From the NCBI GenBank assembly GCA_036365515.1, contig CM070873.1, positions 214,009,376 through 214,073,375 of the forward strand: a stretch of DNA of 64,000 nucleotides. The letters are read 5' to 3'. Source of the stretch: Torymus aiolomorphi. Taxonomy: Eukaryota; Arthropoda; Insecta; Hymenoptera; Torymidae. A program made the translations under genes and the position numbers. Shown here piece by piece: positions 1 through 64,000 of the stretch; positions within the stretch are counted from its first letter, which is position 1, and each line of letters opens with the position of its first letter. Below the pieces are notes generated by a model. It made no database searches. It was given only the letters and a program-made list of their open reading frames with translations, and was not told the origin of the DNA.

Positions 1-281
1 TTTAATTTTTATAAACTGCCTCGGCGTGGATGTTCATTGTCATATTTACTGTTGCGAATACTATAATTTTATTCTTCATAAAAAGACGAATCCATTGATA
101 TAATTTTCATCCCTCGTACTCTTCTAGTTTTCTGGCTTTTGCACTTGGCGTTCGGTATCGGCGTTTTTCCAGTTCGCGCGCGTGCCCAAAGGTTTACAAA
201 CATCACCGCTTGGATTGATTTTATTTTACAAGTCTTTTTATAATTATTTTAAGTAAATGGACGAAAAACTCGTCCATTACA
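1..281 (-). repeat. 3' LTR of the env retroelement (partial)
   Basis: Matches 17374-17654 with four mismatches and no gaps. In element orientation the LTR starts TGTAATGG at 281. Its first bases form a perfect 9 bp stem (256-264 with 270-278, 5-base loop AAAAC). About 1.1 kb of this LTR should lie before the window. Confidence 0.93.
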
Positions 282-300
282 CCTCACGGCCCACCGCAGA
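282..300 (-). other. Candidate polypurine tract next to the 3' LTR
   Basis: Read on the minus strand, the bases abutting the LTR are G-rich (GTGGGCCGTGAGG) with three pyrimidine breaks besides single T. Position is right for second-strand priming, but the tract is poor, so this is a positional call. Confidence 0.4.
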
Positions 301-707
301 ACGAGCGGGTTTTAAAATAAAATCCGTCGTTCGTAAATTCCATCATTATCTATTTATTTATTGTAAGCAAACAAAAAAAATATTTTTAAAAGAATTAAAA
401 ATGTTCTCAAGAGAGTAAATAATGATGCAATTTTTACAATAAGCGTGGATAAATACATAATTTTTAAACGTCTACTATGTTACTTGGTTCTAATGCGTGG
501 TTCCGTGTTATCAATTTAAAACAAACAATAGCCTAAAAACATATTAATTATTAAAAGAAAACATACTTCCATACTGTCCCATCCATTCTCACTCGTTTCA
601 TTAATTACATAGTTTTTTTGTTCTGTTCACCTTCTCTTCTCTTTCTTTTTTTTATTATTTCTTTTTTTTTTTTTTTTTTATTATAGTAATATTACAAAAT
701 TTTTCTC

Positions 708-860
708 CCATTCTATCATACACTAATAAAAAATACATACATTATTTTTCATTTTAACTTACTTTTAATTTTGTTCTCATTCTATCATACTCTCATACAT
801 TATTTTTTATTTTAACATACTTTAATTTAATTTTTTTTCTCATTCTATCATACTCTCATA
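708..860 (+). repeat. Degenerate short tandem repeat
   Basis: The phrase CATTCTATCATA recurs three times, about 65-70 bases apart, each followed by a T-rich stretch with ACATTATTTTT. It sits upstream of the antisense gene. Confidence 0.6.
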
Positions 861-1212
861 AAAATGCATACCTTATATTTGCTTTAATGTACTTAACTTA
901 GATTACATGCTGGCTTGATAACATAACAAGAAAAAATTTGTATTCTCAAAAAGTCTTAATGATTACAAGCAAAATTTTCGGCCTTATTTCTAAATTAATT
1001 TATTTCGGATATTCAGCTTTCCTATTTCTTATTTTTTCTTATATTAACACAATATTTTGATTTCTACAGTTTGAATTTCAATGCAAATAACACAATGTTA
1101 CATTCTTCATATAAAATTTTACATTTTCGCAAAAAGAAATTTTTATACAGGCGTGGATGACATGCGATTAGAAAAATTTTTCAGAATTTTTCGTTCCCCA
1201 CCCCACCCGCTT

Positions 1213-1241
1213 AAGAAAAAACTTGGAACAAGTTTTTTCTT
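1213..1241. other. Perfect 13 bp inverted repeat with 3-base loop
   Basis: AAGAAAAAACTTG (1213-1225) is followed after GAA by its exact reverse complement (1229-1241). It could fold in RNA of either strand. Role unknown: an RNA structure near the end of the sense transcript, or an upstream element of the antisense gene. Confidence 0.7.
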
Positions 1242-1419
1242 GTAATAAGTATTTAGCAAAAAGTAACAAATATATTATTTAGCAAAAAGAAGTAATAAAA
1301 TGTACGTATCTTTATCCATTCTCTTTTATCGACTATGATAAGGAAATTTGCGTATTTTTGGAGAAGATTATTGTTAATAATTTGTTTATGGTAACTGACT
1401 CTTTTCTCTGTCTTATTTT

Positions 1420-1665
1420 TCCTCCCTACTGTCCCCGTTTTCTTTGTATCTTTTCGTCGGCTCCTCCTACTCTTCCCTTTCTTCCTCTATGCGCGACCGA
1501 TTTTCTTCTAACTTTTCTCGCCTCTTTTTCCCTCTCTACTTCCCCCGATTTTTGGATATCTCTTCGTTGGCCCCTCCTACTCTGTCCTTCCATGCTTTCC
1601 CTATCCCCCTCTATGCGCGACCGATTTTCAAATACGTTAATTTCTCTCGCCTCTTTTTCCCTCCT
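1420..1665 (+). repeat. Pyrimidine-rich tandem duplication
   Basis: Two diverged copies of roughly 115-130 bases share TATGCGCGACCGATTTTC, CTCGCCTCTTTTTCCCTC and CTCCTCCTACTCT. Open frames read through here on both strands but are low-complexity and look incidental. Confidence 0.65.
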
Positions 1666-1830
1666 CCTTTCTTTCAAAAAATCCTGATTCGTCCCTATTT
1701 TTTTCTCTTTTCACTCCTATTTTTCTCCTTTGTATCTTCCCTTATACACTCGGTGCTGTATTCGAACCGTTTTACCCGAATACTCCTCACAGTCTTCCTC
1801 GCTGCCTCCTTAAGTAAACATCGTCCAAAA

Positions 1831-2850
1831 ATGCAAAACAGAATTGTTCATATTGCGTCTAATAACCCGCAACTACCTCATGTGATTCTTATGGACTCAT
1901 GGTGTGACCACATCTCCGCCGAGCTGTATGCGGGGAGGATTTCTGCGTATGGCGTTTTACGCCTACTTGGTTTACTCCGGTAAGTCTGTTTTTCTATTTA
2001 TTTGCTGTATAATTTGTTTACGTATCACTTCTAAAGATGTATTCTCTCTTTTTGCTTTTTATGGTTTCACCATTTTAATACGCTTTTAAAATAATAAAAA
2101 AAAAACTCTGCTGACCTTTTTATTATTCACGCAAATTTTTTTTTTTTTTTTTTTTACATATTTTCTTTCCTGATAAGATTGCTCTTATTGTCCTGTTTTC
2201 CTTTAATTTTTAATAATCTTCTTTTTTTTTTATATATAGATATCCCTCAGGTTTCGCATTTGCACCGTCATCTCCCAATTCGTAAGTAGCCCTAGTCTCA
2301 TCTTTAAATTTCGTTCTAATATTATTATTATATATATATTTTCGTTTTCTTTCATTCTTTAGTTCTGATGATTGGGAAGAAAGAGTCAATGATATTCTTC
2401 GGGTTGGATCCGGCTCCGATATCGAACCCTTATTGCCGAATTCTCCTTCGCAGGCTTCTAGTCCCACCCTTCATTCGGATTGGCTCAATTTGGACTTCAA
2501 TTCCCCGCGAGATCTCCTTCAAATGTCACCACCCCGGACTTCCCCGTGAGTCTCTATCTGTATACCTTTTTTTTTTATTTTTACAGGGATCTGTATATAT
2601 GTCTTTTTCCTATTGTTGTCCTTTTCCTTTTTCTAGGTTCCAGGAACCCTCTTTCCCAATCGCACCCCCAGAATCTCTACCGATAGAACATTCTTATAGG
2701 TAAATATATATAATAAAAAAAAAATTTTGTATTTATTCCGTATATACAATCTAATTTGTTTCTATTTTCTTTTGTTTCAGTCTCGATGCTCGTTTGCCGC
2801 CTAACTCCCCATCTGACGTTCTTCCAAATCAAACGTTACCCCCCTTGTAG
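1831..2850 (+). CDS. Five-exon gene antisense to the retroelement, unknown function
   Basis: Predicted exons are 1831-1979, 2240-2281, 2363-2545, 2637-2699 and 2781-2850, giving 507 nt (168 codons plus TAG). Every intron is GT-AG (donors GTAAGT, GTAAGT, GTGAGT, GTAAAT; acceptors behind T-rich tracts), 81-260 nt long, and all four interrupt in phase 2, so the inner exons are multiples of three and could be skipped without loss of frame. AATAAA follows 37 nt after the stop. The ATG at 1831 has A at -3; the frame is open further upstream, so an upstream exon is possible. The product has a hydrophobic N-terminal third with one Trp-Cys-Asp-His cluster, then an acidic and Ser/Pro-rich tail with motifs such as DWLNLDF that recall activation domains (inference). 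I recognise no family. Placement between the last sense gene and the 3' LTR resembles HBZ of HTLV-1 in layout only. Confidence 0.75.
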
Positions 2851-2886
2851 CATTGTTGTCTGTATATTTTTTTTGTTATTTGTTTG

Positions 2887-2892
2887 AATAAA
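2887..2892 (+). other. Polyadenylation signal AATAAA for the antisense gene
   Basis: The hexamer lies 37 nt after the antisense stop codon and is followed by a T-rich stretch. This supports a plus-strand transcript ending before the IAP gene, whose 3' end is at 3348. Confidence 0.6.
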
Positions 2893-3166
2893 TAATTTTT
2901 CATGCTCCATTATTTTGTTTCTTTAATTATTCACCTTCTCTTTCTTATCATAATTGAACCCTTTCCCTTATCCATACGATCCGGTTTATAGAGCCTCCAT
3001 CTTTCCTTTTTCGTATATCTATAGAAAAAAAAACAGGATATGTAAAAAATTCTGCGTTTTTTTTTTTTATATATGTATATCTTTTATTTATCCCTTTTTC
3101 CTTTACTACATAAATTGTATTATTAACAATATATACTTAAATCTCTAAGTGTTAGTTTCAATGTCA

Positions 3167-3197
<31 letters not shown>

Positions 3198-3347
3198 GAT
3201 AATTACTTGTATATATGCTTTATAATTAGCTTGCGGTATAAAATCATTACAAAAGCTTAAAAATTTTTTTTTATTTATTTTTGAGGAGTACTTTTTCTTA
3301 TGTCGCGTACTTTTACATTGGTATAATTTTTACTACTACGCATTGCT
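2893..3347. other. AT-rich spacer with an (AT)n run
   Basis: No supported gene. An uninterrupted AT repeat covers about 3167-3194. The spacer separates the convergent 3' ends of the antisense gene and the IAP gene. Confidence 0.7.
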
Positions 3348-3974
3348 TTATTCATATTTTATTGTTAGCTTTTTCCCTATCTCCGTGTGGCAATACGTGC
3401 ATTCCACAAGAATTTCCGCACACATTTGACATGCTATTAAATGTCCGCAAGGTAAAAATATGGTATCCATTATCCCATGTAGGCAAATTTTAAATCTTTT
3501 TTCCTCTGGAACTTCAGTTGCCATTCTCATTATATATTCATCCGTATATTGCTGACAGACATCCTCATTTTCCTCTTTTTTTATGATGATCTCTTTTCCC
3601 ACAAATATAAATTCCGGATTCCATTTCTTATGTTCTTCCATGGCTGTATCTCCCATGAGCCATTTTCGTACCTTAATCTGGCAACTAAAACATTTTACCA
3701 CATCGTCTTCTCCCGTATAATAAAATCCTGCCGCAGCTAATTCGTTCGGCATTATATAATTGCATGGCCAATTTTTGAAACTGTTTAATCTATTTTCCTC
3801 CTTACAATAGTATTCATAGGTATCTATTTCCTCTGTTAATGATTTCATAATCTCCTCCATCGTGTCTGTAGCAATTTCCTTTGTCTCTTCTTTTTCTTCA
3901 AAAATCTGCATGGCTTTCAGCACTTCTTCTTCCGAAGGAACATCAATGGTAGCGTCTTCTAATGTTTTTATCAT
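3348..3974 (-). CDS. Inhibitor-of-apoptosis-like protein (BIR + RING)
   Basis: 208 aa. IAP proteins bind caspases through BIR domains and ubiquitinate targets through a C-terminal RING (known family). An acidic, Glu-rich N-terminus (1-60) is followed by one BIR (about 61-125: R62, W69-P70, AGF 82-84, C95, C98, H115) and a RING (about 160-198: C164, C176, H178, C182, C185, C192, C195). Oddly, the fourth BIR zinc ligand is Phe122 and the first RING ligand is Phe161; both codons are TTT, one base from TGT. Zinc binding is therefore doubtful in both domains. The ATG at 3974 overlaps the upstream ORF by 32 nt, and this frame stays open a further 27 codons upstream to a TGA, so the true start may differ. 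Last sense gene of the retroelement. Captured IAPs are known from baculoviruses; origin here is unknown. Confidence 0.88.
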   Translation of the reverse strand: MIKTLEDATIDVPSEEEVLKAMQIFEEKEETKEIATDTMEEIMKSLTEEIDTYEYYCKEENRLNSFKNWPCNYIMPNELAAAGFYYTGEDDVVKCFSCQIKVRKWLMGDTAMEEHKKWNPEFIFVGKEIIIKKEENEDVCQQYTDEYIMRMATEVPEEKRFKICLHGIMDTIFLPCGHLIACQMCAEILVECTYCHTEIGKKLTIKYE

Positions 3975-4485
3975 TTCTTCTGAGGTTAAATTTGTGGTAA
4001 TTATAGGAGTGTCCTTGTCTATCTTGGGTGTTTCTCTTCCCAGAAATATTTGTCAATTCATTTTTCTTTCTCCCCTCCTTGCTTCCTGATTTCAATATTA
4101 ATCCTTCCTTCATGTACGTGTCTTCCTTATGAGCTCTTGACAGACTCTCTTGTTTTTTATGAAACTTCTTATTCTTTTTTACTTCGGCTTCGGGTATGTA
4201 TTCGGAAATAGTCACTTCTCTTACTAGGTCTGAGTTTGCCCGGAGTTCTATTAATGCTTTCCTTAATCTTTTTCTTTTTTCCTCGGACACCTTTTCTTGT
4301 AATAAGGCCTTACACACCTTGCACCTCCAGCTGGCGTTTTCGCGGTTTGTCCTTTTCTTGTACGTAGTCTTCTTTATATATAGTCCCCGAGAATTTTCTA
4401 CTACACACTTAAAACACCCTTTTATCTTCGCGTCGTCTCCCCGTATGAAATGCGTTTCCGCATATAGCTCCAATTTGTCGCTCAT
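3943..4485 (-). CDS. Small basic CxxC protein, unknown function
   Basis: 180 aa, Lys/Arg-rich. Two CxxC pairs (C24/C27 and C55/C58) could form one zinc site. The tail from about 110 is highly charged and reads like a linker. Its ATG (4485-4483) shares bases with the TGA of the previous ORF as ATGA, an arrangement suited to termination-reinitiation. Its last 32 nt overlap the IAP ORF. The second pair lies in CKVCKALL, much like CDFCHRPL and CDICYAPL in the previous ORF, so the two ORFs seem to hold serial copies of one zinc module (inference). The charged tail may have been continuous with the IAP frame before a shift. No family recognised. Confidence 0.6.
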   Translation of the reverse strand: MSDKLELYAETHFIRGDDAKIKGCFKCVVENSRGLYIKKTTYKKRTNRENASWRCKVCKALLQEKVSEEKRKRLRKALIELRANSDLVREVTISEYIPEAEVKKNKKFHKKQESLSRAHKEDTYMKEGLILKSGSKEGRKKNELTNISGKRNTQDRQGHSYNYHKFNLRRNDKNIRRRYH

Positions 4486-4811
4486 GTTGGCGCGTTTTCC
4501 TTCGTGCGGGGAAGTTTAATTTCTGTGCAAACTCCACACTCTATTATCTTTTGTTTTTTTATTAAAGGCCTGTGACAGAAATCACAATGCAGTAAGTGTT
4601 CGAGATTTGGGCCCGAGAAATGCCAATTTTCATATATTCTAATTATATCGTCTTCTTTATAGCAAAGTGGTGCGTAGCATATATCGCACAGAATTCGTTC
4701 GAAGGTTATGTTTGAAAAAAAATTTCCTAATCTCCGGTTTCTGTTTATAACATTTGTCGTGCAATATTTCTTTATATTTTTCTGGGTAATTTTCCGGTAG
4801 TACTCCGTCAA
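4482..4811 (-). CDS. Small CxxC zinc-module ORF, unknown function
   Basis: 109 aa from a TTG at 4811, which is only a nominal start; the nearest ATG (4833-4831) is in another frame, so translation may depend on a splice or a lost base. CxxC pairs lie at 42/45, 76/79 and 92/95, with His80 after the second. The units CDICYAPL and CDFCHRPL look like repeats of one zinc-ribbon-like module. It ends in the ATGA overlap that opens the next ORF. No family recognised; an RNA or DNA-binding role is possible but not shown. Confidence 0.5.
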   Translation of the reverse strand: MTEYYRKITQKNIKKYCTTNVINRNRRLGNFFSNITFERILCDICYAPLCYKEDDIIRIYENWHFSGPNLEHLLHCDFCHRPLIKKQKIIECGVCTEIKLPRTKENAPT

Positions 4812-4959
4812 ATGGCGTGGGATCGTGTTCCATGTGTTTGCGCTCCTATCTATGCAGTATCAATGTCGGTATAATATTTTCTAAAAAAGAAGAATGTTTT
4901 TCTTTTTTCTTTTTTTTTTTTTTTTTACAAACAACGAATATATATATTTTTTAATTATA

Positions 4960-5021
<62 letters not shown>

Positions 5022-5061
5022 ACGGAAGAAAAAAATAAAAAAATTTTCTTTTACTCTTATT
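4812..5061. repeat. Low-complexity spacer with CT and T runs
   Basis: Between the second glycoprotein and the CxxC ORFs: T-run near 4912-4926, (CT)n about 4964-4988 and a long T-run about 4988-5018. Read on the minus strand this is A- and GA-rich. No gene seen. Confidence 0.7.
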
Positions 5062-6453
5062 TTATGCCGACGCATTATCATCTGTTCTATCTAATTTAGG
5101 ATATAATCGAGGTTTGTGCTCTATTATTTCCTCGTAAATATGCTCATTATCCTCTTCTACCCGTTTATGCATCTCCTCTTTATTATCTTTTCCCGTGAGT
5201 CCTGTTCTCATTTCAATATTATCCTTCTCTTTATTTGTTTCCTGTTGTGATTGATGTCCTAAATGTAACAATAACTGTGTGACGGAATTCCACACCGCCC
5301 CCAATAAATGTATAGAAAACCCGTACAAACTGTAGATAGCATATCCGTGAATTATAGTATCAATTAATAATTTTATCAAACGACACACCATAATAAACCC
5401 GATTAAAGCTGCGCTGGCAGTCCCAAAGGTCAAAAAGTTGGACCACATTTTATTCCAGGCAGACTCGGCTATCGCGGAAATAGCGTCCGGATCCAATAAT
5501 TTACTAACCGTTATTCCATGCGGATTTATGTCTCGCCCGGACATCCCTAACGCCACCTTATATAAAACAGAGGGTTTTTCTATAGGAAACAATATCATGT
5601 CCCTTAATCTATTCTGATCATTTTGCGTATAAACTCCACTGACTGCTAGCGATTCCGGACTTACGTACTTCCAAGTTGGCTTTGTTTGTGGTTTCAGAGT
5701 TTCCGGATTTTTTACTTCTATCGCTTCTGGTAACATCTTAAACCAAATATTGTGTAACTTAAACATAGCCGGCAGATTTCTATCACAAGGTATCTGTTTA
5801 CCTGTACGTAATAAAATATGTGTTCGTGGTGCTAAAAAGTACTCCTCTTTATCTCGATATACGGGCAATTGTTCGTAACACTCTTTCGTGTCTCTACGCG
5901 TAACCTGTACTTTCAAACATTTCACCAAATGTATTACTTCCCCCGCAGTCACCGCTAGATAACCGGGCCCCTCCATTATCCGATACGCCACTTCTTCGGG
6001 TGATAGTGTCGCCAAGGCCAAAGCGTTTGATATTATTCGTCTTTCCAGTTCACATTTGTGTTTCAAGATATCATAATACATTAAATTTATTTGTTTCCTC
6101 ACATACTTCTCTGCATATAAAAATTTCGAATTCATATAAGTGAAAATATCTAAGTTTGCAGTAGCGGTCGGTCCTTTATCCATAAAACCATTTTCGCGCG
6201 AATTCTCGATTATAAATAATTTAGGATGCTCGGTTGTCTCGACTGTATACCCGCAAATTTTATGTTGTCCTTTTCTCCATAAAGCAAATGTAATTTCTTC
6301 CGTTTCTAAAGAGTACATTGTTCTGTCACCGTCAAGTTCGTATATTTTATCTAAATTTCCCTCATACAGTAAACTGTACTTCCTCGTACCGCAACTATCG
6401 TCTGGAATCACGGACCAAAATACATGGCTCGCGTCGTCATCAACGCATGTCAT
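5062..6453 (-). CDS. Chuvirus-type glycoprotein, C-terminal part
   Basis: 463 aa and the larger part of a second envelope protein, unrelated to the env at 7147-8922. Chuvirus (Jingchuvirales) glycoproteins are membrane fusion proteins, and copies are known in insect genomes, often inside LTR elements (known family). Features seen: conserved block around 134-240 (CELERR, GPGYLAV, APRTHIL), a second block around 258-290 (WKYVSPESLA), a hydrophobic membrane segment about 342-368 and a second hydrophobic stretch 370-396, then a charged cytoplasmic-like tail holding YEEII. The frame is open upstream of the ATG at 6453 into the region of the N-terminal ORF, so the two ORFs are one gene broken by a single-base frameshift near 6540. 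As it stands no single frame gives the whole protein. Confidence 0.85.
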   Translation of the reverse strand: MTCVDDDASHVFWSVIPDDSCGTRKYSLLYEGNLDKIYELDGDRTMYSLETEEITFALWRKGQHKICGYTVETTEHPKLFIIENSRENGFMDKGPTATANLDIFTYMNSKFLYAEKYVRKQINLMYYDILKHKCELERRIISNALALATLSPEEVAYRIMEGPGYLAVTAGEVIHLVKCLKVQVTRRDTKECYEQLPVYRDKEEYFLAPRTHILLRTGKQIPCDRNLPAMFKLHNIWFKMLPEAIEVKNPETLKPQTKPTWKYVSPESLAVSGVYTQNDQNRLRDMILFPIEKPSVLYKVALGMSGRDINPHGITVSKLLDPDAISAIAESAWNKMWSNFLTFGTASAALIGFIMVCRLIKLLIDTIIHGYAIYSLYGFSIHLLGAVWNSVTQLLLHLGHQSQQETNKEKDNIEMRTGLTGKDNKEEMHKRVEEDNEHIYEEIIEHKPRLYPKLDRTDDNASA

Positions 6454-6536
6454 GTCTGAGAAGACACAGGTAACGCCTGAGCTTAGTTTAATATGATTTG
6501 AATTTAGTCGAACCGGCTGATAACTATCTTGTATCT

Positions 6537-7103
6537 TTATTTCAATGTAACCCGCGACGTAAACATCTTTATAGGTTCCATAGGAGTCCGAAAATATTCC
6601 CCTTTACAATCCCCGTCATAGTCACTACTTCCCGCAAAAACTACGCTCTTTTGAATTGTACTGTTGGATTTTATTCCCATAATTTGCATATTGGCTATGA
6701 CTATAGATCCCGTTTGATGTAAGCCCCAACATTGATCGCGATTAACTTCATCGTAATAACTGATCTCGCCTCCAAACACGCGAGAAGCATGTGAGTGCAT
6801 GCCACAATGTGTAATTATTCGCGTTATCTTTATAGAACATTTGAAAGTATGTACCATCCCGAAATCATTTAGCTGTAACAGTTGCCCGTACATCGTAGTA
6901 ACATTTACAGATGGTTGTTTTAAGTCGCATTCTTCGACGCCTAGTAGAGATATCGTTGTTAAGTTAGATAGTTGCTCCCCGCAATCGTAACCATAAAATC
7001 CCCAGGTTGTTTTGATTAAACCTGCTATTATAACATACGACAGTAGTGGATAGATACAGCCCGCCATCTGTAATAAATAAAACATTCTCCATGCTTTATT
7101 CAT
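6537..7103 (-). CDS. Chuvirus-type glycoprotein, N-terminal part
   Basis: 188 aa from an ATG at 7103, 43 nt after the Baculo_F env stop. A hydrophobic stretch at 8-30 can serve as signal peptide and is followed by GFYGYDCG and a Cys-rich ectodomain start (ECDL, CGMHSH, GDC) typical of the N-terminus of chuvirus-like glycoproteins (known family). It stops at 6537 while homology carries on in another frame into the ORF that ends at 5062, which marks a frameshift and not a natural end. Whether the shift is a mutation, a sequencing error or programmed cannot be told; I see no canonical slippery heptamer at the break. Confidence 0.82.
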   Translation of the reverse strand: MNKAWRMFYLLQMAGCIYPLLSYVIIAGLIKTTWGFYGYDCGEQLSNLTTISLLGVEECDLKQPSVNVTTMYGQLLQLNDFGMVHTFKCSIKITRIITHCGMHSHASRVFGGEISYYDEVNRDQCWGLHQTGSIVIANMQIMGIKSNSTIQKSVVFAGSSDYDGDCKGEYFRTPMEPIKMFTSRVTLK

Positions 7104-7146
7104 AAAAAAGAAATTTTTTTTTTTTTTTATTCCTTTTTTTTTTTAT

Positions 7147-8922
7147 TTAGTGAAACCTTACTACACCCCGTTTTATCGTGCCCCCAGGAGTTGCTGGTTC
7201 CTCTCCACTTCCTATGTTTTCACATATTTTTACTTCTAACTCATCAGGTGTGTTTTTGAGTACTTGTTTAAAATAATACAAAAATGTCAGGATGCCCCCT
7301 GTTATAAAAAATATTATTGCAAAGGAAATAGTTAGGACGATTAGAAGAATTTTTAGTTGATTAGCTTCCCCCTTTTGTTCAAGAAAGAGAGTCCCTGCGG
7401 AATCTAATTGCCACAAGTTCCGAATGTTTCCTTCTTTTGTAAGATTTTGAAATAATTTTCTCCCATCGGCAAAACTCAAGAGTTTCGATATGTTTTGGAT
7501 GTTTAATGTAATCAATGGCACTATAAAGGTAGATTCATTATCCTGTATATATGAATTTACGGTAAGCACTTTGTTTTTGCATTTTATGGAACAATGAGTA
7601 GGAAAAGTAAGTATTCCCGTTCCCCTCACTTCCCATGAAGTTTTTGACCTTCCTTCACAGTTTTGTTCAAGTTGAACAGGCTTATTAAGTGTATAAAACC
7701 AACTGTCTCCTGAATGAGAACGGATAAATTTCTCCTGAAAGTCGTTAGCTATCTGAATATCACAATTTTCAAAATTTACTCGTTCGGGTTCAAAAAATAG
7801 GCGAGCTTCACATTCATGATTCTTGTTAAAAAGAAACCATTCCGTGGTACATAGGTAAAAATCTACCATGAGTTGGCAATGTGACAATTCTTCTTCCGAA
7901 AAATAGTAAGATTCATCCCCTCTTACCAGTAAATAATCACTGCGAGGTTTAATAAATGCAGAAATGGTCGAGTCTCTAACAAACTGCGGAGACGTCATGA
8001 TCGGTTGCATTTTATATAACATAGTTTTCTCCGTTCCCATTAAAGGTACTTGTAACTCAATACCGAATTTACTATCTCCAGCTCCGTATTCAATTTTACC
8101 AATTTTTCCCAATTTGTTCAAGTGTTCGGAATCAGCTGCGATAGGAAATTTATAATGTGTGACATTTACAATTGTTTCTATCAGTTTGTTCAAATCCTCT
8201 TTTTCGAACAGTGATGACGCAATCTGCCCTCCTTGAATCATTAAGATTGCGTCGATCATTTGAGAACTCTTTCGCCTGCTATCTCGCAATTCCTCCCCTA
8301 TCAATCCTGTTATGTTTTCCATCAAAGGAACATATTCGTCATTTGCACGCATGCCCTCCTGCCATTTACTATTTTGTTCTAATTTCTTCAAGAGATCTCC
8401 CAGCATCTTTGATTCCTTGGTGTGATGCACTGGTATTTTATTTAAAGAACTTTCTACAATGATTAATTTCGTACTTAATGAAATCATGATTCCCTCGGAA
8501 AATTGATTAAGGGTATTTGTTCGCATTTCGCTGTCTATTCGTTCGAAATTTACTCGGGTGGATTTCACGCTTTCAAAATATTCTTCTCCATTTTTAAATT
8601 CCTCGTAGATATCATTAAATTCTCTTTGTACTTCAAGAAATCCTCGTAGATGTTTATAATAATCCTTCCTGAAGGTATACGTGTTATGTTTAATGTTCAT
8701 AAATTCTGACTCGATTTTTCTTAATCGGTCCTTTAGTTTCCTTGAGTCTAAACAAATTACGATTCTCCAATGCTCGCGTATGAAGTTAACATTTTGCCGC
8801 TTCTCGAATAATAATCCGGGTTCCGACGTGACATCTATCTCGAGTGTCTGATTGATTATTATTCGTTTTGAGAGTGTTACTATCAGAACTCCGCTAAGGA
8901 GCAGCAGACGGGCTAGATTCAT
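7147..8922 (-). CDS. env: Baculo_F-type envelope fusion protein (Env)
   Basis: 591 aa, intact. Errantivirus Env proteins share ancestry with baculovirus F proteins and mediate membrane fusion (known family). Seen here: N-terminal signal peptide (about 1-18), the conserved start GLLFEKR with a Trp at 52, a helical middle, the block around 221-250 that matches the family motif before the C-terminal half, a Cys-rich region 349-449, and a transmembrane segment about 523-549 followed by a 40-residue tail. The basic stretch RDSRRK at 213-218 is the only furin-like candidate, and it is not where the family's cleavage site usually lies, so proteolytic priming is unclear. Sits directly downstream of pol, the usual env place; a spliced subgenomic RNA would be expected. 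Confidence 0.85.
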   Translation of the reverse strand: MNLARLLLLSGVLIVTLSKRIIINQTLEIDVTSEPGLLFEKRQNVNFIREHWRIVICLDSRKLKDRLRKIESEFMNIKHNTYTFRKDYYKHLRGFLEVQREFNDIYEEFKNGEEYFESVKSTRVNFERIDSEMRTNTLNQFSEGIMISLSTKLIIVESSLNKIPVHHTKESKMLGDLLKKLEQNSKWQEGMRANDEYVPLMENITGLIGEELRDSRRKSSQMIDAILMIQGGQIASSLFEKEDLNKLIETIVNVTHYKFPIAADSEHLNKLGKIGKIEYGAGDSKFGIELQVPLMGTEKTMLYKMQPIMTSPQFVRDSTISAFIKPRSDYLLVRGDESYYFSEEELSHCQLMVDFYLCTTEWFLFNKNHECEARLFFEPERVNFENCDIQIANDFQEKFIRSHSGDSWFYTLNKPVQLEQNCEGRSKTSWEVRGTGILTFPTHCSIKCKNKVLTVNSYIQDNESTFIVPLITLNIQNISKLLSFADGRKLFQNLTKEGNIRNLWQLDSAGTLFLEQKGEANQLKILLIVLTISFAIIFFITGGILTFLYYFKQVLKNTPDELEVKICENIGSGEEPATPGGTIKRGVVRFH

Positions 8923-9062
8923 GATGCTGTAAGAAAAAGAACATGTGCTAACTATCGTTTTTCTACAAATTTTTTCCTAAGTATCTTGTATACTTATAAA
9001 TATTAATGCATACTTATTTCCTAACTATTTATCTATTTATTTATACTCTTTTTATTTTATTA

Positions 9063-9188
9063 CTATTCCTGATCTATATATGATATTCTTAAACGATTTA
9101 CGTGAACTATTTTTGTTTTATTATTATTCATTTTTATTTTTACGTTACCTTTATCGTTAACTATTTCAATAATCGTATACGGCCCTTA
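9063..9188 (-). pseudogene. Cut-off integrase tail with GPY/F module
   Basis: After the TAA that ends pol (9188-9186) the same frame stays open for 40 codons to a TAG at 9065-9063 and begins with GPYTI, the GPY/F signature of gypsy integrase C-termini (known family). The TAA therefore removes this module unless it is read through. Confidence 0.75.
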
Positions 9189-12100
9189 ATATTGATTAGC
9201 TAGTTTATATGGTTTGCCTCCTTTTAAGAGCCAAACACTGTCACATATTTTAAACTCTTTAGAATTTGTTTTCTTGTCATAATAATATTTAGATTTATTT
9301 TTAGCTTCAATTAGTTTTTCTCGCGCAATATTCTGGATGTTATGTAATTGATTATTTAATTTAGTAATATAATCGTTATATGTTAATGGCTGCTCTTCGG
9401 CTTCCAGTGGCTCGCTTGAAGGTAATCGTGCTAGTCTCCCAAATATTAACTCATAAGGCGTAAATTTATGCCCTTCATGTTCTACTGTGTTATAACATAA
9501 AGTCGCTAATTCGAGACATTCATCCCAAGTATCATTGCTTTCGATAAACATTTTCATATATTCGGTCAGCGAGTGATGCGATCTTTCGAGCGATCCATTT
9601 GACTGCGGATGATATGCTGTAGTTTTGATTTGTTTAATACGGAATTTCTTTGCGACTCTTCTCATCAAACTACTCATAAAATTCGATCCTTGGTCTGTTA
9701 AAATTGTTACTGGAGAACCAAAAATGCAGATGAACCTTTTTATGAACGCGTCAGCTACCGACTCGGCGCTTGCGTCTTTCAAGGGAATTGCTAAACAAAA
9801 TTTCGAGAAATTACATTGAATGGTTAAAATATTATTATGGCCGTTTTTCGATACTGGGAAAGGACCCACTATATCAAGACTAACTTTTTCGAGTGGTGCC
9901 ATAGGCGTATCTGTGATAATCATAGGTTGCTTTGTTTTTACTCTCACAAGTTTCTTTAATTGACACTTTAAACACTTTCGAATATAATTTTGAACATCAT
10001 CTTTTATGTTTTCCCAAAAATATTTTTGTTTGATTCTCCTATAAGTTTTGTTTACTCCTCTGTGTCCGCCAATGGCTGTATCATGCATTTCCTCGATTAT
10101 TTTCCCACGATCTTTCTCTTGAACGTATTTTATTAATCCATTACATATAATAATTTTCAAAGATAGCCCTTTTAAAATATTTCTTATTTTGGAAATAATT
10201 TCTTTCCATGGTACATTTTCAATGTTTTCACTCTTAGCAATGCTAATAGAGCGTAAATCTTCCTTAATAATTATTGATTTTAAAACCTTCAAAGTCGTAG
10301 TTATATTGTTCATGACTTCTGTAGTACTTGCAGGTATCTCTTCTTTAATAATAAGTGCAAAATGTAGTTTATGATTTTTATTTGTGATTTTAATTTCTCC
10401 GGGATTTAAATGCGAAAAATGTGGTAGTTCTTTTCTTTCTGATAATTGCAATGAGCCTTTATCACACGGTATACCATCGGTCGCTATGAAATATATGTAA
10501 TTATCTTTTCTCATAAAAAGTTGTTCCTTGCATTCGACAAACAGCTTACCGCAATTAAACTTTTCTCCTTGTTTAGTAAAAGCCTCCTCTCCGAAATTTT
10601 CTTTGTTAAAATTATGCGGGCCTGTAGCTATTGGATTATTTATTTCAATTTCTTCCCCAAAATTGTTATCTAATGAGTTATTTTTGTGTTGTTCATCTAT
10701 CTCCGCTATATTTTCTATGTCTTCCATTTCTTTATTACTATTAACGATCTCATATGACTCATTTTCGTCTTCATGTAGAATTTCGAGAGAATTCTTTGAT
10801 ACTTTATTTTTAGTATTATTTGGCTTTTTCGGTCGTTTATCTCGGTAATTCGGAATATCTACTTTCCCTGTTCTGCTTCGTGTCTGTACTACTAGAATAT
10901 TATTATCTACTGGATTTCGAGACAATGCGTCCGCATTACAATTTGTTTTACCTGCTTTATAAACAATATCGAAATCATATGTATTTAGTTTTATGCGCCA
11001 TCGACTTACTCGCGAGGTGGGATCCGTAGAATTTTTGAACCATATAAGAGGTTTGTGATCCGTAACGATAGTAAATTTACGCCCAAGTAAATAAGGTCGA
11101 AATTGATTAACAGAATAAACAATTGCTAAAGCTTCACGTGAATACGTATCATATTTTCTTTCGGTGTCGGAGAGTACTCGGGATACATAAGCAATAGGTC
11201 TATCTTTATTTATTTCCCCTTGTGAAAGTATTCCTCCTATCGCTACCCCGCTGGCATCACAAGTTAATATAAAAGGTAATGAGAAATCTGCTATTTTAAG
11301 AACAGGCTGAGTACATAGTTTATCTTTTAAAAGGTCAAATGCTTTCTGTGTTTCCTCACTCCATATAAAAGGCGTGTCGTTTTTCAACAAATTACTCAAT
11401 GGCTTTGCTATTCCCGAAAAATTATGAATAAAACGACGATAATAACCTGCTAATCCCAAAAATTGTCTTATATTTTTAATATTTTGCGGTTGTGGAAACT
11501 CACGAACTGCCTCTAATTTGCGCGGGTCGGGTTTTACTCCTTCTTCGCTCAAAACATGGCCTAAATAGACTACTTCTGTTTTTAAAAATTCACATTTATC
11601 GGGCTGTAATTTAAGGTTGGCTTTACGTAATCTCCGTAAGAATCTTTCAAACTTTTCGTTATGTTCAGCAATTGTTTCACCATAAATAACCGCGTCGTCC
11701 AAAAATAAAAATATTTCTCGTTGTTGCATGCCATCGAAAACTAAATCAACGCAACGTTGAAAAGTAGCTGGACTGTTCGATAAACCCATAGGCATCGTTT
11801 TAAATTGAAATAAGCCAAATGAAGAAGCAAAAGCTGTTTTATGCCGATCCGCTCGGTCTAAGGGAATTTGGAAAAATCCCTGCGCTAAGTCAAAAACAGA
11901 AAAATATTTTGCACCTCCTACTTGATCTATGATATCCAATATATTTGGTAAAGGATACCTATCTTTTACAGTCCGATCATTTAACTGACGAAAATCGACG
12001 ACTAATCTATACCTCTTATTACCCGCGCTATCTGGCGTTTTTGCAACTAAAAATACTGGTGAAGAATAATTGGAACAAGATGGCTCTATAATGTCATTTT

Positions 12101-14054
12101 CCAGCATTTCTTTCAACTGTTTATCCAATTCTGCCTTTAACGCATGCGGGAACCTATACGGTCGTACATTTACTGGTATATCATTTATTGTTGGTATTTT
12201 GTGCGTAATGACTGAAGTTGTTCCGAGTTTTTCTCCTTTCAAATAAAAACAATCGGCGTATTTCTCAATTAATTCTTCAATAGGTTTTCTTTGTTCTGCC
12301 TCTAAATGTTTATATCTGAGAACTGACTTTAATTTTTCCGTTCGACTTAACTCGTGGATATCAGTCTTTGCAATTTGCAATATTTTATTATTTCCCATTT
12401 CTAAGTTATTTTCAGGGCGAAATGTTGAAAAATCATTTTTTTCTTTGAATTTATTATAATAAATGTCACCATATTTTTTTCGTATATTTTGAGTTTCGTT
12501 TCTCTCATCGAAACTGTACGTCTGCATTTTTTGTTCGTCTTGAATTTGTCTAAGATAAGGTTTTTCATAAATTTCTAGATAATTGTGACTTAACTCTTTA
12601 TAACCCATATTTTCATCCGATTCACTAAATAATTTTTCCTCATTTAACTCTTCATGCAAAATTTCATTTTCATCTTTGTTTTTTTTCTCTTCATTACACA
12701 TTTTATTTTCACGCGAAACATCTTTATTACTTTCAATAATATCATTAATATTATTTTCACATAGATTATTTCCATTAATCAGGAAACCTTCATTTTGTTC
12801 AATCTGAACTTTATTTTCTCCTAAATTTTTTTCATTTTCTTCACTTCCGAAACTCTCAACTATTTCTCTCTGAACTTCACATAAACGCGTATCTTCATTA
12901 TTCCCGAAACCCTCATTTGTTTCATTACACTGAACATTATTTTCACATAAACTTTTATTTTTCTTAATTTCAAAACTTTCAATCTCCTCATCAACGTTTA
13001 TTATTTCATCTTCTTCATTATTTAACACTTCCATTACCCTTTTATCATTTTTACTCGAAACATCATGTACGTCGAAAAATTCATTATCAAAACTTATCAA
13101 ATCTTTTTCTTCGAACACATTTTCGCATGGCTTATTTGATAATTCGTTATTTTTCTTACCGCCGACATAAAATTTACCACAATTATATTCAACATATTTT
13201 TCGTCAATATCATCTTCAATTAAATCATCAACACAATTTTCTTCACAAAAAGATACGACATTACCTCCCATTTCACCAAATACTCTCATGTCGCGGTCCC
13301 TTTTATAACGATCACCATTTTTACCCCACTTATTAATTCTCAAAGAAAAATCTTTTTCCATTTCTTTTGAACTTCCGTACACATCATTTATTTCACAAAA
13401 TGCTTTAAATTGTTTTTCCGGTGTTTCTTTATTTCTCCTAACGCTCTTTTCCGGAAAATAATTACTAGTAAAGTCACAATCATCATTATTTATTTCAATC
13501 AACTCCTCTTCTGTCTGTACAAATCCACAATCAACATAAGGTTTCTTAAAATCTTTTTCACTTTGTTTTTCATGTATTTCATCTGTTTCATTCGTTCTAT
13601 AAGATATACTCTCAAATGGAATTATTTGACCATTAAATTCCAAGTAATTCTCTCGATAATTTATTTGCGCGAAATTTTCTCTAAAAAATTCAGTGCCTAG
13701 TATATCCGCTTCAATAATTGGAAAATCGTCCGCTACCAAATGAAAATCAACTTTGTAGTTATTAAAATCAACTCTGACTCGACCCAAAGTTTTTATGGCC
13801 TGAGCCGTTATTCCTTTCAAAATAATTATTTGATTAGTGTCAATATTAACATAAGAAGATACTTCCGTCTTTTTTACAAGATTGACAGAAGCTCCTGTGT
13901 CTAACATAAAAATAAGCGGCCTGTTAAATTCTCCGATGTCAATTTTTATAGTTGGCGCTGAACTTTTTTGACTAAGTCTTACTGTCTCAAAGCTGACGGC
14001 TGAACATTGCTGTTGCTCGGTGTCATAGGGCGCGGTCTGTTTTCTATCTCTCAC
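9186..14054 (-). CDS. pol: Pol polyprotein (PR-RT-RH-IN)
   Basis: 1622 aa in the -1 frame relative to gag. Aspartic protease with DTGAS (52-56); reverse transcriptase about 630-800 with VVDFRQLN, FDLAQGF and the catalytic FLDD at 784-787 (Phe in place of the usual Tyr); RNase H from TCDASG (931) to DALSR (1042-1046); integrase with an HHCC zinc finger (GGHRGVNKTY, CLKCQ) and the D,D,E core (DIVGPF, LTDQGSNF, NGSLERSHH). Two long inserts are unusual: about 420 residues of Asn/Glu/Lys-rich low complexity between protease and RT, and about 280 charged residues between RNase H and integrase. It ends at a TAA just before the GPY/F module. The GTG at 14054 is not a start; the protein should be made by frameshifting from gag. 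Confidence 0.93.
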   Translation of the reverse strand: MRDRKQTAPYDTEQQQCSAVSFETVRLSQKSSAPTIKIDIGEFNRPLIFMLDTGASVNLVKKTEVSSYVNIDTNQIIILKGITAQAIKTLGRVRVDFNNYKVDFHLVADDFPIIEADILGTEFFRENFAQINYRENYLEFNGQIIPFESISYRTNETDEIHEKQSEKDFKKPYVDCGFVQTEEELIEINNDDCDFTSNYFPEKSVRRNKETPEKQFKAFCEINDVYGSSKEMEKDFSLRINKWGKNGDRYKRDRDMRVFGEMGGNVVSFCEENCVDDLIEDDIDEKYVEYNCGKFYVGGKKNNELSNKPCENVFEEKDLISFDNEFFDVHDVSSKNDKRVMEVLNNEEDEIINVDEEIESFEIKKNKSLCENNVQCNETNEGFGNNEDTRLCEVQREIVESFGSEENEKNLGENKVQIEQNEGFLINGNNLCENNINDIIESNKDVSRENKMCNEEKKNKDENEILHEELNEEKLFSESDENMGYKELSHNYLEIYEKPYLRQIQDEQKMQTYSFDERNETQNIRKKYGDIYYNKFKEKNDFSTFRPENNLEMGNNKILQIAKTDIHELSRTEKLKSVLRYKHLEAEQRKPIEELIEKYADCFYLKGEKLGTTSVITHKIPTINDIPVNVRPYRFPHALKAELDKQLKEMLENDIIEPSCSNYSSPVFLVAKTPDSAGNKRYRLVVDFRQLNDRTVKDRYPLPNILDIIDQVGGAKYFSVFDLAQGFFQIPLDRADRHKTAFASSFGLFQFKTMPMGLSNSPATFQRCVDLVFDGMQQREIFLFLDDAVIYGETIAEHNEKFERFLRRLRKANLKLQPDKCEFLKTEVVYLGHVLSEEGVKPDPRKLEAVREFPQPQNIKNIRQFLGLAGYYRRFIHNFSGIAKPLSNLLKNDTPFIWSEETQKAFDLLKDKLCTQPVLKIADFSLPFILTCDASGVAIGGILSQGEINKDRPIAYVSRVLSDTERKYDTYSREALAIVYSVNQFRPYLLGRKFTIVTDHKPLIWFKNSTDPTSRVSRWRIKLNTYDFDIVYKAGKTNCNADALSRNPVDNNILVVQTRSRTGKVDIPNYRDKRPKKPNNTKNKVSKNSLEILHEDENESYEIVNSNKEMEDIENIAEIDEQHKNNSLDNNFGEEIEINNPIATGPHNFNKENFGEEAFTKQGEKFNCGKLFVECKEQLFMRKDNYIYFIATDGIPCDKGSLQLSERKELPHFSHLNPGEIKITNKNHKLHFALIIKEEIPASTTEVMNNITTTLKVLKSIIIKEDLRSISIAKSENIENVPWKEIISKIRNILKGLSLKIIICNGLIKYVQEKDRGKIIEEMHDTAIGGHRGVNKTYRRIKQKYFWENIKDDVQNYIRKCLKCQLKKLVRVKTKQPMIITDTPMAPLEKVSLDIVGPFPVSKNGHNNILTIQCNFSKFCLAIPLKDASAESVADAFIKRFICIFGSPVTILTDQGSNFMSSLMRRVAKKFRIKQIKTTAYHPQSNGSLERSHHSLTEYMKMFIESNDTWDECLELATLCYNTVEHEGHKFTPYELIFGRLARLPSSEPLEAEEQPLTYNDYITKLNNQLHNIQNIAREKLIEAKNKSKYYYDKKTNSKEFKICDSVWLLKGGKPYKLANQY

Positions 14055-15511
14055 CTGGCGCCCGTATGGGAGAGATCCCCAGAGTTTCCCTCATTTTCAG
14101 ACGCACTTTGTCTTACATCATTTTGAAAGTTAAAACAGTCGCGTTTAAAGTGACCATTTTTCCCGCAATAAAAGCATATGGGAATTCGCGGATTAACAGG
14201 AGCCTGAACTTCTTGTCTATTTCGAGCAAAATTATTATTACCATTATTATTTCCGTTGTAATTATTTCGATTGGCATGATAGTTATTAAAATCCCGACCA
14301 TTGTTTCGATTATTTTCATTTGGTAAAAAGTTCATTCTTCCTCGATTGTCAGAATTCCAACCGGTAAAATTCCCTCTAAAATTATTTCTGTTTGCTGAAT
14401 AACTAGCCGACGGACCACTTTCTCTATTAAAATTATTCTGATTTGATCTATTTTGTCCATAATATTTTGCTAATGTTAAGCAATTTATCGCTCCATGCCC
14501 TTCTCGTTTGCAATATGCACATGTGATTTGTTCGATATCTTGATTAACAATATTAACCCTTTTATTTTCTCTATTAATTTTTGCCTTATTATCATCTTTA
14601 GTATCGTCGTCTATTATACTACATGCATATTCCCTTTCTACCTCCAAAGCTAATTCGCGTGCTTCTTTTAAACTAACTGGTTTCCCCATGCGTGCGCGTA
14701 TTTCCCATCGAAGCCCTTTTAAAAAGAATTTTATGCAATCGCTTTCTAATTTGGTTTTATATTCTTTTACTTCTGTGAACCGATTTTCGCATTTGGCGGC
14801 TTTAAAAATTTCCGACTCTATTTCTTTCAAGCGATTTAAATATACGATTACTGATTCGTTACTTTTTTGTTTTATGCGAGCAAGATCGCCTTCCCAATTG
14901 TGAAAAGTTTTTGCAGACCCGTATATTGTCTCTAAAAATTCAGAAATTTCCGAAATTTCTTTAAAATGTTGTCCCCGAACACTATTTAACGCGTCTCCAT
15001 AAAGTCGCATGCGAATCAATTTCGCTAATTCTGCCTCATATTCTTTTGGAAGGATGCTAAGTGCTTCTTGACATCCATCTAAAAATTGTGTTAAAGAAAT
15101 ATTTTGTCCGTTAAATCGCGGAATTAAATCAAGAGCGTCTTTAAGAGATAGCCCTCTTATTTGTATCGTTGTAGTATTCATGGTTTTATTTTCTCGTTTA
15201 CTGGTTTTATGTAAGAAAGAAAAACGTTCGTTTTTTATATTAGCTTTTTTTGAAAAATGCTCGTTTTTTATCTTTAATTCGTTTTCCGAAAATTCCTTGT
15301 CGTTTTCTGTAATAAGAGAAGAATTCGAGGATTTATAATCCTCATTCAATGTTTCACTTGCGTTTTCTTTTATTTTTCCCTCTTCCTGTTTTGTAGCAAA
15401 AATATTTAGTTTTCCGCGAAACGCTTTAATGATTTCAAAAATATCAAAACCTTGTTTTACACTTTCGTTCAATTCTTTTATAGTATCTTCCCGTTTGAAA
15501 TATGAATCCAA
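14051..15511 (-). CDS. gag: Gag polyprotein, main part with two zinc knuckles
   Basis: 486 aa from a nominal TTG; the frame is open further upstream to about 15620, so the true N-terminus lies in the ORF at 15550-16077. A capsid-like region (about 110-300, with a Trp-containing helix near 206 and KFFLKGLRWEIR) is followed by a nucleocapsid with two CCHC knuckles (331-344 and 446-459, both Cx2Cx4Hx4C) separated by an Asn/Arg-rich linker. Packages the RNA and forms particles (known family). The stop is at 14053-14051, inside the overlap with pol. Confidence 0.9.
   Translation of the reverse strand: MDSYFKREDTIKELNESVKQGFDIFEIIKAFRGKLNIFATKQEEGKIKENASETLNEDYKSSNSSLITENDKEFSENELKIKNEHFSKKANIKNERFSFLHKTSKRENKTMNTTTIQIRGLSLKDALDLIPRFNGQNISLTQFLDGCQEALSILPKEYEAELAKLIRMRLYGDALNSVRGQHFKEISEISEFLETIYGSAKTFHNWEGDLARIKQKSNESVIVYLNRLKEIESEIFKAAKCENRFTEVKEYKTKLESDCIKFFLKGLRWEIRARMGKPVSLKEARELALEVEREYACSIIDDDTKDDNKAKINRENKRVNIVNQDIEQITCAYCKREGHGAINCLTLAKYYGQNRSNQNNFNRESGPSASYSANRNNFRGNFTGWNSDNRGRMNFLPNENNRNNGRDFNNYHANRNNYNGNNNGNNNFARNRQEVQAPVNPRIPICFYCGKNGHFKRDCFNFQNDVRQSASENEGNSGDLSHTGAR
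14084..14090 (-). promoter_or_regulatory. -1 ribosomal frameshift site G GGA AAC
   Basis: In the gag reading frame the bases read G GGA AAC, an exact X XXY YYZ heptamer of the type used in the gag-pro overlap of Mason-Pfizer-type retroviruses (known). Twelve codons of gag follow it, and the -1 frame is open straight into pol. Downstream bases can fold (CTGG with CCAG around 14083-14056 and an inner GGGA/TCCC pairing). Confidence 0.75.
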
Positions 15512-15549
15512 AAATTCCTTCCTTGTTTCTAAACACAGTTGTGATTTTA

Positions 15550-16077
15550 TTACCTCGATAACGCTTTCTTCTGGTAAAAGGCAGCTACCGTTTTCACGCG
15601 ATTAGTTTTTCCATGCGCGGTAAGTGGCGTACTAAAATTAAATTCACCAGCTTCTTTCTGACTATCGCCCAATGTAATTTTATTTAGTTTTAATTTAGGT
15701 GATTTTAATATAAATTTTTTCTGTTGGTCCCCTTTTTTTATAACAGCTTCGACTTCTCTAAGGCTACTATCATTCAAAGTATCATCAGACTCTTCGAGAA
15801 TTGAGAGATCAGTTTTATTCTCAATTTTTCTGTAGTTACCCTGATAATCAATATTTAACCCCGCGAAAGTTTTTTCAACTTCTTTCTTTAACACGGAAAC
15901 TTCCTTCTTTAAATTTTTATTATTGTTCTTTAAATTATTACTACTCAGATTTTCTACTAAATTATTATCATGTAATTCTTCCTCTTTATTTCTAAGTTTT
16001 GATAGTAAAGAATTTGCAAATATCAAATTTATTTTATCACTTCCTTTTGCATTTATATTATCGTGCTTGTTCGGCAT
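15550..16077 (-). CDS. Gag N-terminal part (matrix-like)
   Basis: 175 aa from a true ATG at 16077, about 150 nt downstream of the primer site, so this is the natural first ORF of the element. Lys/Asn-rich with a coiled-coil-like stretch (about 30-70). It ends at 15550, while the main gag frame is already open from about 15620, so the two overlap by about 70 nt in different frames. The simplest reading is one gag gene with a one-base shift near 15560-15620. No known domain recognised. Confidence 0.65.
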   Translation of the reverse strand: MPNKHDNINAKGSDKINLIFANSLLSKLRNKEEELHDNNLVENLSSNNLKNNNKNLKKEVSVLKKEVEKTFAGLNIDYQGNYRKIENKTDLSILEESDDTLNDSSLREVEAVIKKGDQQKKFILKSPKLKLNKITLGDSQKEAGEFNFSTPLTAHGKTNRVKTVAAFYQKKALSR

Positions 16078-16223
16078 ATTTTCTTAGTCATTTTATTTTA
16101 TATTTAAAAAAAATTGCTTAAAAATCTTAAAAATTCTGAAAAATCCTGCTTTTTGCTTTCTTTTAAATATATTTTTTTTTTATTTAAAAAAATATTTCTG
16201 TTTATTCCCTGGAAAAATTTTAT

Positions 16224-16241
16224 TTCCCGGCCGATGCACCA
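16224..16241 (-). other. Primer binding site for tRNA-Gly
   Basis: The plus strand reads TTCCCGGCCGATGCACCA, identical to the 3' 18 bases of an insect-type tRNA-Gly(GCC) with CCA. On the minus strand it is the TGG-initiated primer site just inside the 5' LTR. This fixes the element's direction. Confidence 0.88.
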
Positions 16242-16267
16242 GTTTTTAACTTATAAGATTAGTAATC

Positions 16268-17654
16268 TGTTATGTCGAGATTACACACCTTATAATCAAA
16301 TTATTTGAATAGGCACTGAGCAAGCCCATGCGTATTCGGATTCCTGTCTTTTCGCCAACGCCCGAAAGCGCTATGCGTAACCAGGATGCGGAATCCCGGA
16401 ATAAACAGAAATTTTATAAAAATGTATAGAACAATGATTTTATTCAATCCGCGACGAAATACATTTTGAGTACAATTTTAATTAATAATACCTTGGGCTT
16501 CGCACCCCGCTTTGCTGGTTGAGATCGGTGGTTCAGCTCCTCTTCCAGTGCGTGATGATCGACCCTCTTCAGTTCTCTACTCTTGCAGCAGGTGCGATGA
16601 TTGTTGCCTCGTAGACCGGCGACGATGAATGTGGTGAAGGCTCAGTTGGTGGGCGCAGCGAGAGAGCTTCTTTTTCTATGTCTATGTGGCTGAACTCCTT
16701 CTACGTTCCGTCGGAGGTCTCGAGCAGAGATTCGCCCTCTTCAAATTGCTGTGGTGGACTGCGCGCCGTGCTCTCATTATTCGGCCTTTTTATACCCGAA
16801 TTTTCACGTACACAGAAGCTTCTCGACTATTATCTATAAAAAGCTCCTATGCTATGCATAGATCCATATACAGCATAGTAGTGGTTGGTCTATAGGGTTA
16901 AGAACAAAGCCATAAGGATGTCTCCTGAATTTCTTTGGAGACCCCGCGCCGTTCCCGAGAAAAGCTTCCCGCAAAGGTCAAATGGCCTAGATCGAGCCTC
17001 TTCCAATGTATCTATTTACACACACATTTGGTAGGTATCCGATCGCTCCCACCAGCCGAAAAGTGCGGCTGTCACCTTCCCCTTAGCTGGACTCATAATT
17101 TTGGCTCTTTACGATCTGTCAGCTTTTTCGCCTCCGTACGGGAAAATCGGAGCCGCGTTGGTCTTGACAAACGCCAGACCTCTCTCACGCATGCGCCGCG
17201 TTTTCTCGTTCTCTATCTCTCTCTTTTCTTGCTCTCATGTTGTGCCTTCCCTCTCGCTGTCTCTCTCTCTCTCTCGGCTCTAGCAAACAGATTGGGTATG
17301 GCGTTTTACTCGCTCCTCCCTTCCTCCGGTCTCCTCTTCGCTGTGCTCTTGAATTCGGCGTTCTCAGTGCGCGTTTAATTTTTATAAACTGCCTCGGCGT
17401 GGATGTTCATTGTCATATTTACTTTTGCGAATACTATAATCTTATTCTTCATAAAAAGACGAATCCATTGATATAATTTTCATCCCTCGTACTCTTCTAG
17501 TTTTCTGGCTTTTGCACTTGGCATTCGGTATCGGCGTTTTTCCAGTTCGCGCGCGTGCCCAAAGGTTTACAAACATCACCGCTTGGATTGATTTTATTTT
17601 AAAAGTCTTTTTATAATTATTTTAAGTAAATGGACGAAAAACTCGTCCATTACA
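16268..17654 (-). repeat. 5' LTR of the env retroelement
   Basis: The outer end (17654) is set by identity with 1-281. The inner end is less sure: the first TG/CA-type boundary beyond the primer site is 16268, giving 1387 bp with TGTAAT...AACA ends; a boundary directly at 16242 is the alternative. It repeats the tip hairpin (17629-17651). Open frames inside it on the plus strand look incidental. Confidence 0.8.
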
Positions 17655-18787
17655 GTGGCTTTACACGATTTAAAAAAAACTGAGGGGTGATGGCGCAATT
17701 CTGGCTTCGGATTCGGATTCAGCCGTCAAAATGCATAAGAGGGGGTATGTCAAGTCTCAGTAACAGACCATTTTTTTTTTGTGTGCCTGTGTAATTTATT
17801 AATCTAAGAAAATATTTTTGAAATTATATGCTGGCATGATGAATTTATCGATGTTGACTTTAAAAGGCTGTAACTTTTCTTTAATTAATAAACTTTTTTC
17901 ATATTGCAAATCAAAAAACAAAAAGTTCAATACAATAATTAGATCTTTTGTACTTCTATATTACTCGACCAAAAATATGAGTTTGCCTATTCTATTACAT
18001 TGTGATAAATTGTTTTCAATAATCAATTTTAAACTATTAAAACATGTTCTAAATAAGTATATATATATATATGTGGACCTGAAAACTTCCTAAAAGATTT
18101 AATATTTATAAAAAGAATATTGAAATATGAACAAAATTTTATTATTATTTTAAGGTGTATCCATCTCCTATCAATCACATTTCTTGTAGTGATTTTATCT
18201 CATGTCATCAGTTGAATTATTTTTTATATGCTACTCTTTGTGGGCAACAGCGACATCATATTATTATAATATACCAGATTTCTCTATCACCTTCCTCGCT
18301 TGAGGTTACAAGTATTGTGTCTGCCAAACTGTCACTATCACTGCTATTTCCGTTGCTCTCAATAGTATAAGTTATTCGATTAAGTTCTCATCACATTAAA
18401 TGTAAATGTTCATCAATACTCAATAAGGTCAGAGTATCAATTTTTTTTTAAACTTTATATGCAGCTATCACAACTTTTTGAATATCTTGTAAATGTTGAG
18501 TGTCAAAGTCAGTTTTTAGCTGTAGCTTATTGTTCAAGATGGTTAAGTACGTTTTTGGTCGTCCAAAAGTTCTATCAGATTTTGAACCACAATTTCCATC
18601 TGAAAACAGTTGTAAGATTTTATTATGAAGCTTATTGTACCTTTATACCACTCTAACCTAAAAATAGCAATTTTGACATGATTTTTAAGCTTTAGTGGTA
18701 TAAAAGACTGTATGAAACTTATGCGTAAGGTGATTTTGACCGTGTTCGACTTTCCTCACTCGTTTCGCTCGTGCGAGAAATAACGTC
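17655..18787. other. Flanking DNA, no gene seen
   Basis: Unique AT-rich sequence beside the LTR. The bases after the LTR (GTGGC) are one half of the target duplication; the partner is outside the window. Short open frames here lack any recognisable feature. Confidence 0.7.
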
Positions 18788-19130
18788 TAACTTGGGGGGC
18801 TGAGCCCCCCAGCGTGCCTTCGGCACGCCATCCCCCCCGCCCCCATACACACCTGCTCCTCGCTTCGCTCGTCGCCCCCCCCCCCCTCCCTATGTAAAAA
18901 CTTCGTTTTTATGAATGAAAACTTCGGTTTTACATAATAGGCACGACCGCAATGCTCAGAAGAACCTTATACTTTTATTATTGCAAAAATTGTAATACTT
19001 TATTTATCGTTTTTATCATTTAAAATAAACATAAATACATCTGCAGTAGAATTTAAATAATAGTTATCCATTTACTTTTACACATTTATTTCTTCTTTTT
19101 TATAGAAGGTTTGCGTTTTAATTCTACATG
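18788..19130 (+). repeat. Left terminal inverted repeat with hairpin row
   Basis: Pairs with 24480-24783 reversed. The outer 110 bases hold three consecutive GC-rich palindromes and a C-run at about 18876-18889. Confidence 0.7.
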
Positions 19131-20144
19131 TATACAAATATTTAGATAACTTTTTAAATAGCCTATGATGTATATAAATTTATTAAGTATTAATTGATAC
19201 GATTAAAGCGCGCATGGGAATATTGAATATAAATACCATGATATGATTGCAGTTACATTTAAAATTAAAAACATAGTTTTCATACTTTCTATTATAATTA
19301 TAATAATTGGTTTTTTATTTTTATTTATGAAAATGTAATATGAAAACAAAATTTTGTTTTAATCTTATCCATAAGGTGGAGACTAGCTGTCCACGGATTT
19401 TCGGGTGTTCCTAACTGCATGTACCTATACAATCTCAATTACAAAAAATACTTGCGCACATATGCATATATACACTAATACCGCGAAAAGGAGAAAAACA
19501 GAAGGAGAATGCTCAATACTGATGCATTCGGCAACGGCAATCTGGCTTAGCCCTGCGTCCTGCGTGCATGAATATACTTATACTGCAGCAGTCGTAACGG
19601 CTACGCTAGGTACCTCGGCTCACGGTCGTACACACTTTCCGGACCTATGTGACCGTGCCTCACTGCCTCGGTTAGGCTGCGTTCGCACACCAAGTACAGC
19701 GGAAAAACACATGCGACTCACGCAACCGCGAGCGCTCTCTGTATGTATAATATATATATATATATATATGATCGCGCGCACTTTCTGCTATTGCTGAGTA
19801 GTGCCGCGTGCCATGGCGCACATGTGTCCATGGTGTGTGTTGTCAACAATCGAATCGTCTGGCTCCCGGCGTCCCCAGCGATAACTGTGGCTGCTGTAGT
19901 ATGCCGCCCTGGTGAATCGTGTTCGCCCTTGCATCGTGTTCGCCGATTGTCGATGATTCGTCGGAGATGGGAAGGTAGTGTGTCAGCGGCGAGAGCAGAT
20001 TTAGTAAGCATTTTCTCATTCCTAACCTCTCTGATGGGTGAGCTGATGGTACTTTCGCTTGTTGCAGGTATCTGTGGCAGCGAGAGTAGTGTAAACGACG
20101 GGCACTGTTGTAGACTGTTTCTTGGGTGTAGAAATGTTGTCTGA
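19131..20144. other. Internal region of the 6 kb element, no supported gene
   Basis: GC content rises between about 19530 and 20130, and open frames of 130-143 codons occur on both strands, overlapping each other. None has a recognisable motif; an (AT)n run lies at about 19748-19768. Confidence 0.5.
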
Positions 20145-20570
20145 GTCATCTATTTATTAATTATATTTGGTTTTTAGGTGCTCAACTTTCCTTGTTTGGC
20201 TCTTACACTAGTGACTATTATTTGTACAGTTAAACTGCTGCTTGTGTTTCTACGCTCAGGCTGTTGCTTTTTCCAGCAGTGAAACAGCGGTTAAAGGTCT
20301 CCACCAGTCCTTCCCCTCCAGTTGTTACAGTAAGCTGGTACAGTGAGTGAACAACAGCCATTGCTGCAGACTTTTCTTTTGTATGGTATGTTTTTTTAAT
20401 TCATCTATTTATTAGTCATATGTGGTTTTTAGGTGCTCAACTCTTCTCGCTTGTCCCCCAGAATAGGGACTGATCTGCTGTTCATGTGCTTTGCTGATCC
20501 CTAGGCTGAGGCAGTCCCTGACATGAAACCCAATTGATGGTCTCTGTCAGTACTGTCCTCCTCGGTGGTG
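20145..20570 (+). repeat. Direct repeat pair around GGTTTTTAGGTGCTCAACT
   Basis: The phrase TCTATTTATTA followed by GGTTTTTAGGTGCTCAACT occurs at about 20148 and again at about 20404, with a similar but diverged continuation (GCTGATCCC/ACTGCTG, CAGTGAAAC-type words). Function unknown. Confidence 0.55.
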
Positions 20571-21042
20571 TGTTTACTATGACATAGTGGATCGCTGTTA
20601 GATGATTCTCAGCAGACTGGCATCCATGGAGTAGTGCCAGCCTAGACCGTCCAGCCCTATTTTGCAACTTCTGCAGCTCTCAGTGATCTTCGAGTGTTAG
20701 TGCTTTTAAGTGTGAGGGGATAGGTAATAAGAACTGGGAATATATAAGTGCTGTGTGTGTTGTTAAATGCGATAAGGATAGGTAGTTGTCCCTGGTAATA
20801 TTAACTCGTCTATTTAATTTCTAAATTTAGTCAGGGTGTAAGGGCTCGCTTCAGGGTATCTGTTGTATTAAAATACATCATTATGTATTTCGCAGACTTT
20901 TACCCAGTGAGACTTGCCTATTTAATAGTTTTCTACATGCTGTAAGACTGAGTCAGCTAGAACATTGCATTCTTTACCCATTGAAATTTACCATGTTACA
21001 ACATTTATAGCTCATACATTACACAAAAGTTTTTTTTGTATA

Positions 21043-22521
21043 TGGGAGCGTCCAGCAGAAACGGGCCACCGAGCGCGCGCGGTGCCTTTTTTCGCGTAAA
21101 AGGCGCTCTGTTTAACTCGCTCATAATCGTATGTTGCGTCTTTGAAAAAAAAACCAAGGACCTATATCGATAGATTTTTTTCTGCTCTTTCCAATTGCGC
21201 CATTGTTTTTATTGCGAAACGCTTTCTTCCGGACGAAAACTCGAGTTGAATATTGAAAGCCATTTTTCTCAAAGTATATCAGGTTTTTTTTCAAAATAAA
21301 CTACACCATTGGAAAGTACAACTCTTAAGCTTCAAAACCCTATCTTGGAGAAGTTGGAGAAATAAAGGGTTTAAAAGTAACAACATGAAAAAGACAGCGC
21401 CGAGGGTCCGCGCGAGCCCCTCGCGCCCGTGCGTACGGCACGTTTAAGTGCACGCTCTATTCAATTCGCTAATAATCGTGTACCAAGTCTCTGAAAAAAG
21501 AACTAAGGACATATATCAATAGATTTTTTCCTGCTCTTTCCAATGGTGCTATTATTTTTATTCCGAAATGCTTCCTTCTAGTTGAAAATTCCATTTGAAT
21601 GTTTAAACTCTATTTTTTCAATAAAATATCAGTCTTTTCTTCAAAATGAATTATATTCTTCAAAAGTACAAGTCTTAAACTATAAAATATTATATTTTTA
21701 AGTTGAAACATGAAAAGTTCAAAAATAGTAAGATCAAAAAGACAGCGGCTGCCCGAACTTTTTACGCTATGCTCAAGGGCGGATTAATACATGCGATGTG
21801 CTATTTCGCCCTTTCTTTTTTGTAAATATAAAATGTTTTGTAACTTACAATGCCAATGCGTGGATATAATTTTGTGGATCTAGTTGTAACAGTTAGTATA
21901 ATATTACAATGAACTTTGTTCATTTATATAACAAAATTTGAAAAACATAATATATTAAACATAAAAATATCCATGAACGCACTGAAAGCAGTAAAATTCG
22001 GAATAAAAATAATAGCACCATTGGAAAGAGCAGGAAAAAATCTATCGATATATGTCCTTAGTTCTTTTTTCAGAGACTTGGTACACGATTATTAGCGAAT
22101 TGAATAGAGCGTGCACTTAAACGTGCCGTACGCACGGGCGCGAGGGGCTCGCGCGGACCCTCGGCGCTGTCTTTTTCATGTTGTTACTTTTAAACCCTTT
22201 ATTTCTCCAACTTCTCCAAGATAGGGTTTTGAAGCTTAAGAGTTGTACTTTCCAATGGTGTAGTTTATTTTGAAAAAAAACCTGATATACTTTGAGAAAA
22301 ATGGCTTTCAATATTCAACTCGAGTTTTCGTCCGGAAGAAAGCGTTTCGCAATAAAAACAATAGCACCATTGGAAAGAGCAGGAAAAAATCTATCGATAT
22401 AGGTCCTTGGTTTTTTTTTCAAAGACGCAACATACGATTATGAACGAGTTAAACAGAGCGCCTTTTACGCGAAAAAAGGCACCGCGCGCGCTCGGTGGCC
22501 CGTTTCTGCTGGACGCTCCCA
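21043..22521. mobile_element. Foldback MITE with about 520 bp arms
   Basis: The left arm 21043-21565 is repeated inverted at about 22000-22521; the same 64-codon frame occurs on the plus strand at 21253-21447 and on the minus strand at 22117-22311, showing near-perfect arms. Ends are TGGGAGCGTCCAGC and its inverse, flanked by TATA on both sides (21039-21042, 22522-22525), so the target duplication is TATA or TA. The middle (about 440 bp) is AT-rich and non-coding. Each arm also repeats within itself the phrase around CTATATCGATAGATTTTTT. Confidence 0.85.
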
Positions 22522-22525
22522 TATA

Positions 22526-22814
22526 TGATATTCCTTTAACATGTACTTATATAATATTACACAATTTTGATTCTTTTAGTTCAATCGCTTAGGTCCTGGG
22601 AACATAGTTAGTAGGTTAAGCTGGGTAATCTTATATTAAATTTTTTAAATTTGTTATTAAAAATCTTTTTGTAATATGTGTTTATCCCATTGAATATTGT
22701 AATCAAATGTAATTTTGTATCTTATTATTATTAGGTTTTTGTAATTATATTATTTTTGGAATGTTTTGTCGATTTTTTCCATCTTATTTAGAGCTATTGT
22801 ATCGAATACTTCTG
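22526..22814. other. AT-rich internal spacer
   Basis: No gene or repeat of note. Confidence 0.5.
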
Positions 22815-23560
22815 TGCAAATCTAATTCTGTTAAATAATAAGCGAAAATTCACTATACGTGTATTGGGGTATTAAAAATCATGTTTATACGTTTGATGAT
22901 CCAGAAATTATTGTACATAAAAATGTGAATTGGGAATAAGTTTTGTTTGAACTATATCTATATGCTTTGTATTTAACAGTTTTATTGAAATTCTTGTATG
23001 ATAAGCAAAAATCGGCTATTTCAGGTGTATTTAGGTATTAAAAATCGTTTTTATAGGTCTAAGCGGTCAGGAATCCATTTTATATGAAAATGTTAAATGG
23101 GAAAAAGTTTTATTTAAATATTATCTAGAACTTTTGTATTGAATATGTTTGTGTAAAATCAAATCCTGTCAAGTTTTAGCCGAAAATCGTCCATTTTATG
23201 TATATTTTGACGTTTAAAATCGTTTTTATAAGTCTAACTCGTCAGGAGTTGATTTTACACGAAAATGTTACATAGAAAAAAGTTTTGTTTAAATATTATC
23301 TACAACTTTTACATTTAACATGTTTATGTAAAATCAAATCCTGTCAAGTTATAGCCGAAAATCTTCCATTTTATGTATATTTTGGCGTTTAAAATCTTTT
23401 TTATAAGTGTCACTTATCAGGAGTTCATTTTACACAAAAGTGATAAATAGGAAAAAGTTTTGTTTAAATATTATCTCGAATTTTTATATTTAACATTTTT
23501 GTGTAAAATCAAATTCTGTCAAGTGATAGCCGAAAATCGTCCATTTTTTACCTTTTTGCC
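22815..23560 (+). repeat. Minisatellite, period about 174 bp, five diverged units
   Basis: The phrase (T)AGCCGAAAATCGTCCATTT and its variants recurs near 22838, 23004, 23178, 23352 and 23527, followed each time by GTATTTTGGCGTTTAAAATC and TTTTTATAAGTC-like words. The last three units are closest to each other. Non-coding. Confidence 0.8.
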
Positions 23561-23959
23561 GTTTTTCGCAGTTATCTTGGCAAATATTGCTCGTAGAAAC
23601 AAGTGTCCAACAGATAAAAGGTATATTTTAATTAGTTTTAGCAGATACACCTGTAGATACAAGCTTAAAATTAATTTTTCTAGTCATTAAGCTTAAAAAT
23701 CGATATTTTGAAATATTTCTTTGTGCTCGCATTTTTAAAATTTTTCATCGATCTATCTCAATTGAGAACCAGGACTTAGGTATAATTAGAGGAGTATTTT
23801 CCCGCGATCCCGATGGAATCGGTTGAAAATTCATTGAGATAATCGAGGAACTTGCGTACATACGGGCGTACAGACATACATACACCACAGAAAACGCTTA
23901 AAACGCACTCATTTTGACTGGAAAAGATTTTTCTTGTATCAAATTATTAGTTTTTGAAG

Positions 23960-24208
23960 TCAGACAATTTTCGATCTGGTGAAATTATAAGGCTCTCCCG
24001 AGCAGCGGTCGTGCCCAATAATGTCTAATAACGTCTCATGCGGTAAATAACAATCACCTTCCACACCAGTGTCATAATTTACTATTAATATTATACAAGT
24101 TAATATAACTACTAAACATTTCAACAATAAAGATAATTTACCTCTAGTGTGCATTTGCGGATACAAAGCGAGTCTATAACCTTGCTCTTTAGTCGTTCCA
24201 CTTGCCAT
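23960..24208 (-). CDS. Small ORF with a membrane segment, unknown
   Basis: 82 aa from an ATG at 24208. Residues about 28-45 are hydrophobic (LLLKCLVVILTCIILIV), followed by a short extracellular-like part with an N-glycosylation motif NFT. A GTAAAT donor-like site lies inside at about 24141, so only part of the frame may be exon. Its 3' part (23982-24024) is a direct copy of a stretch of the right terminal repeat near 24600-24655. It may be a decayed fragment and not a working gene. Confidence 0.3.
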   Translation of the reverse strand: MASGTTKEQGYRLALYPQMHTRGKLSLLLKCLVVILTCIILIVNYDTGVEGDCYLPHETLLDIIGHDRCSGEPYNFTRSKIV

Positions 24209-24479
24209 AGGAGTGAAATCACCAGTTTTGGGAAAGTTATCACTTTCAAGGATTTTTACCCGAGAGTCGCTGTACTGTTCGTGTTAAAATTACACCGCTC
24301 AGCACAAGCAAAATACAGCTGGTGTAGAAGGACTCACGCTCCGTGTAGTAAAATTACATCAAGATTGGGATTTAACATAAACGATGTAAATTTACGTAGC
24401 TCAAGCATGTCATTTCTTACATGAAAACGTTAATCTCCCGCAGAAATTTTTTACAGTGTATATTTGTAGAATTATAATG

Positions 24480-24783
24480 CAAATTTTCTACAAAAAAATA
24501 ATAAATATGTAATAGTAAATGCATAATTTCCATTTAAATTTTACTGCAGAGATATTTTATGTGTATTCTAATGATAATAACGATGAAAATAAGTATTACA
24601 ATTAATGCAATAATAAAATTATAAGGTTTTTTCTGAGCATTGCGGTCGTGCCTATTATGTAAAAACGAAGTTTTTACATAGGGAGGGGGCGGGCGACGAG
24701 CGAAGCGAGGAGCAGGTGTGTGTGGGCGGGGGGGTTGGCGTGTCGAGCGCAGCGAGACACGCAGGGGGACTCGGCACCCCTAG
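24480..24783 (-). repeat. Right terminal inverted repeat with hairpin row
   Basis: Inverse of 18788-19130; carries GCGACGAGCGAAGCGAGGAG and the CGTGTCGAGCGCAGCGAGACACG hairpin in place of the left end's GCGTGCCTTCGGCACGC. Confidence 0.7.
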
Positions 24784-25002
24784 TTAAGATTTAGGAAGCA
24801 AATTTTACTTTTTGAAATAATAATTTTTATTCTGCCGAAAGTAATGTAAAAAATTTTTAATTCAGCGCTTTGCGCATTTTTCTTTTTATATATATGTATA
24901 TATATTATTTAAATGTTATTTATATTTATACACATTTTATAATTTAAGTATCACATATATATATACAAGAAAAACATTAAATTTAGAAATGAAAAAATTT
25001 TT

Positions 25003-25073
25003 GCAGACACGGAATCGAACTCGGGACCCTTGGCACAGCAGTCGGACGCTCTAACAACTCGCCTATAAAAGAC
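25003..25073 (-). other. tRNA-like sequence in foldback arm
   Basis: Read on the minus strand it has a good B box (GAGTTCGATTCC), an A-box-like TAGGCGAGTTGTTAGAGCG and a D-arm/T-arm spacing like a tRNA, but the acceptor ends do not pair and the anticodon stem is broken. It is a tRNA relic or SINE head, not a working tRNA. The matching copy in the other arm (about 25796-25866, plus strand) has lost the B box. Confidence 0.6.
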
Positions 25074-25919
25074 TTACAGTGACTCTTTTCGAAACTGATA
25101 CATAAGCTACACTACCAGGTACGCGCTATTGCTTTTTTTTATTAATCGATACATAATTAAGTAAGAATAACATTATTATCAAATGTAATATACTTACTTT
25201 ATTTAAAAATATTAGAAGTGAATAACAATAATTTTTTTATGAAAATGGTATGTTTATAAATCCCTACCATACCAACATCATTATTTAATTTTTATTTACT
25301 ATAATAAATCCTGCGATCTTTTTTTTTTTTATAAATGAATGCGATTTTCTGTCTTTCACAATCCATGCAAAAAATTCGTCGTCATTATTAATTAGATTAT
25401 TGTATATATAAATTTAAAAATACGTATTGCTGAGCAATAAATAAGAAAATTTTTGAGCTGAAATGTAAAAAATTTTTTAACCACGTACTTTTTGCATGGA
25501 TTGTGAAAGACAGAAAATTGCATTAATTAATAAAAAAAAGTTCACAGGATTATTAGTAAATAAAAACTAAATGATGATGTCGGTATGGTGGGGATTTATA
25601 AACACACCCTTTTCATATGTCCTTTATTTCTGATGAAAAAAATTATTGTTATTTACTTCTAATATTTTTAAATAAAGTAACTATATTACATTTGATAATA
25701 ATCTTATTCTTACTTAATTATGTATCGATTAATAAAAAAAGGCAATAGCGTGTACATCGTAGTGTAGTGTATGTATCAGTTTCGAAAAGTCACTGTAAGT
25801 CTTTTATAAATGAGTGGTTAAAGCGTCCAACTGCCGTGCCAAGAGCACTTTTCCAGTATCTGCAAAAGTTTTTTTCATTTCTAAATTTAATGTTTTTCTT
25901 GTGTGTATATATATATATA

Positions 25920-26094
<175 letters not shown>

Positions 26095-26271
26095 TACTTA
26101 AATTATAAAATGTATATTGGTTAAATATAAATAACATTTAAATAATAATATCCATATATAAGTATAGGAAAAGAAAAAATGCACAAAGCACTGAATAAAA
26201 ATTTTTTACATTACTTTCGGCAGAATAAAAATTATTATTTCAAAAAGTAAAATTTGCTTTCTAAATCTTAA

Positions 26272-27462
26272 AAAGTACTATTTAAAATAGTAAAAATTAA
26301 CAAAAGTTGAGTATGTCCCAGCACTACACTGAAAAATAATAAATTTTCTTATTAAAATAATAAATTTTACTCAAAAACTTTTCTCCCTGTATGTAATAAA
26401 ACTTTCTCAATTTTGGTATATCTTCAAAAATTGGTATACAACCGTTTTTTCAGATGCTCTGTCGAAAATTCGAATTTAATTTTAATTTTCTTGTACCAGT
26501 TTTGGCACGAAAACTGGAAAAAAGCCTATCAGTTAACCAGTTAATTCAATTGGTACGATACTTTGAATTGTCGTATATGCATGATTATTATTCGTTTTAA
26601 TTAAATCTGATGAAAAGTTTATATCTCCAGTGATTTTGTAAAGAAACTCATCCTGCTATAGGACACCTTGACTACACGATGAATGCATTATTTTAACCAG
26701 CATATTTCCCATATGCAACTTCATATAATGCTAGGTTCTTTTAATTAAGAAACACTTACACGCGCCTCCAGCGCGTGAGGACGAAAGTGCAAACGGCAGG
26801 TGCACGTAGCCGTGCTTGCGTCTCGTCGCCTGTCTCTCCTTTTTTCTTTCAACCTTTTTTTATATCCGTAGCACGAGGATGTTACCGCGGGTATTCGGAG
26901 AGGTTGTCAGTATTCTCGACGCGAGTCCATCGAGTTTGGAGTACTTCTTAACCGATTCCTGGGAAAACTTTTAGCCTCGTTCGTTCTCTCTGTCCCTCCG
27001 CTTCTTATATATTTGTTCTCTCCTTGCTCTCCCTCTCTCTTCCTCTTTCTCTTTCTCTCTGTTGGCCTGTCCGCTTGCTCTCCTTTTTCCGATCGAAGCA
27101 AAACTTGGGCTAAGGTTTTCTAAAGTTTTCCCAACCCCATCTCCCCTTCTTCTCACTCTATCCCTGTCTGACTCTATCCTTCCTCTTTCTACTTTTTCCA
27201 TCTTAGCCCCGACCACTTTGCCTTTACCTCCCGGGGCTAGACTCTCGATGGCGGGGTCGGGACTAGTTTTAATTCTCCACCTAATTCCACCGAATTAAGG
27301 TTTCTTTCTCTCCCCCTTCTTCTTACCTCGTGCGTTTTCGTCGCCTAGACCCGCGTCTTATCGCGATTAGTGCCGTATAAACTGAATTAGGTAAGGGGTG
27401 CAAGAGCAAGAAGGAGATCGCGGGCTTTTTTTCAGCGGGCTCTGATAAGTGGTTCTACGCAT
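26272..27462. other. Intergenic, no supported gene
   Basis: AT-rich up to about 26750, then GC-richer with a pyrimidine-rich tract at about 26980-27230. Overlapping low-complexity frames on both strands; nothing recognised. Confidence 0.6.
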
Positions 27463-29439
27463 GTGCGTAAAGATTGTTACAATCGTGCTTTAGAAGTGGT
27501 GAGTAGCACTGACAATGAATTTACAACGGATAATGAAGTTACCGACAATGTAATTGATAAAGATGATGATTTTTTACCAAGTACTCCAGAACGTATTGAA
27601 GAATTTAATAATGAAATAAGTACATATTTCTTAGCTTCTGTATCGCCTCTTAAGAGAAAAAATCTTATACGTGAAAAATCACTTGAAAATTACGTAAAAA
27701 AGAAGAAAAAAATATACTTTCAACATTGTCTAATGCCCTCGATGTGAAGTTGAACAATGTTTATCACGTTTCTATAAAAGCAAATGAATCAACTGCATGC
27801 CGTTGTACAGAATGGGTACAAAATATTGGTTTAGCCTTGCAAAAGTGTTCTACGGTATCAGAAAAAATAAAAATTCTGACTTTGCTTCCCTCATCCGTAA
27901 CGAAAAATAAAATTTCATCCTTATTTCCAGACATAACAATGTACATGATAGAAAGAGCGAAAAGTTTGCACAAGAAAAGGGAGTTTACTCGGAACCAAAA
28001 GCGTACACAGGCCATCTAATTGATGAAAGGACCGAAAAAATTGTTATGGAATATTATATAAATGACGATTTTAATTGTTCAAGGCAAAGTCCTAATAAGA
28101 GTGATGTTATTACTGTTAAAATAAATGATAAAAACGAGAAGAAAGTTAAACTTTTCCTTACTCGAAGTCTGAAAGCAACGTATGAAACATTTAAAAATGA
28201 TTATCCCGAATTGAGAATTGGTAAATCGAAGTTTTATAGTTTGCGACCAAAATATGTCTTACTTAGCCCCATCAAAGAAGTTTGTCTCTGTATCTATTGC
28301 GCAAATTATGATTTATTTCTTACGAGCTTAATTAATTTCAGAGGAAGTAACGTTACAGAGTTGGATGAAATTCGGTCAGAAATAATAAACGCAACAATGT
28401 GTTCTGAACCATCTGATTTATGTTATTTACAAGAATGTAAAATGTGTCCAGGCACTAACGAAATTACGTTTCATGTTCTAAAAGTGCAAGATATAGAAAG
28501 CACAGAAGAAATTACATATGCTTTGTGGGATAACGGTAACTTGATTAAAAAACCGTGTCAATTTCTGCTTTTAAAGATGAATTTTTGGTTTGGACCATGA
28601 AGGTTAGTACTCACATGTATGTAAAAAAATATACAACGCAAAGCTATAAAAGCAGAAAGAGAAAATGCTAAAAAAGACCCATATCATTTAGTTCTTCAAA
28701 TAGACTCTGCTGAAAACTGGGCTGTGATTCATAATAAAGCTGTTCAAGGAAATCATTGGGTTAATGATCAAATTTCTATTTTCACAGCAGTCTCTTATCA
28801 AGAGGATCACAGCAGTCTCTCATCAAGGGGATTCGATACAAAGTTTCGCAGTCATAAGTGATGACCGAAAACATCATTCAGCGTATGCTTTGCTAGCAGT
28901 AAAAACAATTATATCCTACTTGAAAGCCAATTGTTGTGATTCAATAAAAAAAATTACCATTGTATCAGACGGCGCCGCTAGCCACTTTAAAAATCGCTTT
29001 CAATTATATGAATTAAAACGAGCACCATTTGATATAAAATGATTATTTTCTGCTACTCGGCACGGGACAGGAGCTGTAGATGGTGTGGCTGGACTTATAA
29101 AGCATTATGCTACTTCGCATAATCTTCGAGAGCCCCATGAAAAATCCATTCAAAATGCCAACGATTTTGTAGAGCTCGTTCAAAAATATACAAATGCAAT
29201 TAAAATAATACATTTACAAGACGTTGACGTAGTTGAGTTTAGAAAAGTAAAAAATGTTGATTACTACTCCTAAGTATCCTGGAATTCAAAAAACTCATTT
29301 ATGGATTAAAGAAACGTGCAATGATAAAATACATTGTTTGACAGCAAAGACCGCTGATCATTCCCTTACTGAAGTAAAAATAATGAAACGAAAAAACAAA
29401 GGTAGTTATAAAAATAACAAATCTAAAAGACATAAATAA
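27463..29439 (+). pseudogene. Decayed transposase-like gene of unnamed family
   Basis: Open pieces at 27463-27747, 27726-28019, 28046-28600, 28764-29042, 29085-29273 and 29254-29439 lie in order on one strand and read like one protein broken by frameshifts and stops. Recognisable parts: a Lys-rich N-terminal region, a Cys-containing block (KFYSLRPKYV, KEVCLCIYCANY, CKMC), then VSDGAASHFKNR and a following SATRHGTGAVDGVAGLIK. The Asp-Gly-Ala and His-Gly-x-Gly-x-Val-Asp-Gly motifs suggest a DDE/D-type nuclease core (inference) seen in insect transposons, but I cannot name the superfamily. A short duplication (CACAGCAGTCTCT, near 28783 and 28807) is one of the breaks. Confidence 0.6.
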
Positions 29440-29879
29440 AAAATAATACATACATATGTGCATACCTGTATATTACTTATATACGCACAAAGAGAAATAT
29501 CTTTATATTAACTGTTATATCATTGTTATATCACTATATATAAGCGCTAAGCGTGAAAAATTTATTTATGTGTTATCTCATTAGTGATCGCTATCCCAGC
29601 GGAAAAACTGTGAATCTCACAAACACGCCTAGATAGCTATTTACGTCCTATTATAACAAAAGAAAATTGAGAAAAAATAGGCTTTTTCGAGAAAAATGCA
29701 TTTTTCTAAAAACTGCATTTTTTCAGTAAAAAGTGCATAACTCGAGCATTTTTAATTTTTAATTTTTTTTTTAAATAACACACAGACCATGAAAGAGAGC
29801 TAAAACCTTAGTGAAATTATGTGTTACACGCTTAAACGCTTAAAAAACTGGTGAAGCAGTAGCTGTTCGAAAATTACAT
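29440..29879. other. AT-rich spacer, no gene
   Basis: Nothing supported. It may hold the 3' end of the decayed transposon. Confidence 0.5.
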
Positions 29880-29899
29880 TGAAAAAATTTATTTCTAAC

Positions 29900-30830
29900 A
29901 AGGAAAGGATACTTAGTGTCCGCCTCCGATTTTCATGAAACTTTGCACATGGATAGAGCATCGAAAAATATTTGACACGTATTTTTTTTATCGGCAGAAA
30001 AACATATCTAGGGGGTGAAAACCGCCCTTAAAGTTCACCTCCAAAACCGTTTTTTTTTTAGTATCTCAAGATGGAATCGGAATTTTTTAATGAAACCAAC
30101 ACCTGTTTGTTTCTTATGAAAAGTCGAGTTTCTCGGCACAGTTTTTAATGCTGGGGGTTGCATCCCCTATTTTTTATAAGGGTAAATATGATATTTTCCC
30201 TTGTATTTTTGATATAAAAATGTTTTAATGATCTAAATTTGGTTGAAAATTGCCATGTTATAAGGAAAATTAAAAATTATAGTTGACCTGTTTCGAGGTT
30301 TAAAAAAAACACATGGACGGGGTGAATTACCCCTAATTTAATTAATTACCTTTTTGTTAGTGTCTGCCTCCGATTTTCATGAAACTTTGCAAGTGGTTAG
30401 AGTATCGAAAAATATTTGATACGTGTTTCTTTTTATCTGCGGAGAAAGATATCTAGGGGGTGAAAACCGCCCTTAAAGTTCACCCCCAAAAACCGTTTTT
30501 TTAATATCTCGAAATGGAGTGGAAATTTTTTAATGAAACCAATGCCTATATGTTTCTTATAAAATGTCGAGTAGTTTGGCACAGTTTTAATGCTGAGGGG
30601 TTGCATCCCTTATTTTTTATAAGGATAAATGTAATTTTTTCACACATTATTTTGAAAGAGCAATGTCTTAAAAAAACAAATTTGGTTGGAAATTGATGTG
30701 TTGTAAAAAAATTTTAAAATTATAGTAAACCTGTTTCGGAGTTTCAAAAAAAAAAAAAACTTGTGTAAGGGGTGAGCTACCCCTAATTTAATTATTTACT
30801 TTTCAGTGATTAAGAGAACTTAAACAAAAC
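29900..30830. repeat. Two tandem copies of a pogo-like terminal repeat
   Basis: Blocks beginning near 29918 and 30358 both hold CCGATTTTCATGAAACTTTGCA, GGGGGTGAAAACCGCCCTTAAAGTTCACC-like and GGTTGCATCCC words. The same layout, diverged, forms the terminal inverted repeats of the element at 44383-49965, which ties this block to the transposase relic at 31048-32455. Confidence 0.7.
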
Positions 30831-31047
30831 TTTTTTTTTAATTTTAATTTTGAAGTGCTTATCTTGATTCATATTTACCATTAAAAATGTAATAAATAAA
30901 AAGTGTTCTAAATTTTGGTCGCTATCCATATGAATATTATCATTACTAGATTATAAGTGAAAACTTTGTATTAAGAAAGGGGAATTTCCCCGTGAAATAA
31001 AAAAATTAATAAATATATTACTACATAAATTAATGAATTTGCAAATT

Positions 31048-32455
31048 TTATTCAATATACGTCTGACAATAATGATAACATGTGAAAAAATGTTCAAAAC
31101 ATAACATCTTTTTGCACCATGCACATCGTACGACTGCAATTCCTCCACATATGTCGCAAATTGGTTCCTTTGAAGTATGGAAACAGACATCTACTGGATT
31201 TACATGGCTTGGAGGTTTTACCGTTAGGTATCCACTTTTATACCATGCATATTTAAAAGCATTTTGGAATCTTGGTGAAGAAAATGAATTATGCGTTAGA
31301 GATTGCAGTTTGATTATATTGTTTCTCTCGTGTAAGTTAACATCGTAATTCATAAGAAGTGTTATGTCTGAGAATTTTCGTATAAAGTTTTTCCATAATC
31401 GAAAACCATATACATCAAGAGGTTGTATCTGACCAGTTGTGCCTTTTTGTATCGTTTTCAATATAAGATTTGTCTCTTTAGGTACAGCTTCCTTTACAGT
31501 GTTTTCTCATTGTCCGGTCCATGAATCTAATAGCAGTACAGGTGAATTCCTACTGTGAGTCAAAAATACATTTTGAATCCAAATTTGAAACAGCTCCTTA
31601 GATAATTTGCCGAATGCTGATGCTTCTACGTACACATTTTCTGGACTGAATAAAGTTTCCATTACTCTAGGTCCAAATTGTCCATCAGCCTCTTTCAAAA
31701 CTATAAATAACGGAGACATGAGCTTTCCCTCTGCTGATATTGTTGGTTGGACGGTATAGCTGTGTATTGTAGAAGATGCCGATTGAATGATGTTTTCTAT
31801 TTGCTTAATCCCCTTATAAGAAAGCGTGCGACGACTATGTATCTCTAAATTGAACCTACTCTGATCAGAATTATAAACGTTTTGAGTACTGTGTACTTCA
31901 ATTAAATTTTTAACGTTGTTAACAAAATTTTCTTTGAGTTGTTCAACTTCAACTGCCTTCTTTGCAGATGATGCAGTAATAAATTTTGTTATTTTTCGTG
32001 AAACAATGTGATGTTTTCTTTTGAATATTTGTATCCATCTATGTGAAGCTTTAAACCATGAAATATTTATTTCTGCTTTCTTTTCGAGAGCCCATCTTTT
32101 TATATCAATATCATGCAGTCATTTTTTATTTTATCGCTTCTTTAACTTTTTCAAGTACATAAGTTATTATTCCATACAGTATAGCTTTTCTGTCACCCCC
32201 TGCTTCAACTTGTAATTTCCACCGCAATTGACGATCGGACGTAACTTTTTTATACTTTGACTGTACAGTATTTAAGGATAATAATTGCTTTCTTTTTCCA
32301 TTTTGCCAATACTCTACTGCCTTTTTCTTACATTCAAAGTCAACATCTTCTTGATTCGGTAAACAAGCAGGAACCTCTGCATAATCTTTATGTAATTCAC
32401 CATCTTCTTCAATATCTTGTGGAAGTATATCACTGTACTTTTCCTCAAAGAGCAA
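31048..32455 (-). pseudogene. Pogo-like transposase, decayed copy
   Basis: Pieces at 32455-32126, 31719-31507 and 31461-31048 match in order the transposase at 47000-48576: N-terminal DNA-binding region (FECKKKAVEYW), the catalytic parts (VLLLDSW, QPLDVYGFRLWKNF) and a C-terminal Cys/His block (CDICGG, CAWCKK, CFEHFF). The QPLDV/I motif is typical of the pogo/Tigger DDE_1 group (known). Frames are broken between the pieces, so it is dead. Confidence 0.75.
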
Positions 32456-32459
32456 AGTA

Positions 32460-33267
32460 TATTCTTCTTCTTGTGACAGAACCGTCTACATTACTGCATA
32501 AACAATTTTTTTTTTTTTTTATTTTTTTTTATTGAGGATTAGTTAAAAATATTTCAAATAATCAATAAATCAAGATCATAACCCTGAACCGCTACTACCC
32601 TACCGACACTGCTGCACCAAGGGTTGTAGGTGTGACCTGCGCTATGGGGAGTTTCCCAAGCTGCCATAAAAACGACGACGCGGCACATGCATGGTAAATA
32701 ATTACTATAATACTTATCATATTACATGAAGCAACAGGTTATATTAACCATTAGTTTATTTTGTATAACCGATGTTTTTATAAATTCATCGAATGTAACT
32801 CCATTGTAAATTAGATTTTTTAAGTATTAATAAATTTTATAACTACCAGCAAATAATCATAACGTTTTCGTTCAAATTTTGTAGTAATTTGCTACACAAT
32901 TATCTACTAAAGTAATAATCCCATACTTGTAAAATATTCAGGATTGTTAAGTATAAGAAAGTGCTGAGAAAAAGAGGGCGTTTATCTATACAATCTGCCT
33001 CACGCACATGGCGTATCTAAAAATAGATTTCCTCAGTCTTCCTGCGTGGATACGCGTTTTCCAGCATCTTTTGGGACCCAACCTACTATAGCATAAGAAT
33101 ATTATTTTAGAATAACGCTAAATATCTCAATAATTATAATTAGGAAAATAATTTTGTTTAAAGTAAAGATTATATTATGTTAAATAAAAATTAGGAACTG
33201 ATAAAAACCATTATTATATTATATGTTTATAGTAAATAATAATCATTTTGCTTATTTCTTCTAGATT
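32460..33267. other. AT-rich spacer, no gene
   Basis: T-run at about 32508-32520. No coding frame. I could not find the second terminal repeat of the decayed pogo-like copy here. Confidence 0.55.
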
Positions 33268-33403
33268 AATTATATTTCATCCTCGCTCTTCTATATTACA
33301 ACTGTAATAACCCCTTCATCCACCAGATGGCACACGTATTCAGAGTCTAAAAAGTCGCGCCCTCATCCCCGCTCCTCCCGCTCGCTCGCCCCGCGAGGCT
33401 CTT
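33268..33403 (+). repeat. DIRS left terminal inverted repeat
   Basis: Shares with the right end CCACCAGATGGCACACGTATTC, GTCGCGCCCTCATCCC and GCTCCTCCCGCTCGCTCGCC in inverse orientation, with a few mismatches. Confidence 0.85.
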
Positions 33404-33495
33404 CACTTTTCTCTCGTGTCCGCTGGAGAGCGCACGTGCTTAGAGTCACTCATGTTTTTCGTATCTTGTCGCCGGCTTACTATCATAAAATCACC

Positions 33496-34533
33496 ATGGG
33501 AAAATCTAAGAAGAGATCTTCCGACAAGGAAGAGGACTTCGGAAAAATCTTGAAAAAGATTAAAAAACTAAACGAAAAGGTGGAAAAGATTTGCGAGAAG
33601 AAGACGATAGGTGACGAGGGAAAAACAAAAGAAAAAACCAAAGAAAAAGATGAACCCGAGATTGAGAACGTCGCGCCAAACGGGCAAGACCCGCAAGAGA
33701 GTGAAGACGAGGAACGCCTCGAACCTTCTGATGTTTCCGAGACCGAGGAAGAAAATGAAGGAGACGACCATACCGAATGTCAAGCATTGAAAATGACAGT
33801 CAGGCCGAAACTGTTAAAAATGTGGACTTTTTTCTGTCAGCAAGGCCTAAAGAAAGACGAATACGATGCCCTTTCTAAAAAGTATGCCACAGTGGAAGAA
33901 TTTGAGGCCCCGAAACTAAACACACAAATAGCGGTCACAATGAAGGAGGTGGCAGTCACATGAGATAATCATATGGCAGAAGTACAAAAATTGGCTAGCA
34001 CGGCTTTATCCATCAATGGCGCCATAATGTCGGCCATCTACGAGAGCAGAAACGAAGGCCTAGATTTGGAAAGCTTACTGATCTATCTAGCGGACGCGTC
34101 AAAGATTTTAACCGCAATCATCCATAAACAATCAGTTTCTAGGAAGGCGTTTATCAAGCCTGGCCTTTCAAAAGAAACCAGAGCAATCCTTAAGGAGACT
34201 AAGATTGACAAATTTCTTTACGGAGAAAACCTGTCGGATAAAATTAATGAGGCAAGGGCGCTGGAGAAGATGGGCGAAAACTTGAAGGTTCATCCGACCA
34301 CGAAGACGGCCACTCCTACTCCTGGGAAAGGTTTAAATGGCAAAGCCCCACTGATGAGGCGTCCACAGATGGGGTATCCTATTCCTACAGGAGGACGTCA
34401 GAAACAACGGCTGTATTTCAGATACAAACAGCAGTTTCAAAACCGTGGGGCACACGGCCCGCCGCGTCAGATACAACAAAACAACCAACGTCCGCAAAAT
34501 CCTCCGACAGAACGATTTGAGAAAAAGAACTAA
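33496..34533 (+). pseudogene. DIRS gag-like ORF1 with one internal stop
   Basis: Starts at the ATG MGKSKKRSS (33496). A basic then acidic, coiled-coil-like head (to about 33800) is followed by the DIRS gag region (CQQGLKKDEYD, LASTALSINGA) and a Gln/Asn/Arg-rich tail. A single in-frame TGA at 33961-33963 splits it. No zinc knuckle, as in other DIRS elements. Confidence 0.75.
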
Positions 34534-34540
34534 CTGTAAG

Positions 34541-36110
34541 TGTAAAAGCAGGAAGGCTTAGTCGCTTCTATGATAGGTGGTTAGAAATCACGGATGAGAA
34601 GTTTATCTTAGACTGCATTCTAGGGTACAAAATTCGCTTTAGTAAAAAAGTAAACGTCAGTTTAAACAATAACTTTCAAATTAGAGCAAAACATAAACAG
34701 TATGATGACCACGAAAAAGCTATAAGAGAACTCATAGAAAAGGGGGCCGGAGTAGCATGCAAAGAATTAAAAGATCAGTTTGTTTCATCATACTTTTTAC
34801 GGAAAAAGCCTAACGGATCCTATAGATTTATCTTAAATCTTAAGAAATTAAATAAATTCATTAAAACAGATCACTTTAAAATTGAAGATTTAAGAACCGC
34901 GGTTCAGCTAACGTTTCCAAACTATTTCCTTAGCACCATAGATTTGGAAGACACATACTTTTTAGTCTCGATACATGAAAACAGCAGAAAATATTTGCGC
35001 TTTAGATTTAACGATCAACTTTTTGAATTTGTCTGCTTACCTTTCGGGTTATGTACAGCACCCTAACTTTTTACAAAAATTATGAAAGTAGTCATGAAGA
35101 AACTTCGAAGCTCTGGCTTCTCATCCGTGATCTACATAGATGATATCCTATGCATCGAAAAATCTATAGAACGATGCCAGAGAAATGTAGACCAAACTAT
35201 TATTCTTTTAGAATATTTGAGATTCTGCATCAATTATAAAAAATCTAACCTAATGCCATCGAAAAGATGTAAGTTTTTAGGAATGATCATAGATACCGAA
35301 AAATACGCCATCGAGTTGCCTCAAAAATTTTTAAATTACGAAACCTGCTCAATTAAAAAATTTTCTCAATTAATCGGTACCTTAATTTCGTGTTGCCCAG
35401 CTATAGAATATGCTTGGCTGTACACGAAAGCACTCGTAAAAGAAAAATGATTTCACCTTATTTTCAGTGACTACGATTATAACAAATCAATGGAGATTTC
35501 GGAGACAGTCAAGCATGAGCTAAACTGGTGAAAAAATAATGTAAAAGAAAGCGTGCACTTTATAAAAGACGGAACATATGATATGATCATACATACAGAT
35601 GCGTCAACAACCGGGTGGGGGGCAACTAACGGCATAAAGGATATCTACGGATTTTGGTCAAAGAATGATCGAAAACTCCAGATTAACTATCTAGAATTAT
35701 TGACTATAAAATTAGTACTAGAGTCCTTAGCACCAGGACTAAGAGATGCACAGATATTGTTGAGAGTTGACAACACTACAGCAATATCATACATCAATAA
35801 AATGGATGGCATTAGGTTGGATAAATTTTGCAAACTAGCACGGGAAATTTGGCAATGGGCGGAGCATAGAAGAATCATTCTGATAGCATCATACATCCCT
35901 TCAAAAGAAAATGTAACCGCTGATAAATTATCCAGAATAAGCAATGTAGATACGGAATGGGAGTTAAATAACAGATACTATGAAATTATAGTAAATAATT
36001 TTGGCTGCCCTCAGATTGATCTATTTGCTTCTCGCCTTAATGCCAAATGTAAAGAATTTATTACACGGACCCCGAAACAGAAGCTTGTTGCGTCGATGCA
36101 TTTACCATAA
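34541..36110 (+). pseudogene. DIRS reverse transcriptase / RNase H, broken
   Basis: RT motifs: SSYFLRKKPNGSYRFILNLK, FLSTIDLEDTYF, LPFGLCTAP and the catalytic YIDD at about 35137-35148. RNase H follows with HTDASTTGWGA and VDNTTAISYIN. Stops: TAA at 35065-35067, TGA ending 35450 and TGA near 35529; otherwise one long colinear frame set. The DIRS order RT, RH, then recombinase holds. Confidence 0.82.
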
Positions 36111-36299
36111 ATTGGGCAAAATTCTATTTCTATGCTTTTCCGCCCTTCTCTTTAGCTCTTCGCACCCTTGCAAAAATCAGGCGTGAAAAAGCATACGGCA
36201 TTGTTGTATTACCTCATTGGAAAATCGAACCATGGTTTCCAATGTTCGAACAGCTAAGGGTAGGCCGACCATTAATTTTCAAACCTAATCGAAATTACT

Positions 36300-37754
36300 T
36301 CTTTCACCATGCAGGTCGCTACAACACCCAAGAGCAGAACACCTAGCTTTAATTGTGAGCAGAGTGTCAGGGAAGCCTTCATAAAAAAGGGGATACCACA
36401 AGAAGCGCTACATATAGTTACCTCTTCCTTGAGTAATGCTACACTTAAACAATAAGGAAGTATACTAAAGCGCTGGCATGAACTCTGCCAAGAAAACGGG
36501 AAAGATTTCTTCCAGGTTGAATCAAATATTGTATTAGTATTTCTTACAAAGCTGTTCGATTTAGGTGCGTCCTATGGAACCATTAATTCGTGTCGAAGCG
36601 CTTTATCTCTCATTTCAGAGAACAAAGTAGGTGATAGTGCAAGTATTATTAGATTTATGAAAGGCGTGTTTAAGTTAAGATCACAAAAACCGAAATACTC
36701 TTTTTCATGGGATGTATCGATAGCCTTGGAGTATCTAGAACATTTAGATACCACAAAACTAGAAAATCTAACTTATAAGACAGCCATGCTTGTAGCACTA
36801 GGTACCGCTCAAAGAGCGCAAACTCTAGTTAAGATTAAGCTTAGTTATATAACGAGCGTCTCAGATGGAATAATAATTAAAATTCCGGACCTTCTAAAAA
36901 CCTCGGGCGCAGGTAGAAATCAGCCCTTTTTACATTTTCATAAATTTATAAAAAAACCGAAGCTCTGTATATTATCACACCTATTACTATACATAGACCG
37001 CACTAGAAATATAAGAAACAGTTGTGACCAACTCTTTGTAACTATTAAAAGACCCATTCGGGTAATCAGTACCCAAACGTTCAGCAAATGGATCAAAAAG
37101 TGTTTAAGGGCGCTCTTGCACGACTATACAGTTTGTGCGCTCAGCCAGAGTACAAACTATACCATGCACGTCGTTCTGTCTCTCTCGCTCTCGTGCAGGT
37201 CGTCTGCTATATGTGTTCATAATCATGAATTAAAGAAAATATCTCGAAATTTCCCACGGCTACGTACAATTTACAAGGTGTAGTTTGAAAGGGGAAGCCT
37301 CAATCTTTAAAGCCATATGTTTTTTACTGGTAAAAAATTTTATCCCTTTTCAGAAATACTCGATTTAACCTATTTTTTCCCGCTGTCCCATAAGAGTACA
37401 TGTAAAAAATGATAATTTCAAACGTTAATTTCTCAAAATTTTCCACGGTTATAGGGTAAAATAAACATACCACAAGATTCGGTACATCTTGAACTATTGA
37501 AAATGTTATACCCCAGTTTACAAATTTTCATGCAAGAGCGTCCTTAAATAGAGCAGGAATTGTCGTTTCAATTTTTACAGCTCACTCTACCCGTCACGCA
37601 GCCATCCACTGCGACCAGAAATGGCATAGATTTTGATTCAATTCGGCGTACTGCGGGATGGTCTGATCAATCTAAGGTCTTTGCAAAATTCTACAACAGA
37701 CCTGTTATCGCTAACAATGCTGATTTTGCGAAATCTGTACTTCAAGAAACGTAA
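36300..37754 (+). pseudogene. DIRS tyrosine recombinase, stopped and split by a MITE
   Basis: N-terminal SAM-like part (KRWHELCQENGK) follows a TAA near 36453. The core has GTAQRAQTL, which carries the first catalytic Arg, then after the inserted MITE AHSTRHA (the HxxR box) and the AGWSDQSKVFAKFYNR segment with the Tyr. Dead through stops and the 436 bp insertion. Confidence 0.82.
37108..37543. mobile_element. 436 bp MITE with TTAA target duplication
   Basis: Ends GGGCGCTCTTGCACG and, inverted, GGACGCTCTTGCATG. TTAA flanks both sides (37104-37107, 37544-37547). TTAA duplication is typical of piggyBac-related elements (known). It lies inside the recombinase gene, whose homology resumes straight after the second TTAA. 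Confidence 0.85.
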
Positions 37755-37828
37755 TTAATAAATCTTATATCCATCATAAGTTTTTATAATTAATTTGACC
37801 AATATCTTGCCAGATACTCTGAACAACT

Positions 37829-37940
37829 ACAGTCGTAATGTAGGAGAGCGAGGATGAAATATAATTGAACGATCAAACGAACTTATCTGTAAGCGAAGTT
37901 CGATCGTAATTATATGAAGTCCTCGCTCGAGTACATTACA
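37829..37940. repeat. DIRS internal complementary region
   Basis: First half is the inverse of 33268-33300, second half the inverse of about 38128-38204, so the junction GATGAAATATAATT/GAACGATCAAAC shows how the two element ends are joined in the circular intermediate (known mechanism). Confidence 0.8.
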
Positions 37941-38033
37941 TCCCTTCCAATTAATGTAAAATTAATTCTCCCTCCCAAAAAGGGGAAAAAAATCTGGCAA
38001 GACTAGCTTAAGTAACTCTAAAATATGAAGATC

Positions 38034-38204
38034 CTCGCGGGGCGAGCGAGCGGGAGGAGCAGGGATGAGGGCGCGACTTTTTTGATTCTGAATACGTGTG
38101 CCATCTGGTGGATGGAGGGGGAATTACAGTTGTAATGTACTCGAGCGAGGACTTCATATAATTACGATCGAACTTAGCTTACAGGTAAGTTTGTTTGATC
38201 GTTC
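38034..38204 (-). repeat. DIRS right terminal inverted repeat
   Basis: Inverse of the left end, longer by the outer 50 bases that are found again in the internal complementary region. Confidence 0.85.
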
Positions 38205-39250
38205 ACTTAAATTGCCTTTAAGTTCAAATAGTAAACCTGTTTGGAATGTGAATAATACACTATAATCTGTATGTTTCTTATCATTTATTAAACATTAACA
38301 CTATTAATAAGAGATTCCCATTTGTTAATGCAAATTTTTATGAACTGTACGCATTAGATAAATATTTTTACTAAACAATAGTTATATTCTGGCACATTGA
38401 TATTCAAAGCAATTAATTAAATTTCAAATATTTTAAATAAACAATAGAAGACCTAAGAAAAATGCATTAACTTAATAAAATAATTTAGTAATATAATTGA
38501 ATTATTAGTTAGAAAGAATAATCTAATGTTTTTATAAAGTTTGCATAAGAAATCTCACCAATTACATAAAATAATACATTTTATGAAAACCGTTACTGAG
38601 GACCTATACAGGAAGTGTCCTGCACATCTGAAAACTCTTATCTTTCCCTAAAACGCTGCGTAGCATGTACAAACATCGAAAATACGAATTTTAAGGAAAC
38701 CTTTTTCATTTCTTTACCCTGCGACAAAATATTATTTTCCAATTTTAAACTTATAAAGCTTATATTTATTTAACTATCTTACATTTTTAATTTCTGACAA
38801 CGCAGTTCAACTGTAATAATTTTTCTTTACATTTTCATATAACATTAATACCTAGTATCAATCTTTAAAAATAATTGCTTTCATTTATTTATTAATATCT
38901 TTCTCATAAAATTTTAGTAACTTTGCTCTAAAACAATTCTATTTTTCTGATAATTACAAATATGCACATCCAAAGCTTAATAGGAATGATTAACTAATTA
39001 AGCAATAAATAAATATGAAAATAATAAATTTTAAGATTAGAAATAACTTAAAACCATACTTATGTAACCTCGAATGAAGTCTTTATGTCACTGCGTTAAC
39101 ATTAAGCAAAACATTGTAATTAAATAAATAATGGCGATGTTTACCACAATTTTGTGAACACCTTTATAATATTATACTTGACTGATTAGATTTACCATTC
39201 TTTACGAGACTTACAATTTTTGTAATATATTATATTAATTATTTTTCTGT
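38205..39250. other. AT-rich DNA, no gene
   Basis: No frame or repeat of note. Confidence 0.7.
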
Positions 39251-39252
39251 TA

Positions 39253-40014
39253 CCCTGTTGAAAATATCCATGTGGATTTTACATTGATTTCCACATGGAT
39301 TCCACATCGATTCCATGTGGAAATCAGTCCCAAATCGTCCTGTGGATTTCCACATGGAATTCCATATAGATTTCTATATGAATTTTTCTACAAACATTTG
39401 TAAAACAAAATCCGTATGGATTTCCATGTAGATTTCCATGGAGAAATCCAGATAAAAACGATATGATCCATATAGATTTCCATATGGATTTCCATGTGGT
39501 AATTTAAATGTTTATAAAAATGTTTATTTATAAAATTTAAAAATTTTTTTACTAGGGATACGTTTTTTACCATATCAGTAAAGCATAAAAAATTATAAAC
39601 TATAATTTCCTCTTATGTAATTCTTCAAAAAGATTCTACAGTACTTGTTGTCAAAAATATGTATCCTAGTAAAAAAAATATAACAATTTTATAAATAAAC
39701 ATATTTTATAAACATTAAAATTATCATATGGAAATCCATGTGGAAATCTATATGGATCATGTCGTTTTTACCTGGATTTCCCCATGGAAATCTACATGGA
39801 AATCCATACGGATTTGGTTTTACAAATGTTTGTAGAAAAATTCATATAGAAATCTATATGGAATTCCATGTGGAAGTCCACAGGACGATTTGGGACTGAT
39901 TTCCACATGGAATCGACATGGAATCCATATGGAATCCGTATAGATTCCATATGGATTCCATATCGATTCCATGTGGAAATCAGTGTAAAATCCACATGGA
40001 TATTTTCAACAGGG
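39253..40014. mobile_element. 762 bp palindromic MITE, TA target duplication
   Basis: Ends CCCTGTTGAAAATATCCATG and its inverse, flanked by TA on each side (39251-39252, 40015-40016). Both arms are filled with variants of CCATGTGGAAATC and CCATATGGAATCC, themselves palindromic, so it can fold at several scales. Non-coding. Confidence 0.85.
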
Positions 40015-40016
40015 TA

Positions 40017-40866
40017 AACTATCTATTATATTTTGCGACCTTTGTATTCATCATAACTCTACTTCTAATCAACTTATAACCACCGTTCAAATTTGTAATA
40101 TCTTGTCACAGAAATATCTATTGAAATAAAATTATAACTAATTTGTAAAATTGCGATCCGTAATGAATCCAAACAATATGTAAAAATTTGTCAGAAAGAC
40201 AGTGACAAAATTGAAGAGTGAGGGAGATAGGAAAATCTTCTGTCTCTCTCATCTCTCTTTCTCTGTCACTCATATAGCGTTCTCTCTCACTCCTTAAGGA
40301 AGATACCAGCCGCCGGAAAATACCCTAGAGAAGGGATGAGCGACCGCTCTCTACCGCTCTCTATGTTAAAACATAGGATTTTCTCCACTTGGCTGAAAAT
40401 TGACGTTGGGAAGGGATGCCACCCCCGCACCATTGGACACCGTTCTCCCACACCACTAGCCTCATTTAACATTGCGAGATATACAACACATCAACCGCCG
40501 CCGAACACATCATCGATGATTCGATGCCTCAAGATGACGCAACCACCCGATTCGACACCGCAGCTTTTCCAGCCAAAGAAGAGGAGGAGCAATGTATTTA
40601 AATACGCCGAGCGCGCACTGTCACTCAGTCAGATCAAGACAAGCCTCACAAGCTTTGCTGACTACTCAAGCAGATCTACAAGCCTCACAAGCTTTAAGAT
40701 CCTGTACGAACACTCAAATTTCAACTAAAATAAATATTCAAATTATTCAAATTTCTAGTTCAATTTCTTTTTACAAAATTTCTAAATTCCAAATTCCAAA
40801 TTTACAAAATAAGAAAGGTAAATAAAGTCAAAATAGAAAGAAAATATATAAATAAATTAATTATAT
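40017..40866. other. No supported gene
   Basis: Contains a CT-rich stretch (about 40225-40300) and a GC-richer stretch (about 40300-40720) with the repeated phrase CAAGCCTCACAAGCTTT at about 40643 and 40679. It could be part of an LTR or a decayed element; evidence is thin. Confidence 0.5.
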
Positions 40867-41440
40867 TGTTTTGGATTGTGAATAACCGATTGGCCTTGGT
40901 CTTACGAACTTTATTGGACAGAAGTTATTCACGATACACAAGTCATTTAGTGCGAGTTTTACGAACTTGGTGCAATTTGACTTGACAAAGCAATATTAAT
41001 TTTACTTTAAAGATTTTATATTTCATAGTTGAGAATATTATTCAAATTAAAAAAAAAAAAAAAAAACAAGTCAATAAATTAGCATTTGTTTTGGATTGTG
41101 AATATCCGATTAGCCTTGGTCTTACGGATTTTAATGGACAGAAGTTATGATATACAAGTCATTTAGTGCGAGTTTTACGAACTTAGTGCAATTTGACTTG
41201 ACAAAGCAATATTAATTTTACTTGAAAGATTTTATATTTCAAAGTTGAGAATATTATTCAAATTAAAAAAAAAAACAAGTAAATAAATTAGCATATGTTT
41301 TGGATTGTGAATATCCGATTGGCCTTGGTCTTACGGACTTTAATGGACAGAAGTTATTCATGATATACAAGACATTTAGTGCGAGTTTTACGAACTTGGT
41401 GCAATTTGACTTGACAAAACAATACTATATTTATTTTAAA
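40867..41440 (+). repeat. Tandem repeat, three units of about 210-220 bp
   Basis: Units start at 40867, 41087 and 41296 with TGTTTTGGATTGTGAAT, hold GCCTTGGTCTTACG and GTGCGAGTTTTACGAACTT and, in the first two units, end in an A-run. Non-coding. Confidence 0.9.
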
Positions 41441-42224
41441 AGAGAGTTTCTAATATCGATTAACGTTAAAGAATAGAGGAAAATATTAAAGAAATAAATT
41501 CTAATTTTGATAGGTTAGGGAAGGGCAAAGCTGAGAATAACCTGAGATGGGAAAAATTTAGTATTATCCAACACGCATCATTCCAGGGCTCGTGACCTTT
41601 TCTCTATCCATACAAGAGGCATGTGCAACAAAAATTGTTTTTACGAGACAAATGTGCTGCTTCTGTGTTGGTCCCTATAAAACCCAAATCCTGAATCCAA
41701 AAGAAAATTAGTTACTCAATTTTTAACGATTAATTACGATTTTGTTACTACACTCCTTTCCTTTAGCTCGTCCATGGTTTATTAGCTGGCGCAGCTACGA
41801 GCAAAAAGAGCATTAATTCTTAATTGAGTTAATAATCCTAGTCGTGTTATGTTTTAGGACGTGACATTCTGTTAGTAAATTGTAATTTACACTATCCTTT
41901 ATTATATTTTCTATAACATGACATAAAGTTATCTCTTGTTCGTTAGCTTCTGATTGCTCAATTTTGATATTGTTAGGATTAAAAATTGTGGATAATAATG
42001 ATACCACAACCAGTGGATTAATGGCCATATTTTTATTTTATTTTGAGGCAATGACGTTCAAGTAACAGCCATAGATTATTAATTTTATAATTATTATTTT
42101 ACTAAAAATAATTCTGTTGTATTTTCATGAACGTCTATTTAACTTACATTTATTGCAGATATTTCATAATTTATCTTCTTTTTTTAAATAAAACCTTGTT
42201 TTACTGAAATGAAAATATATCAAG
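41441..42224. other. Mostly non-coding, one small ORF
   Basis: Only the ORF at 41813-42028 deserves mention. Confidence 0.5.
41813..42028 (-). CDS. Small ORF with signal-peptide-like start, unknown
   Basis: 71 aa from an ATG at 42028. The first 16 residues are hydrophobic (MAINPLVVVSLLSTIF), followed by a non-repetitive sequence with Cys at 36 and 55 and one NTT glycosylation motif. Composition is less biased than neighbouring random frames. It could be the first exon of a secreted or receptor protein, or chance. Nothing recognised. Confidence 0.3.
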   Translation of the reverse strand: MAINPLVVVSLLSTIFNPNNIKIEQSEANEQEITLCHVIENIIKDSVNYNLLTECHVLKHNTTRIINSIKN

Positions 42225-42850
42225 GAGCGCGGGAGCGCTTCGAAGGCAAGTATAGAAGAAGCTTGAAGGAGCGACCCGTGCTACTTATACATTGAAATGG
42301 GTGTGCGAGAAATTCAATGCGCCTATATACATAATAGATTTGTTTGAACTATATTAACATGTAGTCTTAATGGAAAGCCATTTAATTTCTCTACTCAAAT
42401 CGAAAGGTTTCATTTAAAAAGATTTAAAATTAAATTAAAAATGTCTCATTCAAAAGATTTAGAGATCTGAATATTTTTATGTACTGTTTCCTTTCTGAAT
42501 TTTTCTCCATATTCTTCTGTGTGCACAAACTATACATTTTTGTCCGACCGGTACATAGTATAGCATTTTTGTCCGACTGGAAAATGAGAGAGAGAGAGAG
42601 CGAGAGACTGCGAGAGAGAGAGAGAGAGAGGGAATGAGAGAAGAGCGAGGAAGAGAGTGAGAGAGAGAGAGAGATTGGGAGAGAGAAGAGCGAGAGGGAA
42701 GGCGAGAGAAAATCCGTATATGGTATCAACCTAACCTTGTTATTTTCATACATACTTTCAATATACGCATTAGTCCGTATATACAATCATCATTTACAAG
42801 TTATAAGTATTCAAGACATTTTACATCATTGAAATTCGATTTTAAATTGA
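42225..42850 (+). repeat. Left copy of a 21 kb-spaced inverted repeat
   Basis: Shares, in inverse, with 62935-63700: GGAGCGCGGGAGCGCTTCGAAGGC, AGTATAGAAGAAGC, TACATTGAAATGG, TTTTTGTCCGAC, a GA/CT microsatellite and TTGAAATTCGATTTTAAATTGACTTGG-like words. Divergence is clear, so old. Confidence 0.65.
42585..42712 (+). repeat. GA-rich microsatellite
   Basis: Imperfect (GA)n with GC breaks; its inverse partner is the CT repeat at 63194-63232. Confidence 0.95.
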
Positions 42851-42979
42851 CTTGGTATATATAAATATATATATGTATATTTTTTTTCAGATAAGTAGCA
42901 AACTTTTATTATAAAATAAAAAAAATATGTTATTAATATAATATAAGTATTGTTACTTTGTGAAATCTTTTTTATTGTT

Positions 42980-44382
42980 ACAGAGTTATATCAGAACAAG
43001 TATAATTGATAAGTAGATTGTGATTAAATAGTTTAGTTTCTAACATAGAAGAGTTCAGGAGTTAAACATATATGTTATTATTACTTAGTATTCTTTACAA
43101 ATTTCTTGTTTAATGGTGCAAATCAAAATCTCATTATTATTATGCATTAAGGCCACGAAAAGATTAATTTCAAGTCTGTCAAAGCACGCAACCTCCTGTA
43201 GTAGAAAAAGAAGAAATACTGTTGCAGATAATACTCCACTAGCAAAGACTCGTTCTACTTTATGGTGTTTTAATTATGGATGCTTTACTGGCCCTATGAT
43301 TTCTAAAGGTAAACTAGCATCATTAAAACCCGGAAAAAGTGAGATATAAGATTTTCTCAGATTATTAAAAGTGCATCATGCTCAAATATTTTTTAACTTA
43401 CATTACATTCATTCTTTCAGATTAAAATTTAAAGAAAAAGATGTTCGACTCATAAGGAATAAATTTCTATTGTTACAAAGTTATATCAGAAAAAGTATAA
43501 TTGACAAGTAAGTCATGATTAAATAGAACATAGAAAAGTTGTAACATAGAAAAGTTCAGGAGTTGAACATATGTTATTATTACTTAGTATTCTTTACAAA
43601 TTTCTTGTTTAATTGTGTGAATCAAAATCATTATTATTATGCACTAAGGCCACGAAAAGATTAATTTCAAGTCTCTCAAAGCACGCAACCTCCTGTAATA
43701 GAAAAAAAAGAAATACAGATGTCATTATTATTATGCATTAAGGCCACGAAAAAATTAATTTCAAGTCTGTCAAAGCACGCAACTGTAGTAGAAAATTGTT
43801 TCAGTTATATCAGAAAAAGTATAATTGACAAGTAGATCATGATTAAATAGTTTGTAACATAGAAGAGTTCAGGAGTTGAACATATGTTACTATTCAGTAT
43901 TCTTTACAAATTTCTTGTTTAATGGTGCGAATCAAAATCATTATTATTATGCATTAAGGCCACGAAAAGATTAATTTCAAGTCTATCAAAGCACGCAACC
44001 TCCTGTAGTAGAAAAAAAAGAAATACTGTTGCAGATAATATTCCTCTAGCAGAGCCTCGTTCTACTTTATGGTGTTTTAATTATGGATGCTTTACTGGCC
44101 CTATGATTTCTAAAGGTAAACTAGCATCATTAAAACCTGGAAAAAGGGAGCTATAAGATTTTCTCAGATTATTAAAAGTGCATCATGGTCAAATATTTTT
44201 TAATTTACATTACATGCCTTCTTTCAGATTAAATTTTAAAGAAAAAGATTTTCGACTCATAAGAAATAAATTTTTATTGTTAAAGAGTTATATCAGAAAA
44301 AGTATTATTGACAAGTAGATCATGATTAAATAGTTTGTAATATAGAAGAGTTCAGGAGTTGAACATATGTTATTATTACTTA
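42980..44382 (+). repeat. Irregular tandem repeats
   Basis: Three to four diverged, partly truncated copies of a unit with GTTATATCAGAAAAAGTATAATTGA, AGTTCAGGAGTTGAACATATG, AAGGCCACGAAAAGATTAATTTCAAG and, in two copies (about 43230-43350 and 44040-44160), a frame with LWCFNYGCFTGPMISKGKL followed by a TTTCTTTCAG-like acceptor. The coding-like block may be an old exon carried in the repeat. Confidence 0.7.
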
Positions 44383-45640
44383 CAAGGAAAGTACCCGAAC
44401 TGTCAAATTCAAAAAAATTCCAAACCCATATTAAAAAGTAGACCTCCATGAGAGATTCACGAAACCATTTTTTTTATCGGCTGAGAAGCGCTTTATAAGG
44501 GTTAAAATCACCCCTAAAGTTTACCCCCAAGAAACGTTTTTTTGATATATCTCGGCTTCTACTTAACTTTTTTTAACGAAACAAAATGGAAGGAGTTTCT
44601 TATTAAAAAGTCAAGAAATCCGTGGTAGTATGAACATTAAGGATTGCATCCCTTATTTTTTAGAGGGTGAAATTGTATTTTTTTAAGAATAATTTTTGTT
44701 GTGAGAATTCATAAAATAATTAAAAATAGGTCAAAACATTATTTTTGCCAACTACAATAAATAACAGTTGGTGTGTTTGGGCATTCTTCGCGAAACAACC
44801 CCTTAAGAGGTAGTAAACCACCCCTAACACAAATGAATTAGGTATATTTTTTTGGCAATTATTTTTTTCCTTAAAATGGGTTCTTGAAGTCGTTAATCGG
44901 AATCCACAGTTAGATCCACAATAAAAATTTGAAAATAGTGAATTCAATATAGCGAAAAATTTTTTAGAAATATTTTAAATTCCACGAAAAATAGTATGTA
45001 GACCCCCTAGCGGAAATTATATTATGTAAATAAGTGTATAATAATGTAACAATGTTTTGTTATGTTATTCTATTATTTATTATTTTTTTATCATACACTT
45101 GTATATCGTACGATAAACAAGTGTATGATAATGTAGTTGTTTGTAAAAAAGTGTAAGAAAACGTAACAAATTGTACATTTCTACTGGATTTCGGACGCTT
45201 TTACATTTTACCACAGTTTATACCATTTTTTAATAATTTCTTACTTTTCCTTACATTTGTCTACGTTTTATTACTTTTTAATTTGTACTCATAGGCATTC
45301 TTACACTTTCGTACATCTTTTTACATTTTATTATATATTTGTACTTTTAATTACATCTTTTTACGTTTATATACAAATTTTGATACACATTTTACATATC
45401 ACATATTTGTACACTTTTTTCAAATAGTTCATAATTATACTTTTATAATAATTTATAATTGTACTTTTATTTAAATAAAGCTATAAATAAAATATTTTCA
45501 AAGATGTAAAGAAAAAATACTAAAACGTAATAAAATGTAAATTATTATGTATTAGAAATATAATTAATATATGTTACAAAATGTAAGTTACTGTATAAAA
45601 GTTTAAATTTTTACAAATTCTTACAGATTTTTCTAACAAA
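44383..45640 (+). repeat. Left long terminal inverted repeat
   Basis: Outer 600 bases hold the blocks shared with 29900-30830; inner part is rich in TGTAA/TTACA words. Confidence 0.85.
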
Positions 45641-46999
45641 TTAATTCTTACAGATTTTTCTAACAAATACTTCCTTATAATTTCATAAAAATAAGCTACA
45701 CAAGGAAATATTTAGAAAACGTAAGGAATTGAAAGAAAATGTAAGAAACTTTAACAACTTGTTAAATATGCCCGAAATCCAGTATCGTATGATTTCTTAC
45801 ATTTTTCGACAATTTATTCCATTTTATAAGTATTTTCTTATTTTCTTTCATATTTTATAATTTCAGCTAGGAGAGATTTTCATGCTTGTTGAAATTATGA
45901 TAGGTTTTAATAAGAAAAGTTTATTTATGATTTATTAATATAAATTAATATGAACAAAATTTTTAATATAATGATAATTATAGCAATTCATGGTTATTGC
46001 GTAATATACAAGATTACGTACACTTGCATTGATATGGCTTAGCTCCCGATTCCTCCTCTTTTATTCATAAATAAGTGAAACATCGGTCAGTCGAAAACAA
46101 ATATACGTTACTGAACGTTTTTCTACGCTCGTGTTAAATTAATATTCAATGTCAACATTATTTTATGGGTATTAATTGAAAATATAAGTGTCTGGAGGTA
46201 CTTGCATCATATTTTTTAATGGCAAATAAACATTTTACGAGTACGAAATCCTATTTGAATTGAATGATAACAACAATAATAATAGTCGTAAGTAACCATA
46301 TAATTGAAATTTCTTTCTTCTACATAATTATTCAAAATTTTTCTAATAGAAGGATATAATAGATATAATATTGAAAAGTTAAATAAAATGCAGCATTTTT
46401 AAATATAAAACTCGTCAAAATATACAATAAATTTTGAACAAGTGGCCGAAGTTAAGAAAGTCAAATTCAGTAAAAATCTATTATAGAATCTTTATTGTAC
46501 CAATTGTAAATATTTTGATAGTGAAACTTTACTCTTAATACATGCATTGAATTATTTTATGATAGTAAAAATTATGTTTTGATTTAAATTTTTAGAATTA
46601 CTGTTACATTACTGTTATTCTAATATATAAAATATGACATACTGACGATTTAATCAGTTAAGTTAAGTGTAAAAAAATAGTCATACGAGTGAATAGAAGT
46701 AGTACTTTATTTATAATAATAACGTTTAGCAACTATTTAATGCTAATAAAATAGTGTATCTTGTAGACAAAACATTGACAAACAATAACGAATTCCCATG
46801 CACTTACAAAGGAATTTAGTAAAATGTTTTCCTCAAAAGTTTTGGATGTCTGAATACTTTTTACACTTACTGTACATTCATACTATTGTACATTCCTATA
46901 CTGTTATGGCTATAAAAAGGCTATAATAACTAAAACTTTTACAGGTTTACACTGCGACTCAACGTATCTAAAAGAATAAAGAAAATATTTTCCATAAAT
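45641..46999. other. Leader region of the pogo-like element
   Basis: AT-rich, no supported gene; presumably the transposase promoter is here. A TATAAAA-like box (CTATAAAAAGGC) lies at about 46911. Confidence 0.45.
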
Positions 47000-48576
47000 A
47001 TGAATTTGGTAAAGGCGACGAATGTTTTATTTATTTTAAACAGTATGTTTCAAGATCAAGAAAAGAAATTACCTGTTAATGACGCTGAAAGAAATGTTGC
47101 TAATATAGTGTATAATATTATAATATCAAGTATAAATGATCGTAGTATTTACGAAAAAACGGAAGAATTTCTATATTATGATGATACGTACGAACCTTAC
47201 GATAACATACCTGCAGATGATTTACATGAAGATATCGATGCAGAAGATATGATAACACCCGAAACTGAAAATCAATGTAGGACCGAATCAGAGAGTATTA
47301 ATTTTGACTACAAAAAGCAAGCTGTGGAGTATTGGTTAAGTAGTAAAAACAAGTTAAAATTTGAAACAGTCCAAAATCGATTCAAAAAATTAAAAACAGC
47401 ACGTCAGCTGTATAGATGGAGAGATCAAGTGGCAATAGGAGGAAGTAGGATCGATAAATTGAAAAAAATTGAGGAATATTGTTTACAAAAATTTAACGTA
47501 GCCAGATCGAATAGAATACCCATTCATGACATTGATGTAAGACGTATGGCAAAAGAAAAAGCATTAGAGTTAAACTTCAATGAATTTAAAGCTTCTAGAC
47601 ACTGGTTAAATGAATTTAAACGGCGATTTAATATCGTTTCTCGAAAAATAACAAAAATTATTACTAAAAAATCTATAGATGATTCAGAAGAATGGTCAGC
47701 ACAAAAACAGGAATTTCGCAATAGAGTAAAAAATGCCATCATAAAATATGATGCAAAACGTGCTTATAACTCCGACCAAAGTGGTTTTAATTACGAAATA
47801 CACAGTGGTCGAACCCTCAATCTTAGAGGAGATAAAAGTGTAGAGAGTATAGTGCAATCAGTGCATTCGACAACTCATTTTATACTATCCAACCTACTGT
47901 ATCAGCTGAAGGAAAACTTCTATCACCCTTCCTTTTAGTCATGCAAGAACCAAAGGGAGAGTTTGGAACTGTAGTCAGAAAAAATTTATTTGCAGCAGAA
48001 AATGTTTATGTAATGGCATCGAAATCAGGTAAATTGACTAAAGAACATGTTGAAACTTGGGCGCAAGATGTATATTTTCCATCAACTACCATAACAAGTA
48101 CCCTATTGCTGCCCTACTGCCTAGATATAATTTATAAAGTAAAACCGGAACATAAAACCTTAACGATTCTACAAATTCCACAAAGAACAACAAGTGAACT
48201 TCAACCGCTTGATATTTACGGTTTTCGAATGTGGAAGAACTTCGTTCGAACGTTTTCGGATATGATATTTCTAACAAATGAGGATCTCAACTTACACGAT
48301 AGAAATAATATAATCAAAATGCATTCATTAGTACATAATCAATTATCAAGTCCCAGGTTTCAAAATTTATTTAAATATGCTTGGTACGCCGCCGGTTACA
48401 TTGATGAAAGGCCAGAAAAAGTTGAAAACCCAAAAAAATTTTGCTTCAATTCTAATTTTATTACATGCGATATTTGTGGTAAACGAGCGATTATAACATA
48501 TTCATGGTGCAAAAAATCGCTATGTTTACAACATTTTTTTCATGAATATCATTATAGTAAAACATATAATCCATGA
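47000..48576 (+). pseudogene. Pogo-like transposase, broken once
   Basis: Frames 47000-47938 and 47941-48576 are consecutive parts of one protein; homology with the decayed copy at 31048-32455 crosses the break, where a small deletion or frameshift near 47880 disrupts the core. N-terminal part (about 95-230) holds a CENP-B-like helix-turn-helix region (FDYKKQAVEYW, HWLNEFKRRFN), then the first catalytic Asp (SDQSGFN). The second part holds VYVMASKSGKLT, QPLDIYGFRMWKNF and a C-terminal zinc-like block (CDICGK, CKKSLCLQHFFH). The segment corresponding to LLLDSW in the other copy is altered here, so the second catalytic Asp seems lost. Confidence 0.8.
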
Positions 48577-48689
48577 TCGTCAGAATAATTAGCTAGCTTG
48601 CCGTCTGCTGTTGGCTGACCCGTAGGATTTAAAATTGGTCGTTGTGCTGCTTAGAAATTGGTAGAATTGTATAAGAATTTGTATTAAAA

Positions 48690-49965
48690 GATAATAAATT
48701 GTAAAAATCTGTAAGAATTTGTAAAAATTTAAACTTTTATACAGTAACTTACATTTTGTAACATATATTAATTATATTTCTAATACATAATAATTTACAT
48801 TTTATTACGTTTTAGTATTTTTTCTTTACATCTTTGAAAATATTTTATTTATAGCTTTATTTAAATAAAAGTACAATTATAAATTATTATAAAAGTATAA
48901 TTATGAACTATTTGAAAAAAGTGTACAAATATGTGATATGTAAAATGTGTATCAAAATTTGTATATAAACGTAAAAAGATGTAATTAAAAGTACAAATAT
49001 ATAATAAAATGTAAAAAGATGTACGAAAGTGTAAGAATGCCTATAAAATTTGAATTAAGAGTACAAATTAAAAAGTAATAAAACGTAGACAAATGTAAGG
49101 AAAAGTAAGAAATTATTAAAAAATGGTATAAACTGTGGTAAAATGTAAAAGCGTCCGAAATCCAGTAGAAAAGTACAATTTGTTACGTTTTCTTACACTT
49201 TTTTACAAACAACTACATTATGATACACTTGTTTATCGTACGATATACAAGTGTATGATAAAAAAATAATAAATAATAGAATAACATAACAAAACATTGT
49301 TACATTATTATACACTTATTTACATAATATAATTTCCGCTAGGGGGTCTACATACTATTTTTCGTGGAATTTAAAATATTTCTAAAAAATTTTTCGCCAT
49401 ATTGAATTCACTATTTTGAAATTTTTATTGTGGATCTAACTGTGGATTCCGATTAACGGCTTCAAGAACCCATTTTAAGGAAAAAAATAATTGCCAAAAA
49501 AATATACCTAATTCATTTGTGTTAGGGGTGGTTTACCACCTCTTAAGGGGTTGTTTCGCCAAGAATGCCCAATAACACCAACTGTTATTTATTGTAGTTG
49601 GTAAAAATAATGTTTTGACCTATTTTTAATTATTTTATGAATTCTCACAACAAAAATTATTCTTAAAAAAACACAATTTCACCCTCTAAAAAATAAGGGA
49701 TGCAACCCTTAATGTTCATATTACCACGGATTTCTTGGCTTTTTAATAAGAAACTCTTTCCATTTTTTTCGTTAAAAAAAGTTAAGTAGAAGCCGAGATA
49801 TATCAAAAAAACGTTTCTTGGGGGTAAACTTTAGGGGTGATTTTAACCCTTATAAAGCGCTTCTCAGCCGATAAAAAAAATGGTTTCGTGAATCTCGCAT
49901 GGAGGTCTACTTTTTAATATGGGTTTGGAATTTTTTTGAATTTGACAGTTCGGGTACTTTCCTTG
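48690..49965 (-). repeat. Right long terminal inverted repeat
   Basis: Inverse of the left arm with only scattered mismatches (for example at about 49568 near AATAACACC). Confidence 0.85.
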
Positions 49966-51129
49966 TCATTGTACAATAAATAAATAAAATAAATGACATT
50001 GTGTGTGCATATATGCGTGCGCGCGTGTGTGTATATATGTACATTTATCGTCAATGTCCCAGTTCCGGATCAGGACTAGTTGTAAGTTCCTGAAAAAAAG
50101 GCTATTTTTGAGGTAAATATACGCAATATTTCTATAACTTACAATTAATCAATTTGGTTTAAAAAACTAAAATGTACGTTTAGTCAATTAGTATTTTATT
50201 TATAAATGAATGCTTATATCATAACACAAAAAGTTCAAAAAAGTGTTAAAATAAGTGATCAGGAATTGGGCTAATCAAGTTTACGTGTATTTTAAATAAA
50301 AATCAATACCGAAGCAGACAGGTGATCAGGAATAGGTTCTTCCAATTTAACACACATTTAAAAGGGAAAATCATAAATTTATCAGAAACGGTGAGACCGT
50401 AACGGTATTAAACGTGAATGATGCTCTTTACCTATAATAAACAAATAAAATAAATAAAATTGTGTGTGCGTGTAATATTGTAGTAATTATAATCCATCAA
50501 ACTGAGTACCAAAAACTTTAATGAGAGCTAAATATTATTTTAAAACAATCAACACGTTTTTTAAAAGCTAATTTTTTAAGTACGTTCTAACAACACAATT
50601 TGTCTAGTCCTTTTAATTCTTCTAGTCTGATCTATTTAATAAGCTCTCTCTACAAATGGTAATAATTTTTTTCATGACTATACAAATAAATATAAAACTT
50701 TCTACGAAAGTATAAAATAAGGCAAGTATAAACGTTTTTTCTGCCCAATCTATAAAAAAAAGCACAATTTGTCTAGTCGTTTTATTTCTTCGAATCTCGA
50801 AATGTATTCAAATTTGTTCATCTTTCTGTACAAATTAAACACAAGAAAGTACTGAAATCAATTTATTGTAGTCAAGTACCCATAAGTTAACTTGACTGAC
50901 ATAACACAACTTTTCATACCTACTTATCAAACATATTCAGCTGGCGGGCATAAAGTACTACTTAACGCCCAAGAGGCGTAATAGCTCATATATACAGTTC
51001 TTACAAAACTTTATAGAACCTACGCACTTTACGCCCGTGTGGACAAAAATTATTTCCATTGGGTGGGTCTAGATATATCGAAAGGCTGATAGTTAGAAGC
51101 CTTATCCTTCAGAAAATTAAAAATAGAAC
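49966..51129. other. AT-rich DNA, no gene
   Basis: About 50570-50760 is a diverged direct copy of about 59840-60010 (CTCTCTACAAATGGTAATAA, CTACGAAAGTATAAAATAAGG). Otherwise nothing. Confidence 0.6.
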
Positions 51130-51291
51130 ACGCGCGCCTCATTAACAGAAGCCGGCTTATCATACAGGATTTAAAACAGAAAGCACAATTAACAGAATGC
51201 GAAAGTACATAAATATATCTACAGAATGAACTAATTTCATACTGCCACAATTGCAGAAAACACATAGTACGAAACGCAGATTTATAGAAAA
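51130..51291 (+). repeat. Left arm of an interrupted foldback
   Basis: Inverse of about 57665-57800 (shared AGTACATAAATATATCTACAGAATGAACTAATTTCATACTG and TAGTACGAAACGCAGATTTATAGAAA). The mariner element lies between the arms. Confidence 0.8.
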
Positions 51292-51330
51292 TACGAGGGG
51301 TGTTCAAAAAGTAAGTTTCCCTAGTCTGCC

Positions 51331-51581
51331 TGTGGGGATCCTAGCCCCACGGCTCTCCTAGTTCCAGGAAAGGAAGGGGAGAGGAGAGAGTAATGATGAG
51401 TCGAGGAGTAACAGCAACGAGGTTTATTGAAAGTACAAAGGGGGTGTACAGCGGACGGACGTCCGGATGCTCGTAACTCTGAGCAACGACTGCCGCTCGC
51501 AGGCGGCTTCTCGCCACACGCAACATGGCCGCTTCCCTCACTCTCGCAGAGAGAGCGAGAGGGAAGATCGCAGTCCCTACA
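51331..51581 (-). repeat. 3' LTR of the CsRn1-type element
   Basis: TGTGGGGATC...CCCTACA on the plus strand. A G-run (GGGGGGGAGTG on the minus strand, 51582-51592) abuts it as polypurine tract. Confidence 0.93.
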
Positions 51582-51675
51582 CACTCCCCCCCGAGTGACA
51601 ACGCAATACATAAAAATAAATATAAATTATTATACTGTGCTCGATAGTACTTACAACTAGGTAATCACAGTTAGA

Positions 51676-54600
51676 TTACGGTTTGATCACAGGAGCAAAG
51701 GATACTTTCTTCCTAGCATAGGTCTTTAATACTGGTTGATCTACGGTGGTGGGCTGATTGCCAATTGGATCACCACCGGGAGGCACATCGGGAAGATTGT
51801 CGGATATTACATACGCGGGCTTTAAAAGTTCCACAGATACACTGCGTGCCGCGCCATTAATCTCTATATCAAAAACGCGATCGGACGGACGTTTCAATAT
51901 TTTGTAGGGGCCCGTATAAGGTCTTTCTAAAGACTTCTTGGCCATATTGCGCATAAATACATGAGTACAACTATATAAGTCTTTAAAGCAAAACGCACGC
52001 TTCTTATAGTTATGTGTGACAGGGACTGGACGGACTTGACGCATATATTCACGGAATTCTTCTATAAAAAATTTCGGATCAGGCGTAAAGTCTTCAGGGA
52101 GGAAAAACTCACCTGGGAGACGTAAGGTAGTGCCAAATACAAATTCTGCAGGAGACGCATTCGTGTCCTGACGGAGATGACAACGTAATCCTAATAATAC
52201 TGTACTTAAGGTACGGGTCCAGTCCTTGTCCACGTGACACATAATCGCCGCTTTAAGTGTACGGTGCCAACGCTCGATAAGGCCATTCGCCGCAGAGTGA
52301 TACGCGGTAGTGCGGATACGCTCGCAACCTATTAGGGACAAAAGAGCCGTGAATAAGCGCGATTCAAATTGCGAACCCTGATCGGAAGTGATGACCTTTG
52401 GGGCACCATAGCGCGAGACCCAGGTGTCATAAAATGCCCTGGCAACTGTCTGCGCTGACATTTCGCGTAGCGGAACTGCCTCAATCCAGCGCGAAAAGCG
52501 ATCGATCATGGTGAGCACATACTCGAAACCATTACGATTGGGAAGAGGACCGACTAGATCAATGTGCACATGGTCGAAGCGACCATCAGGTGCGACGAAT
52601 TTGTCAGGTACAAGTTTTACATGGCGAAAAATTTTTGATTGTTGACAGTCTAAACAATTTTTGCACATGCGAGGAATATCACGGTGCATATTGGGCCATA
52701 CATAACGCTGTCGAATGAGTCGATCGGTGACTTTGGGGCCTGGGTGAGCAGGCTTATGAAACATGTTAAACACCGTTTCACGAAGGGACTCAGGAATGTA
52801 CGGGCGAATGGCTTCACCAGTGATTTCGCAGTATATGGTGGTGTGAGCAGGGCCCCATTGAATGCGCTTTAAGGAGAGCGGGTAGTCAGAAGACTCGCGA
52901 ATGGCCTTGAGCTGCTCATCGGCTTCCTGTTTCTCAGCAAGCTCATTAAGGTTGATCTCTACGGGGAGTCGGATGGACTCTACCCGAGAGAGTGAGTCAG
53001 CAACTGTATTTTCAGCGCCTTTGATGTACTCAATTTGGGTTGTAAATTGTGCGATAAGGGACAGCTGACGAGTTTGCCGCGGAGACGCCTTATCAGACTT
53101 TTGCATGAAAGCATAGGTGAGGGGTTTATGATCTGTTAAAATCTTGAAGTCTCTGCCTTCAACCAAAAATGAGAAGTATTTCACAGCTTCGTATATGGCC
53201 GTGAGCTCACGGTCATATGCACTGTACTTCCGCTGTGAAGGGGAGAACTTCTTAGAGAAGAAAGCTAAAGGTTCCCAAATTCCAGTGAGGGAAAGCTGTT
53301 CAAGCGCAGCACCCATTCCAGAATCGGATGCGTCAGAGACGACGCGTATTTCCGCACCAATGCGGGTGTGCACAAGCAGAGCCGCAGCTGACAACTCCTT
53401 CTTCACACGAATGAAGGCCTCCTCAGCTTCGGGCGTCCACTGAACGGGACGCTTATCATTTTTGCGAGAATCGCTAAAAAGAGCGTTGAGAGGGGCTTGT
53501 GAAGTCGCGGCGCGAGGCATGTTACGGCGGTAAAAGTTTACGGTGCCGACAAACCTACGAAGTTCTGCTATAGTTTGGGGTTTGGGGAAGCTTAAAATAG
53601 CTTCAACCCTACTAGGAGTGGGGCGAACGCCTTCACCATTCACTAGGTATCCTAAGAATTCTAATTCTTCAACAGCAAAGGTACATTTTTCAACGTTCAA
53701 GCGAAGATGAAACTTCTTAAGTCGTTCGAAGACCATGTGAAGATGAGAATAGTGTTCTTCAAGAGAAGACGACGCAATGAGGATATCATCGATATAAAGA
53801 TATACAAAATCCAAGTCGCCTAGCGCGCTATTGATGTAACGCTGAAAGGTCTGACTGGCATTGCGGAGACCAAAGGTCATATACATAAATTCAAAAAGAC
53901 CGAACGGGGTTATAATGGCCGTTTTCGGAATGTCTTCAGGGGCAACAGGAATCTGATTGAACGCTTGGTGAAGATCAAGCGCCGAGAAGATTTTCTTACC
54001 GTACAGGTTGTTTGTACAATCATGAATATGAGCGGTTGGATATTTATCCGGGACCGTGGCGGCGTTTAAGCGCCTGTAATCACCACATGGTCTCCAGGAG
54101 TTATCCTTTTTTAACTCCATATGGAGAGGGCTTGCCCAAGGGCTGCTGGAGGGGCGGCAAATTCCAGCCTCAATCCAAGCATCAAATTCGACTTTCGCCG
54201 CTTTCAACTTATCTGGAGCAAGTCTACGAGAACGCTCCGAAACAGGGGGGCCAGAGGTTAAGATATGATGAAAAACGTCGCTGTTTCTGGGGACTGTGGG
54301 TTTTGAGGCGCCCGTGATCTCTGGAAAATCAGCGAGAATCTTTGCGCACTCTGAGCCCGGAACAACTGCAAATACAGAGTCAAATGAAACGTCTTTTACA
54401 ACCGCGAGAGAGTACACATTCGTGGCCGGATCGACAAGACGATTTCTCTTTAGGTCGACGAGAAGGCCATAGTGAGATAATAGATCGGCACCGATGATGG
54501 GATGAGGAACATCCGTGATGCAAAAGCTCCAGCGAACGGGGCGTCGAATGCCCAGATTAAGCGTGAGCATCGATTCGCCATAAGTACTAATTAACGAATT

Positions 54601-54807
54601 ATTCGCTGCGAAAAGCTTGAAGGAGCTGGGCTTGCCGCAAGCCTTAGGATTTGCTGGAACGAGCGATATGTCCGCACCAGTGTCGATAAGGAACGACTTG
54701 CCCGAGATAGGATCACGCACATGAAGACGTTTGGATAAACGCGGGCCTTCTGAAGACGTCTCCTCAACAGAAGGTTGAGTTAGTTTCTTGGATTTTGTTT
54801 TTGCCAA
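51676..54807 (-). CDS. pol: Pol of the CsRn1-type element (PR-RT-RH-IN)
   Basis: 1043 aa, intact. Protease DTGADIS (42-48); RT with [16 protein letters not shown] and YIDD (338-341); RNase H starting [12 protein letters not shown]; integrase with an HHCC finger, then [17 protein letters not shown] and [12 protein letters not shown] (D,D35E core), and a tail with GPYKIL, the GPY/F module. The first codon used here is a TTG in the overlap with gag; pol lies in the -1 frame relative to gag and shares 28 nt with it, so it needs frameshifting. No canonical slippery heptamer is in frame; an A-rich stretch ends gag. Confidence 0.95.
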
Positions 54808-55715
54808 TCAGAAAATTTGGAACACCAATCCCTGCATGAGCGCGGGCTGTTGGGATATTTCCTATGCGCGAGGCATAAGCCTGAAGAATCACGACTGGAA
54901 GAGCGATCGCGCCTAGACCTGCCCTTGGATTCAGAGCGGGGTGAATCTTTTGAAGATCCTGAGATATCATCTACCTTTCTAGCAAATGCCTCAAACTTTT
55001 TTTCGAAGCGATTAAAACGCTTGACAAGAGCTTCAAGGGAAGCCGGAGTCGACTGATTTAAAGAAACAGCGTGAATTTGGGGATGAACAGCACTCGAGAT
55101 CTGCATTTGATTTACGTCAATTACTTCTACGATTTTATCAGCCATTTGTGCAAGTTTATGGAGCTCTGTTACCTCCGAGATTGCAAGTGTGGCTTTGCAC
55201 TGCGTAGGTAATTGGTCTAGAAAGACGGAGCGTATCATGTCATCAGTCGCGCCTGTATTAAGGGCATGTAAGCGACTTAGAATGAGAGATGGCTTACCGA
55301 TTGTGGAGACTTGACCTTTCATAAACAAACGCAGGCGCGCTTCGGCGGAGGCGCCGTAAGTATCGATTAAACGCTTTTTTACCTGCTCGAAAACATCCGC
55401 GGGACGAGTTTCCGCAGTGACAATATTCCTAATGATCTCGAAAGCTTCCATGTCTAGTTTTTCGGCAATGAAATCCGCTTTGGTCGCACCCGCCGTAATA
55501 CCAGCGTTTCTGAGAGTAATCTCAGCTTGCGAAAGCCATGCTACGGGATTATCGCGAGAAAATGAAGCGATCTTTGGTTGCCGGTAAATCGCATTTACCG
55601 TCGGGGCGGGGGCCGCGTTGGTCGGCGGTCGTGTGTTGAGCCCCGAGAACTGTTGCCTGAGAGCTTGCAACTCCTGCTGCAGAGACTCCACAGTAATCTC
55701 TGTGTTGTCCGGCAT
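54780..55715 (-). CDS. gag: Gag of the CsRn1-type element
   Basis: 311 aa from an ATG at 55715. N-terminal coiled coil (about 5-25), capsid-like region with PVAWLSQAE and LDQLPTQ, an Arg/Ser-rich stretch, and near the C-terminus [20 protein letters not shown], which fits Cx3Hx9Cx3C, the motif that replaces zinc knuckles in CsRn1-clade Gag (known). Uninterrupted. Confidence 0.93.
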
Positions 55716-56782
55716 CTTGATGAAAGGAAGAACAAAACGTACGCGAGCCTAAATTGCCTTACGCCGCTGCGTATCACAAACTCCTAGTTAGTGCTCGCAG
55801 GCACAAACAATGGTTTTAAAGCTAACCTAATCTAAAATTTAAAACTAGGTATTAAAATTTTCATGAACTGCGTAAAAAGCTAAAAGATCACTTTTCCGCT
55901 TAAAAAAAAAATTTTAAGGAATTTTATTAAAGCATGTGACTAAGAAACGCATGAATTTAATAAAATTGAAAAAATATAATTCGCGTGCCTCAAAAATACT
56001 AAAAGGTTTTTCGTGTCACCTTGCGCGAGAGCGGGCTTGAAAACACGATAGCGCGCGAAAGTCAAAATGGCCGCCAAGATGGCCGCCCGTTCTCAGAATA
56101 CGAGACCGTTGCGCGCGAATTCGCGGAATTCGAAATCTCGCGAGTAAACACGCGCCGCGCGACGACGATTCCCGGAAGGCCGAGAGAACGTAAACACTTC
56201 TCGGAGATCAGAAGGCGCACGCACGCTAATTACCCGCACGCATACCTTAACGCAATGATTGGGGACTGAAGATTGCCCGCCTCGGAGAAGACTCAACGAG
56301 GTGCTACGGCTGCAGGAGCTCACCTCCCGGTGCTCGGCGGGTGCGGTAAAAAAGGCGCCGGTGACGGTGGCTTCATGCAAGGCCGCACCCGGAGATCTGA
56401 CTTACGTTGCTCAACAGGTGCGTTTGAAGGCGCCGGTGACGATGGCTTCACGCAAGTACGCACCTGGAGATCTGCTGAAGAAAGCTGCGATGCCTCGGAG
56501 ATGGCTCCACGAGGCACGATGATTGCGCAGTTGCGCTAAAGGCTCTAGGCCGTTGATTTTTCACGTGTGCGCCGGCGTGCCAGCACGCACACGTCGAGGT
56601 TTCCCGTATGCGCCGGCGTGCCAGCACGCATAGGGGCGAGAGAAAAATTCTCCTGTGCGGCGAAGTGCCGCAAGACTCGCCGAGGCTTGTGGTGCGGCAC
56701 TGGATGCACGTGCCACGGGCGAAAGCAGTGGCGGCGAGAACACGCCGCGGCAGGCGCCGACTTGCCTTCTCCTCGGCTGATA
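55716..56782 (-). other. Long leader of the CsRn1-type element
   Basis: About 1 kb between primer site and gag with no gene. The part 56000-56780 is GC-rich and repetitive: two copies of GGCGCCGGTGACGGTGGCTTC-type units (about 56352 and 56430) and two copies of GCGCCGGCGTGCCAGCACGC (about 56570 and 56611). Likely packaging or translation-control RNA structure (inference). Confidence 0.65.
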
Positions 56783-56795
56783 GTCGGGGTCACCA
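56783..56795 (-). other. Primer binding site for tRNA-Trp
   Basis: Plus strand GTCGGGGTCACCA equals the 3' end of tRNA-Trp with CCA; one base separates it from the LTR. tRNA-Trp priming is a mark of the CsRn1 clade. Confidence 0.85.
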
Positions 56796-56796
56796 A

Positions 56797-57047
56797 TGTG
56801 GGGATCCTAGCCCCACGGCTCTCCTAGTTTCAGGAAAGGAAGGGGAGAGGAGAGAGTAATGATGAGTCGAGGAGTAACAGCAACGAGGTTTATTGAAAGT
56901 ACAAAGGGGGTGTACAGCGGACGGACGTCCGGATGCTCGTAACTCTGAGCAACGACTGCCGCTCGCAGGCGGCTTCTCGCCACACGCAACATGGCCGCTT
57001 CCCCCACTCTCGCAGAGAGAGCGAGAGGGAAGATCGCAGGCCCTACA
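56797..57047 (-). repeat. 5' LTR of the CsRn1-type element
   Basis: Equal to 51331-51581 except three positions (TTTCAG/TTCCAG, CCCCCACT/CCCTCACT, CAGGCC/CAGTCC). Confidence 0.93.
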
Positions 57048-57176
57048 TGCCGTTTTGCCCCAGCGCCATCTAGCGAGCTGGGACCGAACATAGTTTTAGT
57101 TTAGGATATACCGATACGAGCGGAACCGGTTTTAGCTGCCGAAAAAATTTTTTTCATCAGTACCGGCTCGGAAACC

Positions 57177-57503
57177 ATGGAGCTACCTGTGAAAAACGTG
57201 TCCACCTGTGAGTTGCGTGCAGTTATTCGCTTTTTAACTGCAAAAGGGCTTAATGGCAACGAATGGGAAATTTTTGATCACTCACCCGACTCTCCAGATC
57301 TCGCACCAAGTGACTTTTTTCTTTTTCCTAAATTAAAGGAAAGTTTGGGTGGCCATCACTTCAATTCAAATGATGAAGTGAAAGACATCGTTAAATTATT
57401 CTTTAAAAAACAGGGCACGGATTTTTATAAACAAGGTTTGTCAAAGCTGGAGAACAGATATAAAAAATGTATTCAAGTTCAAGGGAACTATGTAGAAAAA
57501 TAG
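57177..57503 (+). pseudogene. Mariner transposase with large internal deletion
   Basis: 108 aa. The first about 26 residues are the start of the helix-turn-helix region (ELRAVIRFLTAKG); from residue 30 it jumps to the family C-terminus (DHSPDSPDLAPSDFFLFPKL through GNYVEK). The first two catalytic Asp are gone, so it cannot catalyse transposition. Confidence 0.88.
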
Positions 57504-57639
57504 TTTATAAGTCAAACAATAAATACATTTGTTACTTTAACCTAAAAATTATGTTTTGCTTTTTTCCCGGAGCAGGGAAACTTACTTTTTGAACACCCCT
57601 GGTACATAAGACGAATTCCATATAATATAAAATTCACCA

Positions 57640-57810
57640 TAGTTTTTCTATATTTGTGATAATCGTCTTATGTACTTTCTATAAATCTGCGTTTCGTACT
57701 ATGTGTTTTCTACAATTGTGACAGTATGAAATTAGTTTATTCTGTAGATACATTTATGTATTTCCTCATTCTGTTAATCGTGCTTTCTGTTATAAATCGT
57801 CGCCTCCGAA
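57640..57810 (-). repeat. Right arm of the interrupted foldback
   Basis: Inverse of 51130-51291; the outer boundary is not sharp. Confidence 0.75.
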
Positions 57811-57920
57811 TAGAAAGGCGTAATTAATTCTCGAAGTCTGCTTGTAAAAGGCGTTAACTCAGAGTCCGCTCGTAGAAGGCGTTATCTCGGAGTCCGCTCG
57901 TAAAAGGCGTTATCTCGCAC
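57811..57920 (+). repeat. Tandem repeat, about 33 bp units
   Basis: Three and a half copies of a unit like CGGAGTCCGCTCGTAAAAGGCGTTAT. GC-richer than its surroundings. Confidence 0.85.
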
Positions 57921-58339
57921 ACAAATTTTTCCGGCTCAAATTTGAGTTAGCAGCACTGCCTATATAGATGCGCGCGTATCATAAATATATCTATAAAATC
58001 AGTTTTTAAGCGCAATGCATAAAATGAATTTATGATAATAATCTAACACTAGGGATTGCTTGAACTACTTCAACTCCATCTTTTTTATGCAGAGAATTTC
58101 CGCTATAAAAAAAATTTTTTATTAATATTTATCTTCGGCTATTTCCGTCAGGACTTTCATATAAGTATAATACAAAACTTTATTCTAAAACATTTTTTTT
58201 TGTTGAATGAATTCCTATTTAATATGTACTAATAAATAATTATATGTTATGAGGTTCATAAACTTCATAATAAGCTTTTGCATAGAAGAAAATATTTCTG
58301 AGTGACACGTGAGGTTATAAATGTACAATATAATTTTCA
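57921..58339. other. AT-rich DNA before the hairpin
   Basis: Holds one extra unit of the about 240 bp repeat found in the hairpin arms (from about 58224). No gene. Confidence 0.6.
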
Positions 58340-61300
58340 GTGTTTTGTCTAATAATAAATAAAATATAGTATTGGTATGACGTGTTACATGAAGTGTTTA
58401 TAATCAAATATTAAAATTTCTCTTAAAAATCAGTTTCATATGTTTTGAAAATAGCTCAAGTGTGTATTAATAAATAATTACATGTTATGAGGCTCATAAA
58501 CTTGATAATAAGCTTTTGCATAGAAGAAAATGTTGCTGAGTGACACGCGAGGTTATATTATAAATATACAATACAATTTTCAGTGTTTTGTGTAATGATA
58601 AATAAAATATAGTACTGGTATGACGTGTTATATGAAGTGTTTATAATCAAATTTTAAAACTTTTATTAAAAATCAGTTTCAAATGTTTTGAGAATAGAAC
58701 AAGTGTGCATTAATAAATAATTACACGTTATGAGGTTCATACACTTCATAATAAGCTTTAGCATAGAAGAAAATATTTCTAAGTGACATGTGAGGATATA
58801 AATATACAATATAATTTATGATGCCTATTTGAAATATTGGTCTGAGTCTTGGTTTAAAAAGCATCTGTCATCTTTAAAAAACTTAGTCGATAACAGTGCT
58901 GTGCTGTTGTACATATTTATTCAAGTGCCAATAAAAAAATAATGTCTAATGAACATGGAAGTACTGAAAAGAGCAAAAATGATGTGTTATTGCGAAAATT
59001 TCAAGGAATGAAAGTGCTCAGTTAATCTATTTTATGATTTTTTCACAGTAGGAGATGTCAAAATGTTTCAGAGAAGTTTTCAGTACATAATTTTCTATAC
59101 AAGATTCAGATAATAATAATGTTTAATTCATCAACTGGTTGTATTTTTAATTTTACAAGATTATGTATATGATGAAAAAAAAAATATTATGAAAAAGAAA
59201 TATGTGGATACCAAAATAATAAAACTAATTCCAGCTTTAGAATGTGCAATAGAAGGCTAGAGATAAATTTTAGCATAATGTAATAATAATTTGTCAAAAA
59301 AACAAGAGCAAATGAATGCATAAGAGTGTTTTGTGAAAAAACTTAGTATCAGGTGCTCTTACGTAAGGGTAGTTGACTTGGCAAACTTTGAGCTTCGCAT
59401 TTCGTAAAGGCTAGAGAATTAGGTGATTTCAGAGAAATAGATGCGAAAGAGTAGTTTTTAAAAAACTTTGTACCACCAGCTGCTATGGAAAAGGTAGTTG
59501 ACATGAGAACGCAACTTCTCAGCCAACTTTGAGCTTCGAGTTTTATAAAAGCAAGAGAATCAGATGATACAGAAATTTGAATTGTAATTCTGAGAACTTG
59601 TACTTTTTTCTTTTATTCCTTGCGATAGCTACAAAGAAAAAATATATTATTGTTATCTTTCTTAACAACTTTAAATCCTCTGTTGAAATACTAATAAAAG
59701 TTTAATGTTTTTATCCAAACAATCTTGCTCTCAACAACTGTCCAACTCTCTACAAAGAACTTGACTGAAAACTTAAATGTTTTTTTGAAACAATTATTAT
59801 AAACACTTTTAAAAACTATTTTTTCAAGTATTTTCTATTTGTCTATAGTCCTTTTATTTATTCTAATCTCATCTATTCAATAAGCACTCTCTACAAATGG
59901 TAATAATTTTGTTCATGACTGTACAAATAATAATATTGTTAATAAAACTTCCTACGAAAGTATAAAATAAGGCAAGTATAGAAGTTTTTTCTGTATAATC
60001 TATAAAATAATATTTATGATTTTTTAAAAGAAGTCAAATAAATACTAGTAAAAAAGTAAATACTTTAAAAAATAGTTTCTAAAATGTTTATTATAATTGT
60101 TTCAAAAAAACATTTAAGCTTTCAGTCAAGTTCTTTGTAGAGAGTTGGACAGTTGTTGAGAGCAAGATTGTTTGGATAAAAACATTAAACTTTTATTAGT
60201 ATTTCAACAGAGGATTTAAAGTTGTTAAGAAAGATAACAATAATATATTTTTTCTTTGTAGCTATCGCAAGGAATAAAAGAAAAAAGTACAAGTTCTCAG
60301 AATTACAATTCAAATTTCTGTATCACCTGATTCTCTTGCTTTTATAAAACTCGAAGCTCAAAGTTGGCTGAGAAGTTGCGTTCTCATGTCAACTACCTTT
60401 TCCATAGCAGCCGGTGGTACAAAGTTTTTTAAAAACTACTCTTTCGCATCTATTTCTCTGAAATCACCTAATTCTCTAGCCTTTACGAAATGCGAAGCTC
60501 AAAGTTTGCCAAGTCAACTACCCTTACGTAAGAGCACCTGATACTAAGTTTTTTCACAAAACACTCTTATGCATCCATTTGCTCTTGTTTTTTGACAAAT
60601 TATTATTACATTATGCTAAAATTTATCTCTAGCCTTCTATTGCACATTCTAAAGCTGGAATTAGTTTCATTATTTTGGTATCCACATATTTCTTTTTCAT
60701 AATATTTTTTTTTTTCATCATATACATAATCTTGTAAAATTAAAAACACAACCAGTTGATGAATTAAACATTATTATTGTCTGAATCTTGTATAGAAAAT
60801 TATGTACTGAAAACTTCTCTGAAACATTTTGACATCTCCTACCGTGAAAAAATCATAAAATAGATTAACTGAACACTTTCATTCCTTGAAATTTTCGCAA
60901 TAACACATCATTTTTGCACTTTTCAGTACTTCCATGTTCATTAGACATCATTTTTTTATTGGCACTTGAATAAATATGTACAACAGCACAGCACTGTTAT
61001 CGACTAAGTTTTTTAAAGATGACAGATGCTTTTTAAACCAAGAGTCAGACCAATATTTCAAATAGGCATCATAAATTATATTGTATATTTATATCCTCAC
61101 ATGTCACTCAGAAATATTTTCTTCTATGCTAAAGCTTATTATGAAGTGTATGAACCTCATAACGTGTAATTATTTATTAATGCACACTTGTTCTATTCTC
61201 AAAACATTTGAAACTGATTTTTAATAAAAGTTTTAAAATTTGATTATAAACACTTCATATAACACGTCATACCAGTACTATATTTTATTTATCATTACAC

Positions 61301-61550
61301 AAAACACTGAAAATTGTATTGTATATTTATAATATAACCTCGCGTGTCACTCAGCAACATTTTCTTCTATGCAAAAGCTTATTATGAAGTTTATGAACCT
61401 CATAACATATAATTATTTATTAGTACACACTTGTTCTATTTTCAAAACATTTCAAACTGATTTTAAGTAGAAGTTTTAATATTTGATATAATACTTCATG
61501 CAACACATTTTACCAGTATTTTATTTTTTTTATATTACACAAAATACTGA
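58340..61550. repeat. Giant inverted repeat (about 1.5 kb arms)
   Basis: Left arm 58340 to about 59833 and right arm about 60050-61550 are near-exact inverses; the spacer of about 220 bp is a diverged copy of 50570-50760. The outer arm parts consist of about 240 bp tandem units built around GTTATGAGGTTCATAAACTTC (units near 58246, 58479, 58721 on the left). No coding frame. A transcript through it would fold into a very long double-stranded RNA. Confidence 0.85.
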
Positions 61551-62069
61551 TTAGATGTCATATTTTAATCACTATGTTATTTGTTATCAATAACATTTGA
61601 TTATATATGCACTTCATGCAGCACATCATACCGGTATTTTATTTTATTTATTACACAAAGCACTGATTAGATGTCATTTTTTAATAATCACAGCATTTTT
61701 AGTATCAATATAATTTTCAACTAGATAGACGAACTATGAAAATCACAATTTTCTTTTCTTATTTTGAAAAACTTACTTCAATACATAATACTTTTTTCGT
61801 ACTTTGAATCCAATACTGTCTAAATAAACATCTTGGTTGTTTGTTTTATGTGTTATTCATTGAAAGCAATGAAACTGGCATTTTCTTCATTGACATCCAC
61901 GTCCTCTATTCGTCCTGTCAAATATGAAGACAAATTTTGAATATTCTTCTAAAATTCTATCTCATGAAAAATTTTCATGTTGAGTTATTGGTTTGGTTTT
62001 TATTTCTTGAGTAGTACTATATTCTTACTATCTTCTTTAATATAATTCTATTCCTAAGCGTCTGTTCTT
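61551..62069. other. AT-rich DNA with further repeat units
   Basis: CACTGATTAGATGTCAT and GCACATCATACCGGTATTTTATTTT repeat the outer hairpin unit once more to about 61680. No gene. Confidence 0.6.
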
Positions 62070-62694
62070 CCCAGGCGGAAATAAATCTTAGCAAATAATT
62101 ATTAATAACAAAATATAATTTTTTATAATTTAAAAAAAAAGTTTATAACTGTTAATAACTGTTTATAAAGGCAGGATTTGAGACTATAGTAACAGCTTAT
62201 AAAAGTTATCAACAGTTTTTTTCTGTTATGAATAGCTAAAAAAAGTTTATAACAGTTATAAACTTTTATTTAATTTTTTGGGCCGCGGTGCATAACCATA
62301 AAATCAATTTGTTAAAAGTTATTATCAGTTATATACTTTTTTTACTTAATAATAATAGTTATTAATAGTTTTAAATTGTTTTGAATGAATTTAAACTTTA
62401 AAATCATTCTTAAATCATTATTATATTAAATCATTATTAATTTGAACTTTAAAATCATTATTTTCAATTATTAAAAATTTATAATAGTTATTAATAGTTA
62501 TTTACTTTTTTTTACTGATCAAATATTGAAATTTGTACGACGATCCAAAAAACTTATGAAAGTAAATAACTATTTATAACTATTTATAACAGTTTTAAAC
62601 TTTTATAAAAGTCTCAAATCCTGACTTTATAATCTGCCAATATCAGTTATAAACTTTTTTAAACTTTTATTATAGAAGATCATTTTCGCCTGGG
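62070..62694. mobile_element. 625 bp MITE with CCCAGGCG ends
   Basis: Begins CCCAGGCGGAAAT and ends ATTTTCGCCTGGG. Inside, words like TTTATAACTGTTAATAACTG and the inverse pair AGGATTTGAGACT / GTCTCAAATCCT show it is a long imperfect palindrome. Target duplication unclear. Confidence 0.75.
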
Positions 62695-62934
62695 TTGTAT
62701 ATATTAATTAATATTAAATTAATTAATATTAAAATAACTTTTTCTTGTCCATTAATAAATAATAAAATAACCAGCAGGGTAATGAGGACACTCGTTCATT
62801 TTTGCTAATTTAAAATTAGATTTTTCAGACAGTACACAATTAGAACACTTCAACATTATTGGCTATATTATATATTCAAAATAGAATGAATAAGGCTTTC
62901 AGCATTTGTCTACATTGTACAACCATCCAAGTCA

Positions 62935-63190
62935 ATTCAAAATCGAATTTCAATGACTGTAAAACAATCTTGTATAATTTGTAAATATAAAAAAATTCAC
63001 ACAAAGTATCAATTTTTAAAAAATGATTGTAGCCATTTAATATTTAGCTGTTTCAATACTTATCTAATAAAAGTTATTTGCCCCTTTGATGCACGTAGCT
63101 ATACATTCTTATTAGTTTAGTTGGCTTTCTTAGATCTTTGAATAACTACTATTTCTAACCTATACATACTCTGGCGCTGACGCTGGCGCT

Positions 63191-63236
<46 letters not shown>

Positions 63237-63700
63237 CTGTTCTGTCGTCATCGCCATTCATTCATTATTAGTATATGTGGTCGGACAAAAATGCTATAGT
63301 ATGTACTGTTGAAAGAAAAATGTATAGTTTATGAATCTTATGGAGAAACATGGAGAAATTTTAGAATCGGAAACCAGACATAAAATTGTTCACTATTTAA
63401 TATCTCTAATATGAGAACATCTTTTTACATGAAACTTTTTGTGCAACATAGTATGATAAAATAGCATGCTGTTATTTTAATTTGGGTGAATGAAAATTGC
63501 AGTAAATATTTCAATTTCTCGGGCATCCATTTCAATGTATATGTAGCGCGGTCGACCCTCAGGCTTCTTCTATACTTGCCTTCGGAGCGCTCCCGCGCTC
63601 CTTGATTCTCGGGCATCCATTTCAATGTATATGTAGCGCGGTCGACCCTCAGGCTTCTTCTATACTTGCCTTCGGAACGCTTCCGCGCTCCTTGATTATT
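62935..63700 (-). repeat. Right copy of the 21 kb-spaced inverted repeat
   Basis: Inverse of 42225-42850, including the CT microsatellite (63194-63232). The outermost 90 bp are duplicated in tandem (63516-63605, 63606-63695) with two changes near the GGAGCGCTCCC / GGAACGCTTCC word. Confidence 0.65.
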
Positions 63701-63725
63701 ATAAAAACGACTGTAAACGAATAAT

Positions 63726-64000
63726 TTAGCCAGAAATGAAGGATTTTTTGAACTACAACTTTTGGGTTACATAATTTTTCTATAGAATTATTAAATCCTC
63801 AGAAAAACGATTAAAAATTTCTAAATATGTCATCGTGACAAATTTTGTCGCAATCGTTATTCAAATCTTATTTTATTAATATAAATCAGTAATAGGTGTC
63901 ATATTTAGAAATTTTTAATCGTTTTTCTGAGGATTTAATAATTCTATAGAATAATGATGTAAGTCAAAAGTTGTACTTCAAAAAATCCTTCATTTCTGGC
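63726..64000. mobile_element. Short foldback MITE at the window end
   Basis: GCCAGAAATGAAGGATTTTTTGAA at 63731 reappears inverted at the last bases of the window; arms about 110 bp (shared CCTCAGAAAAACGATTAAAAATTT). The far boundary may lie just beyond the window. Confidence 0.8.

What the first reader, a model, noticed from the sequence alone, without database searches (positions are those of the whole stretch)
1..17654. An LTR retroelement carrying two unrelated envelope genes, zinc ORFs, an IAP and an antisense spliced gene
The sequence shows gag-pol of the 17.6/297 type, a Baculo_F-type Env (7147-8922) and directly behind it a chuvirus-type glycoprotein (5062-7103, split). Errantivirus Env and chuvirus glycoproteins are each known in insect retroelements, but I know of no element with both in tandem, nor with a BIR-RING IAP as an accessory gene. 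With the CxxC ORFs and the antisense gene it has a complex-retrovirus layout: structural genes first, then a cluster of accessory genes before the 3' LTR. Inference: two entry proteins could widen tissue or host range, and the IAP could keep infected cells alive.
Basis: partly seen in the sequence, partly recalled or inferred. Interest (0 to 1): 0.96.

Follow-up and report, generated by a model that had tools for sequence, protein, structure and literature searches.

The report
Two-envelope complex retroelement with IAP gene
This 18.8-kilobase retrovirus-like element of a likely insect genome carries two unrelated envelope genes, a gene with apoptosis-inhibitor domains and, on the opposite strand, a gene predicted to be spliced; its sense-strand gene order recurs in several other copies and in a second, diverged family, so it would be a complex invertebrate retrovirus that likely uses two entry proteins.

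Summary
Confirmed and extended. The element lies on the minus strand between 1387-bp LTRs (99.1% identical; 4-bp target duplication; 18,760 bp in all), the left LTR running 1106 bases past the window edge. It holds gag, pol, an F-type Env (Baculo_F), a chuvirus-type glycoprotein (GP), a small Cys ORF (cys1) and a BIR-RING protein; a five-exon antisense gene is predicted. Nested insertion and assembly error are rejected: 8 of the 20 other env copies read carry the whole set in the same order, and a second family (amino-acid identity: pol 82-90%, GP 56-72%, Env ~39%, IAP ~48%) keeps env-GP-cys1-cys2/IAP. Corrections: the second 'zinc ORF' is the N-terminal part of the IAP gene; this copy is broken in gag, GP and cys2/IAP while other copies are open; cys1 is interrupted in all nine family copies compared and open in the second family. 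The other 12 of 20 copies lost the accessory genes by deletion, so these are dispensable in cis. A possible reversed order (GP, then F-Env) occurs at three further loci. Roles of both envelopes, the IAP and the antisense gene are inferred. No two-envelope retroelement turned up in nine literature searches.

The parts
16268..17654 (-). 5' LTR (TGTAATGG...CATAACA); 17655-17658 is one copy of the CCAC duplication
   Evidence: 1387 bp, 99.1% identical to the 3' LTR
1..281 (-). 3' LTR, window part only; the LTR goes on for 1106 bases left of the window (L001)
16224..16241 (-). candidate primer binding site, 26 bases inside the LTR; resembles the 3' end of tRNA-Gly (recalled)
   Evidence: one exact match in the window, none in 100 shuffles
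15550..16083 (-). gag, N-terminal piece (frame broken in this copy)
   Evidence: one frame with the next piece in both other copies that covered it (2 of 3 stretches fetched; the third was off target)
14051..15601 (-). gag, C-terminal piece with CCHC zinc knuckle
9186..14090 (-). pol: weak protease match, RT, RNase H, integrase; overlaps gag
8927..8928 (-). candidate splice acceptor (AG, judged by eye) four bases before the env ATG; same arrangement in the second family
7147..8922 (-). F-type envelope (Baculo_F), 591 aa, open
6537..7103 (-). chuvirus-type glycoprotein GP, N-terminal piece
5062..6603 (-). chuvirus-type glycoprotein GP, C-terminal piece; one frame with the former in other copies
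4881..4882 (-). candidate splice acceptor (AG, judged by eye) before cys1
4482..4859 (-). cys1, small Cys-rich ORF (ATG at 4833; ATG-led frame interrupted here and in the 8 other full-order copies; open in the second family); its stop overlaps the cys2 start (ATGA)
3943..4485 (-). cys2 = N-terminal part of the IAP gene
3348..3974 (-). BIR and RING domains of the IAP gene (in this copy each domain lacks a zinc-ligand Cys that 7 of 7 other copies showing these sites keep)
1831..1979 (+). antisense gene, coding exon 1
2240..2281 (+). antisense gene, exon 2
2363..2545 (+). antisense gene, exon 3 (acidic, Ser/Pro-rich)
2637..2699 (+). antisense gene, exon 4
2781..2850 (+). antisense gene, exon 5 to the TAG stop; AATAAA at 2887-2892
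1213..1241 (-). stem-loop (13-bp stem) in the 3' untranslated region, present in both families

Best explanation
This is an 18.8-kb LTR retroelement of Ty3/gypsy-like gag-pol layout that carries, besides gag and pol, an F-type envelope gene, a chuvirus-type envelope gene likely of class III, a small Cys-rich ORF, a Cys-BIR-RING (IAP-like) gene and a predicted spliced gene on the opposite strand, and it likely works as a complex endogenous retrovirus. Shown: the gene content, the LTR pair and target duplication, its multiplication in this genome, and a second diverged family with the same order of sense genes. Inferred: full-length RNA from the 5' LTR makes Gag and Gag-Pol; spliced RNAs (candidate acceptors lie right before env and before cys1) make Env and the accessory proteins, the IAP gene being reached by stop-start coupling behind cys1; both fusogens are put on the particle or used in different tissues, so that the element can pass between cells; the IAP keeps the producing cell alive; the antisense product regulates expression, as HBZ does in HTLV-1. 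The copy in the window is itself defective; copies of its family with open frames exist for gag, env, GP and cys2/IAP, but not, among nine compared, for cys1.
For: LTRs 99.1% identical, 4-bp duplication. env DNA: 33 of 42 rows in the own genome are 938 nt or longer at 97-100% identity, 17 of them full length, window included. Of the 20 best other copies read from env to the 3' LTR, 8 have env-GP-cys1-cys2-IAP-antisense in order (two of these stretches end before the LTR, and one of the two before antisense exon 1, which one search finds just beyond it). GP DNA: 9 of 46 rows full length, at the window and the same 8 loci. Second family, two loci read: Env 39%, GP 56-72% by piece, cys1 34%, cys2 38%, IAP 48-49% aa, same order; pol 82-90%; six loci have env, GP and IAP rows of this family in this order on one strand (in three of them IAP lies 10-14 kb from the first GP row). 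Between families dN/dS 0.17 (GP N part), 0.27 (cys1), 0.20 (IAP); for env, GP C part and cys2 synonymous sites are saturated (pS 0.78-0.98) and pN is 0.36, 0.16, 0.39; Cys kept 8/9, 7/7, 9/9, 6/7, 4/4, 10/11 for env, GPn, GPc, cys1, cys2, IAP. GP fold: the first nine Foldseek hits (four at E<=0.001) are herpesvirus glycoprotein chains, eight of them named gB. Antisense gene: splice sites kept wherever seen in 8 of 8 copies, no stop in the window's frame columns, 1 indel base in 3899 exon cells against 177 in 4044 intron cells; exon 1 in seven further loci outside the full family at 74-94% aa.
Against: No RNA, protein or particle data exist here. 12 of 20 copies lack GP (whole or part) and all of cys1, cys2, IAP and the antisense exons, and two deletion types occur in four copies each, so accessory genes are not needed in cis. 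The ATG-led cys1 frame is interrupted in all nine full-order copies compared. Env is free of stops over its full length in 7 of 13 full-length rows, but among the nine full-order copies in only 3 (a fourth from residue 23 on). One of 8 copies has a 1-base insertion in an antisense exon, which would shift its frame. Substitutions among the nine full-order copies show no significant constraint except in the GP N part (p 0.0017; GPc 0.32, cys2 0.17, IAP 0.70, antisense 0.18, cys1 0.67). The antisense protein has no Pfam match and no match in the second family. The GP model is weak (pLDDT 68, pTM 0.30, TM-scores of the nine hits 0.14-0.37). Protein searches with Env and IAP in the large database found nothing. 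The 5' end of a second-family copy was not found in the 5 kb looked at.
Confidence: 0.7

Rival explanations
1. The two envelopes do not work together: one (most likely GP, held in common with many single-envelope gypsy elements here) is the real entry protein, and the other is a remnant or serves another end, such as blocking superinfection.
For: GP directly follows pol, with no F-Env between them, in both single-GP elements read (L024, L027). Env is the faster-evolving of the two between families (39-40% against 62-71% aa). Among the nine full-order copies env is free of stops in only 3.
Against: Env is open in 7 of 13 full-length family-1 rows and in the second family (593 aa), keeps 8 of 9 Cys, and pN 0.36 lies well below pS 0.81. 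GP is open in 5 of 8 other full-order copies, but only a part of it is left in four amplified derivatives (L002, L003, L005, L006) that keep full-length env.
Confidence: 0.27
2. The IAP gene acts chiefly as a RING ubiquitin ligase against a host defence factor and not as a caspase inhibitor; the Cys-rich N-terminal half is the substrate-binding part.
For: One BIR only, fused to a conserved Cys-rich half with no Pfam match of its own; RING kept in the second family.
Against: The PDB chains matched are BIRs of NAIP, cIAP, XIAP and 'Apoptosis 1 inhibitor', but a match by sequence does not show that function.
Confidence: 0.35
3. Chance pile-up: a simple gypsy element into which other elements and a host gene inserted one after another.
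For: Some copies do carry extra insertions (for example 2.4 kb in L007, 1.3 kb in L012 and L015, 3.5 kb in L013).
Against: 8 of 20 copies and a second family at 34-90% protein identity share the order; no foreign sequence at the gene borders named.
Confidence: 0.02
4. The antisense gene is not a gene but a chance open path through T-rich DNA of the 3' untranslated region.
For: No Pfam match, none in the second family, N/S among copies not significantly low, one copy with a frame-shifting exon insertion. No shuffle test of the five-exon model was run.
Against: Four GT..AG introns keep one 168-codon frame; splice sites kept and 1 exon indel base in 8 copies; exon 1 with its donor kept in a related subfamily, 8 synonymous against 8 non-synonymous codon changes in 42 codons.
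Confidence: 0.25

Closest known systems
Errantiviruses / envelope-carrying gypsy elements (Metaviridae)
   Same: LTRs, gag-pol with PR-RT-RH-IN order, F-type Env (Baculo_F) behind integrase, candidate splice acceptor at env
   Different: A second envelope gene of another family, a Cys ORF, an IAP-like gene, an antisense gene; 16-kb internal region; the Metaviridae profile read whole names at most gag, pol and env (PMC7879559)
Anakin (BEL/Pao element with chuvirus glycoprotein, mosquitoes)
   Same: Captured chuvirus-type glycoprotein inside the LTRs (PMC7642597, passages)
   Different: Here pol shows no Pao-type protease in Pfam and an F-type envelope precedes GP
Gypsy elements with GP behind pol in this same genome (L024, L027) and the gypsy/Jingchuvirales associations of Hymenoptera
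   Same: GP directly behind a gypsy-like pol, 702 aa and open in L024, interrupted by a stop in L027
   Different: No F-type Env between pol and GP; no IAP found, but only about 1.1 kb behind GP was read. PMC10084718 (passages) reported gypsy pieces near such glycoproteins but no clear capture by gypsy; PMC13172572 (passages) says gypsy elements have type III fusion glycoproteins
HTLV-1 HBZ and other retroviral antisense genes
   Same: Spliced gene on the opposite strand near the 3' LTR (PMC10186651, passages)
   Different: No bZIP or other Pfam domain; host is likely an insect; transcription not shown
Baculovirus and insect IAPs
   Same: BIR and RING
   Different: Single BIR fused to a Cys-rich half; host IAP-like loci in this genome match only at 33-44% over single domains

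Membership tests
Metaviridae (Ty3/gypsy) | Two LTRs around an internal region of 3 to >15 kb | tested here: met
   LTRs 1387 bp, internal 15,986 bp
Metaviridae (Ty3/gypsy) | 18-nt tRNA primer site behind the 5' LTR | tested here: inconclusive
   Sequence like a tRNA-Gly complement (tRNA recalled, not from a call), but 26 bases inside the LTR
Metaviridae (Ty3/gypsy) | Polypurine tract of about ten A/G before the 3' LTR | tested here: inconclusive
   The bases before the 3' LTR are G-rich but not a clean A/G run; a ~120-bp block across this point is kept at 89-92% in the second family
Metaviridae (Ty3/gypsy) | Pol order protease-RT-RNase H-integrase, Env downstream of integrase | tested here: met
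   (protease match below Pfam's cut-off)
Genus Errantivirus | env gene present | tested here: met
   Baculo_F 2.1e-32
Genus Errantivirus | Pol falls in the monophyletic errantivirus clade | not tested
   No reference pol set at hand; no tree built
Anakin (BEL/Pao with chuvirus glycoprotein) | Chuvirus-type glycoprotein inside the LTRs | tested here: met
   PF24664
Anakin (BEL/Pao with chuvirus glycoprotein) | BEL/Pao pol | tested here: not met
   Pfam gives RT, RNase H (PF17917/PF17919) and integrase domains and no Pao-type protease; which models mark gypsy or Pao is recalled, and no tree was built
Inhibitor of apoptosis (IAP) | BIR domain, with C-terminal RING | tested here: met
   this copy lacks one zinc ligand in each
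Inhibitor of apoptosis (IAP) | Blocks caspases or cell death | not testable with these tools
   needs cells
HBZ-like retroviral antisense gene | Spliced antisense ORF near the 3' LTR | tested here: inconclusive
   Sequence model only, no RNA
HBZ-like retroviral antisense gene | bZIP domain | tested here: not met
   no Pfam match at E<=10
Complex retrovirus (works like) | Accessory genes beside gag, pol, env, expressed from spliced RNAs | tested here: inconclusive
   Genes and candidate acceptors present; RNAs not testable

The most novel reading that the evidence does not exclude
A lineage of invertebrate gypsy-type retroviruses has evolved full retroviral complexity on its own: two fusogens of different structural classes on one virus, a captured and remodelled IAP that keeps infected cells alive, a stop-start-coupled Cys protein, and an HBZ-like antisense regulator; and pairing of an F-type with a class III envelope arose more than once, as the reversed GP-then-Env order at three further loci suggests.
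Probability: 0.42. Interest if true: 0.95.

Novelty: new variant of a known kind. Interest (0 to 1): 0.86.

Why it matters
Envelope-carrying gypsy elements are the known invertebrate counterpart of retroviruses and are described as gag-pol-env elements (PMC7879559). An element lineage that keeps two envelope genes of unrelated families plus an IAP-like gene through long divergence would show that complex-retrovirus layouts arose outside vertebrates, would offer a natural case of a virus keeping two fusogens, and makes testable how such elements pass between soma and germ line or between species. Copies are young and abundant, so RNA and protein tests in the living host are practical.

Tried and rejected
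Nested insertion and assembly error: rejected by the shared order in other copies and in the second family. Deletions in the 12 shorter copies being removed introns: not taken up, because the joins overlap by 5-16 bases of shared sequence (microhomology). Recent capture of the IAP from the host: host-like loci match at 33-44% over single domains only, against 45-50% for second-family rows over most of the query. Viral contig collection with the GP piece: no match. Protein database with IAP and with Env: no match. Rfam and tRNA scans of the window: nothing. PDB by sequence with the GP piece: nothing. One piece of pol was translated out of frame ('polC') and its rows were ignored. In one search the last exon was cut one base short; the exon end in the report is 2850, as. 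A 5' LTR for the second family was sought in one 5-kb stretch and not found. L028, a lone second-family-like IAP fragment, has no GP or env in the 8.8 kb read. Within-family N/S tests were mostly not significant.

Literature: nine searches. No two-envelope gypsy element and no IAP-bearing retroelement was seen in the listings or passages read; most subscription papers are not held and the study cited there as Chary and Hayashi 2025 did not turn up, so absence from print is not established. Read: PMC12440569 (outline and parts 1-3 of 5), PMC7879559 (whole), passages of PMC7642597, PMC10084718, PMC13172572 and PMC10186651; all others only as search listings.
Full report
What was checked. The finding claims a minus-strand LTR retroelement at 1-17654 with gag-pol, an F-type Env, a chuvirus-type glycoprotein, Cys ORFs, an IAP and an antisense spliced gene. 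The window lies at C1:214,009,376-214,073,375 of a 1.08-Gb genome held in 21 contigs, five of which (157-267 Mb) make up nearly all of it.

Borders. The two LTRs are 16268-17654 and -1105..281 (L001 and window; 0 is the base left of the window), 1387 columns with 12 mismatches and no gap. They begin TGTAATGG and end CATAACA, and are flanked by CCAC on both sides, within a tandem satellite-like repeat. Element length 18,760 bp. With an assumed insect rate near 3e-9 per site and year (recalled) 0.87% LTR divergence means an insertion one to two million years old.

Genes. GP falls on two overlapping ORFs whose Pfam stretches adjoin. In 8 of 8 other full-order copies the GP N part aligns with one or two indel columns against the window; GP is one frame of 676-680 aa in 5 of 8 of them. 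The cys2 ORF and the IAP ORF are one ATG-led 379-aa frame in 4 of 8, and one 475-aa frame in the second family. gag is one frame in both other copies that covered the point (2 of 3 stretches fetched, the third being off target). cys1 starts with an ATG; its ATG-led frame is interrupted in the window and in all 8 other full-order copies, and open (145 codons stop to stop) in the second family, where 6 of 7 Cys are kept. So cys1 may be dying in the window's family, or may need a frameshift; this was not settled. The cys1 stop overlaps the cys2 start in both families. In this copy the BIR and the RING each lack a zinc-ligand Cys that 7 of 7 other copies showing these sites have; one of these seven has lost another RING Cys. 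So the window copy is broken in gag, GP, cys1 and cys2/IAP; copies with open frames exist in the family for gag, env, GP and cys2/IAP.

Copies. With env DNA the own genome gives 42 rows, 33 of them 938 nt or longer at 97-100% identity, 17 full length, window included. I fetched the stretch from env to the 3' LTR for the 20 best other rows; the remaining 12 long rows were not read. 8 of 20 carry env, GP, cys1, cys2, IAP and the antisense gene in the window's order; two of these stretches end before the LTR because of extra insertions, one of them also before antisense exon 1, which one search finds at the expected place. The other 12 of 20 are deletion derivatives with joins at 6764/1654 (four copies), 7367/1610 (four), about 6598/1608 (two, nearly the same), 5966/1577 and 7086/1763, each with 5-16 bases of shared sequence at the join. 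All 12 keep the region from the LTR to about 1577, in which the stem-loop lies. Thus accessory genes are dispensable in cis, and the derivatives have probably spread with help from full copies (inference).

Second family. GP DNA finds, besides 9 full-length rows of the window's family, rows at 65-75%. Two loci read (L022, L023) show env, GP, cys1, cys2-IAP in the same order: Env 39%, GP 56-72% by piece, cys1 34%, cys2 38%, IAP 48-49% aa; in L023 GP and cys2/IAP are interrupted. The pol behind L022 is 82-90% identical to the window's. A 120-bp block at the start of the 3' LTR is 89-92% alike. Own-genome protein searches give rows of this family at 35-46% for Env and 45-51% for IAP. Nineteen element-type IAP loci (11 of the window's family, 8 others) were counted; 17 of 19 have a GP row within 14 kb (15 within 5 kb), 2 do not, one of which is an isolated fragment (L028). 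Six second-family loci have Env, GP and IAP rows in this order on one strand; in three of them GP and IAP are 10-14 kb apart.

Selection. Between families dN/dS is 0.17 (GP N part), 0.27 (cys1) and 0.20 (IAP); for Env, GP C part and cys2 synonymous sites are saturated, while pN is 0.36, 0.16 and 0.39. Among the nine full-order copies only the GP N part shows a significant lack of amino-acid changes (p 0.0017); the other five tests are not significant. So the constraint is visible over the long term, not within the recent burst.

Antisense gene. Exons 1831-1979, 2240-2281, 2363-2545, 2637-2699, 2781-2850 on the + strand; four GT..AG introns; 168 codons; AATAAA at 2887. In 8 of 8 full-order copies the splice sites that could be seen are kept and no stop arises in the window's frame columns; exons have 1 indel base in 3899 cells (an insertion in one copy that would shift its frame), introns 177 in 4044, though introns are richer in runs. 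The own-genome protein search gives 49 rows, among them exon 1 in the 11 loci of the window's family and in seven further loci at 74-94% aa; one of the seven was read and is a derivative of a related subfamily with 81% LTR DNA identity (L026). There the exon-1 donor is kept, with 8 synonymous and 8 non-synonymous codon changes in 42 codons. No Pfam match, no match in L022 or L023. The model is good but unproven, and no shuffle test of it was run; the acidic Ser/Pro-rich C-terminal part makes a transcription regulator a fair guess (inference).

Two fusogens. PF24664 is named viral fusion glycoprotein of Monjiviricetes; a model of the C-terminal piece (pLDDT 68, pTM 0.30) gives herpesvirus glycoprotein chains, eight of nine named gB, as its first nine Foldseek hits, with low TM-scores. 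gB is a class III and baculovirus F a class I fusogen (recalled). The genome holds very many GP loci: 1732 candidates of a first look, of which 84 were scored, with 84 match rows, 68 of them at 42-47% and mostly without stops. Two elements of that kind were read (L024, L027): GP directly behind pol, no F-Env between. Three distant Env rows (24-25%) lie 2-3 kb behind a GP row on the same strand, and in the one read (L032) the downstream ORF is Baculo_F at 1.7e-15 and GP is interrupted; whether one LTR pair encloses both was not tested.

Expression model (inferred). A pyrimidine tract and CAG stand four bases before the env ATG in both families, and a similar acceptor stands before cys1 (by eye). 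Spliced RNAs for Env and cys1/IAP, with stop-start coupling between cys1 and cys2-IAP, follow as the simplest reading. GP has an acceptor right before its ATG in L022, none that is clear in the window copy.

Comparison. Against the Metaviridae profile (PMC7879559, read whole) the element fits in LTRs, domain order and Env position; the second envelope, the IAP and the antisense gene are outside it. Anakin (PMC7642597, passages) shares the chuvirus glycoprotein but is BEL/Pao. PMC10084718 (passages) found gypsy pieces beside such glycoproteins in Hymenoptera but no clear gypsy capture; PMC13172572 (passages) says gypsy elements have type III fusion glycoproteins. No two-envelope element appeared in nine searches (listed under Tried and rejected).

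Verdict. A real, multi-copy, two-envelope retroelement lineage with an IAP-like gene, kept in two diverged families; the defective window copy is one of a young family. Function of the second envelope, the IAP and the antisense gene remains to be tested.

Noticed in passing
window 1213-1241 (-); L022 3230-3304: A 12-13-bp stem-loop followed by a G-rich run in the 3' untranslated region, shared by both families (80-85% DNA, about -17 kcal/mol) and lying in the region that all 12 deletion derivatives keep; perhaps an RNA export or packaging element.
   Followed up: partly
G000 C5:54685126-54690174, C3:169987695-169993433, C1:194005229-194010264: Three loci with the reversed order GP then F-type Env, 2-3 kb apart on one strand: possible second two-envelope lineage (only L032 was read).
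   Followed up: partly
L002, L003, L005, L006 and L018-L021: Two deletion types of the element, four copies each among the 20 read; in five rows Env residues 1-522 (or 1-521) sit in a 595-aa open frame, so with a new C-terminus.
   Followed up: partly
L026 and C3:16077291, C3:159168254, C4:141658203, C5:100536491: A related subfamily (81% LTR identity) that in L026 is reduced to the end of pol, the first 54 codons of env, antisense exon 1 and the LTR; the other four loci have the same pair of env-start and exon-1 rows but were not read.
   Followed up: partly
whole own genome: 1732 candidate loci for chuvirus-type glycoproteins in a first look (84 scored), many with open frames of 600-700 codons: an unusually large load.
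   Followed up: no
window 44382-49966: Tc5-type DNA transposon: inverted repeats 44382-45632 / 48703-49966 (97.5%) around ORFs with HTH_Tnp_Tc5 and Transp_Tc5_C.
   Followed up: partly
window 51331-57047: GC-rich (up to 59%) LTR-like element: 251-bp direct repeats 98.8% alike around a 1043-codon pol and a 322-codon ORF with DUF7041.
   Followed up: partly
window 58337-61550: Inverted repeat of about 1500 bp, 96.9% alike, with a 210-base centre.
   Followed up: no
window 282-360: No clean polypurine tract before the 3' LTR although the block is strongly conserved between families.
   Followed up: no
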